A stretch of 44,950 nucleotides of DNA. Source: an uncultured Bacteroidales bacterium. GTDB lineage: Bacteria; Bacteroidota; Bacteroidia; Bacteroidales; Bacteroidaceae. The notes beneath the pieces were generated by a model. That model searched no databases. It saw only the letters and a program-made list of their open reading frames with translations, and had not been told where the DNA came from. A program made the translations under genes and the position numbers. Location of the stretch: the NCBI GenBank assembly GCA_902791675.1, contig CADAWW010000010.1, positions 1 to 44,950 of the forward strand. The letters are read 5' to 3'. This document shows, in pieces, positions 1-44,950 of the stretch. Within the stretch, counting starts at the first letter, position 1. Every line of letters starts with the position of its first letter.

Positions 1-78
1 AAGGATATGGGAGCAGGTTTGTGTGCCGTAACCAAGTTGCAGACATCGCCTGAGATGATATTGGGGTTATTGAAATGA
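1..78 (+). CDS. C-terminal end of an unidentified protein (partial)
   Basis: An open frame runs from the first base to a TGA at 76-78 and encodes the last 25 residues of a protein, ending in SPEMILGLLK. A strong intrinsic terminator starts 24 nt after the stop, which supports this being a real 3' end. The fragment is too short to assign to a family. Confidence 0.55.
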   Translation, partial: KDMGAGLCAVTKLQTSPEMILGLLK

Positions 79-102
79 ACGGACCAGAAAACAAGAAACC
101 CG

Positions 103-134
103 GATGTGCTTGATAATCAGGCACATCATTTTTT
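103..134 (+). terminator. Rho-independent terminator
   Basis: GATGTGC (103-109) pairs with GCACATC (121-127), and the bases between them pair further (TTGAT with ATCAG), giving a nearly continuous 12-bp stem. Six T residues follow at 129-134. It lies just after the partial gene at the left edge. Confidence 0.85.
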
Positions 135-182
135 ATGCTTTCAGGAGTTGAAAAATTGTTGGAAAATAATGTGCTGCAGATG

Positions 183-213
183 TTTCGGAAGTCAGATTTT
201 TGATGTACATTTG
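183..213 (+). promoter_or_regulatory. Bacteroidetes-type promoter for the BRO-family gene
   Basis: TACATTTG at 206-213 matches the -7 consensus TAnnTTTG. TTTC at 183-186 stands 19 nt upstream in the -33 position. Transcription would start near 220, about 50 nt before the ATG at 273. Confidence 0.5.
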
Positions 214-272
214 CAGCGCTTAGCGTGACCTGAAACACCGCAGGGGCGTAGGCACATTAAAAGAAAATAGGA

Positions 273-1020
273 ATGACAAAGAAACAAGCAATACAACTAT
301 TTGAGGAGCGCAAAGTGCGTACTGTGTGGGACGACGAGCAGGAGAAGTGGTACTTCTGTGTAGTAGATATTGTGGAAGCACTAACAGATAGTGTAAACCC
401 AACTGATTACATTAAGAAAATGAAGAAGCGTGACCCTGAACTTGCCAAAGGGTGGGGACAAATTGTCACCCCCCTTTCCGTTCAGACTGCAGGTGGTAAA
501 CAGAGGGTCAATTGCGCAACGCAACAGGGTATTTTCCGCATCATACAGTCAATCCCATCTAAAAAGGCTGAGCCCTTCAAGCAATGGATGGCACAGGTGG
601 CCAGCCAGCGCCTTGACCAGATGCAAGACCCTGAGCTGAGCATAGAGCAGGCAATTGTTGACTATAGGCGCTTAGGTTATAGCGAGGCTTGGATCAACCA
701 GCGCATCAAGTCGATAGAGGTACGTAAGGAACTGACCGACGAGTGGAAGCGAACAGGCGTTAAGGAGGGATTGGAATATGCCTCGCTGACTGACATCATC
801 ACACGCGAATGGAGCGGATTTACCACTAAGCAATATAAGCATTATAAGGGCTTGAAGAAAGAGAATCTTTCAGACACAAGTTGCAAGAGAAGGCGGCAGT
901 GTGGCTAAGGCAGCACGCAAACAACTTGAAAGCAAACTGGGCCGTAGTGTCATCACCAAGGATAAAGCTAGCGATTATTTACTGCCTGAAAAAGATGAAT
1001 CCCAACAAGAAGACAAATAA
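273..1020 (+). pseudogene. BRO-N family protein, broken by an internal deletion and frameshift
   Basis: Residues 1-110 look like a Bro-N domain of the phage-antirepressor and DNA-damage-inducible type (WYFCVVDIVEALT near the start, then FRIIQSIPSKKAEPFKQW). A conserved helical region follows (SIEQAIVDYRRLGYSEAW, then SLTDIITREWSG). After KGLKKENL the frame leaves the family pattern and stops at 908. The expected C-terminus (QVAREGGSVAKAARKQLESK) reappears in another frame from about 877 and ends at the TAA at 1018-1020. Relatives I recall carry about 35-40 more residues at this junction, so a segment appears deleted and the frame shifted. Relatives lie in phage or mobile regions, and the neighbour is a transposon remnant. 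The product as read would be 211 residues with a wrong tail. Confidence 0.75.
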
Positions 1021-1021
1021 C

Positions 1022-1311
1022 GATGAAGTTAAGACGTTCATCAACGAAGTAAGGTTGAAAGGCAGCAAACTACCTGACGGTGAAATAGAGAAATAGGCAA
1101 TGCAGACGAGAAGAAAGAATTCGTTCTGCGCAACTGGTCATACTACGAATTACAGACGATGATAAAATATAAGGCTGCAAAATATGGTATCAAAGTAGAG
1201 AAAATACGCCCAGCACACACTAGCCGCACCTGCTCGTGGTGTGGACAGCCAGGATTTCGTCAAGGAGAGACATTCATCTGCGAGAATCCAGAATGCGAAA
1301 AGTGTGGCAAA
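1022..1311 (+). pseudogene. TnpB (IS200/IS605 OrfB) C-terminal remnant
   Basis: From 1084 the frame reads a typical TnpB end: EFVLRNWSYYELQTMIKYKA, then GIKVEKIRPAHTSRTCSWCG, then FICENPECEKCGK. This is the last part of the RuvC-like nuclease followed by the four-cysteine zinc ribbon (CSWC and CEKC). The segment 1022-1095 is in the neighbouring frame and would join if one A were added near 1092, so it may be more of the same gene. The N-terminal two thirds are absent, and similarity stops after CGKK near 1311, before the usual final D-x-N-A-A active-site motif. TnpB is the RNA-guided nuclease of IS200/IS605 elements. This copy cannot be functional. No tnpA or guide-RNA end is visible. Confidence 0.75.
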
Positions 1312-1351
1312 AAAGAAAACCCCGAAAATCCTCGCGTTTACGGTTTACTGT

Positions 1352-1795
1352 GGTTCTTCTTCAATTTAGTTGAAAAACAAAAACCTCAAAAACCCTCTGC
1401 TGCTGTCTGTGACCTACGGCCTTCATGCTGCCCTCATGTCTATGCGTTCATCATGGCTTTGCACGCAAAGCACAGACAACAACAGAGAAAAAACATCGGC
1501 TTTCAGCCTAAAAAAACTTTCGGTTACCATTTATTTAACGACTTAACATGTAAATACGTTGTTTAACCCACAATGCGCAGCTTTTTAGTGGAGCAAGGCG
1601 AAACGGTGTTTTTTCTTCTGGTTAGGTTGAAATCTCGAAAGAGATTGATGGTGTGGCTGGGTGCTTTTATCTGGAAGCCTGGCTTACAAGGAAAAGAACA
1701 CAGACATAGCATCAGAGACGGAGTCTCAACCTAAGCAGAAGGGTTTTTGCGGTTTTTGTTAATCAACTACTTTTCAACAAAAGTGAAGAAGAACC
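1352..1795. repeat. Pair of imperfect inverted repeats bounding a non-coding segment
   Basis: The sequence at 1352-1401, starting GGTTCTTCTTCA and ending AAAAACCCTCTGCT, is matched on the opposite strand by 1734-1795. Both copies share the blocks GGTTCTTCTTCA, TTGAAAA, ACAAAAACC, CAAAAACCC and TCTGCT, with about 12 extra nt in the right copy. The roughly 330 nt between them hold no convincing gene. It looks like a small non-autonomous element or a pair of IS ends. Together with the palindromes at 1844-1882 and the 9-mers near 2040, this is all I see between 1312 and 2095. Confidence 0.6.
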
Positions 1796-1843
1796 TAATC
1801 ATGGGTATTGCTTTCCTTCAAAGATGTACCGCAAAAAGAAAAA

Positions 1844-1882
1844 GTATCCGCGGATACCATGAAATCCCGGTACCGCGGATAC
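1844..1882. repeat. Two GC-rich palindromes in direct repeat
   Basis: GTATCCGCGGATAC at 1844-1857 is a perfect 14-nt palindrome. GGTACCGCGGATAC at 1869-1882 is a near copy with a symmetric CCGCGG centre. They are 25 nt apart start to start, which would place the two sites on nearly the same side of the helix if a protein bound them. No adjacent promoter was recognised. Confidence 0.5.
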
Positions 1883-2036
1883 AGAATACTACCTTCTTAT
1901 ATATGGTGAGAAAACAGTAAAGAGATTACCATTCGTCAGCAAGGGGTAAACTCTGTTGTATCTTTACCACGATAGTTTGTGGAGAATTATATATCTTTTT
2001 CATTGCTTTACGTTTTTAATTAAAAATTAACTCTTA

Positions 2037-2090
2037 AACTTCTTGAACTTCTTGAACTCCTTAAACTTCTTGAACTTCTTAAACTTCTTG
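2037..2090. repeat. 9-bp tandem repeat (AACTTCTTG)
   Basis: Six consecutive 9-mers of the type AACTTCTTG or AACTTCTTA occur at 2037-2090, with degenerate units on both sides. Read from the minus strand it is AAGTTCAAG or AAGTTTAAG. It ends a few bases beyond the stop codon (2096-2098) of the minus-strand secreted protein, so it would lie in that transcript's 3' region. Confidence 0.85.
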
Positions 2091-2095
2091 AACCT

Positions 2096-3283
2096 TTAGT
2101 GTAGTATTTTCTTTCCATTCACAATGTACACACCCTTCTGAGGCTTCTTGTCTAACTTGCGTCCGCTCAGGTCGAATACGTTTTCTATTCCCGTCTCTTC
2201 TTCACCATCAATATTAACAAACATTTTTACGCCTGCATTTTCTACTTCTGTCAATACATCATAGAAATCAAAGTAGGCACGATATCCTTTCATCTTTGTT
2301 GAACCCGCAGAATACCAGAAGTTACCTCCGCTAATAAATAACATCTGTGCTTCAATTTCCGTTTCTGCCACATATGTTCCAATCATCTCGCTCCACTGTT
2401 TCTTTGTACGTTTTATGACAGCATTTGTCGGTTCTTCTTCTGGATCAACTTCTACGTTGTCCAAGGTGAACTCTGTCACAGGTGAAGACACTTTGATGAT
2501 ATACGGATGATTAGCCTCTAACGCTGTCACATTTGAGAAATTGACCGTAATGCCTACAATATTCTCGTCAGCATCCTCTGTTGTCTCATACCCTGTAAAG
2601 TCAGCCAACTGCACGTCATTGCCGAAAACTTCTTTTGTCTGTGCCTCTGTCATAGCGAAAGGCAGACAGATTGTACTCCAGGAATTAGCATTGATAGTTC
2701 TCCTTACGCGAATATCAACAGCCCCGCCGCTGGCCGTCGGCGGCGTTGTGGAGTTCTCGTCAAGGAGAGTGCGGGTATCAGCCGGCTCTCCGATGGTGAT
2801 GGTGAAATCTACATCATCAACATTGTGCACCGATCCGTTTTCATCTGAAATGGTACCATTTATCAACTTTCCGTTCAGCACATCGCCCACGTTCACATCT
2901 CCTATTATTTTCAGTCGGAAAGTTACCAATGTTCCTGTCTGCCCAACGATTGGGTCGCTGTTTGCTGTAAGACAACCTACTTTAAGGTATCCTTCGTTAA
3001 TATTTGGAGTAATGGTCGGAGTTTCGTCATAGCAGTCACCAGCGGTATAGGTCACGTATGTATTTTCGTTCTTTACATACGTCACGAATGCCAGTTGCTC
3101 AGGCGCTTGCAGCCAGAAGGTATACCCAGAGCAGGTACTGCCAGCATCCAAAGAGAAAGTTACTGCTACATCAGCCTCTCCGTTTTTAGGTAGCGTGATG
3201 TTCTCAACACCGAATGCATCTTCAGCATATGTGCTGCTTGCGAAACAAAGTAATAAGCTTATAAATAAAAATTTCTTTTTCAT
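2096..3283 (-). CDS. Secreted protein with cohesin-like N-terminal domain and Prevotella-type C-terminal tail
   Basis: 395 residues. Residues 1-20 form a signal peptide (MKKKFLFISLLLCFASSTYA). Residues about 22-165 have the beta-rich pattern of cohesin-like domains (VENITLPKNGEADVAVTFSL, then GTLVTFRLKIIGDVNVGD). About residue 190 begins a segment common in Prevotella secreted proteins (INANSWSTICLPFAMTEAQ). The end (LSGRKLDKKPQKGVYIVNGK) looks like a type IX secretion or surface-sorting tail. It follows the large BspA-like gene after 42 nt on the same strand, so the two are probably co-transcribed and both exported. That neighbour ends in dockerin-like repeats, so a cohesin-dockerin type contact is possible, but this is inference. 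No catalytic residues are evident. Confidence 0.8.
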   Translation of the reverse strand: MKKKFLFISLLLCFASSTYAEDAFGVENITLPKNGEADVAVTFSLDAGSTCSGYTFWLQAPEQLAFVTYVKNENTYVTYTAGDCYDETPTITPNINEGYLKVGCLTANSDPIVGQTGTLVTFRLKIIGDVNVGDVLNGKLINGTISDENGSVHNVDDVDFTITIGEPADTRTLLDENSTTPPTASGGAVDIRVRRTINANSWSTICLPFAMTEAQTKEVFGNDVQLADFTGYETTEDADENIVGITVNFSNVTALEANHPYIIKVSSPVTEFTLDNVEVDPEEEPTNAVIKRTKKQWSEMIGTYVAETEIEAQMLFISGGNFWYSAGSTKMKGYRAYFDFYDVLTEVENAGVKMFVNIDGEEETGIENVFDLSGRKLDKKPQKGVYIVNGKKILH

Positions 3284-3325
3284 AAAGATATTATTTTAGA
3301 TTTTTATTATTCCATTTAAGTATTG

Positions 3326-6300
3326 TTATTCTGGTTCTTTGTCGTCCCAGATGAGATGGTACTCACGGGTAAATCCGGCAATTTTTCCAACAAGTAGGTT
3401 AACGACGGTTACAGCATCGCCAATGTCTATCTGTCCGTTTTTATTTGTGTCAGCAGCTTTATCTACAAAGTTCGTTGATGACTTGCCAACCAGATAATTT
3501 ACAATGCTTACTGCATCTCCGATATCTACGCCTCCATTTCCGTTCACATCACCCATTATATAATCCTCAACAGTTACAGCCGACCTTGTATCTGGGAGTG
3601 TTACCAGCGTGCCGTCAGGCTTAGAATAGGAGGCATTTTTTATTTCTATAGCATAATCTCCTTCTGCCATGTTCTCGGGAACCTCTATTGTTACTAAGCG
3701 GATGGCTCCATCGTTACCCGTCAACTCCTCTGAGTTACCTGATAGGGTAGAGAGACTATATATATTTTCACCTTTATAATTAAAGGTGCGTGTATGGTCT
3801 TCATGGCGGTTGCTTAATTCATCTATGTATTTCCCGTTGTCATTCTTTGCCACTGTGATGCCTTCAGGGAGAACCAAATCAAAAACGTAGGCAGTAGCTG
3901 CATTTGCATTTTTCAGGCATATCTCCATTTGTGCCTTGTCTCCGACTCTTGCAGTAAACGGTACAATGTAGATAACATTATCCAATTGCGAGATATTTGC
4001 ATAAATATTGCCATTAACATAGACCTGAGCATGAGTAGAGAATGGTAGCGGGTATGAATCAGCAGCATTCCCTGTAAGATTCTGTGTCCAGTTTATACTG
4101 CTCTGGTCTCCGTTAAGCAAATAGCATAGCTCTCCGCTCGTCAATTGGGTAGATGTCACTTGCGTGCCTGCACTGGCATCACCCATAGCGTTCAGGTAGT
4201 AGCAGTTGGTGATATGGGTTGAAGAGATCGGGTCGCGGACAAAGGTATTGCTCTCGGTCACATTAAGGTCATCCACATTTGCAACGAACAGGCAATTGTC
4301 AATTGTGATATTTTCTGAATTGCCATCACGTCCGATACCAATGATACCACCTCTGTGGTGGGCATTGCTGCCCTGGAACGAACCAGCCACCACACAGTAT
4401 TCCACTATGCTTTCCTGCCCGTCGTAAGTTGCGATACCGGCAATTCCGCCGTCTGCGCAATCGCCGTCAATGTTGCTCACAATGTCTACATCGCTTACAC
4501 AATGGCTTACCTTTCCGCTTTTCAGCTCAGAAACGATACCTGCACTGAATTTGGATACGCTTTCCACATGACCTGCTACACGCAGGTTCTTAATAACACC
4601 ACCTTTGCCTAATGTCCTGAAGAGGGCTGCAATCTGCCAACTATCGGGATTATTAATGTTTACCGTGATGGTATGCCCGTTGCCATCGAACGTACCGCGA
4701 TAACCGTTAAGACCGATGTGTTGGAAATGGTTATCAAGAGAATTTCCGGTAATAGTATATCCGGTATAGTCAATGTCTGCAGTAAGCTGAGCACAGATAT
4801 CCGCGTTAGCAGCAGTAGACAGAATAGCGAAATTGCATAAATCTTCAGCCGTGCCAATCTGATAAACTCCATCCACCTTAGTCAATTCGTTTTCTGCCTT
4901 GTTGTAGGTAAAAGTAGTCAGATTCGAACATTCTTGGAATGCAATCCTGTTAAGATCTGTAATTCCGTCTGGAATCGTGATTGAGGTCAATGCGCTACAG
5001 CCCAAAAACGAATGCCCTCTAAGGTGTTTCAGCGATTCAGGAAGGGATACTGATTCCAATGATGTGCAATTTCGGAACGCATTATCACCTATAGTAATAA
5101 CACCTTCAGGAATGGTGACAGACGTCAGTGCCTGGAATTCACAGAAAGCAAAATTCCCGATGCTCGTCACACCAGATTGTATAACAATAGTCTTAATTTG
5201 ATTTTTGAATCTGGTCCATGGCGTATTATCATCCCAGAAATCAAACATATTCCCTGTCCCTGAGATTGTCAGTGTACCTGTATCTTCATCGAAGGACCAT
5301 GCAAGGTTATCTCCGCACTTGGTGCCCATTTCTGATAAACTTGTATATAAGCCACAGTCAGCGTACATTGGTCCTTCATTCTGATGTACATGGAATGCCA
5401 GTACGTTTAGTTGCCCTGGTCTCAGTAAAGCCTTCTGTGCACTGGTTAACTTGTATATCACGCATTCATTATAACCATCAGTAGCCGACCATATCAGTTC
5501 ACCGTTGAGATAGTATTCGCATGGCGCATCATCGTGTCCGCAGGCAAGGAAAAGTTCTGCAGGTATTTCCCCGTCGTAATAGAAAGTGCGCCTAGCATAG
5601 ATGTCACCATAGTGATCACACCAATTGTTTAATGGAGCTGTTCTTTCTTCCCAATTGCATGTGTAGTCAACATCGTACCAGTTCTTTCCGTTTGCATCCG
5701 CCTCTGGGACTCCCACTACATTGTTAGAATAGTTGGTATCGTCAACACCAGAATCGTATGTAATAGCTTGAACAGAATACTCTGCACCAGACCATTTGTT
5801 AGAAAGCAGATTGGTAACCTGTGGGGATATTGCTACAATCGTGCCAAATTTATTCCAAGATGAAGAATTAGTGTAACTCTCTAAAGAAGTAGGAGGTACA
5901 TGGAGCGTTGCGGAACTGATGGGCGAACTACCGAAGGCATTGCTACTTGTCCCTGGCGCATTTTCTGCATAACACCAAACATCAGTCAGTCCTGAGCAAC
6001 CAGAGAACGCATATTCTCCGATGCTTGTCACGCTATTGGGAATGTTAACTGATGTTGCCCAACGTCTACATTTCACAACAGAATTATTTTTAATTAACAA
6101 GCCTTCAATTGTTTCTTCGTCGCATAAAGTTGCGCCCCAATTATTGTCATCCAATAATGCTGTATTGTTAACAAAAGAATCAGATGTGAAATAACAGCCA
6201 TAGAACGCATTGTCTCTGATGCTTGTCACGCTACTGGGTATGTTGATGGAGGTGAGGCTTGAGCAATTCCAGAACGCAGAGTATCCGATGCTTGTCACGC

Positions 6301-7003
6301 TGCTGGGTATGCTGACAGAGGTGAGGCTCGAGCAACCAAAGAACGCACTGCCTTCGATGCTTGTCACGCCCTCCGGTATGTTGACGGAGGTGAGGCTCGA
6401 ACAGGCGTAGAACGCACAGTCTCCGATGCTTGTCACGCTGCTGGGTATGGTGACAGAGGTGAGGCTAGAGCAATATTCGAACGCCTTGTCTGCGATGCTT
6501 GTCACGCTGCTGGGTATGGTGACAGAGGTGAGGCTAGAGCAATATTCGAACGCCCGGTCTCCGATGTTTGTCACGCCCTCCGGTATGTTGACGGAGGTGA
6601 GGCTCTCACAGAAGTAGAACGCATAGTCTGCGATGCTTGTCACGCTGTTGGGTATGTTGACAGAGGTGAGTTCTGAGCAACCACAGAACGCTTGTTCTCC
6701 GATGCTTGTCACGCCCTCCGGTATGTTGACAGAGGTGAGGCTTGAGCAATCACAGAACGCAGAGTATCCGATGCTTGTCACGGTATAGGATGTTTCGCCA
6801 ATATAAAGTGTGGCGGGAATCGTCAAGTCTGCAGGTATAGTGCCACTGATGGCTGGGGTTAAATTATCTTTGTATATACTCGCTGTGCTTTCCGATATTG
6901 AAAAACTCCACACGGTTCCATTGGCATCAGTCCACTCATATGCCGATGCTGTCATGCTGGTCAAGAAAGCCAGCAGGGTAATTATAAGATGTTTTGGTTT
7001 CAT
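3326..7003 (-). CDS. BspA-like leucine-rich repeat surface protein with cohesin-like and dockerin-like C-terminus
   Basis: 1225 residues. A signal peptide spans residues 1-21. Residues about 70-290 hold roughly ten 23-residue BspA/LRR_5 repeats with the pattern C-SSLTSVNIP-SVTSIG--AF. One further repeat lies near 325, then a beta-sandwich segment at about 400-545 that resembles a carbohydrate-binding fold (AELFLACGHDDAPCEYYLNG). A second LRR block covers about 570-690. A GLUG-like beta-helix follows at about 720-940 (YRGTFDGNGHTI, GGIAGIA). A cohesin-like domain lies at about 985-1130. Two dockerin-like calcium loops (GDVNGNGGVDIGDAVSIVNY and ADTNKNGQIDIGDAVTVVNL) sit at about 1150-1208. BspA-type proteins bind host matrix or other cells. 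Having cohesin-like and dockerin-like parts in one chain suggests assembly on the surface, which is inference. It lies 12 nt after the 181-aa gene. Confidence 0.85.
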   Translation of the reverse strand: MKPKHLIITLLAFLTSMTASAYEWTDANGTVWSFSISESTASIYKDNLTPAISGTIPADLTIPATLYIGETSYTVTSIGYSAFCDCSSLTSVNIPEGVTSIGEQAFCGCSELTSVNIPNSVTSIADYAFYFCESLTSVNIPEGVTNIGDRAFEYCSSLTSVTIPSSVTSIADKAFEYCSSLTSVTIPSSVTSIGDCAFYACSSLTSVNIPEGVTSIEGSAFFGCSSLTSVSIPSSVTSIGYSAFWNCSSLTSINIPSSVTSIRDNAFYGCYFTSDSFVNNTALLDDNNWGATLCDEETIEGLLIKNNSVVKCRRWATSVNIPNSVTSIGEYAFSGCSGLTDVWCYAENAPGTSSNAFGSSPISSATLHVPPTSLESYTNSSSWNKFGTIVAISPQVTNLLSNKWSGAEYSVQAITYDSGVDDTNYSNNVVGVPEADANGKNWYDVDYTCNWEERTAPLNNWCDHYGDIYARRTFYYDGEIPAELFLACGHDDAPCEYYLNGELIWSATDGYNECVIYKLTSAQKALLRPGQLNVLAFHVHQNEGPMYADCGLYTSLSEMGTKCGDNLAWSFDEDTGTLTISGTGNMFDFWDDNTPWTRFKNQIKTIVIQSGVTSIGNFAFCEFQALTSVTIPEGVITIGDNAFRNCTSLESVSLPESLKHLRGHSFLGCSALTSITIPDGITDLNRIAFQECSNLTTFTYNKAENELTKVDGVYQIGTAEDLCNFAILSTAANADICAQLTADIDYTGYTITGNSLDNHFQHIGLNGYRGTFDGNGHTITVNINNPDSWQIAALFRTLGKGGVIKNLRVAGHVESVSKFSAGIVSELKSGKVSHCVSDVDIVSNIDGDCADGGIAGIATYDGQESIVEYCVVAGSFQGSNAHHRGGIIGIGRDGNSENITIDNCLFVANVDDLNVTESNTFVRDPISSTHITNCYYLNAMGDASAGTQVTSTQLTSGELCYLLNGDQSSINWTQNLTGNAADSYPLPFSTHAQVYVNGNIYANISQLDNVIYIVPFTARVGDKAQMEICLKNANAATAYVFDLVLPEGITVAKNDNGKYIDELSNRHEDHTRTFNYKGENIYSLSTLSGNSEELTGNDGAIRLVTIEVPENMAEGDYAIEIKNASYSKPDGTLVTLPDTRSAVTVEDYIMGDVNGNGGVDIGDAVSIVNYLVGKSSTNFVDKAADTNKNGQIDIGDAVTVVNLLVGKIAGFTREYHLIWDDKEPE
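6195..6790 (-). repeat. 69-bp tandem repeats encoding LRR units
   Basis: The motif GATGCTTGTCAC (once GATGTTTGTCAC) recurs every 69 bp at about 6218, 6287, 6356, 6425, 6494, 6563, 6632, 6701 and 6770. Each period encodes one 23-residue LRR. The units from about 6425 and 6494 are nearly identical at DNA level, including the stretch GAGCAATATTCGAACGCC, which indicates recent duplication. A multiple of three in each unit lets the number change without breaking the frame. Confidence 0.85.
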
Positions 7004-7015
7004 AGCTTGTTTTTT

Positions 7016-7561
7016 TTATGGTTGGACTAATAATGTGGTCTCAATTGTTTCTTCCTCCACAGTTACATGAACTGTTTTCTTTTTGATTGTTACAGAGAAC
7101 GCTGGGACATCCACTTTCTTGAAGCTTACAGTACGGTTTGTGAAATCGATAACATCCACCTGGAAGAAACCAATGAAATAAAACTTCTTATTAACCTTCA
7201 AGAAAACCATCCGCTTGATGTTTACATCATAGTTGGGATCTTTTTGGATATGTTTTTGGAAGTCACTAAGGCTGAGATTAGTATTTTTCTTTTCAATAAG
7301 TGTTTTTCCGCCATTTGTAAGAATGTTGGTCCAGGGCGTTCCCGCATCGTAGCTCGGGCACCAGACAGCGATGTTGGTCTTTAACCCATTCCTTACCATA
7401 AACCCAAAACCTTTACGCGGCGGTATATATGCACCAAATGCGTTTGCAATATCTCTTATGAGCCTAAATACTTGGTTGATGTGGATTGTTGCAGGTGTAG
7501 TGGTTGCCACCATCTTTGTCTTGCTGACGGTGACCTTCTTCTTCGAGATTAATGTTACCAT
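7016..7561 (-). CDS. Uncharacterised 181-aa protein
   Basis: 181 residues and not recognised. The N-terminus is basic with no signal peptide or membrane segment (MVTLISKKKVTVSKTKMVAT). A central part reads IANAFGAYIPPRKGFGFMVR and then WCPSYDAGTPWTNIL. The C-terminal half is rich in Lys, Val and Thr and looks beta-stranded (RMVFLKVNKKFYFIGFFQVD). It sits 16 nt after the small signal-peptide gene and 12 nt before the BspA-like gene on the same strand, so it is likely in the same operon. Because its neighbours are exported and it is not, it may be an intracellular partner or an unrelated passenger. The long open frame and tight spacing support it being real. Confidence 0.6.
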   Translation of the reverse strand: MVTLISKKKVTVSKTKMVATTTPATIHINQVFRLIRDIANAFGAYIPPRKGFGFMVRNGLKTNIAVWCPSYDAGTPWTNILTNGGKTLIEKKNTNLSLSDFQKHIQKDPNYDVNIKRMVFLKVNKKFYFIGFFQVDVIDFTNRTVSFKKVDVPAFSVTIKKKTVHVTVEEETIETTLLVQP

Positions 7562-7577
7562 AATTCTATGATTTTAT

Positions 7578-7760
7578 TTAATGATTATTTTGCGTGTACC
7601 TCATAATATATATATCATGCTGGGGTGAGGAAACGCCGTTCATGTCAGAATCCCAACTAAGTTCGCTGACTGTAAACGTGTCATCCGTGGGTGTACCCTG
7701 CGCCCCAACCATTATCGGCATGAGAGCACTCATAAGAAATAGAAGTAGAATCTTTTTCAT
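7578..7760 (-). CDS. Short signal-peptide protein, possibly truncated
   Basis: I take the ATG at 7760, giving 60 residues. An in-frame ATG at 7796 would add 12 polar residues in front of a clear signal peptide, which is less likely. Residues 1-20 (MKKILLLFLMSALMPIMVGA) are a signal peptide, followed by a short acidic stretch (TDDTFTVSELSWDSDMNG). It would be first in the operon leading to the BspA-like gene. It could be a short secreted peptide or the leftover front of a longer surface protein. Confidence 0.5.
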   Translation of the reverse strand: MKKILLLFLMSALMPIMVGAQGTPTDDTFTVSELSWDSDMNGVSSPQHDIYIMRYTQNNH

Positions 7761-7940
7761 TTGCTTATTAATATTATTGTTTTTCATTGTTATCATAATA
7801 TTGTTTTAGTATTTCCTTCAGCACACAAACGCGGTGTGAGCCTTCTGGCACTCTCTGTTGGAAGGATGAGGAATAACCAGTGATATTAAGAATTAATCTT
7901 TTTTCCTACTATCCCACATCCGTAAGTATATATTTCGGAA

Positions 7941-7971
7941 CAAAAATACGCCTTTATGCTATGAACAACAA
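7941..7971 (-). promoter_or_regulatory. Possible promoter for the surface-protein operon
   Basis: On the minus strand TATTTTTG (7948 to 7941) fits the -7 consensus TAnnTTTG, and a TTG (7971 to 7969) lies 20 nt upstream of it. The start would be near 7934, leaving a long leader of about 170 nt before the ATG at 7760. The leader contains a small hairpin, CACAC with GTGTG, near 7822-7840. Confidence 0.4.
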
Positions 7972-8053
7972 TGTCATTTCTATGTCATTTTATGAATATA
8001 GAAATTAAATGCTACTTTTCTTCATCCGGTTAGGTACTTGTAGGATTTTCTTG

Positions 8054-8061
8054 TATATTTG
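8054..8061 (+). promoter_or_regulatory. -7 promoter element of the putative regulator gene
   Basis: TATATTTG matches TAnnTTTG. The transcript would start near 8068, about 13 nt before the ATG at 8081, so the leader is very short. No good -33 element was found at 19-20 nt. This placement supports the start at 8081 over the longer frame from 8009. Confidence 0.5.
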
Positions 8062-8080
8062 CAACATAATAATAAGGTAT

Positions 8081-8641
8081 ATGCAACAAGAATATAGGAA
8101 ACTGTGTGAGGCGGTGGAGCAGAAGGCTGGCAAACAGCTGCGGACTCCAATGGACTTTGAGTGGCTCTCGGAGAAAATAGAGGCAAGGGTGAAGGAACTT
8201 GTAAGTTCTTCCACGCTTATGCGTATATGGGGCTATAGAAAGGGAGTTGCCACACGACAGACCACCTTGGATGTGTTGGCCCGTTATCTGGGCTATGCTG
8301 ATTATGTAACATTCTGCAACTGGGCTCCGGCATCTTCGGATGAGCCACAAAGCGATGAGGTGATGGCCCGCCATCTTAGAACGGCGGACATACAGATAGG
8401 ACAGCGGGTAGAACTGACATGGCAGCCTGACCGCCGGTGTGTGGCTGAACTAAGGAAAGACGGTTGCTTCGAGGTGAAAGAAGCTGAGCATACGAAACTC
8501 AGTGTGGGCGATACATTCGTATGTGATGTTTTTATTGAAGGCGAACCTCTTTACATGAGCAGCCTGATACACGAAGGGCGCCCGCAAATGGTATACGTTG
8601 TGGGAAAAAAGGATGGCGTCCGTTTTAAAATTGAAGAATAG
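8081..8641 (+). CDS. Putative DNA-binding protein of a Bacteroidales family
   Basis: 186 residues from the ATG at 8081. The frame is open from 8009, but the extra 24 residues overlap the promoter and are hydrophobic nonsense. The N-terminal 75 residues (FEWLSEKIEARVKELVSSST, then LMRIWGYRKGV and TLDVLARYLGYADYVTFC) look like a helical, helix-turn-helix-like domain that recurs in Bacteroidetes proteins of unknown function. The C-terminal half is beta-rich (IQIGQRVELTWQPDRRCVAE, then KLSVGDTFVCDVFIEG). There is no signal peptide. It converges on the kinase gene with only 3 nt between the stop codons. A role in regulating or sensing with the kinase is inference from position only. Confidence 0.7.
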   Translation: MQQEYRKLCEAVEQKAGKQLRTPMDFEWLSEKIEARVKELVSSSTLMRIWGYRKGVATRQTTLDVLARYLGYADYVTFCNWAPASSDEPQSDEVMARHLRTADIQIGQRVELTWQPDRRCVAELRKDGCFEVKEAEHTKLSVGDTFVCDVFIEGEPLYMSSLIHEGRPQMVYVVGKKDGVRFKIEE

Positions 8642-8644
8642 ACT

Positions 8645-9832
8645 TTAATCTTTAGCTTTTCTTTTGGGAATTAGAAACTTGGCGCGACGGACTATATGGT
8701 CGTGCCAGTGTTGCCAATGCTCGAGCATCTGGTACATGATGTTGGTACGCTCGTGTTCGGAACATTCGGGTAACTGCGTAGCGGCATATTCGTAGATGAA
8801 AGCATTTACGCTGAGAATCTTCTCGTTTACCTGTGGATCGAGATAACGCCAATCGGTAAGCGTATCTATATGTTGGGTAAGTTGGGTAGCAGTGATACTG
8901 TCCTCCAGTTGTTCCATAGCCTTTGCCGTAAGGCGCGGAATGCGGTTCTGTTCCTTATAGGTGTTCCATACCGAACCAAATATAACGGAAAGAAGAAGAA
9001 GGGAGACCAGAGATGCGGCAGACCAGCGTAAAAAGGTGGCACGACGTGAACGCCGTTCTACATCAGCCTGTAGGGCGGCAATGTTGGCATAACGCTCCTC
9101 GATGGGGAGATGGCAGCGACGGGCAATAGCAGGCCAGAAACCTTTAAGCGGTAATTCGCTAAGGATAACACCCAGCGAATATATATCGTTGCGGACATCG
9201 GGGGTAGACATGGTTTCCTGCTCTGGTGCCATATACCGACGGGTACCAGAGGGTTGTTTCAGTATCGCATGACTGTTGGTGTCGGCCAGAGAGAAATCGA
9301 TGATTTTTACATGCTGTCCATTGTGGGTAAGCATGATATTGGAAGGCTTCAGGTCGCGATGCGTGATACCGGCAGCATGCATATAGTCGAGGGCATCGAG
9401 AAGCTCGGAGGCAACACCCTTCCAGCCATACCGAGGGGAGGAGCTAAGCAACTCGGAAAGTGGCTGACCGTCGATAAATTCGAGAACAATGCATTCGCCT
9501 ATGGATATAGTCTCGCCCTGACTGTCTGTGTAATCTGCTATATACTCCATACCCGAACAACCCACGATACCGGGATGTTGCAACTGCATAAGGATCTCCA
9601 TTTCCTTACGTAGCATCTGGCGGTGGAACTCGCTCTTACGGAGATGGGGGCATAGAGCCTTTAAAAGATACCATCGGCCAAAATGCTTGGACTTGAAAAG
9701 CTGGTGGGTTGCCGTTTCCTTCAGAAGGCTCACTTCTGTGAACTTGCGACTGACATGCTCGACATCTTCTTCGGCAAAGCCGGAGAAGGAATTATCAAGA
9801 TTGATGTTATTGGATGGTTCTTTTGTACTCAC
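8645..9832 (-). CDS. Hanks-type Ser/Thr protein kinase, membrane-anchored
   Basis: 395 residues. The kinase domain spans about 30-255: the VAIK-type lysine is in WYLLKAL, the helix-C glutamate in KEMEILMQLQHPGIV, the catalytic loop is HRDLKPSN, and YMAPEQE closes the activation segment. Two departures stand out: no glycine-rich loop can be seen, and the DFG motif reads DFS (IIDFSLAD). The metal-binding Asp is kept, so activity remains possible. One membrane helix follows at about residues 268-290 (WSAASLVSLLLLSVIFGSVW), then a helical C-terminal part of about 100 residues outside the membrane. It starts 2 nt after a secreted LRR protein on the same strand, so the pair is an operon and may form a sensor unit. 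Confidence 0.85.
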   Translation of the reverse strand: MSTKEPSNNINLDNSFSGFAEEDVEHVSRKFTEVSLLKETATHQLFKSKHFGRWYLLKALCPHLRKSEFHRQMLRKEMEILMQLQHPGIVGCSGMEYIADYTDSQGETISIGECIVLEFIDGQPLSELLSSSPRYGWKGVASELLDALDYMHAAGITHRDLKPSNIMLTHNGQHVKIIDFSLADTNSHAILKQPSGTRRYMAPEQETMSTPDVRNDIYSLGVILSELPLKGFWPAIARRCHLPIEERYANIAALQADVERRSRRATFLRWSAASLVSLLLLSVIFGSVWNTYKEQNRIPRLTAKAMEQLEDSITATQLTQHIDTLTDWRYLDPQVNEKILSVNAFIYEYAATQLPECSEHERTNIMYQMLEHWQHWHDHIVRRAKFLIPKRKAKD

Positions 9833-9834
9833 GG

Positions 9835-10464
9835 TTAATTGTCTTTATAAATGGGAAGGGTTTCTGCATGGAAACGGAAGCGATAACTTATGGGATTTTT
9901 CAGATATTCTTCTGAAGACTGGGCTGGAACAACAAGTGTTGCTGTGGAGTAAGTTACCTCGTCGAATGTATCGTTGTTGTAGCTCTTGGGAGGAAGGTCT
10001 GACAGGAATGTAACCCGCCTGAGTGCCGTGCATCCGATAAAGGCACGTGGATAGATAACCTCGCAGCATACCGGGATGGTTATCTCGCGCAGCGAACTGC
10101 AACCCTGGAAAGACAGATCGGAAATGGACAATACTTTTGCCGGCAAATGAATCTTTGTGAGTTTGGGGCAGGACTGGAAGGAACCTCGTGATATCCACAA
10201 GACTTCCATATTAATGCCCTGATAGGTGACGGCATCGGGAATGATTAGTTCTCCTTCTAACCTGGAATCGACAGCAGGCTTGCAGTACTCTTGTGAACCG
10301 ACTGAGCAGTACCATCCATCACCTGGAACCAGTCCTGTATGAAAGTTCATGGTGACGGTACCGTTTCCGAAAGGTATGGGAGCAACAAAGTGGTCACCAT
10401 TCTTCAAAGGAAGGGCGAAAATGCTTGTTAAAAGTAGGAAAATGACAAGTGATACTCGTTTCAT
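9835..10464 (-). CDS. Small secreted BspA-like LRR protein
   Basis: 209 residues. The signal peptide is MKRVSLVIFLLLTSIFALPL. Residues about 90-165 contain three to four LRR_5 repeats (SFQSCPKLTKIHLPAKVLSI, then SFQGCSSLREITIP and AFIGCTALRRVTFLSDLPPK). The end, ATLVVPAQSSEEYLKNP, is the usual cap of such repeats. It is first in a two-gene unit with the membrane kinase 2 nt downstream and has a well-formed promoter. An extracytoplasmic binding partner for the kinase is a reasonable guess, not shown by sequence. Confidence 0.8.
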   Translation of the reverse strand: MKRVSLVIFLLLTSIFALPLKNGDHFVAPIPFGNGTVTMNFHTGLVPGDGWYCSVGSQEYCKPAVDSRLEGELIIPDAVTYQGINMEVLWISRGSFQSCPKLTKIHLPAKVLSISDLSFQGCSSLREITIPVCCEVIYPRAFIGCTALRRVTFLSDLPPKSYNNDTFDEVTYSTATLVVPAQSSEEYLKNPISYRFRFHAETLPIYKDN

Positions 10465-10493
10465 CGTTCTTAATAACCCTGTTTATTCTTATG

Positions 10494-10524
10494 CAAAAAT
10501 ATGCAATAATATAATATTTACAAA
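10494..10524 (-). promoter_or_regulatory. Bacteroidetes promoter of the LRR-kinase unit
   Basis: On the minus strand TTTG (10524 to 10521) is followed after exactly 19 nt by TATTTTTG (10501 to 10494). This is a full match to the TTTG-N19-TAnnTTTG consensus. The predicted start is near 10487, about 23 nt before the ATG at 10464. Confidence 0.75.
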
Positions 10525-10579
10525 GAAAATGGGATGTTTTTTGCGGAATTACGGATATCCTAACCTTAACGATACCATG

Positions 10580-10620
10580 AAAAACACAGCGGACATAACC
10601 CTTGGGGCTATGTCCGCTGT
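10580..10620 (-). terminator. Rho-independent terminator of asnS
   Basis: ACAGCGGACATA (10586-10597) and TATGTCCGCTGT (10609-10620) form a perfect 12-bp stem, extended by CCC-TT-GGG inside. On the minus strand it is followed by GTTTTT. It lies 20 nt after the asnS stop codon. Confidence 0.9.
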
Positions 10621-10639
10621 ATAATTATCGGAATGCAGA

Positions 10640-11981
10640 TTAAAACTCTGCGTTCTTGGGAGTGCGGGGGAAGGGAATGACATCGCGGATGTTCTGCATG
10701 CCGGTTACGAAGAGTATCAGACGCTCGAAACCGAGGCCGAAGCCTGCATGAGGACAACTTCCGTACTTGCGGGTATCGAGATACCACCACAGGTGGGTCA
10801 TATCCATCTTGCGACGATCTATCTCGGCCATCAGCTTGTCGTAGCTTGCCTCACGGACAGAACCGCCTATAATCTCGCCGATAGAGGGGAAGAGTACATC
10901 GGTGCCTTGCATGGTAGGACCAGGTGCTACGCAACCTTTGTAACCTATGGAACCGCCTTCGGGGGTTGCAGGGTTCTGCTTCATATAGAATGACTTGATG
11001 GCTGTGGGATAGTCGGTCATGATGACGGGCTTCTTGAAGTGCTCCTCTACGAGGTAGCGTTCGTGCTCAGAAGCTAAGTCGTCGCCCCAGTTGCAGGGGA
11101 ACTCGAACTTCTTGCCGTTCTTGATAGCTTCCTGCAAGATATTGATTCCCTCAGTATAGGGCAGCCGGACGAAGTCTTCCTTCAGGACTCCTTCGAGACG
11201 CTCTATGAGGGTTTTGTCTATCATCTTGTTCAGGAACTCCAGATCGTCCTTGCAGTTCTCCAATGCCCAGCGTACACAGTACTTGATGAAGTCCTCCTCC
11301 AAGTCCATCAACTCTTCCTGATCGAGGAAAGCAACCTCGGGCTCTATCATCCAGAATTCTGCCAGATGGCGTGGGGTATTGCTGTTCTCGGCACGGAAGG
11401 TAGGACCGAAGGTGTAAATGGCGCCCAGTGCAGTTGCTCCTAACTCTCCCTCCAACTGACCGGATACGGTAAGTAGAGGCTGTGATAAGGGGTGTATGGA
11501 AATAGAAGTATCCGTGCTCGTGGAAATAGGTATGGATGGCCATTGCCATATTGTGGCGGATGCGCAGAATGGCACCGAAGGTGTTGGTACGGGGACGCAG
11601 GTGAGCTACGGTGCGGAGGTATTCCCAGCTGGCACCTTTCTTCTGCAGGGGATAAGTGTTGTCGCAGTCACCCAGAATCTCGATGGCTGTGGCCTGAATC
11701 TCGCTGGCCTGACCGGCAGCAGGACTCTCAACCAACTTACCTTCTACACAGAGGCAAGCACCAGTGGTAATACGCTTTACGGTCTCCTCGGGGAAGTTTG
11801 CCTCGTCGCCCACGATCTGAACGTTCTTGATGGTGCTTCCATCGTTCAGGGCAATGAAGAAGATTCCCTTTGAGCCACGCTTGGAGCGTACCCAACCCTT
11901 AACACATATGGAGGCCCCCTCCTCGCTCCCCCTTTGGGGGAGTGCCATATTGAGGACATCTATTATTTTTGTTCTTTTCAT
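10640..11981 (-). pseudogene. asnS: Asparaginyl-tRNA synthetase, interrupted by a deletion and frameshift
   Basis: The N-terminal part (from 11981) reads the anticodon-binding OB fold ([20 protein letters not shown]) up to [12 protein letters not shown]. The C-terminal part is in another frame from about 11473 ([20 protein letters not shown], then [20 protein letters not shown]) to 10640. Between them relatives carry a conserved block starting DCEGAGEMF that belongs to the active site. Here it is absent, so roughly 20-40 codons are missing and the frame is shifted. The joined product would be about 445 residues, against about 466 for the family. The N-terminus also has an in-frame palindromic repeat insert ([10 protein letters not shown]). 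AsnRS charges tRNA-Asn and is normally essential. Either this is a sequence or assembly error, or the cell has another route. It lies downstream of purB and rluB. Confidence 0.85.
11913..11942 (-). repeat. Palindromic repeat element inside asnS
   Basis: Core CTCCCCCTTTGGGGGAG, a 7-bp palindrome with a 3-nt loop, plus a flanking GGCCCCCTCCTCG. It lies in asnS close to the start codon, and its translation [10 protein letters not shown] interrupts the normal N-terminus without changing the frame. It is in inverted orientation to the copy at 12017-12045. Confidence 0.8.
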
Positions 11982-12016
11982 CTTGTTTTCTTTTTATTCA
12001 TATTTCGACAATTCCA

Positions 12017-12045
12017 CTCCCCTAAAGGGGGAGACGGAGGGGGCC
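12017..12045 (+). repeat. Palindromic repeat element between rluB and asnS
   Basis: CTCCCCTAAAGGGGGAG followed by ACGGAGGGGGCC is the same element as at 11913-11942 in the opposite orientation, with one core mismatch. It ends right at the rluB stop codon and fills most of the gap before the asnS start. In the RNA the two copies could pair with each other. Confidence 0.8.
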
Positions 12046-13296
12046 TTATTCAAACGCTCCCATGCGCAACATGTTCACTTCCTGCTCTGTGAGGTAGCGC
12101 CAGTCACCACGGCGGACATTCTTCTTGGTAAGTCCGGCAAAGAATACGCGGTCCAACTTGATTACCTTATAGCCGAGACTCTCGAAAATACGGCGTACGA
12201 TACGGTTACGTCCGCTGTGAATCTCTATGCCTACCTGCTTGCGGTCGGTCTCGCTGGCATACTCGATGGAATCTGCCTTAATCTCGCCATCCTCTAACTG
12301 AATACCATCGGCAATCATGCGCATATCGGCAGCCGTAACATTCTTATTAAGGTACACGTGATAGATCTTCTTCTTCATGTACTGAGGATGGGTAAGCTTG
12401 CTGGCCAACTCACCATCGTTGGTAAGCAGTAGCACACCTGTTGTATTGCGGTCGAGACGGCCAACAGGATAGATACGCTCGCGGCAAGCACCCTTCACCA
12501 AGTCCATAACGGTCTTGCGGTTCTGCGGGTCGTCGCTGGTGGTGACATAGTCCTTGGGCTTGTTCAGGAGGATATAAACCTTTTTCTCTATGCTAACCAA
12601 CTGGTCATGGAACAGCACGGAATCCGAACGCTTAACCTTGGTACCCAGTTCGGTTACAACCTGGCCGTTCACCTTTACTACGCCAGCCTCGATGAAGCTG
12701 TCTGCCTCGCGACGGCTGCATACACCGGCATTGGCCAGGAATTTGTTCAGACGGATGGGTTCATCGGGATCAACGTGAGTCTCCTTGTACTCGATCTGCT
12801 TCTTCATGCTGTACTTGGCGTTGGGATTGTAACCGCCTGTACGTGGACGCATACCGGGTCTTCCACCCTTAGGAGCATAGCCAGAGGTACGAGGACGGTA
12901 GCCCCCTCTGTCTCCCCCTTTGGGGGAGTAACCTTCACCTGCATTATAGCGGGGACGGAAGCCCCCTCTGTCTCCCCCTTTGGGGGAGTAACCTTCACCT
13001 GCGTTATAGCGAGGACGGGGCTGGTAACCTCCTTCGCGTGGCTGACGGGGCTGATAGCCTCCTTCTCCGCCTGCGTTATAGCGAGGACGGGGCTGATAAG
13101 GCCGACTGGTCTGTCCCTCTGAGTTACTGCTGAATGCAGGACGGCTTATACGCGGACGCATTACACGTCCCTGACTGCTATATCTGGGGTTACGATTGTT
13201 ATCACTTCCAAATTGCTGAGGGCGGTAACCGTCGCGGCCTTCACTCTCGCTCTTCTCGGAGAACTTTTCTCTCCAACTTTCATCTTCTGTAATCAT
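12046..13296 (-). CDS. rluB: 23S rRNA pseudouridine synthase (RluB/RsuA family) with a long Arg/Gly-rich N-terminus
   Basis: 416 residues. Residues about 175-235 are the S4 RNA-binding domain (RLNKFLANAGVCSRREADSF). The catalytic domain follows with the signature PVGRLDRNTTGVLLLTNDGE, whose Asp is the nucleophile, and HSGRNRIVRRIFESLGY near the end. The enzyme makes pseudouridine in 23S rRNA. Residues 1-165 are a low-complexity extension rich in Arg, Gly, Tyr and Pro, with repeated RPRYNAGEGYSPKGGDRGG. The part SPKGGDRGG is the translation of the palindromic repeat element, present twice. Such basic extensions occur on Bacteroidetes RluB and may bind RNA. The gene is 38 nt downstream of purB and probably co-transcribed with it. 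Confidence 0.9.
   Translation of the reverse strand: MITEDESWREKFSEKSESEGRDGYRPQQFGSDNNRNPRYSSQGRVMRPRISRPAFSSNSEGQTSRPYQPRPRYNAGGEGGYQPRQPREGGYQPRPRYNAGEGYSPKGGDRGGFRPRYNAGEGYSPKGGDRGGYRPRTSGYAPKGGRPGMRPRTGGYNPNAKYSMKKQIEYKETHVDPDEPIRLNKFLANAGVCSRREADSFIEAGVVKVNGQVVTELGTKVKRSDSVLFHDQLVSIEKKVYILLNKPKDYVTTSDDPQNRKTVMDLVKGACRERIYPVGRLDRNTTGVLLLTNDGELASKLTHPQYMKKKIYHVYLNKNVTAADMRMIADGIQLEDGEIKADSIEYASETDRKQVGIEIHSGRNRIVRRIFESLGYKVIKLDRVFFAGLTKKNVRRGDWRYLTEQEVNMLRMGAFE
12901..13020 (-). repeat. Two 60-bp tandem repeats carrying the palindromic element, inside rluB
   Basis: 12901-12960 and 12961-13020 are nearly identical. Each begins with GCCCCCTCTGTCTCCCCC and continues TTTGGGGGAG, the palindromic element, followed by TAACCTTCACCTGC. 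Each encodes 20 residues including SPKGGDRGG. Further partial copies of the flanking RPRYNAG unit lie upstream in the gene, near 13070-13090. Confidence 0.85.
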
Positions 13297-13334
13297 AGTT
13301 TTTCTTTTTCCTTTCTAAAAGTGTTTTAAAAATG

Positions 13335-14681
13335 TTATATACCAATATATGTATGAGGAGTTATAGCACGTAATTCTTCCTTCACGGATTCACTGACGTT
13401 AAGCTCCTCGATAAAGTTCTTGATAGTGGCCTCGTCGATGCCCTTTCCGGTGCGGGTAAGAGCCTTGAGAGCCTCGTAGGGATGAGGATAGGCCTCGCGG
13501 CGGAGAATGGTCTGGATGGCCTCGGCACATACAGCCCAACAGTTATCCAAGTCGCGGTTTATAGCCTCCTGATTCAATACCAACTTACGCAAGCCCTTAA
13601 GGGTGCTGCTAAGGCTGATGAGCATGTGACCCATGGGTACACCGATGTTACGAAGAACGGTGCTGTCTGTGAGGTCGCGCTGCAAACGGCTTACCGGCAA
13701 CTTCTGACTCAGGTGCAGAAGGATGGCATTGGCAATGCCCAGGTTACCCTCGGAATTCTCGAAATCGATGGGGTTCACCTTATGGGGCATAGCGCTGGAA
13801 CCAACCTCACCAGCCTTTATCTTCTGACGGAAATACTCCATGGAGACATACTGCCAGAAGTCGCGGTCGAGGTCGATAATGATGGTATTGATACGCTTCA
13901 TAGCATCGAAGATGGCACCCAGACAGTCGTAGTTACTAATCTGTGTGGTGTATTCCTCGCGCTCTAAGCCTAATTTCTCTGCAACGAACTTGGCACCGAA
14001 CTGACGCCAGTCGTACTGGGGATATGCCACATGATGGGCATTAAAGTTACCTGTAGCACCGCCGAACTTGGCTGTTATAGGACTCTGGCGTAACATCTCC
14101 AGCTGTCGCTGCAGACGGTACACGAATACCATTATCTCCTTACCTAGACGAGTGGGGCTTGCTGGCTGTCCGTGTGTCTTGGCCAACATGGGAACATCTT
14201 TCCATTCCTCGGCATAAGCAGCCAACTGGTCGATCAGTTCCTGAAGGAGAGGATAGTAAACCTGCTCCAAGGATTCCTTTATGCTCAGGGGCACACTGGT
14301 GTTATTAATATCCTGTGAGGTAAGTCCAAAGTGGATGAATTCCTTATAGGCATCCAATCCGCCAATGGCATCGAACTGCTCCTTGATGAAGTATTCAACG
14401 GCCTTGACGTCGTGATTGGTAACTTTCTCTATGTCTTTTACCCTTTGTGCATCCTTTTCGGAGAAGTCCATATAGATCTTCCTCAGCACCACAAACAGGT
14501 TCTGGGGGAATGATGCCAGTTGGGGTAGGGGTAACTCGCAAAGTGTAATGAAATACTCAATTTCTACTCTTACGCGATAACGGATAAGAGCGAACTCTGA
14601 AAAATAACCAGCTAAGGTTTCTGTTTTACCACGATAGCGGCCGTCAACTGGGGATATGGCCGTTAACAAATTTAATTCCAT
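13335..14681 (-). CDS. purB: Adenylosuccinate lyase
   Basis: 448 residues from the ATG at 14681 (MELNLLTAISPVDGRYR). The frame can be extended two codons to a TTG, which I do not favour. It belongs to the fumarase/aspartase superfamily: the signature GEVGSSAMPHKVNPIDFENS lies at about residue 290, TSQDINNT near 123, and KTHGQPASPTRLGKE near 170. It cleaves adenylosuccinate to AMP and SAICAR to AICAR in purine synthesis, in the cytoplasm. Length and motifs agree with the E. coli-type PurB. It heads a group with rluB and asnS on the same strand and is separated from the tRNA-Val pair by about 50 nt. Confidence 0.95.
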   Translation of the reverse strand: MELNLLTAISPVDGRYRGKTETLAGYFSEFALIRYRVRVEIEYFITLCELPLPQLASFPQNLFVVLRKIYMDFSEKDAQRVKDIEKVTNHDVKAVEYFIKEQFDAIGGLDAYKEFIHFGLTSQDINNTSVPLSIKESLEQVYYPLLQELIDQLAAYAEEWKDVPMLAKTHGQPASPTRLGKEIMVFVYRLQRQLEMLRQSPITAKFGGATGNFNAHHVAYPQYDWRQFGAKFVAEKLGLEREEYTTQISNYDCLGAIFDAMKRINTIIIDLDRDFWQYVSMEYFRQKIKAGEVGSSAMPHKVNPIDFENSEGNLGIANAILLHLSQKLPVSRLQRDLTDSTVLRNIGVPMGHMLISLSSTLKGLRKLVLNQEAINRDLDNCWAVCAEAIQTILRREAYPHPYEALKALTRTGKGIDEATIKNFIEELNVSESVKEELRAITPHTYIGI

Positions 14682-14729
14682 AGCCAAAAAAAACTAATAC
14701 GTGCTTCAAAATATTTTCTTGTGCAAAAG

Positions 14730-14807
14730 TGGTGGGCGTTGACGGATTCGAACCGCCGACCCTCTGCTTGTAAGGCAGATGCTCTGAACCAGCTGAGCTA
14801 AACGCCC
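14730..14807 (-). tRNA. tRNA-Val (anticodon TAC), CCA encoded
   Basis: On the minus strand the cloverleaf is complete: acceptor GGGCGTT/AACGCCC, D-arm GCTC/GAGC, anticodon stem TCTGC/GCAGA with loop CTTACAA, and T-arm with TTCGAAT. The anticodon TAC reads Val codons. The discriminator A is followed by CCA in the DNA. Confidence 0.95.
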
Positions 14808-14837
14808 ATTCTGAAGGTGGCTTGCGGGAGATGTTTG

Positions 14838-14912
14838 TGGGCGTTGACGGATTCGAACCGCCGACCCTCTGCTTGTAAGGCAGATGCTCTGAACCAGCTG
14901 AGCTAAACGCCC
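14838..14912 (-). tRNA. tRNA-Val (anticodon TAC), no CCA encoded
   Basis: Same 75-nt sequence as the copy at 14730-14807, but the discriminator is followed by CAAA-type sequence and not CCA. The two genes are 30 nt apart and very probably come from one transcript, which starts at the promoter at 14943-14974. Confidence 0.95.
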
Positions 14913-14942
14913 GGGCACAAGCCCCCTTCAGGAAATGCGGAG

Positions 14943-14974
14943 CAAAGTTATTACTTTTCTGCGGACTGACAAAA
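14943..14974 (-). promoter_or_regulatory. Bacteroidetes promoter of the tRNA-Val pair
   Basis: On the minus strand TTTTG (14974 to 14970), a 19-nt spacer, then TAACTTTG (14950 to 14943). This is a full match to the consensus. The start would be near 14936, about 25 nt before the first tRNA. Confidence 0.8.
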
Positions 14975-14991
14975 CTTTTCCTTAAATATTT

Positions 14992-16092
14992 TTATTTAGA
15001 TGCGAATCGGCGTGATTGCTCTTCAATCAGTGCGCTGTCCTGGAAGTAGTTAATCTTCATGGCGCGACGAACCTCGTCCATTGTCTGACAGGCAGCCTCA
15101 CGAGCTACTTCACATCCTTTCTTCAGGATATCATATACCTGAGGAATATCTTTTTCGAACTCTGCACGACGCTGACGGATAGGCTCCAAGGTTTCCTGTA
15201 GGACGTTCATCAAAAGTTTCTTGCACTTCATGTCGCCCAAACCGCCACGTGTGTAGTGGTCCTTCATCTCCTGGAGGGTCTGATAATCCGTTGTCATGGC
15301 AGCTACCATCTCGTCTGTTGCAAAAGCATCGAGATAGGTAAAGACGGTATTGCCCTCAAGGTGTCCCGGGTCGTTTACCTGTAGATGGGTGGGGTCGGTG
15401 TACATACTCTTAACCTTCTTGTTTACCTCATCAGCAGAGTCGGAGAGATAGATACAGTTACCAAGACTCTTGCTCATCTTGGCCTTTCCGTCGGTACCGG
15501 GCAGACGCAGACAGGCAGCATTCTCGGGTAACAGGATGTTGGGCTCTATAAGGGTATCTCCATAAATGTTATTGAACTTACGGACAATCTCGCGGCATTG
15601 TTCCAACATGGGTTCCTGATCCTCGCCGGCAGGAACGGTAGTTGCCTTAAACATGGTTATATCTGCAGCCTGAGAGATAGGATAGGTGAAGAATCCTACA
15701 GGTATGCTTTCGCCGTTAAAGCCACGCATCTGAACCTCGGTCTTAACAGTAGGGTTACGTTGCAGACGACTTACGCTAACCATATCCATAAAATAGAAGG
15801 AAAGTTCGCAGAGCTCGGGAATCTGGCTTTGTATAAATAAGGTACTCTTGGCAGGGTCAAGGCCGGCAGCCAGATAATCCAATGCTACCTCTATGACGTT
15901 CTGACGAACTTTCTCGGGGTTCTCGATGTTATCCGTAAGTGCCTGTGCATCGGCTTCGAAAATAAAAATCTTATCGTACAGGCCTGAATTCTGCAGTTCC
16001 ACTCTTCTGCGGAGTGAACCTACGTAATGACCTATGTGAAGCTTTCCGGTTGGGCGGTCGCCCGTAAGAATAATCTTTTCTTTTGGTTCCAT
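14992..16092 (-). CDS. trpS: Tryptophanyl-tRNA synthetase
   Basis: 366 residues, a class I synthetase. The HIGH motif is intact at about residue 18 ([20 protein letters not shown]), and KMSKS near residue 205 ([20 protein letters not shown]) binds ATP. Tryptophan-site features such as the SQIPELCEL segment are present. It charges tRNA-Trp in the cytoplasm. Length is typical. It starts 34 nt after mutL on the same strand, so it may share the upstream operon transcript. Confidence 0.95.
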
Positions 16093-16126
16093 TGTCTTTA
16101 TATGTAATTAATCAAATTCTTTTTTA

Positions 16127-17959
16127 TCAGCGCCCGAACAATTTATCAATCTGAGCATGTTCCAAGACAGAAACGATAATCTTTCCCGTTGGAGTGAGGT
16201 TAGGATTCTGACATCTGAAGAGTTCGCTCAGCAATGACTCCATCTCTTGGTTGCTTAATGCCTGCCCTGTCACAATAGCAGCATTGCGTGCCATTACCAA
16301 AGCTATGCGGTGCTGTAATTCGTTATCTATTCCTGTCTCTTTCTCTTTGAGGATTTCTACCATCTGGTTTAATACCAGTACGGGGTTTGCGCCTTCCAGA
16401 TCGGAAGGTACGCCGTTAATGGAGAAACTGCCGCCGCCCAGCGATTCAATATCGAATCCGAGCGAGCGCAACTCGTCTGTCATATCTTGGAAGAGAACGG
16501 CATCTGAGGGAGCCAACTGCAGTATCTCGGGGAAGAGAAGCCCTTGCGAGGAAGCTTTCTGTCCCTCGATCTGCCGAAGGAACTTTTCGTACAGAATACG
16601 TTCATGGGCTCTGTGCTGGTCAACCATCATCAGTCCCGTCTGTACGGGTGTAAGGATATATTGACCGCGATACTGGAAATGGCTGTTGCTCATTTCCATG
16701 CTATTCTGAGTCTCGTCGGCAAAGATGTCTTCTTTGTCTGTGGATAAATCTTCTATGGGATAATCCCGGGTAGGTTCTGCTTTTGGGATGTTTGCGTAAA
16801 GCTGTTCCCAATCTACGGGTGTCTGCTTCTGGTGTTTTTCTCCTTCGTGTCGGAAGGGATTATAATTGCTGTCTACCTTTATACGAGGTGCATGGACTTC
16901 TGAAACGTTGTTGAAGTCAAAGGCTGGGATATCGGGTCGGCCCTCCACATCAAAATCGATGGTGGGAACAGCATTGAACTTACCCAGGGAATCCTTGATG
17001 GCTGCAACCAGTATCTGCCAGATGGCAGAATCGTTCTCGAACTTTATCTCTGTCTTGGTGGGATGGATATTGACATCTATGTTGGCGGGATCCACCTCGA
17101 AGTAAAGGAAGTAGGGAATCTGTTCCCCCTCGGGGATTAAGTGCGCAAAGGCTTCGAGTACCGCCTTGTGGAAATAAGGATGCCGCATGTAACGACCGTT
17201 CACGAAGAAATACTGGTTGGAATTCTTCTTACGTGCAGCCTCGGGTTTACCCACAAAACCTGTAATGCGTGCAAGGGTGGTATCCACATCTATTGACAGG
17301 AGTTGTTCGTTAAGTTTCTTCCCGAACACATTTACTATGCGCTGCCTAAAATTACAGGCGGGAAGTTTTGTAATTAATGAACCATTATGTGTGAGAGAGA
17401 AACTGACGGTGGGATTCACCAATACGATTCGTTCGAACTCCTGGATGATATTGTTCAGTTCCGTCTGGTTGGATTTCAGGAATTTCCGTCGGGCCGGTAC
17501 ATTGAAGAAGAGGTTACGGACTTCGATATTTGTACCTACAGGGCACGAACAGATTTCCTGATCTGTAACACGGGAGCCCTCGATGGTGAGGTCGGTGCCC
17601 AATTCGCTTTCTATGGTTCTGGTAAGAAGATGAACCTGTGCAACGGCAGCAATGGAAGGAAGAGCTTCGCCCCTGAATCCCATTGTATGCAGCGAGAACA
17701 GGTCTTCTGCTTTCTGTATCTTGGAGGTGGCATGACGCTCAAAGGCCATGCGGGCATCCTGCTCACTCATTCCCTTCCCGTCGTCTATTACCTGGATGGA
17801 TGTCCTGCCTGCATCTACAACAAGTACATCTACCGTTGATGCACCGGCATCAACAGCATTCTCCATCAGCTCCTTGATAACCGATGAGGGTCGTTGAACG
17901 ACTTCACCGGCGGCTATCTGATTGGCGACCGAGTCTGGAAGAAGGTGAATAATGTCCAT
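16127..17959 (-). CDS. mutL: DNA mismatch repair protein MutL
   Basis: 610 residues. The N-terminal GHKL ATPase carries its motifs: ELMENAVDAGAS (about 31-42), DDGKGM (about 58-63) and TMGFRGEALPSIAA (about 90-105). The C-terminal dimerisation domain contains DQHRAHERILYE near residue 440. This has the spacing of the MutL endonuclease motif DQHA-x2-E-x4-E, with Arg where the Ala usually stands. MutL links mismatch recognition by MutS to strand nicking. The gene starts 3 nt after the small membrane protein gene and lies in the envelope-protein operon. Confidence 0.95.
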   Translation of the reverse strand: MDIIHLLPDSVANQIAAGEVVQRPSSVIKELMENAVDAGASTVDVLVVDAGRTSIQVIDDGKGMSEQDARMAFERHATSKIQKAEDLFSLHTMGFRGEALPSIAAVAQVHLLTRTIESELGTDLTIEGSRVTDQEICSCPVGTNIEVRNLFFNVPARRKFLKSNQTELNNIIQEFERIVLVNPTVSFSLTHNGSLITKLPACNFRQRIVNVFGKKLNEQLLSIDVDTTLARITGFVGKPEAARKKNSNQYFFVNGRYMRHPYFHKAVLEAFAHLIPEGEQIPYFLYFEVDPANIDVNIHPTKTEIKFENDSAIWQILVAAIKDSLGKFNAVPTIDFDVEGRPDIPAFDFNNVSEVHAPRIKVDSNYNPFRHEGEKHQKQTPVDWEQLYANIPKAEPTRDYPIEDLSTDKEDIFADETQNSMEMSNSHFQYRGQYILTPVQTGLMMVDQHRAHERILYEKFLRQIEGQKASSQGLLFPEILQLAPSDAVLFQDMTDELRSLGFDIESLGGGSFSINGVPSDLEGANPVLVLNQMVEILKEKETGIDNELQHRIALVMARNAAIVTGQALSNQEMESLLSELFRCQNPNLTPTGKIIVSVLEHAQIDKLFGR

Positions 17960-17962
17960 ATT

Positions 17963-18256
17963 TTATCTGGTTCCTGTCATTATAAACTTCCATACAATCA
18001 ACAAGACGACAATAAGAATGAATGCCAAAGGCCAGCCTATTCTTGCCCCGTTCTCTTTATAGCGTTGAGCACGAGGGGTGAAATTGATAAAGGTCCCCTT
18101 GAACTTATCTGCATGATAAGTGTTGTCTCCGGGTACGACTTCGCCATTCTCACGTTTTGCCTGTTCCACCAACTTCTGCAGTTTCTCCTTGCGCTCGTCG
18201 GTATAAATGCTCACTCGTCTGAACTTGCGAGGCTGTCTGGTGCTGAACATTCCCAT
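17963..18256 (-). CDS. Small conserved membrane protein of unknown function
   Basis: 97 residues. The first 70 are basic and polar (RQPRKFRRVSIYTDERKEKL, then NTYHADKFKGTFINFTPRAQ). One membrane helix lies at about 74-92 (WPLAFILIVVLLIVWKFIM). The topology is probably N-terminus in the cytoplasm with a short tail outside. It sits 12 nt after the OstA-like gene and 3 nt before mutL. I recall the same small gene in this position in other Bacteroidales, but its role is not known. Confidence 0.75.
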   Translation of the reverse strand: MGMFSTRQPRKFRRVSIYTDERKEKLQKLVEQAKRENGEVVPGDNTYHADKFKGTFINFTPRAQRYKENGARIGWPLAFILIVVLLIVWKFIMTGTR

Positions 18257-18268
18257 ATCCTTATTTAT

Positions 18269-19933
18269 TTACTCTTTTTTGATATCAGATAACTTCTGCT
18301 TTGGTGCTACACGTTGCACACTCTTCTTTAACTCGCTTCCGGATTTTTTTCCTCGCCAGAGGAAGACGTCCATTTTGTCAACAGGTCGGATATAATCGAA
18401 CCATGCAAAGTTGGAGAGATACAACTCGTCTGGTGGAATCAGCGGTACGGGATACATGGTTCCTGTTGCTGCGGGCATCCATACATAGTTGACCTTGCGT
18501 TTTTCGATATACAACTTCAGTAGGGTTGTCTCTGTGTGGTTCATTTCTACCATTACGCTGTCCTCGTTAAAGGGGTAATAGTTGAAATACACATTTCCCA
18601 TGGTGGTAGAAAGATACATTTCTCCTTCTTTGAAGTAGAAATGCATTTCGTGTCCGGCAATCTGGTTGTAATGAATGCTGTCGATCTTCTCTACAGAAAG
18701 TGCCTGACGTAGTATCTGCACGCTATCCAATGTGCTGTCGTTAAAGAAAGACCTGATCTCTTCGCCCAGCATTTGCTGTCCTTCTTGCCACAGGATAGGG
18801 TCGTAATACATTACCAGACAGGAATCCTGGGAGTTATAAACCATGGAGTCGCAGACGGCCTGCATGTCCTCGCGGAAAGCTCGCACATGACGGTATGCAT
18901 GCAGGACTCTGTACATGCTGTCGGTATCTATATAATAGGTAAATACCTTAAAGGTATCTGCATGGGCAAATAAAGTGTCTTTCTGGGAGAAGTCTATTAC
19001 CAAGGCGCTGTCGTATGCTTCGCAATAGCCTATGCTGTCAACGTAATAACAGTAGTTGCCTGTAAGCATATTCTTGTTCTCGTCGTCTGTATAAACGAAG
19101 TTGCCAAAGGCTTCACCGATCTTTGTTTCTCCGTTCCACACAACACTGTCGCCTACAAGATGCTTTCCTTCGTTCACCAGAATACTTCTGTCAAGCATAT
19201 AAGACTCGTCTGTCTTGGTGTGATAATAGCCGCGTTCTGTGTATATGTGGCTTTCTCCGTTCTCGACATTGGACGGACCGACCACATAGGCAACGGCCGT
19301 ATTGGTATTATAATATAAGGTATCAGAAACCAGTACGGTCTTGGGCGGTTCGGGCGGTTCGGGATTAACCAGCCTGACGTTATAGTTAAAGACAGCCTGA
19401 TGGGTTGCCGGCTGATACTGGCCCCAGTCGCTTGTCAGCTCATTGCCCTGATCCAGGAGCCGTCCTCCCTCGAAAAAATATCCAAGGTCATATATGCGGT
19501 CGTAATCCAGGCTGTCTGTGTACAGAATGGTTTTCAGATGCTTCAGCACTACATTGAAGCGGGCACGTGCCAATCGGTCGATTCCATTGTAATACAACAC
19601 CTCGCTTGTAAGTGTCAGCGTATCGCCTTGTACCATACGTACATTACCGAATGCATCAAAGGAATTTGTTGCTTCGTAGAAAAGAGCGCTGTCACAATAC
19701 ATGAGTGTACCCTCATGATTGAACTTGACATTTCCTATCAGAAACTGTGCTGTGTGATGAAGACGGTCATCGTAATACAACTTGTCAGCGTGCATCAAAT
19801 GCACACGACTGTCTTTATTCGACGTTTTTGTTCTGTTGTTATTTGCGGTTTTCCTGACAGGAGTTATAGCAAATAAAAGACAAACGCCAAACAAGATAAG
19901 TGTACATATTACAGACAGACGATGATTCATCAC
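18269..19933 (-). CDS. OstA/LptA-like periplasmic protein
   Basis: 554 residues. It has an N-terminal membrane or signal segment (LSVICTLILFGVCLLFAITP). From about residue 40 it has the repeating beta pattern of OstA/LptA folds: VHLMHADKLYYDDRLHHTAQ, then GNVKFNHEGTLMYCDSA and GNVRMVQGDTLTLTSE. LptA carries lipopolysaccharide across the periplasm. This is much longer than E. coli LptA (about 185 residues), which is common for the Bacteroidetes form. Its start overlaps the SurA-like gene by 4 nt, and the parvulin-type chaperones upstream support a role in outer-membrane assembly. lptB lies separately at 30.1 kb. Confidence 0.85.
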   Translation of the reverse strand: MMNHRLSVICTLILFGVCLLFAITPVRKTANNNRTKTSNKDSRVHLMHADKLYYDDRLHHTAQFLIGNVKFNHEGTLMYCDSALFYEATNSFDAFGNVRMVQGDTLTLTSEVLYYNGIDRLARARFNVVLKHLKTILYTDSLDYDRIYDLGYFFEGGRLLDQGNELTSDWGQYQPATHQAVFNYNVRLVNPEPPEPPKTVLVSDTLYYNTNTAVAYVVGPSNVENGESHIYTERGYYHTKTDESYMLDRSILVNEGKHLVGDSVVWNGETKIGEAFGNFVYTDDENKNMLTGNYCYYVDSIGYCEAYDSALVIDFSQKDTLFAHADTFKVFTYYIDTDSMYRVLHAYRHVRAFREDMQAVCDSMVYNSQDSCLVMYYDPILWQEGQQMLGEEIRSFFNDSTLDSVQILRQALSVEKIDSIHYNQIAGHEMHFYFKEGEMYLSTTMGNVYFNYYPFNEDSVMVEMNHTETTLLKLYIEKRKVNYVWMPAATGTMYPVPLIPPDELYLSNFAWFDYIRPVDKMDVFLWRGKKSGSELKKSVQRVAPKQKLSDIKKE

Positions 19934-21315
19934 TTAATCCAGCCGGGGTATTGGAAATCGCAGTCGCGCCAGTCAGGATTTATCCTGATGTACGTTGTAC
20001 GCTGTTTTTCCTTTATCCAATCAAGAATAACCTTTTGTTTTTTTTCTGCTTCGACGGAAGCTTTCAGGATCTGAAAATCCTCGGCCATATTTGCCCTGTG
20101 AGAATTGATACGGTTCTTCAGTTTGGCAATGGCACAAACGGTTTTGCCCTTACTGTTTATCATTGTGAAGGGCTTGGAGATCTCGCCAACCTCCAACGTG
20201 CTTACCACGCGAGCCAGTTCGGGGGACAGGGTGGAAAGTTCGCCCATTTCGAATCTCGTCGTTGTTTCCCGATCACCAGTCATCTCGTTCATCTTGGTGT
20301 TGGACAAGATGCCGTGATTGTTACGTGTATCTTTGTCGTCCGAAACAACACGTACAGCTTCTTCGAAAGAGACAATCTCTCTACGGATGTGATCCGCAAT
20401 TGAATCGAGGTGGATCATTGCCGTATCGATGTCCTCCTGCTTAATCTCGGGACGCTTTAGGATGTGCCGGCATTTAATCTTATCACCGCGTTTGTCTATC
20501 AGCTGAATGATGTGAAAGCCGAATTCGCTCTGTGCAATCTTACTTACTTTTGCCGGATCTGTCAAACCGAATGCCACGCTGGCAAATCCTGGATCCAACT
20601 CTCCTCGGCCCATATAAGGCATTTCGCCTCCCTGACGGGCAGAGGCCGTGTCCTCGGAATACAGACGGGCCAAGGTGGAGAACGATGTGGTTCCTGAATT
20701 TACTCGCTCGGCATATTCACGGAGCGTATTCTTTACACGGTCTATTTCTTCGATGTGAATACGTGGCTGCTGCACCAGAATCTGAACTTCCACCTGAGTA
20801 GGGATTAAGGGCAGACTGTCTTCCGGCAGATCTTTGAAATAGCGACGAACCTCAGCGGGAGTTGCCTTGACATCTTCTGTCAGCTTCTCTCGCATTTTAC
20901 GCATAGTAAGCTCATTCTTGTACTGGTCGAAGAACTCCTCGCGTATCTGGGTCATCGTCATCTGCATGTATTCCTCCAGTTTTTCCTTAGAGCCGGCCAG
21001 AAGGATCTTCTCGTTTACTTCGTTTTCCACATACGGGTTGACGTCGGCATCTGTTACTTCGATACTGTCTATGGCTGCCTGATGGATAAAGAGTTTCTGG
21101 ATGGCCAGTTGCTCGGGAATAACACAATAGGGATTGCCTGAGAGAGAACTTCCGAACTGCAATCTGTGCTTCTCTACTTCCGACTTTAGAATAGCGTCAT
21201 CGCCAATCACCCATACCACCTCGTCTATCACGTTGTTCAGCTTATTCTGCGCAAGAGAGATGACGCTGTAGAGTGACAAGCAAATCAGGTATATATATCT
21301 GCCGCAAACCTTCAT
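19930..21315 (-). CDS. SurA-like periplasmic peptidyl-prolyl isomerase
   Basis: 461 residues from the ATG at 21315. The frame extends to a TTG at 21324, but the ATG puts the signal peptide (VCGRYIYLICLSLYSVISLA) at the very start. The N-terminal SurA-type helical part (VIDEVVWVIGDDAILKSEVE) comes first. A parvulin domain follows at about 170-285 (ARLYSEDTASARQGGEMPYM and GFHIIQLIDKRGDKIKCRHI), then a second weaker parvulin-like region. It helps outer-membrane proteins fold. It starts 5 nt after the upstream parvulin gene and overlaps the OstA-like gene by 4 nt. Confidence 0.85.
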   Translation of the reverse strand: MKVCGRYIYLICLSLYSVISLAQNKLNNVIDEVVWVIGDDAILKSEVEKHRLQFGSSLSGNPYCVIPEQLAIQKLFIHQAAIDSIEVTDADVNPYVENEVNEKILLAGSKEKLEEYMQMTMTQIREEFFDQYKNELTMRKMREKLTEDVKATPAEVRRYFKDLPEDSLPLIPTQVEVQILVQQPRIHIEEIDRVKNTLREYAERVNSGTTSFSTLARLYSEDTASARQGGEMPYMGRGELDPGFASVAFGLTDPAKVSKIAQSEFGFHIIQLIDKRGDKIKCRHILKRPEIKQEDIDTAMIHLDSIADHIRREIVSFEEAVRVVSDDKDTRNNHGILSNTKMNEMTGDRETTTRFEMGELSTLSPELARVVSTLEVGEISKPFTMINSKGKTVCAIAKLKNRINSHRANMAEDFQILKASVEAEKKQKVILDWIKEKQRTTYIRINPDWRDCDFQYPGWIK

Positions 21316-21320
21316 ATAAA

Positions 21321-22751
21321 TCAATGATTATTTACTGTTTTCAAGACATCCTCGTGGATTTCAAAAGAATAGCGCTTACGCAATTTTTCCACATACTCAT
21401 CTTCGCGCATACGCTGATAGTCAGTAACAACCTGGTTGCTGATGTCTGTCCATTCTGCCGGTCCTTTCTTTAATACTTTTCCGACAACAGAGGCATAGGG
21501 ATAGTCTTTCAGCGGATTCAGTTTGGCACTCTTGTCTTTCAGGGCCAGTACATCCACATTCGCATTGTCACCTTTTTTGAAGAGACGGCGTTCCATACGT
21601 ACCGTTACACTATCCTTGTTGAACTGCTCGCGAATCTTTGCTGTCCACTTATCCTCGGGAACACCCTTCAGACACTTTTTAACAGCTTTGACATCTGCGG
21701 CATTCTTACAATAATAAACCATACCGCGGAAATGAGGATCCTTCCATGCATATTTCTTCTTGTTTGCCTTGAAATAAGAAGCTAAGCCCGTTGTATCCTT
21801 GCTGGCAGGTTCCCATACATTTCTACTGCACTCTTCAAAGAGCAACAGGCCATCGTGATATTCCTGTACCAGATACTTCAGCTCATTATCCTTTGCACAA
21901 AGACGTTCTGTTTCTTCGTCCAGGATTTCTTCCACGGTCTTCTGGGGCGAAGACTGCTGCGCCAAAGAATCCAGTACCTGTGTGGCAAGTTGGTTCTCCA
22001 AGCCTTGGCTTTCCAGATAGCGTCGGATGTTAGCCTTTAGCTCATCGTAACTCTCCAAATGCTTTCTGCCCATCAGTTTTATAATATGGTATCCTACAGT
22101 AGATAGGAAAGGTTCCGAAACCTGACCCACTTCCAGTTTGTAGGCAACATCCTCGAATTCCTTCAGGGTCTGATTGGGACCAATCCAGGGAAGCATGCCG
22201 CCACGGGCAGCAGATCCGGGATCTTGAGAAACCTTCTTGGCCAGTTCTGCAAAGTCGGCCCCATTCTTAATCTCTTGATAGACAGAATCTATTTTTGCCT
22301 TGGCTGATGCCTGTTCATCCTCTGTTGCTGCTTGTGGCACACGTATGAAAATATGTGAAGGCTGTAGAAGTTCCTTGCCTTGCAGGCTGGCTAGCATCTG
22401 TGCATAGTACTTCTGACATTCCTCCTCCATAGCATTCTGGGGAATCAGCAAAGGACGTATTTGTTGGTCGCGATACTGGCGGAACTCCTTCTGGTAGCTG
22501 GAAAGTGTGTCCAGATGATTATCCAGAGCTGCCAGAACTTTCAGTTTGTAATTGACAAAAAGCTGCGCATACTCTTCGATATTCTTCTTGTCTAATACAC
22601 CTTCGGAATTATTCTTGTTATAGTTGTATTCGAACTCGCTTCGGGGTACAGGCTGTCCGTTTATATGCATAACAATAGGATCATCCTGGGCAAGAGCTGA
22701 AAAAATAACCCCCAAATTAAAAATCAAAATAAAGATTCGTTTCATATCCAT
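21321..22751 (-). CDS. Parvulin-type peptidyl-prolyl isomerase
   Basis: 476 residues, or 474 from the second ATG at 22745. A signal peptide covers about 1-22 (IFILIFNLGVIFSALAQ). A parvulin domain lies at about 128-232 with LLQPSHIFIRV, KKVSQDPGSAARGGMLPWIG and VGYHIIKLMGRK. The C-terminal 240 residues are helical and charged (MRMEDEYVEKLRKRY type). It probably works in the periplasm on outer-membrane proteins with the SurA-like protein next to it. First gene of the operon running through mutL. The gap to guaB upstream is only 30 nt, so read-through from guaB is possible. Confidence 0.85.
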   Translation of the reverse strand: MDMKRIFILIFNLGVIFSALAQDDPIVMHINGQPVPRSEFEYNYNKNNSEGVLDKKNIEEYAQLFVNYKLKVLAALDNHLDTLSSYQKEFRQYRDQQIRPLLIPQNAMEEECQKYYAQMLASLQGKELLQPSHIFIRVPQAATEDEQASAKAKIDSVYQEIKNGADFAELAKKVSQDPGSAARGGMLPWIGPNQTLKEFEDVAYKLEVGQVSEPFLSTVGYHIIKLMGRKHLESYDELKANIRRYLESQGLENQLATQVLDSLAQQSSPQKTVEEILDEETERLCAKDNELKYLVQEYHDGLLLFEECSRNVWEPASKDTTGLASYFKANKKKYAWKDPHFRGMVYYCKNAADVKAVKKCLKGVPEDKWTAKIREQFNKDSVTVRMERRLFKKGDNANVDVLALKDKSAKLNPLKDYPYASVVGKVLKKGPAEWTDISNQVVTDYQRMREDEYVEKLRKRYSFEIHEDVLKTVNNH

Positions 22752-22781
22752 TAGAAATTATGAATTATGAATGGAAAGCAA

Positions 22782-24263
<1,482 letters not shown>

Positions 24264-24284
24264 TTATATAGAATTTATTGCGTG

Positions 24285-24292
24285 CAAAAGTA
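24285..24292 (-). promoter_or_regulatory. -7 promoter element of guaB
   Basis: TACTTTTG on the minus strand (24292 to 24285) fits TAnnTTTG. The start would be near 24278, 18 nt before the ATG. No clear -33 element at the standard distance. Confidence 0.45.
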
Positions 24293-24336
24293 CAAAAAAA
24301 AACTGATTATTCCGACACAAAAAATGCCAAATTTTC

Positions 24337-26508
24337 TTAATTAGCCATTTCCGAGAGGAACTTGATACGAACAAGCCTGATTTCTGTCTCTGTATAGTCT
24401 TCTCCTAACGCATCCAAAGCTTCATCCAAATCGTCCGACTCAGACTCTTCCATGAAGTAGTCATAGATGTCTTGCATGTCGTCTTCATCCATTATATCTT
24501 CAATATAATAGTCAATGTTCAACTTGGTTCCGCTGAAGACAATGGTTTCTATTTCGTCCAGCAGTTCATCGAGGGTAAGACCTTTAGCTTTTGCGATATC
24601 TTCAAATGCTTGCTTTCTGTCTATGCCTTCTATGATGCTTACTTTATTCTTGCTCTTGTTAGGCAATGTCTTGACACGTAAATCCTCTAAACGCTCAATT
24701 TCATTCTCCTCACAGTATTTAGCTATCAGTTCACAGAACTCCTTGCCGTAACGAGCTGCCTTCCCGTCGCCGACGCCTCTGATGTTCTTCAGTTCATCCA
24801 GCGTAATAGGGTAGGTGGTTGCCATATCTTCCAATGAGGGATCCTGGAAAATAACATATGGGGGGACGCCTTTCTTTTCTGCTATACTCTTACGCAAAGA
24901 TTTCAGCATACTGAAAAGAACCTCATCCAAAACAGCGGATTCGCCAACAGCCGGTTCCTCGTATTCGTCGAACTCATTATCCTTTGAAATCCAGAATTCA
25001 ACAGGCTTACGCATGAAGCGCTTACCCTCGTCGGTTATCTTCAGCAGGCCATAGTTTTCGACCTCTTTCTCGATATAGCCTGATATCATTCCCTGGCGGA
25101 TAACAGCATTCCAGAAGCTGGCCTCGTGTTCATCACCACAGCCAAAGCACTCCAGGTCTTCGTGCCTGTGTGATACCACTTCCTCTGTCTCGCGGCCCAC
25201 CAGTATATCTATTACATGATTAACCTTGAAGTTTTCTTTTATGGCCTCTATAACCTCCAATGCCAAAAGCAGTTCTTCCGATGCCTCCACTTTCTCCTTC
25301 GGGAATCTGCAGTTATCACAGTTTCCGCAATTGTCGGGCTCATACTCTTCTCCAAAGTAGTGAAGCAGGAATTTTCTTCTGCAGATGGATGTCTCGGCAT
25401 AAGCAGAGGTCTCCTGTAACAGCTGTCGGCCGATATCCTGTTCGGCAACAGGCTTGCCTTCCATGAATTTCTCCAGTTTGCGTAAATCCTTTGGAGAGTA
25501 GAACGTCAGACAATGGCCCTCGCCGCCATCACGTCCGGCTCGACCTGTTTCCTGATAATAGCCTTCCAGGCTCTTTGGAATATCATAGTGTATCACAAAG
25601 CGCACATCCGGTTTGTCTATTCCCATACCAAAGGCTATGGTTGCCACAATGACATCCAGACGTTCCATCAGGAAGTCGTCCTGTGTCTGGCTTCTCACAG
25701 CCGACTCCATGCCTGCATGGTAAGCTCGGGCGTTAATCTGATTGGCACGTAAGACTTCGGCCAGTTCTTCCACTTTTTTACGGCTGAGGCAGTAAATAAT
25801 ACCGCTCTTGCCCTGATGCTGCTTAATGAAGCGGATGATGTCTTTGTCAACATCCTTGGTTTTCGGGCGAACTTCGTAATAAAGATTGGGACGGTTGAAT
25901 GAACTCTTGAATTCTGTGGCATCCATCATGCCCAGGTTCTTCTTGATGTCGCCACGAACCTTGTCAGTTGCCGTTGCGGTAAGGGCTATGATGGGAGCTA
26001 CGCCTATTTGATTGACAATAGGACGGATACGCCTGTATTCAGGACGGAAGTCATGACCCCATTCCGAAATACAATGTGCTTCGTCAACGGCATAGAAGGA
26101 GATCTTGACACTCGTCAGGAAGCTGACATTATCCTCCTTTGTGAGCGATTCCGGAGCAACGTAGAGCAGCTTAGTCCGGCCCGCTTTCATATCGCGCTTT
26201 ACGATATCTATCTGTGTTTTTGTCAGTGAAGAATTCAGGAAGTGGGCAATACCGTCGTCTTCGCTAACCTGACGAATGGCATCTACCTGGTTCTTCATCA
26301 ACGCGATAAGAGGAGAGATTACTATTGCTGTACCCTCCATCAGCAGAGCTGGCAACTGGTAGCACAGAGACTTACCTCCTCCAGTGGGCATCAATACGAA
26401 AGTATCGTGTCCTGCAAGAACATTACGGATAATAGCTTCCTGGTCGCCTTTGAAGCAGTCAAAGCCGAAGTAATGTTTCAGTTGGTCTGTCAGATTCCAA
26501 TTCTCCAT
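24337..26508 (-). CDS. recQ: ATP-dependent DNA helicase RecQ
   Basis: 723 residues. The helicase core has Walker A in MPTGGGKSLCYQLPAL (about 38-53), DEAH in AVDEAHCISEWGHDFRPEYR, motif V and VI in IAFGMGIDKPDVRFVIHYD and YYQETGRAGRDG. A zinc site follows (CRRKFLLHYFGEEY, then CGNCDNC), then the RQC winged helix and an HRDC-type domain near 545-620. The acidic C-terminal tail (DIMDEDDMQDIYDYFMEESE) is longer than in E. coli RecQ (about 610 residues) and is found in Bacteroidales forms. It unwinds DNA in recombination repair. It has its own promoter and lies 139 nt from clpX. Confidence 0.96.
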   Translation of the reverse strand: MENWNLTDQLKHYFGFDCFKGDQEAIIRNVLAGHDTFVLMPTGGGKSLCYQLPALLMEGTAIVISPLIALMKNQVDAIRQVSEDDGIAHFLNSSLTKTQIDIVKRDMKAGRTKLLYVAPESLTKEDNVSFLTSVKISFYAVDEAHCISEWGHDFRPEYRRIRPIVNQIGVAPIIALTATATDKVRGDIKKNLGMMDATEFKSSFNRPNLYYEVRPKTKDVDKDIIRFIKQHQGKSGIIYCLSRKKVEELAEVLRANQINARAYHAGMESAVRSQTQDDFLMERLDVIVATIAFGMGIDKPDVRFVIHYDIPKSLEGYYQETGRAGRDGGEGHCLTFYSPKDLRKLEKFMEGKPVAEQDIGRQLLQETSAYAETSICRRKFLLHYFGEEYEPDNCGNCDNCRFPKEKVEASEELLLALEVIEAIKENFKVNHVIDILVGRETEEVVSHRHEDLECFGCGDEHEASFWNAVIRQGMISGYIEKEVENYGLLKITDEGKRFMRKPVEFWISKDNEFDEYEEPAVGESAVLDEVLFSMLKSLRKSIAEKKGVPPYVIFQDPSLEDMATTYPITLDELKNIRGVGDGKAARYGKEFCELIAKYCEENEIERLEDLRVKTLPNKSKNKVSIIEGIDRKQAFEDIAKAKGLTLDELLDEIETIVFSGTKLNIDYYIEDIMDEDDMQDIYDYFMEESESDDLDEALDALGEDYTETEIRLVRIKFLSEMAN

Positions 26509-26531
26509 GCTGTCATTTATAAATTTCCTTA

Positions 26532-26563
26532 CAAAGATATAATTTTTTTTCTATATCCTACAA
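26532..26563 (-). promoter_or_regulatory. Promoter of recQ
   Basis: On the minus strand TATCTTTG (26539 to 26532) matches the -7 consensus. TTG (26563 to 26561) lies 21 nt upstream, slightly longer than usual. The start would be near 26525, 17 nt before the recQ ATG. Confidence 0.5.
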
Positions 26564-26595
26564 GTTTTTGCTGAATATTTTTATTGTTCAGTAGC

Positions 26596-26631
26596 AAAAA
26601 AATGGAAGGAACTTTTAAATTCCCTCCATTT
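26596..26631 (-). terminator. Rho-independent terminator of the tig-clpP-clpX operon
   Basis: AAATGGA-A-GGAA (26600-26611) pairs with TTCC-C-TCCATTT (26620-26631) around an 8-nt loop with one mismatch. On the minus strand it runs straight into TTTTTTT. It lies 17 nt after the clpX stop codon. Confidence 0.85.
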
Positions 26632-26647
26632 AACCTCTTTTTTGGTT

Positions 26648-27877
26648 TTATGCTATAAGTCGGTTCGACTTTTCTATTTGCTTTCGTGCATAATCTTCTG
26701 TCACCACAAATTTCTTTGTCTTCCCCGAAGGAGCATCGTACTGAGCGTCTATCATTACAGCTTCCATAATGCTGCGCAGGCCTCTGGCTCCCAGTTTGTA
26801 TTCAACGGCTTTGTCTACCATGAATTCAAGGGCCTCTGGTTCGAATGTCAGCTTAATGCCGTCCATCTGAAATAGTTTCACCTGCTGTTTCACAAGCGAA
26901 TTCTTAGGCTCTGTAAGGATGTTGCGCAATGCAGTCCTGTCGAGTGGGTTAAGATAAGTAAGTACAGGGAGTCGACCGATAATCTCCGGAATCAGGCCGA
27001 AGCTTTTCAAATCCTGTGGTACAATATACTTCATCAAATCCTTGGAATCGATTTTCTTCAGATTCTGAACACTGTTGTAACCGACAACATGGGTATTCAG
27101 GCGTTGGGCAATCTTCTTCTCTATTCCGTCGAAAGCACCGCCGCAGATAAACAGGATGTTTCTGGTGTCAACCTCTATGTAATCCTGATCGGGATGTTTC
27201 CTGCCTCCCTTAGGCGGCACGTTTACCTTAGCGCCTTCTAACAGTTTCAGTAAACTCTGCTGTACGCCTTCTCCGCTTACGTCACGCGTTATGCTCGGAT
27301 TGTCCGACTTTCGGGCTATCTTGTCTATCTCGTCGATAAAGACAATGCCGCGTTCGGCAGCTTTCACGTCGTAATTGGCAACCTGAAGGAGTCTGCTTAG
27401 GATGCTCTCAACATCCTCGCCCACATAGCCGGCCTCTGTGAATACTGTGGCGTCTACAATGGTAAAGGGAACTTTCAGTAGATTGGCAATGGTTCTTGCC
27501 AGCAAAGTCTTTCCCGTACCGGTAGAGCCGACCATAATAACGTTACTCTTCTCTATCTCCACGCCGTCATCACCTTTCTCCTGCCCCAGTCTTTTATAAT
27601 GATTGTATACAGAGACGGAAAGATAACGCTTGGCATCATCCTGACCGATCACATACTGGTCGAGGTATTCTTTTATCTGCTTTGGCTTGGGGATATCGTT
27701 CAAGACATAATCTCCGGAAGATGCCGAAGGCTTACCGCCTAATGTGTCCTGGACAATGCGGTAGGCCTGCATGGCACAATCGCTGCAGATATAGCCATTG
27801 ATACCTGTCAGCAGTAGGGGGACATCCTTTTCGGAACGACCGCAGAAAGAGCATTTGTCTGACTTATATGTTGCCAT
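26648..27877 (-). CDS. clpX: ATP-dependent Clp protease ATP-binding subunit ClpX
   Basis: 409 residues. The N-terminal zinc domain is [15 protein letters not shown] with ICSDC (about 10-36). The AAA+ core has Walker [17 protein letters not shown] (about 118-133), Walker [17 protein letters not shown], and the ClpX signature [18 protein letters not shown]. ClpX unfolds tagged proteins and feeds them to ClpP. The ClpP-contact loop shows a variant, IGRLP in [14 protein letters not shown], that is normal for ClpX. It starts 3 nt after clpP. A terminator follows. Confidence 0.97.
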
Positions 27878-27880
27878 CTT

Positions 27881-28549
27881 TTATTGTTTCTTTGCCAGTA
27901 CCTGGTCTATCATGCCGTATTCCTGCGCTTCCTGAGCAGTCATCCAGTAGTCACGGTCGCTATCTGCCCATACTTTGTCGAAGTCGGTGTGCGAATGATT
28001 GGCAATGATGGTGTAAAGCTCTTTCTTCAGTTTCTGAATTTCGCGTGCCGTAATCTCGATATCGCTGGCCTGACCTTGAGCACCGCCCATCGGCTGGTGA
28101 ATCATCACACGGCTGTGGGTAAGTGCACTGCGTTTGCCCTCGGTTCCTGCAACCAGCAATACAGCAGCCATGCTTGCAGCCATACCTGTACAGATAGTAG
28201 CCACATCGCTGCTAATGAACTGCATGGTGTCGTAGATACCTAATCCGGCATAAACGCTACCGCCAGGACTGTTGATATAGATGCTGATGTCCTTGCCTGG
28301 GTCAACACTGTCCAGATACAACAGCTGTGCCTGCAGGGTGTTGGCTGTGTAGTCGTCAATCTGAGTGCCGAGGAAAATGATACGGTCCATCATCAAGCGG
28401 CTGAATACATCCATCTGGGTTACATTCAGCTGACGCTCTTCCAGGATGTAAGGGTTCAGATATTGGTTCTGTGTACTTACCACATCATCCAAAACCATGC
28501 TGTTCATTCCCAGGTGGCGGGTGGCAAATTTCTTGAAGTCGTTGTTCAT
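27881..28549 (-). CDS. clpP: ATP-dependent Clp protease proteolytic subunit ClpP
   Basis: 222 residues. The catalytic Ser is in CTGMAASMAAVLLVAG, the His in ALTHSRVMIHQPMGG, and the Asp lies in the following helix region. RIIFLGTQIDD and SPGGSVYAGLGIYDTMQ are typical of the family. It forms the barrel peptidase used by ClpX. About 20 extra N-terminal residues compared with E. coli are usual in Bacteroidales. Its ATG shares one base with the tig stop codon (TAATG), so translation is probably coupled. Confidence 0.97.
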   Translation of the reverse strand: MNNDFKKFATRHLGMNSMVLDDVVSTQNQYLNPYILEERQLNVTQMDVFSRLMMDRIIFLGTQIDDYTANTLQAQLLYLDSVDPGKDISIYINSPGGSVYAGLGIYDTMQFISSDVATICTGMAASMAAVLLVAGTEGKRSALTHSRVMIHQPMGGAQGQASDIEITAREIQKLKKELYTIIANHSHTDFDKVWADSDRDYWMTAQEAQEYGMIDQVLAKKQ

Positions 28550-29970
28550 TATTTCTTGCTCTTGGTAGTTTTTGCAGTCTTGGTGCTCTTGGTCTCCTTA
28601 GCTTCCTTGTTTTCCTTCTCAAAGAGTTTGTTGAACTCTTCCAGGGAAACGGCCTTCTCTGTCAGCTTAACGGTTTCCTTAGCCTTCGCTACAATCTTAT
28701 TCTCAACGGCACGGGCTACCAAACCTTCTGCCTGCTGCTTGTTCTTCAGCATCTCGTTGGCATAGTTTGTCAGCACGTCATCGGGCAAGTTTGTCATACC
28801 GTACTGGGCGAACTGCATACGAGTGGCAGCCTTAGCGGTCTCCAGAACGTCAGCCTGCTCAACCTTCAGTTCGAACTGGTCGGATAGCTGCTCCTTGATA
28901 AGGTGCCAGGTCAGTTCGTCAAGACTGGCCTTGAAGTTTTCCTCGATGTAAGCATCGTCCTTGTCCGCATTGTTCTGCTTCATGATACGCTTGAGCTGAG
29001 CCTCGGGATATTCCAATTCACCGATTCTGCCAACCAGGTAAGCACGGAGATCCTGAAGGAACTTGTAGTCACTGTCGGCAACGAAGCTCTTCTTCATATC
29101 CTCGGCAATATGTGCACGGAATTCCTTCTCGTTCTTTGCTACGCCTTCGCCCAAAACCTGATCAAAGAGAGCCTTGTCGAGAGCTGCGGGCTCGAAACGG
29201 GTGATTTCTGAAACTTGGAAACTGAAGTCCGACTTCACGTTGGCTGCCTCTTCCTTGCTGATCTTCAGCAGGCTGGCCAACTCAACATCGCTGCCGTTGT
29301 AAGCCTTTGAGGGGTTCAGCACAATTACATCATTTACCTTAGCGCCTTCAAACTTAGCCTTTTCGTCGTCGTTCTTCATGTAGTTGGGCAGCATAACTGC
29401 GTTTTCAACCTGAATGCCGCCTTCCAGGGTGTTACCCTTCTTGTCCAGCTGAGCCAAAAGACCCTTTACCATATCGTTGTCCTGGTAGCTGTCAACCTTC
29501 TGGTACTGACCGCCACGCTGGCAGTATGCCTGAATCTGTTGGTCAACCATAGCCTCGTCAACGTTGATGGTGTAGTAATTCAGCTTATCCTTAGCTGAGA
29601 GTTTAGCATCGAACTCGGGAGCCAATGCAATATCGAAAGCGAAGGTAAACTCTTCCTGTGTGGCAAAATCAATGGCAGGAGTCTTCTCCTCGTTTGCCAT
29701 AGGCTCGCCCAGGATATTAACCTTCTGTTCGCGGATGTACTTGTAAAGTTCCTGACTTAAAATCTTGTTAATCTCGTCGGCAAGAATTTCTGTGCCAAAG
29801 CGCTTCTTCAGCAGGCCCATGGGAACCTGACCGGGACGGAAGCCGGGTAAATTGGCTTTCTTGCGAAAATCCTTAAGTGCTTTTTCTACTTTTTCTGCGT
29901 AATCTGATTTCTCAATCTTCATGGTGAGCAATGCACTCACTTTGTCTACATTTTCGAATGAAATATTCAT
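28549..29970 (-). CDS. tig: Trigger factor
   Basis: 473 residues. The N-terminal ribosome-binding domain has the signature GFRPGQVPMGLLKKRFG (about 43-59). The central region, where the FKBP-type isomerase domain lies in E. coli, is degenerate (LDKKGNTLEGGIQVENAVML), as in other Bacteroidetes. The C-terminal chaperone arms are helical and end in a Lys/Thr-rich tail (ETKSTKTAKTTKSKK). It binds new chains at the ribosome exit. First gene of the tig-clpP-clpX operon, with a promoter element at 30015-30022. Confidence 0.95.
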   Translation of the reverse strand: MNISFENVDKVSALLTMKIEKSDYAEKVEKALKDFRKKANLPGFRPGQVPMGLLKKRFGTEILADEINKILSQELYKYIREQKVNILGEPMANEEKTPAIDFATQEEFTFAFDIALAPEFDAKLSAKDKLNYYTINVDEAMVDQQIQAYCQRGGQYQKVDSYQDNDMVKGLLAQLDKKGNTLEGGIQVENAVMLPNYMKNDDEKAKFEGAKVNDVIVLNPSKAYNGSDVELASLLKISKEEAANVKSDFSFQVSEITRFEPAALDKALFDQVLGEGVAKNEKEFRAHIAEDMKKSFVADSDYKFLQDLRAYLVGRIGELEYPEAQLKRIMKQNNADKDDAYIEENFKASLDELTWHLIKEQLSDQFELKVEQADVLETAKAATRMQFAQYGMTNLPDDVLTNYANEMLKNKQQAEGLVARAVENKIVAKAKETVKLTEKAVSLEEFNKLFEKENKEAKETKSTKTAKTTKSKK

Positions 29971-30014
29971 TGCTTATCCTTTAATATGATTATACCTCTT
30001 TTTAAAATTGGGTG

Positions 30015-30022
30015 CAAAGGTA
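30015..30022 (-). promoter_or_regulatory. -7 promoter element of tig
   Basis: TACCTTTG on the minus strand (30022 to 30015) fits TAnnTTTG. The start would be near 30008 with a leader of about 38 nt. The upstream -33 region is AT-rich without a clear match. Confidence 0.5.
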
Positions 30023-30098
30023 CGACAATTAATTTATAATTCATAATTCTGAATTCATAATTATTTGTAAATATACCTTTATTTATATAATATGTAGT

Positions 30099-30887
30099 CT
30101 ATTCTGCCGAGTTACGTTCTTTGTCAATGGCCTCAAAGTCTTTCATCCTCAGCACAAAGCTGTTGGTAAGATACTTTTCTTTTACAATAGGATTTGCCGC
30201 CAATTCGTGCGGGCTGCCCTTAAACAGAATCTGTCCCTCGAAAAGCATATAGGCGCGGTCAGTGATACACAGGGTTTCTTCTACGTTGTGGTCGGTTATT
30301 AGTACTCCGATGTTGCGTTGTTTCAGCTTCCATACAATATACTGGATATCTTCTACTGCAATGGGGTCCACGCCGGCGAATGGCTCGTCCAGCATAATGA
30401 ACTTGGGGTCGATGGCCAGACAGCGGGCAATCTCGGTGCGTCGGCGTTCACCTCCGGAAAGTTGGTCGCCCAGGTTCTTACGCACTTTCTCCAGGTGGAA
30501 TTCACTTATCAGGCTCTCCAACTTTTCTTTCTGATAGCTGCGTGGCTTGTCAGTCATCTCCAGCACGCTGGCAATATTGTCCTCCACACTCATCTTGCGG
30601 AATACACTGGCTTCCTGAGCCAGATAGCCTATTCCCAGTCGGGCACGCTTGTACACAGGCAGCTTTGTAATGTCCTGACCACCCAGAAAAATGTGTCCCT
30701 CGTTGGGAATCACAAGACCTGTGGTCATATAGAACGATGTGGTCTTGCCAGCTCCGTTAGGTCCCAGCAAACCCACAATTTCGCCTTGCTGAACCCTAAA
30801 ACTGACATTGTTCACCACCATTCGCTTGCCGTATATCTTGACAAGTCCCTCGCTTCTCAGTTCCAATTTATCTGTTCCGTTCTCCAT
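30099..30887 (-). CDS. lptB: LPS export ABC transporter ATP-binding protein LptB
   Basis: 262 residues from the ATG at 30887 ([20 protein letters not shown]). The frame is open to 30965, but those 26 residues are translation of a simple repeat ([11 protein letters not shown]) and overlap the -7 element at 30906-30913. Walker A is [13 protein letters not shown], the ABC signature [14 protein letters not shown], and Walker [16 protein letters not shown], followed by the switch His in [11 protein letters not shown]. It powers lipopolysaccharide extraction to the LptA bridge. A copy of the LptA-like component is at 18.3 kb, and the divergent genes mlaE-mlaF also serve the outer membrane. Confidence 0.93.
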
Positions 30888-30905
30888 TCTCGCTTGTTTT
30901 GACTG

Positions 30906-30913
30906 CAAAAGTA
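30906..30913 (-). promoter_or_regulatory. -7 promoter element of lptB
   Basis: TACTTTTG on the minus strand (30913 to 30906). The start would be near 30899, 12 nt before the ATG at 30887, and this favours the shorter LptB start. The divergent promoter of mlaE is only 76 nt away, across a TTCACTTTT-type simple repeat (about 30929-30980). Confidence 0.5.
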
Positions 30914-30988
30914 CGAAAAAAGATATGAATTTTTCACTTTTCACTTTCAATTTTTCACTTTTCACTTTTACCTTTTCCCTTTTCTTCT

Positions 30989-30996
30989 TACTTTTG
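30989..30996 (+). promoter_or_regulatory. -7 promoter element of mlaE-mlaF
   Basis: TACTTTTG fits TAnnTTTG. The start would be near 31003, 16 nt before the mlaE ATG. The -33 region is pyrimidine-rich repeat sequence without a clear TTTG. Confidence 0.5.
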
Positions 30997-31018
30997 CATT
31001 ACAAAAGTCGTGTAAATC

Positions 31019-31762
31019 ATGTTTATAGTCAATTTTCTATCCGCTTTCGGCCGTTACCTCATGCTTATGGGACGCACATTCAGTATCCCGGAAAGGTGGA
31101 GGATGTTCCTGAAGCAATATATAAAAGAACTTACGCAGTTGGGCGTGGATTCCATAGGCATAGTCCTGCTCATCTCGTTTTTTATCGGAGCCGTTATCTG
31201 TATTCAGATTAAGCTGAACATTGCCAGCCCTTGGATGCCCAACTTCACCACAGGATACACCACGCGAGAGATTATGGTATTGGAGTTCTCCAGCAGTATC
31301 ATGTGTCTGATTCTATCCGGTAAGGTGGGCAGTAATATTGCCAGCGAGATTGGCACCATGCGTGTAACGCAGCAGATAGACGCCTTGGAGATTATGGGTG
31401 TCAACTCGGCCTCCTTCCTGATTCTGCCCAAGATTATGGGTCTAATGACGATGATTCCCTGTCTGGTGGTATTCAGTATGGCAGCAGGATTCGTCGGTGC
31501 TTATGCAAGTGCTTTGGTGGGAATTGTTTCAGTGGATGACCTGACCATAGGTCTGCAACACGATTTCCGTCAGTGGTTCATCTGGATGTCTATGATCAAG
31601 AGCTTTGTCTTTGCCTTTATCATAGCCAGTGTCAGTTCTTTCTACGGATATACCGTTGAGGGCGGTTCCTTCGATGTGGGTAAGGCCAGCACCGATGCTG
31701 TGGTGCGTAGCAGTATGCTCATCCTTTTTGCCGATATCTTCCTTACGCCATTACTGTCATGA
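31019..31762 (+). CDS. mlaE: MlaE-type ABC transporter permease (lipid asymmetry)
   Basis: 247 residues with about five membrane helices (IGIVLLISFFIGAVICIQ, then ILPKIMGLMTMIPCLVVFSM). Family motifs include GSNIASEIGTMRVTQQIDAL, the typical loop E-x-G-T-M-x-V-T-E/Q-Q-I-D-A-L that contacts the ATPase. The Mla system moves phospholipids between the inner and outer membranes. The gene overlaps mlaF by 4 nt. No mlaD-like substrate-binding gene is in this window. Confidence 0.92.
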   Translation: MFIVNFLSAFGRYLMLMGRTFSIPERWRMFLKQYIKELTQLGVDSIGIVLLISFFIGAVICIQIKLNIASPWMPNFTTGYTTREIMVLEFSSSIMCLILSGKVGSNIASEIGTMRVTQQIDALEIMGVNSASFLILPKIMGLMTMIPCLVVFSMAAGFVGAYASALVGIVSVDDLTIGLQHDFRQWFIWMSMIKSFVFAFIIASVSSFYGYTVEGGSFDVGKASTDAVVRSSMLILFADIFLTPLLS

Positions 31763-32514
31763 TAGAAATAAAACATTTATATAAGTCGTTCGAGGACAGA
31801 GATGTCCTGATGGATATCAATGCGGTATTCGAAGAGGGTAAGACCAACCTTATCATTGGTCAGAGCGGTAGCGGAAAGACCGTGCTGGTGAAGAATATCG
31901 TAGGACTTTTTGAACCCGACAGGGGAGAGATTCTTTATGACGGGCGCGACTTCGTCAAGATGACCAAACGCGAGAAAGTGCTCATCCGTCGCGAGATGGG
32001 AATGATATTCCAGAGTGCTGCGCTGTTCGACTCTATGTCAGTCCTCGAGAACGTTATGTTTCCCCTGGATATGTTCTCCGACAAGAACGAGGCTGACCGG
32101 ATCAAGCGTGCCAAATTCTGCCTGGAACGTGTGAATCTGGCTGGTGCTGAAGATAAGTTCCCCGGCGAGATAAGCGGCGGTATGCAGAAACGTGTTGCCA
32201 TCGCCCGCGCCATCGCCCTTAACCCCAAATATCTTTTCTGCGACGAGCCCAATTCAGGCCTTGATCCCAAGACCAGTCTTGTCATAGACGACCTTATTCA
32301 TAGCATCACAGAAGAGTACAAGATGACCACCATCATCAATACCCACGATATGAATTCCGTAATGGGTATTGGCGAGAACATTATTTATATCTGTGAAGGC
32401 CGTAAGGAATGGCAGGGAAGCAAGGACCAGATTATGACCAGCACCAACGAGAAGCTTAACTCCTTTATCTTTGCCAGCGACCTCTTCCGCAAGGTCAAGG
32501 AAGCCAACAGTTGA
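31759..32514 (+). CDS. mlaF: MlaF-type ABC transporter ATP-binding protein
   Basis: 251 residues. Walker A is GQSGSGKTVLVKNIVG (about 34-49), the signature EISGGMQKRVAIARA, and Walker B YLFCDEPNSGLDPKTS, followed by the switch His in INTHDMNSVMGIG. It pairs with the permease upstream, with coupled translation through a 4-nt overlap. The unit ends at a hairpin shared with the convergent gene. Confidence 0.93.
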   Translation: MIEIKHLYKSFEDRDVLMDINAVFEEGKTNLIIGQSGSGKTVLVKNIVGLFEPDRGEILYDGRDFVKMTKREKVLIRREMGMIFQSAALFDSMSVLENVMFPLDMFSDKNEADRIKRAKFCLERVNLAGAEDKFPGEISGGMQKRVAIARAIALNPKYLFCDEPNSGLDPKTSLVIDDLIHSITEEYKMTTIINTHDMNSVMGIGENIIYICEGRKEWQGSKDQIMTSTNEKLNSFIFASDLFRKVKEANS

Positions 32515-32522
32515 AAAACGGG

Positions 32523-32546
32523 AACGGGAACGCTTCGCGTTTCGTT
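32523..32546. terminator. Hairpin between convergent genes (possible shared terminator)
   Basis: AACG-G-GAACGC (32523-32533) pairs with GCGTTTCGTT (32537-32546) around a TTC loop, with one bulge and one G-T pair. It lies in the 30-nt gap between mlaF and the convergent small secreted protein and touches the latter's stop codon. There is no strong T-run on either side. Confidence 0.5.
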
Positions 32547-33117
32547 ACTTCGTCCTGGTAAGCTTGAAGGTCATATCTTCGTCTATCTTGCCGGTTAGGT
32601 ACTTGCCGTCATCGCTTAAGAACATGGTGTCCTTCTCGTTTCCTTCTTCGGTGATAATCATATTGTCCTTAACAATATATTTTGCTTTTTCCGAAGGCGT
32701 AATGGCACAGGCAGCATGTATCATCTTCCGCTTGGCCCATCCGATGCCGGCTTTTTTCATTGCTTCGTCATCGACTTTCATATCCATCTTCATCACGACG
32801 GTCTTATCATCTTTAAAGGTAACGGTAACAGCAGTCTTTGTACCTTTGAAGATAGCTTCTACCATTTTCAGACCTTCCTCGGTCTTTTTCTCCAGATCAG
32901 CCTTCTCGGCAGCTGTGAGTTTGCGTTTTTTCTTCTCCTCGGCTTTCTTTATGGCATCTGCTTTGGCCTTGTCAAGCTCTTTATTCATGTCTTTGGTGAC
33001 TTCATCCATTTTGCCGGTCATTACGTTGGAGTTGTGATAAACGCGGCCTGCCATATTGGTCTGTGCCTGAGCAACCGAGCCGGCTAGAAGCAGAAAAAGA
33101 GTGATTAGGATTTTCAT
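32545..33117 (-). CDS. Small secreted protein of unknown function
   Basis: 190 residues. The signal peptide is MKILITLFLLLAGSVAQAQ. Residues about 38-75 are a highly charged helical stretch (DKAKADAIKKAEEKKKRKLT) likely to form a coiled coil. The rest is beta-rich and repeats short hairpins (TAVTVTFKDDKTVVMKMDMK, then YIVKDNMIITEEGNEKDTMF), which resembles a lipocalin-like fold. It is a single gene, convergent with mlaF and divergent from xth, with its own -7 element. Confidence 0.75.
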   Translation of the reverse strand: MKILITLFLLLAGSVAQAQTNMAGRVYHNSNVMTGKMDEVTKDMNKELDKAKADAIKKAEEKKKRKLTAAEKADLEKKTEEGLKMVEAIFKGTKTAVTVTFKDDKTVVMKMDMKVDDEAMKKAGIGWAKRKMIHAACAITPSEKAKYIVKDNMIITEEGNEKDTMFLSDDGKYLTGKIDEDMTFKLTRTK

Positions 33118-33152
33118 TGCGGATAATTATTATTTTTTTGCACATTTTGGGG

Positions 33153-33160
33153 CAAAAGTA
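33153..33160 (-). promoter_or_regulatory. -7 promoter element of the small secreted protein gene
   Basis: TACTTTTG on the minus strand (33160 to 33153). The start would be near 33146, 29 nt before the ATG at 33117. No clear -33 element. Confidence 0.45.
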
Positions 33161-33182
33161 GTGATAATTGCCGAAATAAGTA

Positions 33183-33190
33183 TATTTTTG
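33183..33190 (+). promoter_or_regulatory. -7 promoter element of xth
   Basis: TATTTTTG fits TAnnTTTG. The start would be near 33197, 15 nt before the ATG at 33212. No clear -33 element at 19 nt. Confidence 0.45.
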
Positions 33191-33211
33191 CAAAAAATAA
33201 TTCAGAAATAA

Positions 33212-34000
33212 ATGAAATTCATCAGTTGGAACGTAAACGGTTTAAGAGCTGTTGTGGGTAAGAACTTCAATGAGGTATTCGAACAGTTAGATGCAGATTT
33301 CTTCTGCTTGCAGGAAACCAAGATGCAAGAGGGGCAGCTGGATCTTCAGTTCCCCGGTTACCAGTCGTATTGGAACTATGCCGAGAAGAAAGGCTATTCC
33401 GGTACGGCTGTCTTTACCAGGCATCAGCCTTTGAACGTCAGCTACGGCATGGGTATTGCCGAGCACGATACAGAGGGGCGTTTGATAACCCTCGAGATGC
33501 CTGATTTCTTCTTGGTTTGTGTCTATACGCCCAATAGTCAGGATGGGCTGAAGCGTCTTGATTACCGCATGAAATGGGAAGACGATTTCCGTGCCTATCT
33601 GCTTTCTTTGGATGCCAAGAAGCCCGTCATCGTCTGCGGCGATATGAATGTGGCGCATCAGGAAATAGACCTGAAGAACCCTAAGACCAACCACATGAAT
33701 GCAGGCTTTACGGATGAGGAGCGCGAGAAGTTTACGCAGTTGCTGGCTGCGGGCTTTACCGATACGTGGCGCACGCTGAACCCCGATGTGAAGGATGTCT
33801 ATTCGTGGTGGAGCTACAGATTCCAGGCTCGTGCCAAGAATACCGGGTGGCGCATCGACTATTGGCTGGTCAGCAATCGTATCTTCCCCCAAGTTACGGA
33901 TGCTAAGATTCATACAGAAATCTTAGGCTCAGACCATTGCCCGGTGGAGGTAAGAGTTGAAAACGTCAACGTTAACGAAACGTTAACGAAAAACGATTAA
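33212..34000 (+). CDS. xth: Exodeoxyribonuclease III (AP endonuclease)
   Basis: 262 residues. Catalytic motifs of the family are all present: SWNVNGLRA (about 5-13), FCLQETKMQ (about 31-39), VCGDMNVAHQEIDLKNPK (about 145-162), YSWWSYR and the final GSDHCPVEV (about 240-248). It cuts DNA at abasic sites and removes 3' blocks in base-excision repair. Length is typical. The last residues (NVNVNETLTKND) come from an AACGTTAACG direct repeat at the 3' end of the gene. It leads a same-strand row with endonuclease I (39 nt) and GH51. Confidence 0.93.
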   Translation: MKFISWNVNGLRAVVGKNFNEVFEQLDADFFCLQETKMQEGQLDLQFPGYQSYWNYAEKKGYSGTAVFTRHQPLNVSYGMGIAEHDTEGRLITLEMPDFFLVCVYTPNSQDGLKRLDYRMKWEDDFRAYLLSLDAKKPVIVCGDMNVAHQEIDLKNPKTNHMNAGFTDEEREKFTQLLAAGFTDTWRTLNPDVKDVYSWWSYRFQARAKNTGWRIDYWLVSNRIFPQVTDAKIHTEILGSDHCPVEVRVENVNVNETLTKND

Positions 34001-34038
34001 GCTATTAAGCTAAAACCGTAACCGCTAAAATAAGGATC

Positions 34039-35082
34039 ATGACTAAAAGAGGATTTATTATATTCTGGTTCCTTGCAATAGCTTCAACGGCTTGGGCACA
34101 AGGTCCCAACAATTCCGGCACATATTACCAGAGTGCCGAAGGCAAGAAAGGAGCAGAACTGAAGACCGCCCTTTGTGGCATTATCTATAACCGCGACGAG
34201 GGCGGTGACCTCAGTACTGCTTATAAAGCCCTTTGGACACATTTCCGAACCACCGATGCCCGTCCTAACGGTAAGGTGTGGGATATGTATTCCAATTTGC
34301 GCGAAATGACATTCGGTACCGATCAGGATACAGGAAGCGGAAAGAGTGAAGGGCAGTTCTACAATCGCGAACATTCTATGCCCAACAGTTGGTTCGGAGC
34401 CAAGGTAATGCCTATGTATACCGATCTGCACCATCTGTATCCTACCGACAAGATTGTAAACGGCAAACGTAGCAATCATCCCTTTGGCGAGACCAATGGC
34501 GAGAGCTATAAGTCAGCCAATAACTTCAGCAAACTGGGGAAATGTACGCGCGAAGGCTACAATGGTATTGTCTTCGAACCGAATGATGAGTACAAGGGCG
34601 ACTTTGCGCGTACCTATTTCTATATGGTAACCTGCTACGAAGAGAAAATTGTGGATTGGTATACGAACTTTGGTGTGAATGGCTCTGGCGAGACCAAGAA
34701 TGCCGTTCTGGCAACCTTCGACGGCAAGGCCTATCCTGGCTTAAGCGAGTGGCAGCTCAAGATGCTGATGGATTGGGCCAAGAATGATCCTGTCAGCGAG
34801 AAGGAGATTAACAGGAATAATGCTGTTTACAGTATTCAGAAGAACCGTAATCCTTTTATCGACTATCCAGGCTTGGAGGACTATATCTGGGGCGATAAGA
34901 AGAGTGTACCCTTTAGCTACAGTTATGATGTTACCAGCATAAGGAAGATCCAACTTCCCGGTTATCAGAAACAGAATAACAGCATATATGGACCCGACGG
35001 ACGGCTGCGTCGCACCAAACAGCGTGGCGTGAATATTGTTAAACAAAAGAACGGCCGGACACAGAAGGTCATCAAGAAATAA
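34039..35082 (+). CDS. Secreted endonuclease I family nuclease
   Basis: 347 residues. The signal peptide is FIIFWFLAIASTAWAQ. The nuclease core of the endonuclease I (EndA) family carries a beta-beta-alpha metal site: YNREHSMPNSWFGAK at about residue 108, then TDLHHLYPTDKIVNGKRSNH. It probably degrades DNA outside the cell or in the periplasm. The C-terminus (SIYGPDGRLRRTKQRGVNIV) resembles the Prevotella sorting tail, suggesting export to the surface. It starts 38 nt after xth, and GH51 begins 12 nt after its stop, so all three may be co-transcribed. Confidence 0.88.
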   Translation: MTKRGFIIFWFLAIASTAWAQGPNNSGTYYQSAEGKKGAELKTALCGIIYNRDEGGDLSTAYKALWTHFRTTDARPNGKVWDMYSNLREMTFGTDQDTGSGKSEGQFYNREHSMPNSWFGAKVMPMYTDLHHLYPTDKIVNGKRSNHPFGETNGESYKSANNFSKLGKCTREGYNGIVFEPNDEYKGDFARTYFYMVTCYEEKIVDWYTNFGVNGSGETKNAVLATFDGKAYPGLSEWQLKMLMDWAKNDPVSEKEINRNNAVYSIQKNRNPFIDYPGLEDYIWGDKKSVPFSYSYDVTSIRKIQLPGYQKQNNSIYGPDGRLRRTKQRGVNIVKQKNGRTQKVIKK

Positions 35083-35094
35083 AACAGAAATCCC

Positions 35095-37170
35095 ATGAAA
35101 GCAAAAAGAATTATTCTTTGTGCAGCTATTTTAGGCTTGCCCCTAACTCTAAACTCTAAACTCTCAACTCTCAACTCTGAACTCTCAACTCTCAGCGCAC
35201 AGGAGAACATTATTACTGTTAATGCCAAGAAACCGGGCGCACCTATACAACCGACTATGTACGGCATCTTCTTCGAGGATATCAACTACGCTGCTGACGG
35301 CGGTCTCTATGCTGAGCTGGTAAAGAACCGCAGCTTCGAGTTTCCCGACCACTTTGCCGGCTGGGATATCTCAGGGAAGGTGACGCTGAAGGATGACGGT
35401 CCTTTCGCGCGCAACCCGCATTATGTACGTCTTGCTCCTTCAGGACATCGCGACAAGCATACGATGATCGAGAATCACGGCTTCTTCGGAATCGGAGTGA
35501 AGGGTGGCGAGGAATATCGCTTCTCCCTATGGGCACGTGTTCCGGATGGCGGTAATGCCAAATTGTGGATAGATCTTGTGGACAACGCTACGATGGAAGA
35601 AGACCAGAAACTGGGCAACGCAGGTGTTGAAGTCAGCGGCAAGGAATGGAAGAAATATACGGCCACCATCAAGCCCAAGAAGACTTTTGCCAAAGCTCAC
35701 CTTCGTGTGTGGGGAGATGGTAAGGTAACGACAGATGTCGAACATATTAGCCTTTTCCCCGTGAAGACCTACAAGGGGCATGAGAACGGATTACGTATGG
35801 ATGTGGCCCAGACACTCGAGGACTTGCACCCCGGTGTGTTCCGCTTCCCTGGCGGTTGTATCGTCGAGGGAACAGACTTGGCAACCCGTTACCAGTGGAA
35901 GAACACCGTAGGACCTGTCGAGAACCGCCCACTGAACGAGAATCGATGGCACTACACCTTTACCCATAGGTATTTCCCCGACTACTTCCAAAGCTATGGC
36001 CTAGGATTCTTCGAGTATTTCCAACTCTCGGAAGAAATCGGAGCCGAACCATTGCCCGTACTCAATGTGGGAATGGCCTGTCAGTACCAGAATGGCGACG
36101 ATGCACATGCTCCGGCTACCAAGGAAGGCTTGCAGCAGTTTATAGACGACTGCATAGACCTTATCGACTTTGCCAATGGCGACCCTGCCACCAACCAATG
36201 GGCCAAGCTCCGTGCCGATATGGGACATCCTGCCCCCTTCAACCTTAAGTTTCTGGCTATCGGTAACGAACAATGGGAGAAACCCTTCTTCGACCGTCTG
36301 GCCATCATTGCTCCCGAAGTGCGTAAGGTTCATCCCGAAATAAAACTCATCGGCACCAGCGGTCCCAACGCCGAGGACGACCATTTCCGTAACGGTTGGA
36401 AGGCAATGCGCGAACTGAAGGCAGATCTTGTAGATGAACATTTCTACCGCGATATCCAATGGTACAAGAACTCCATGAACCGCTATAGCGACCGCACGTT
36501 CTACACAAAGGATGGTCCGCGTGTCTTTGCCGGCGAATGGGCTTGCCACGACAGGGGCAAGAAATACAACCACGCAGGAGCCAGCATCTACGAGGCCGCC
36601 TTTATGACCAACATCGAGCGCAATGCCGACTTGGTTCACATGGCCACTTACGCACCGCTCTTTGCCCACGTAGAGGGATGGCAATGGCGCCCCGACCTTA
36701 TATGGTACGACAACCTTACTACGGCTCGTACTGCCTCTTACTACGTCCAGCAGCTCTATATGCTCAACCGCGGTACCCATGTCCTGCCAACAACTATACA
36801 GCTCCTCTCTCCCACGGGTGAGAAGTTGGGAGAGGGCCCGAATCCCGTAGGGGTAGGGCAGGATGGTGTATTTGCCAGTGCAGTAATCGATAAGGACAAG
36901 AATGAAATCATTGTGAAGGTAATCAATACCCTTGAGAAGTCCAGCACCACTGGCATTAACATTACGGGTCTGAAGTTCAAGAATGCTCCCGCCACCGCAG
37001 AGGTTATCACCTTGGATTGCAGCAACTACGATGCAGAGAATACACCCGGCAAGCCTGAGGTTGTCAGCCCCAAAAGCAGTACCATAGCCGTTACTGCCAA
37101 CAAAGGCACCCTCATCCTCACCCCCAACATTCCTGCCAAGACCTTCCAGGTATTCAAGGTGAAACTCTAA
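35095..37170 (+). CDS. GH51 alpha-L-arabinofuranosidase, secreted
   Basis: 691 residues. A signal peptide is present but its second half is encoded by seven copies of a heptamer (LTLNSKLSTLNSELSTLS). GH51 features: TMYGIFFEDINYAADGGLYA at the start of the mature protein, a carbohydrate-binding-like insert at about 75-215, RFPGGCIVEG, the acid/base Glu in LAIGNEQWEKPFFDR, and the nucleophile Glu in RVFAGEWACHDRG. The beta-rich C-terminal domain follows. It releases arabinose from plant arabinan or arabinoxylan. Near residue 570 a short insert (LLSPTGEKLGEGP) comes from a palindromic repeat. The signal peptide's cleavage region is SAQEN. Confidence 0.92.
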   Translation: MKAKRIILCAAILGLPLTLNSKLSTLNSELSTLSAQENIITVNAKKPGAPIQPTMYGIFFEDINYAADGGLYAELVKNRSFEFPDHFAGWDISGKVTLKDDGPFARNPHYVRLAPSGHRDKHTMIENHGFFGIGVKGGEEYRFSLWARVPDGGNAKLWIDLVDNATMEEDQKLGNAGVEVSGKEWKKYTATIKPKKTFAKAHLRVWGDGKVTTDVEHISLFPVKTYKGHENGLRMDVAQTLEDLHPGVFRFPGGCIVEGTDLATRYQWKNTVGPVENRPLNENRWHYTFTHRYFPDYFQSYGLGFFEYFQLSEEIGAEPLPVLNVGMACQYQNGDDAHAPATKEGLQQFIDDCIDLIDFANGDPATNQWAKLRADMGHPAPFNLKFLAIGNEQWEKPFFDRLAIIAPEVRKVHPEIKLIGTSGPNAEDDHFRNGWKAMRELKADLVDEHFYRDIQWYKNSMNRYSDRTFYTKDGPRVFAGEWACHDRGKKYNHAGASIYEAAFMTNIERNADLVHMATYAPLFAHVEGWQWRPDLIWYDNLTTARTASYYVQQLYMLNRGTHVLPTTIQLLSPTGEKLGEGPNPVGVGQDGVFASAVIDKDKNEIIVKVINTLEKSSTTGINITGLKFKNAPATAEVITLDCSNYDAENTPGKPEVVSPKSSTIAVTANKGTLILTPNIPAKTFQVFKVKL
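35145..35193 (+). repeat. Heptamer tandem repeat in the GH51 signal peptide
   Basis: Seven units of AACTCTN (AACTCTA twice, then mostly AACTCTC, once AACTCTG) fill 35145-35193. They encode about residues 17-33. A gain or loss of one or two units would shift the reading frame, and three units would keep it. The same heptamer occurs in queA at 39162-39196 and 39913-39940. Confidence 0.9.
36804..36838 (+). repeat. Degenerate palindromic element inside the GH51 gene
   Basis: CTCTCTCCCACGGGTGAGAA followed by GTTGGGAGAGGGCCC. Its parts (CTCCCA, a short loop, GGG-GAG, then GTTGG-AGAGGG-C) follow the order seen in the copy at 44810-44850. It is read through as LLSPTGEKLGEGP between the barrel and the C-terminal domain. 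Confidence 0.55.
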
Positions 37171-37348
37171 AGCGAGGAACTATATCGGGTAAGATTTTAA
37201 GCCAAATTGTTGGCAGAGGTCATCCTAGACTATCCTGTCAAGATGATAACCGCCAGGTAATAGCTGTTAGCAAATAAGGGCGATTAAAACGTCAGGGTTT
37301 TTCTAAATTCCAGGATTAAAGTAAGCCATAGAGTATCAAGGGCCGCTT

Positions 37349-37400
37349 TTGCTACTATTAAGGAGCGCATAAATTTCCCTTAATAGTAGCAATTGTTTTT
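37349..37400 (+). terminator. Strong hairpin with T-rich tail downstream of GH51
   Basis: TTGCTACTATTAAGG (37349-37363) and CCTTAATAGTAGCAA (37378-37392) are perfect 15-bp complementary arms around a 14-nt loop, followed by TTGTTTTT. It is about 180 nt after the GH51 stop and could end that transcript. The long perfect arms could also be a small mobile inverted repeat. The sequence at 37171-37348 shows nothing recognisable. Confidence 0.65.
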
Positions 37401-37497
37401 ATTAATACCCACAATCGATGCTGTTTTTGCGTAATTTAAAAATGTAAAGATTATTCCGGATTTTGATTCTTCACTCTTCATTCTTCACTCTTCACTC

Positions 37498-37529
37498 AAT
37501 TTTTACTGCCACACGAGGCGGTAAAAATT
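37498..37529. repeat. 13-bp inverted repeat
   Basis: AATTTTTACTGCC (37498-37510) pairs with GGCGGTAAAAATT (37517-37529) over 13 positions with one G-T pair, around a 6-nt loop. It follows a CTTCACTCTT-type simple repeat (37469-37498). Both strands carry T-runs next to the stem, so it may act as a two-way terminator. Confidence 0.55.
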
Positions 37530-37565
37530 TTCTAACTAGCCAGTAAGTTTTTCTTGGTTATGCAG

Positions 37566-37590
37566 AAAAAACGGCCTGCTAAGCCGTTTT
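37566..37590 (-). terminator. Probable intrinsic terminator (minus strand)
   Basis: AAAACGGC (37568-37575) and GCCGTTTT (37583-37590) form an 8-bp stem with a 7-nt loop. On the minus strand the stem runs into TTTTTT. The nearest gene that could use it is the nudix gene about 840 nt upstream. Confidence 0.55.
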
Positions 37591-37746
37591 GTAATTTGTA
37601 AAGAAAATGGATTCTTTAGAGGGAAGGAGTTGACGAGTTGATTGTTTCGTTGTCGTTATCGTTGACTCAACATTGAACATTTTCAATAACCAATAACCAA
37701 TAACCGATTATAGTTTTCGTTTTCGTCTTCAAAGAAAGACCTCACA

Positions 37747-37873
37747 TATTACAAAAACATATCTTGAGACCCGATGGCTATCGGGATGAGAGGACGGGAG
37801 ATTGGATGGTTTTAACCTCCCTTTAACCTCCCTTTAACCTCCCTTTAACCTCCCTTTAACCTCCCGTCAACCT
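37747..37873 (+). repeat. Interspersed repeat with 11-bp tandem units, left copy
   Basis: It starts TATTACAAAAAC, continues with a CCGATGGCTATCGG hairpin, ACGGGAGATTGG and GGTTTTAACCTCCC, and ends with AACCTCCCTTT repeated every 11 bp at 37814, 37825, 37836, 37847 and 37858. An inverted relative lies at 38019-38132. Before it, 37610-37740 holds only short simple repeats (AATAACC, TCGTT). Confidence 0.8.
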
Positions 37874-38018
37874 TAGGCCACATTGATGCCATCTACGAAT
37901 AAACTTGCAAATATACTATATTTTTCAGAGCTCTCCAAATATTAAGAAACAAACGATTTTTTATTATTTATCCCTTTCGCATTCAATTTTCAGAAGCCAG
38001 AAAATGGGGTAGAGGTCA

Positions 38019-38132
38019 GACGGGAGATTGACGGGAGGTTGACGGGAGGTTAAAACCGCCCAACCTCCCGTTCTCCCGTAGCGATAACCATCGGCCCTTA
38101 CGTCCCATTTTTGTAATATGGGAGGTTAAAAC
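38019..38132 (-). repeat. Interspersed repeat with 11-bp tandem units, right inverted copy
   Basis: On the minus strand this shows the order of the left copy: TATTACAAAAAT, CCGATGGTTATCG, ACGGGAGGTTGG, GGTTTTAACCTCCC, then three 11-mers of AACCTCCCGTC type (38051 to 38019). The tandem part differs from the left copy only at two or three positions per unit. The roughly 145 nt between the copies (37874-38018) is AT-rich without a gene. 38133-38430 holds no supported gene either. Confidence 0.8.
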
Positions 38133-38432
38133 GTGAAGAGTCAATAATTTCCGAGAGGGCGTATCATATCTCTTTACTGCACAGGAACACATTTTGACAT
38201 CTTCGGCAAAGCTAAGAGACGATAAAGGGCCATTTTGGTCACAGGGACGGATGCAATCATCGCCACAATACGCGCCAACTGCTAATTGCCGTATGGCATT
38301 GGAGCCAAGCAAAGCAGTAAAACAGCAAGGGATCAAAGAACCGCCGGCCTCTTCCTCCTTCTAACAACAAAGGTAAGGATTTGGCCGTGATAAAGCAAAT
38401 TCTTCACTGATATATTCTATCAGAGCGCAAAA

Positions 38433-38896
38433 TTAGAGTCCTTTGCCTATCGATGCTTCTATCTCTGGGATAGACCAGAAACGACCGCCATCTGTCTCTT
38501 TACTGGGATGGATGGCGCCGTCGTATGTAGTGTGGAAGGGGAAAACCAGCTCACGTTCGCGGTCGGACTGAAAGACGTAATGGGGTAGGGGCTGAGGCTC
38601 GAAATCGGTAATGCCCAACTCTTCATGCACTTCGCGAAGGAGTGCCTGATGAATGCTCTCGCCCAAATCTACGTGTCCTCCGACGGCTGTGTCCCACTTG
38701 TCGGGCTGGATATCTTTCCAAGCCGGACGTTTCTGAAGGTACAACTCCCCTTGGGAATTAAACACATGAAGGTGTACAACGGGGTGCAGCAACATGCTGC
38801 CGCCATGACACTCGCCTCGGGTGGCGGCTGAAAGGATGTTGCCTTCTTCGTCCACAACGGGGAACATCTCCTGACTGTTATCTTTGCCTTCTGCTA

Positions 38897-38900
<4 letters not shown>
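38433..38900 (-). CDS. NUDIX hydrolase, possibly shortened at the C-terminus
   Basis: 155 residues. The Nudix box is complete at about 74-96: GGHVDLGESIHQALLREVHE followed by ELG, matching G-x5-E-x7-R-E-x2-E-E-x-G. HLHVFNSQGELYLQKRPAWK and DKWDTAVGGHV resemble the IPP-isomerase/YfcD-like group. It would hydrolyse a nucleoside diphosphate linked to some group; the substrate is unknown. It ends at EIEASIGKGL, where relatives I recall continue about 15 residues, so the 3' end may have been cut at the edge of the repeat-rich spacer. Its ATG overlaps the queA stop by 4 nt (ATGA). Confidence 0.85.
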
Positions 38901-40216
<1,316 letters not shown>

Positions 40217-40246
40217 TTTTAAGAATGATGAATGAAGAATATGGGA

Positions 40247-40254
40247 TAAATTTG
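40247..40254 (+). promoter_or_regulatory. -7 promoter element of cutC
   Basis: TAAATTTG matches TAnnTTTG. The start would be near 40261, 16 nt before the ATG at 40277. No strong -33 element. Confidence 0.5.
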
Positions 40255-40276
40255 CAGTCAAAAAAACAAAGAGAGC

Positions 40277-40990
40277 ATGGATTTTAAATTGGAGATCTGT
40301 TGTGCCGACCTGCCCAGTCTGCGTGCTGCTATCGCTGGTGGTGCCCACAGGGTGGAGTTGTGCCAGGCGCTTGATGTGGACGGGCTTACCCCATCAGCCG
40401 GCATGATTGAGCTGGCTGTGAACAGCGGCATTGCTGTTCATGTACTGATTCGTCCGCGTGGCGGGGATTTTGTTTATTCGGAGGATGAGGTGGACTGTAT
40501 GATCTACGACATCCGGATGGCTCGTAAGCTGGGTGCCCAAGGCGTGGTAATAGGTGCGCTAACTCCCAATGGCGACATAGACATCCAGGCTTGCCAGCGT
40601 ATGGTAGAAGCAGCAGGGGACGAGATGCACATTACCTTCCACCGTGCTTTTGACGTCTGCCGTAAGCCCGAAGAAGCATTGATGGAGATTTATTCCTTGG
40701 GCTGTGACCGATTGCTTACCAGCGGACAGGCTAAAAGCGCCGAAGAAGGTATCGGGCTGCTAAGAAAATTGGTGGAAAGAAGTAAGCAGTTTGAGCCAAG
40801 GGAAGGAGGTGGCGTAAGGGGAAGCGATTTCCGCATCATGCCGGGAGCCGGTGTGACGCCCCAGAATGCTGTCCGTATCATAAAAGGAACGGGAGCCACA
40901 GAAATCCATGGCTCCCTTAGAAAGAACGGTCATACAGATGCCGTAATGGTGCATGAGACTATTTCTCGTGTATCATCAGCTGTCGGATGA
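40277..40990 (+). CDS. cutC: CutC family protein (copper homeostasis)
   Basis: 237 residues, a TIM-barrel protein. Family motifs: LEICCADLPSLRAAIAGGAH (about 5-24), RVELCQALDVDGLTPSAGMI, HVLIRPRGGDFVYSEDE, ITFHRAFDV and LLTSGQAKSAEEGI. CutC has been linked to copper tolerance, but its exact activity is not settled. Near residue 176 there is a loop insert (FEPREGGGVRGSD) before RIMPGAGVTPQN that may be a decayed palindromic repeat. The last 32 nt overlap the 3' end of the convergent transglutaminase-like gene. Confidence 0.9.
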   Translation: MDFKLEICCADLPSLRAAIAGGAHRVELCQALDVDGLTPSAGMIELAVNSGIAVHVLIRPRGGDFVYSEDEVDCMIYDIRMARKLGAQGVVIGALTPNGDIDIQACQRMVEAAGDEMHITFHRAFDVCRKPEEALMEIYSLGCDRLLTSGQAKSAEEGIGLLRKLVERSKQFEPREGGGVRGSDFRIMPGAGVTPQNAVRIIKGTGATEIHGSLRKNGHTDAVMVHETISRVSSAVG

Positions 40991-43436
40991 CACTCATAAT
41001 CTGGTCTGCAATTCCTATCGTATATCCTTGTTTGAACCATACCACGCGGTTGAAGGTATCGGCCATCATAAGAATGGGCAATTCCTGACTGCCGTGTGTG
41101 AGTTCCTGAATGTGCATGGCCTCGATGGTCTCGGGGTCGGCTACACCGAAAATGAAGTTATCGGGCAGTTCGTCGAAATCCTTGCGGTGTGACCGGAACG
41201 ACTGGAGCTCTTCCTGTGTGGGGAATAGCATCACAAACAGATGAGGCCACTGAGAGAGGTAGATGTTTGACTCTTCGCACTCATGCAGAATGTGCGAACT
41301 GGGTTCGTGATTGTCGCGAATCAGCGCTACTACATAATAACCTCTGCCCGTACTCTCCAACAAAGTCTTGTGTACGCCCTTGTAGTTGGTGAAATAGTTT
41401 TCGCAGTCGAAGCTGCCTATCACACGCAACTCGTCAGCATTGTCGCGCAACCTGAGAACTTGTTTCTGTGCTGTATTAGCCTTCAGGCCAAAGAACTCCA
41501 GATGTGCCAGTACGCTACCGTCAGCCATACGGGTACCTGAAACCAACAGATACTGTCCTGCATCCATCTGTACACCATTGGCGAAGGTGTCTTTCCATGT
41601 AGCTTCCTCGGGGAACTCCTGCAAGGCGAGGGTTCCGTTCTGAAGGCGTGACAGACTGAATTGCGAATAATAAGAAGGATTCTCCTTGATGGCAAAATCG
41701 GAATAGGCAAGGCTTAGTGTCCCCTGAGGCGCTGTTTCCTGAACGGCCTGGCCAAAGTTCACATCGTGCCATACTGACGCCTCGTCAGCCCACTGCACTT
41801 TACCTGTCACTTCATCGATACGGGCTGCAATACCAGCACTACGACAAGCTGCCACGAAGAAAATGTCGCGACTGTGTGCATCTGTTGTACGATGACGGTA
41901 AACACCCTCGGGACTCATGCAGAGTTTCTGTGGATTATGTGTATTGTCTATGCTGATGCTGTCTGTCACCCATTGGGCAATAGCAGCTGCCTCTATACCG
42001 GCAAAGGCTTTGCTGAGCACTTTGCGGTAGGGAGTTAGCATCTCGTTGCTGATACGTGGAGCCAGCACATACTGCTCCCAAAGGGGAGAGGCGGACGAGG
42101 GCGTGTTATCTGCGGCATCAGTCAGTACCTCCATAGAAACATCGCAAAGGTCTTTCTTCCGTAAGGTAGCGATAACCTCTTTGCCGAGATGGTGAGACTG
42201 GAATGCCTTTATTACCTGCCAGTTCTGACGGGCGTCCTTCAGGTCTTCCTCCTTGCTGAAAGTCTGCTCCATATAAGCGTTCCGCAGACTGTCTTCCCGC
42301 TGCAGACGTTGCTTGTTTGTCCGTATCTGGCTCTCCGAGAGGTTGGGTTTGTATTCCTTGGATTCGGGAGGAACAAGGTCGAGGTCAAATGCACCCGTAA
42401 AGCTGTCGTCCTTATCCACTACCACCGTTACCGTATCTTGCTGACCTACGCTGGCTTTCTCGAAACCGAACAATCCGTCCTTGCTGACCCATATCACGAG
42501 GTCGCCCTTGCCACATCCCAACCAGGTCTGACCGTTGGCATCGGACTGCTTGGAAACCAAAGTATAGAACTCGGCATAGTTATACAGGCGGAAATCCACC
42601 TTTGCATCCTGTAGCGGAGCACCTTCGGCATTAAGTACCTTAACGGTAATGGTATCAGTGACGGCATAGTTGTTGGTTACATTAATCTCGGTGTAACAGT
42701 TGTTGCGGCTTACTACTTCCTCGGGTCCGTCGTAATTGCCAAAGACCTTGGTGTGCATCAGCATTCCTCGGGAAGCGGGCTCGTTGAACCAACCCATATT
42801 CAGGACGGGAAGGGGTTCGCAGGCTCCCAGGAAGTACCAGCGTCCGTTTACCCAAGCCTCTACCCAAGCGTGGTTGTCATCGGTATGCGCCCAGCGTGGG
42901 GTATAGACCTGACGGGCAGGAATGCCTACAGCTCTGAGTGCCGCAACGGTAAACGTGCTTTCCTCGCCGCAACGACCCGTAGCGGAGCGCATGGTAACAA
43001 GGGGAGATTTGGTACGGCCGTCGGAAGGAGCGTATGTGACAAATTCGTGACACCAATGGTTGACCTCCAGAACGGCATCGTACATATTCTTGTCCTTCAC
43101 ACGGTTCTTAAGCTCCTCGTACAAGACGATTCGGGCTGAGTCGAGATTCTCGTTATTGACACGCAGGGGGAGTACAAAATGCTTCCACTCGCGTTCGGGA
43201 ACCTTCTCGCCCCAAGGCATTTCCTGACGGGCTTTTAATGTTGCCCTGACATTTGCCTCCCAGAATTCACGGGGATAATCCACACTATCGGGCAAGGGCA
43301 TACTGGCATAAAGGAAGTCCATTGCCTCCTGCACCTGCTGTTCCGACTGTTTGGTGCACCCTGCTGTAAAAACCATGAGGAGCCCTAATGATAAGGCTCC
43401 CCACAAGGTATGTTTCTGATTTCTCATAAATATCAT
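40959..43436 (-). CDS. Transglutaminase-like lipoprotein
   Basis: 825 residues, or 822 from the second ATG at 43427. An N-terminal lipobox (LLMVFTAGC, Cys at about 27) marks it as a lipoprotein. The transglutaminase-like core lies at about 120-215: the Cys in GRCGEESTFTVAALRAVGIP and the His in DDNHAWVEAWVNGRWYFLGA. A beta-sandwich segment follows (ITVKVLNAEGAPLQDAKVDF), then about 450 residues without an obvious family. A second transglutaminase-like trace is CRSAGIAARIDEVTGKVQWA. Such proteins may act as peptidases or cross-linkers. Its ATG follows directly after the GH125 stop codon, so the two are an operon. Confidence 0.85.
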   Translation of the reverse strand: MIFMRNQKHTLWGALSLGLLMVFTAGCTKQSEQQVQEAMDFLYASMPLPDSVDYPREFWEANVRATLKARQEMPWGEKVPEREWKHFVLPLRVNNENLDSARIVLYEELKNRVKDKNMYDAVLEVNHWCHEFVTYAPSDGRTKSPLVTMRSATGRCGEESTFTVAALRAVGIPARQVYTPRWAHTDDNHAWVEAWVNGRWYFLGACEPLPVLNMGWFNEPASRGMLMHTKVFGNYDGPEEVVSRNNCYTEINVTNNYAVTDTITVKVLNAEGAPLQDAKVDFRLYNYAEFYTLVSKQSDANGQTWLGCGKGDLVIWVSKDGLFGFEKASVGQQDTVTVVVDKDDSFTGAFDLDLVPPESKEYKPNLSESQIRTNKQRLQREDSLRNAYMEQTFSKEEDLKDARQNWQVIKAFQSHHLGKEVIATLRKKDLCDVSMEVLTDAADNTPSSASPLWEQYVLAPRISNEMLTPYRKVLSKAFAGIEAAAIAQWVTDSISIDNTHNPQKLCMSPEGVYRHRTTDAHSRDIFFVAACRSAGIAARIDEVTGKVQWADEASVWHDVNFGQAVQETAPQGTLSLAYSDFAIKENPSYYSQFSLSRLQNGTLALQEFPEEATWKDTFANGVQMDAGQYLLVSGTRMADGSVLAHLEFFGLKANTAQKQVLRLRDNADELRVIGSFDCENYFTNYKGVHKTLLESTGRGYYVVALIRDNHEPSSHILHECEESNIYLSQWPHLFVMLFPTQEELQSFRSHRKDFDELPDNFIFGVADPETIEAMHIQELTHGSQELPILMMADTFNRVVWFKQGYTIGIADQIMSVIRQLMIHEK

Positions 43437-44766
43437 TTACTGAGCGTACATATCAACAATAAGTTCGCCAAACAGTGTGTTGGCCCATGCGAACCAAGAA
43501 CGGGTGAAGTCCTTGGCATCGTCCTTGTTGAAAGACTCGTGCATGAAACCTGTATCGCCGTCGGTCTTCAGAATCTGCTGAACGCACCATTCCTTCTCGG
43601 CACGGTCGTTGGTAGTGAAGGCCTTCATGACCAGACTCATGGGCCAAGGCTTGTTCAATCCGCAATGAGGACCGCCGATACCTTCACCTGCCTTACCCTT
43701 GAAGAAGTAAGGATTATCCTCGCTCCAGACAAACTTACGGGTATTCTGGTAGATGGGGTCATCGATAGACACATCGGTCAGATAAGGCAGACAGAGCAGG
43801 CTGGGCGCATTGGAGTCGTCCATCAGCAGAGCAGAACCATAACCGTCAACCTCGAAGGCATAAATCTTGCCATACTTGGGATGCTCCACAACAGCGTATT
43901 TCTCCAGAGCCTCTTCCACCTGGGTTGCCATACGACGGCAGTCGCTTGCCAGTCCGTATTCCTTATTCACATCGTTCAGGATGATAGCAGCCTTGGGGAA
44001 CCAGATAGGGGAAGATGGTACTGTCGTCAGAGGGACGGAAGGCACTGGCAATCAGTCCGCAAGGCTTACCGGGATGACCGTAACCTCTGTTAGAACGTGT
44101 ATCGTGCAAAGCCTCTGTCTTGCGGGTAAAACGGTAGTTGGTAATGGGACCGTTCCAGTTCTGCTGGTCCTGGAAGACGTGCAGAATCTCGCGGATGGCC
44201 TGTAGCCACTTCTCGTCGAAGATACTGGTGTCGCCTGTCTGCTGCCAGTAGGCATAGGCAAGACGCAAGGGATAGCAGAGCGAGTCAATCTCGTACTTGC
44301 GCTCGTGCAGTTCCTTCTTCATTTTTGTGTTATCAGACTGCCATTCGCCACCGGTAGGACCTATATTGAAGGCGTTGGCGTACGGATCGATAAGGATGCA
44401 GGCCAACTGACGACGGATAACGCCACGGATAAGGTGACGCAGGGGTTCGTCCTGCTTGACATAACGCAGATAGGGCCATACCTGTGCAGCGCTGTCACGC
44501 AGCCACATGGGGTCGATGGCGGTAAGCTTCGATTTGAGGTCGAGAATCTGCTTCTCAACAGCCTCGCTGCGGAAGAGACGCTTCTCGGGAGCAGGACGCA
44601 GGTCCTTGATGGTTGACTGCACAGCCACCTCCTGCTTCTTGGCAGGTTCTGGCATAGCGTAGTAATTGGCGCTGTTTGCCACTATGGGAGCACCCACCAA
44701 CATGGTTAAAAGAAGGAGCCCCTCTCTAACTCCCCCGATGGGGGAGAATTTCTTATTCCTATTCAT
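43437..44766 (-). pseudogene. GH125 exo-alpha-1,6-mannosidase, interrupted by a small deletion and frameshift
   Basis: The first frame (from 44766) carries a signal peptide and the GH125 core: LTAIDPMWLRDSAAQVWPYL, IDPYANAFNIGP, EWQSDNTKMKKELHERKYEI and SAFRPSDDSTIFPYLVP. There it leaves the family pattern and stops at 43963. The rest is in another frame from about 44005 (KAAIILNDVNKEYGLASDCR, then GPHCGLNKPWPMSLVMKAF) to 43437. About ten residues expected between YLVP and KAA are missing, which fits a deletion near 29 nt. GH125 enzymes remove alpha-mannose without a metal. The GH92 gene upstream fits the same pathway. The signal peptide contains an in-frame palindromic repeat (FSPIGGVREG). 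Confidence 0.85.
44718..44746 (-). repeat. Palindromic repeat element in the GH125 signal peptide
   Basis: GCCCCTCTCTAACTCCCCC followed by GATGGGGGAG. The core is a 7-bp palindrome. It encodes SPIGGVREG between MNRNKKF and the hydrophobic core LLLLTMLVGAPIV, so it lengthens the n-region of the signal peptide. Confidence 0.85.
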
Positions 44767-44809
44767 AATTTTCGTGTTGTGGTTTTGGTTTCTAAATAAT
44801 TTTCCCCAC

Positions 44810-44850
44810 CTCCCATTTGGGGGAGGAGGGGTTTGGGGTTGGAGAGGGGC
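44810..44850 (+). repeat. Palindromic repeat element between GH92 and GH125
   Basis: CTCCCATTTGGGGGAG followed by GAGGGGTTTGGGG and TTGGAGAGGGGC. It is a longer form of the element with a G-rich tail, ending 1 nt from the GH92 stop codon. It is inverted relative to the copy at 44718-44746, like the pair around the asnS start. Confidence 0.75.
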
Positions 44851-44851
44851 G

Positions 44852-44950
44852 TTACTTCGTCATATAAACATCCAGTACACCGCCAGCCATAATCTGGTCG
44901 TGCGTGATGGTAGTACCCTTCAGCTGCTTGCCGTTCAGCACATACTTCTT
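44852..44950 (-). CDS. C-terminal end of a GH92 alpha-mannosidase (partial)
   Basis: The last 32 codons of a gene entering from the right, ending with TAA at 44852-44854. The peptide YVLNGKQLKGTTITHDQIMA followed by GGVLDVYM is the usual end of GH92 enzymes (L-N-G-K, then T-H-x-x-I-M-x-G-G-x-L). GH92 enzymes are calcium-dependent exo-alpha-mannosidases acting on N-glycans or yeast mannan. It would be the first visible gene of a GH92-GH125-transglutaminase row. Confidence 0.75.
   Translation of the reverse strand, partial: KKYVLNGKQLKGTTITHDQIMAGGVLDVYMTK

Follow-up and report, generated by a model that had tools for sequence, protein, structure and literature searches.

The stretch of DNA analysed here, hereafter called the window, comprises 44,950 nt (positions 1-44,950 of the forward strand of contig CADAWW010000010.1, assembly GCA_902791675.1) from an uncultured Bacteroidales bacterium. 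It contains copies of a short G/C-rich repeat located in or beside protein-coding genes. The genes and copies are:

10640..11981, minus strand: host gene AsnRS, seen in three-frame translation, named in the preliminary description and by eye
11912..11943, minus strand: sense-frame copy among the first 25 AsnRS codons (E 8.5e-9; triplex rule)
12016..12046, plus strand: intergenic partner copy between the RluB stop and the AsnRS start (covariance model, triplex rule)
12046..13296, minus strand: host gene RluB (name from the preliminary description), repetitive N-terminal region followed by S4 and pseudouridine synthase domains
12900..12929, minus strand: copy in the N-terminal repeat region of RluB, YSPKGGDRGG (covariance model, triplex rule)
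12959..12989, minus strand: second RluB copy, tandem duplicate of a 60-nt unit (covariance model, triplex rule)
36807..36839, plus strand: weak relative in an alpha-L-arabinofuranosidase-type gene, SPTGEKLGEGP (E 0.0078; missed by the triplex scan)
38897..40216, minus strand: host gene QueA (Pfam Queuosine_synth, E 1.6e-93)
39960..39990, plus strand: copy in QueA, antisense reading KPLSGSPYRGREE (covariance model, triplex rule)
43963..44766, minus strand: host ORF GH125, 5' part, ending early (Pfam Glyco_hydro_125, E 2.3e-63, profile positions 36-228 of 414)
44717..44747, minus strand: copy at the N-terminus of the GH125 ORF (E 1.4e-9; triplex rule)
44809..44850, plus strand: diverged copy ahead of the GH125 start, paired with the 44717 copy in inverted orientation (E 0.0016; missed by the triplex scan)

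Exact cores of the type CTCCCCC-N(0-8)-GGGGGAG start at five positions in the window (11926, 12912, 12972, 39960 and 44730), while 0.00 are expected by chance (100 dinucleotide shuffles). In the 12017 copy, one base of the core is altered (CTCCCCTAAAGGGGGAG). A covariance model used without filters found six strong copies with E-values from 1.4e-9 to 6.3e-8. Up to E 1, it yielded 15 matches in the window, seven of which are shadows that the palindromes cast on the reverse strand. The repeat is real and clearly exceeds chance expectation. The copies listed in the preliminary description are confirmed, with the relative reported near 36804 being a weak match, which the model places at 36807; several of the positions given there mark the end of a block and not the start of the core. 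Two of the listed copies are located outside genes: The one at 12017 adjoins the RluB stop codon, with which it has one base in common, and the one at 44810 precedes the GH125 start. Rfam at gathering threshold recognized only tRNAs in the window.

The preliminary description had postulated a genome-wide family and named absence from the rest of the genome as one finding that would speak against it. The element is clearly not absent: The model finds 73 matches in the own genome. In the genus, 31 of 40 genomes contain at least one match, with a maximum of 119. In the census of copies, 150 of 911 first-look candidates were scored, so that its counts are lower bounds. A reversed control pattern had no match in the own genome and three altogether in 61 genomes. 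Identical copies occur at sites with different flanks. The set of 88 own-genome copies used below consists of 79 full-length matches with E<=0.021, after three reverse-strand shadows had been dropped, and nine weaker ones; other matches above E 0.021 (e.g. C132, C215, C39) were left out. One tabulation with 62 rows comprises 61 copies after subtraction of a palindromic shadow.

Each repeat is about 31 nt long and composed of a 5' pyrimidine arm, a loop, a purine arm, a short turn of mostly 3-6 nt and a second purine arm mirroring the first. It is more than a palindrome, and a hairpin followed by a mirrored tail is a known intrastrand-triplex motif: The same arrangement is the published rule for class II (PIT/TM element; PMC4666352). 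This rule requires pyrimidine, purine and mirrored purine arms of at least 6 nt, loops of 1-6 nt and legal triads. When the window was scanned blindly with this rule, six matches resulted, all of them previously noted copies, so that six of six strong copies comply; ten Markov sequences yielded none. The covariance model was based on 18 motif-like sequences, and arm statistics on the copies it found are, in contrast to the window scan, biased: Among these, 65 of 88 obey the triplex rule and 23 fail it, and in 71 of 88 the tail is better explained as a mirror of the purine arm than as a complement of the pyrimidine arm (reverse in 3, equal in 14). Across these related, model-selected copies the third arm tracks the second, with a fit reached by 0 of 2000 tail permutations, a procedure that ignores relatedness. 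Some copies carry matched changes in all three arms, e.g. C37:1772 (CTTCCCCT/AGGGGAAG/GAAGGGGT). The repeat is probably a Bacteroidales representative of the class II, G/C-rich intrastrand-triplex motifs that additionally inserts in frame into genes. Inside the cell, the strand might fold as a triplex; in vivo footprinting in the published work gave no triplex signal (PMC4666352).

The first AsnRS ORF matches Pfam tRNA_anti-codon (E 3.7e-12) and tRNA-synt_2 (E 1.6e-4), and in this assembly the AsnRS reading frame is interrupted downstream of the insert. Among 16 close genomes aligned, the element is present in four (OWN, i.e. the own genome, L279, L282 and L283) and absent in 12; it is also absent from all 21 more distant orthologues recovered. 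The carriers L282 and L283 have uninterrupted AsnRS frames of 490 and 492 codons, respectively. Covering both carriers and non-carriers, the alignments confirm the AsnRS element as a true insertion, as had been claimed. The net change is +18 nt for an element of about 30 nt, so that sequence was replaced, too. No target duplication is visible at this site, although sequence was lost there as well. The copy at 12016 is inverted relative to the one at 11912, and both form a divergent pair with outward tails. It varies among the four carriers, is degenerate in L285 and L286 and was not seen in the other 10 genomes. L285 and L286 have kept the degenerate intergenic copy without the AsnRS copy, which we count in favour of stepwise pair formation.

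For QueA, the proposed insert is supported by 25 of 28 orthologues that cover the site and lack a comparable stretch, although in some the position is occupied by other residues, about a dozen at most. In the alignment with 1yy3, a break occurs at the element, where 55 query residues face 17. By contrast, RluB (Pfam PseudoU_synth_2, E 1.3e-21; S4, E 5.5e-13; matches in 33 of 37 genomes) is no clean insertion. Its two copies belong to one 60-nt unit repeated in tandem with 95% identity inside a naturally repetitive, variable region, and relative L283 has a single such segment. Two independent insertions were rejected for these reasons. The GH125 N-terminus around its copy looks signal-peptide-like by eye. 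The arabinofuranosidase-type host of the 36807 relative contains the Pfam domains ASD1_dom and Alpha-L-AF_C.

The host frame stays open through five copies (11912, 12900, 12959, 39960 and 44717), which agrees with the proposed read-through as protein and an outcome like that of Rickettsia palindromic elements (RPEs). Genome-wide, 49 of 88 copies are contained in ORFs of at least 140 aa according to a mechanical longest-ORF rule, some with doubtful starts; 13 merely overlap an ORF and 23 touch none. Among the first 79 copies, the rule places 44 inside ORFs. It trusts the first start codon and may choose the wrong strand, as it did for LeuRS on C9, and it called the AsnRS copy intergenic because of the broken frame. 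When five doubtful in-gene copies (two on C9, C153:4226, C223 and C51) are set aside, 44 of the 49 are left. A mechanical tabulation put 16 of 28 loci from other relatives of the genus inside ORFs, a number that likely includes shadow frames and is not used as evidence; for other genera, most rows were intergenic.

Without a stop codon in all six frames are 67 of the 88 copies, compared to 9.1% of random 31-mers from the window and 35.2% of base-shuffled elements. The frames are used unevenly: In relative G015, 26 of 39 copies are read in one sense frame, which also holds 16 of 44 own-genome copies. Copies are preferentially read as P-x-GG-x-x-x-G, and each adds roughly ten amino acids. In-frame insertion into conserved protein genes was found for AsnRS and QueA and, in G015, for ValRS, PheT and ClpB, which are 31-40 residues longer than solved structures across spans with divergent pairs. 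LeuRS has two copies. Copies inside the Pfam match itself were found in RsmE, a CysQ-like protein, ArsP, an AcrB-type protein, a histidine kinase and saccharopine dehydrogenase; the CysQ, RsmE and ArsP sites are length-variable loops also in relatives without the element. Host genes are presumably translated across the inserts, which may be near-neutral.

Copies often occur in pairs. All 11 of 11 opposite-strand neighbours within 200 nt at E<=0.021 in the own genome are arranged tail-out, as are 11 of 11 among the best-scoring copies listed for relatives. Addition of weaker partners by hand resulted in 18 of 18, a figure biased by the inclusion of eight of the nine weaker copies for adjoining another copy. 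Tail-out pairs, 77-152 nt long, hold 36 of the 88 copies (these eight weak ones included), and 52 are unpaired. Most spacers are unrelated, the exceptions being C126/C136, which match in full, and two short agreements of 10 and 14 nt; a single mobile unit with a conserved spacer was rejected on these grounds.

How did the element spread? It would spread as non-coding repetitive DNA, in single copies and divergent pairs that have their second purine arms on the outside. Spread could be associated with replication: When a triplex-prone strand stalls, template switching or fold-back copying would seed an inverted partner beside an existing copy. Copies that enter coding sequence and change its length by a multiple of three would survive as short inserted peptides where loops, termini and linkers tolerate them. 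Their survival would be due to the fact that most are stop-free in six frames and rich in glycine and proline when translated. We propose replication-associated spread without a transposase only tentatively, as a possibility short of an even chance. It competes with a REP/REPIN- or MITE-like element that a transposase mobilizes in trans, with divergent pairs as the mobile form and single copies as remnants. Consistent tail-out pairs of 77-152 nt would then represent terminal inverted repeats of about 31 bp, and identical copies with different flanks, one spacer shared by two loci (C126/C136) and patchy match numbers (0-119 within one genus) fit as well. Relative G013 even combines a strong Y1_Tnp hit (E 2.2e-18) with 50 matches. 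However, Y1_Tnp (PF01797) is missing from the own genome (79% complete) and from G015 and G020 despite their 119 and 106 matches, whereas G022 has a strong Y1_Tnp and no element; completeness of these four genomes is 62-86%. No Y1 transposase, the only family searched, tracks the element numbers across the own genome and 36 relatives. Moreover, for each tag and flank, GTAG/CGTC is located within 8 nt of just 0-2 of the 88 copies, the spacers of most pairs are unrelated, 52 copies lie outside divergent pairs, and AsnRS lacks a visible target duplication. A transposase-moved element is, in our view, somewhat unlikely.

Two further explanations are far less probable. Inverted copies flanking start regions might recombine and thereby act as invertible promoters in phase variation, and the window pairs 11912/12016 and 44717/44809 each flank a start codon. 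This was set aside because other pairs sit wholly within coding sequence, where inversion would change the protein (AcrB-type, ArsP, CysQ-like and NtrC-type regulator genes; ValRS, PheT and ClpB in G015). Relatives with both AsnRS-site copies align in one orientation. Invertible promoters are very improbable. Ordinary hairpin or terminator DNA combined with hypervariable loops, without any mobile family, could account for the several host sites that are length-variable loops. It can hardly explain the recurrence of one stereotyped, mirror-tailed 31-nt sequence at unrelated sites, zero chance matches in window shuffles, the reversed own-genome control and Markov sequences, or the net gain of 31-40 residues within conserved cores. 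The copy census contradicts it, and it is the most improbable explanation of all.

Triplex motifs in bacteria have long been described, but neither their function nor the way they spread has been settled. In coding DNA, the codon frame and the orthologues allow each insertion to be dated and polarised. By this location, the mode of spread, selection on the protein and the relevance of triplex formation become testable. The boldest reading is that triplex repeats are actively spreading selfish DNA whose own folding drives copying without a transposase. They would be a recurrent source of peptides in this genus, including the 31-40-residue pairs in aminoacyl-tRNA synthetases and ClpB, with tolerance at the protein level selecting for six-frame openness and a glycine-rich reading. 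We consider it unlikely and offer it as speculation.

Work by Hoyne et al. on bacterial triplex motifs reportedly dates from about 2000. The kind of repeat is already known, and what is new is a sequence variant that, unusually, often lies in protein-coding DNA. PIT elements (Hoyne et al., cited in PMC4666352) and TMECO (Holder et al., 2015) share with it the class II G/C-rich arrangement, a length of about 30-37 nt, multiple copies occurring singly and in closely spaced inverted pairs, uneven copy numbers between relatives and the lack of an identified mobile element. TMECO was found in 262 proteobacterial genomes, and its copies in E. coli MG1655 are always intergenic (PMC4666352). By contrast, the Bacteroidales copies are often intragenic (49 of 88 in ORFs of at least 140 aa), have a different sequence with shorter arms, and none of the 88 contains the TMECO consensus CCCTCNCCC-N3-6-GGGNGAGGG-N3-GGGNGAGGG. 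E. coli pairs are reported to combine two turn types. From reading the turns, this rule is not followed throughout in Bacteroidales, where the C141 pair has two equal turns. The database of 5246 genomes and plasmids in PMC4666352 may list triplexes in Bacteroidota. In the literature searched, part of it available in excerpts, no described Prevotella equivalent was found, which does not disprove its existence.

REP, BIME and REPIN sequences are short, RAYT-associated palindromic units connected with a Y1 transposase. The Bacteroidales element resembles them in its short palindromic units, inverted pairs and high copy number, but has no Y1 transposase tracking it, lacks the GTAG/CGTC tags (given for REP in the available part of PMC3733652) and is located in genes in about half of the cases. 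Small repeats fused in frame are also described for the enterobacterial MITEs RU-1/ERIC and RU-2 in the accessible sections of PMC2229807 and PMC2759123; these are larger (127 and about 168 bp), and those sections of PMC2229807 mention no mirrored third arm. In outcome, the element resembles the RPEs, which are likewise inserted in frame into many unrelated, conserved genes. Their length of 105-146 nt, as stated in the available text of PMC2229807, is near the 77-152 nt of the Bacteroidales pairs. Both differ in sequence class and host phylum, and the basic Bacteroidales unit is a 31-nt motif that also occurs singly. Protein-coding palindromes are, according to partially available sources, also reported for Wolbachia. 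The repeats studied here would extend them beyond Rickettsia and Wolbachia to gut bacteria and usually essential enzymes.

The exact core CTCCCCC-N(0-8)-GGGGGAG is present five times in the window, with 0.00 expected, and an unfiltered model search adds a copy at 12016, a diverged copy at 44809 and a weak relative at 36807. The recurrence of the core noticed in a preliminary description is thus borne out. In most copies the order, 5' to 3', is CTCCCC(C)-loop-(G)GGGGAG-turn-GAG(A)GGGG(G)C. Here the last arm repeats the purine arm in mirror image; it is not a reverse complement of the first one. Averaged over 88 copies in the own genome, the mirror rule fits 0.97 of tail positions, while a direct repeat and a tail paired antiparallel to the first arm each fit 0.79. 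The mirror is better than pairing in 71 copies, equal in 14 and worse in 3, and when tails were permuted among copies, 0 of 2000 trials reached the observed fit. Matched arm changes are found, for example, in C37:1772 (CTTCCCCT/AGGGGAAG/GAAGGGGT) and in C208:3766 (CTCCCCCT/AGGGGGAG/GAGGGGGT), with T opposite A in the third arm. Of the palindromic family originally proposed, the hairpin arms therefore stand; a plain palindrome does not, since the tail mirrors the purine arm.

The strongest single evidence for the identity of the element comes from a scan of the window for class II intrastrand triplexes, because none of these sequences had gone into training its rule. Following PMC4666352, arms of at least 6 nt, loops of 1-6 nt and the triads G-GC, A-AT and T-AT were required, with one bad triad tolerated once an arm reached 8 nt. 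On both strands, six places were found (11914, 12017, 12901, 12961, 39960 and 44719), every one a copy from the preliminary description. Ten Markov sequences yielded 0 places, and two E. coli TMECO sequences from PMC4666352 were detected. Each of the 8 nt just 3' of the 88 copies is most often a T (29-42 of 88); upstream, A and T are more balanced.

A genome-wide search, suggested at the outset, returned at least 73 model matches (E<=0.01) in the own genome (2.99 Mb, 303 contigs, 79% complete). The full pattern occurs there 15 times and its reversed control 0 times; across 61 genomes, own included, the pattern is present in 18, against a total of 3 matches to its reversed control. Genus and order counts are lower bounds: at least 31 of 40 genus genomes have at least one match (listed counts 0 to 119), the richest being G015 (at least 119), G020 (at least 106) and G027 (at least 85), and with stricter filters at least 6 of 119 genomes of the whole order, own included, have a match at E<=0.001.

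Copies inside and outside genes could also be counted. Under a longest-ORF rule, 49 of the 88 lie inside ORFs of at least 140 aa. Setting aside five doubtful ones leaves 44, and adding the AsnRS copy and two LeuRS copies gives 47 on our reading, in which N-terminal cases hinge on the true start codon. In the copy-rich relative G015, 39 of 61 classified copies are in ORFs, sampled from 40 stretches around the best of at least 119 matches.

Hosts with the element within a Pfam match or between matches
AcrB-type transporter: element pair
RsmE: element present
QueA: one copy
ArsP permease: element pair
NtrC-type regulator: element pair
Histidine-kinase ATPase domain: element present
Inositol-phosphatase (CysQ-like) protein: element pair
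Saccharopine dehydrogenase: element present
Glycosyltransferase: element present
FeoAB linker: element present
Laminin-G/PKD protein: element pair
LeuRS: two copies

N-terminal segments that look like signal peptides are interrupted in an M16 peptidase, a TonB receptor, an OEP protein and GH125. The GH125 ORF (43963-44766) has an early stop and covers only profile positions 36-228 of 414. In L051, an AcrB-type ORF, LTPTLSEREGA upstream of the element pair resembles the product of one more, diverged copy of the triplex type. In L427 of G015, a GcpE (IspG) and a DUF559 domain share one open frame across a divergent pair, possibly a gene fusion made by the repeat.

All six frames are open in 67 of 88 copies, which would help genes to tolerate the insert; for 31-mers drawn at random from the window the share is 9.1%, and for elements with shuffled bases 35.2%. 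The favoured sense frame, P-x-GG-x-x-x-G, is used by 26 of the 39 G015 copies and, in the own genome, by 16 of 44 (binomial against one-sixth, 5e-12 and 0.0013, with same-gene copies not independent). Such uneven use would follow from translation of the peptides and their filtering by the protein.

Alignment of host proteins upheld two of the in-frame inserts first proposed. For AsnRS, all 21 orthologues recovered from the loci of 29 relatives are without the element. Among the closest genomes (15 aligned of 80 loci found, plus own), L279, L282, L283 and the own genome carry it and 12 do not; the net change is +18 nt, with an additional 3-nt in-frame loss in L283. Carrier frames are uninterrupted in L282 (490 codons) and L283 (492 codons), and for L279 the N-terminal marker alone was recovered, inside a 489-codon frame. 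L279-L286 are eight MAGs with RluB 95-99% identical to that of the window, recorded as Bacteroidaceae, Bacteroidales or Prevotella; sheep, goat or yak is named in the titles of five. By three-frame translation, the window's AsnRS (10640-11981, minus strand) shifts frame downstream of the insert; L280-L285 are uninterrupted. This break could be assembly error or decay and, given the intact L282 and L283 frames, is therefore separate from the insert.

For QueA, 28 of 29 orthologues span the site and 25 have no comparable stretch; at this very point L169 and L177 carry Pro-rich inserts of a similar kind, and L170 has an unrelated long one. The alignment with 1yy3 breaks at the element, 55 residues standing opposite 17. 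In G015, PheT residues 73-104 face 1 residue of a solved structure (net 31), ClpB 410-447 face 6 (net 32) and ValRS 389-452 face 24 (net 40). Each of these spans takes in a divergent pair completely or almost so. Less clean as insertions are the CysQ, RsmE and ArsP sites, which are variable loops in relatives, with similar Pro-rich peptides, by protein sequence, at or near them in L153, L155 and L209. Nor are the RluB copies a clean insertion: their site is a variable repeat region.

Other repeats in the window
39146-39207, 39897-39958 and 35145-35200: TTGAGAG 7-nt tandem repeats, two stretches in QueA and one at the N-terminus of a glycosidase, read in frame as SQLSTLNSQL; a second repeat kind entering proteins
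37739-38126: a pair of 105-nt arms with 77% complementarity, separated by 178 nt, one holding 11-nt tandem repeats TTTAACCTCCC
6134-6892: 69-nt (23-residue) tandem repeats within a long ORF (3326-7003, minus strand)
14732-14912: two identical tRNA genes, starts 105 nt apart

Opposite-strand neighbours within 200 nt are tail-out in 18 cases and tail-in in 0 in the own set (11 tail-out without hand-added weak partners), and tail-out in 11 of 11 among the relatives' best 124 matches listed. Direct neighbours number two in the own set and six among those 124. Spacers are for the most part unrelated, and in L285 and L286 the intergenic copy is there in degenerate form but the AsnRS copy is missing. 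Together, tail-out pairs, unrelated spacers and this lone copy are taken to reflect a local, step-by-step origin of the inverted partner. At G020:C80:9969-10095, four copies form a direct tandem with a 32-nt period, unlike the divergent pairs.

As to spread, a Y1 transposase has 0 matches in the own genome at its 79% completeness, and in relatives (incomplete genomes, G027 not included) its presence does not track copy number. Y1 has no match in G015 and G020, where copies are many, and G022 shows the reverse, but G013 has both a Y1 match and element copies. Replication-associated copying, in which the element would be copied at a structure-prone strand during replication, is therefore tentatively preferred, by a narrow margin, to spread by a transposase not yet known; each reading taken by itself is rather unlikely.

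Holder et al. (2015; PMC4666352) report 3610 TMECO copies in 262 proteobacterial genomes, and the article's main text has no mention of Prevotella or Bacteroid. The TMECO triplex is described there as very stable in vitro, with an in vivo footprint absent; it is associated with genome instability, and an association with mobile elements was not found in that study. Five inverted pairs are reported, and in E. coli MG1655 TMECO is described as always intergenic, whereas the element described here lies in ORFs in 49 of 88 cases. In-frame fusion is described for Rickettsia palindromic elements (text of Delihas 2007, PMC2229807, and of a 2024 MITE review, PMC10969869). Among the top-ranked papers from a search that covered only a minority of subscription papers, neither triplex motifs in frame inside proteins nor such a family for Prevotella relatives was found. 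The family is therefore best called a new variety of intrastrand-triplex repeat, acting like protein-coding palindromes.
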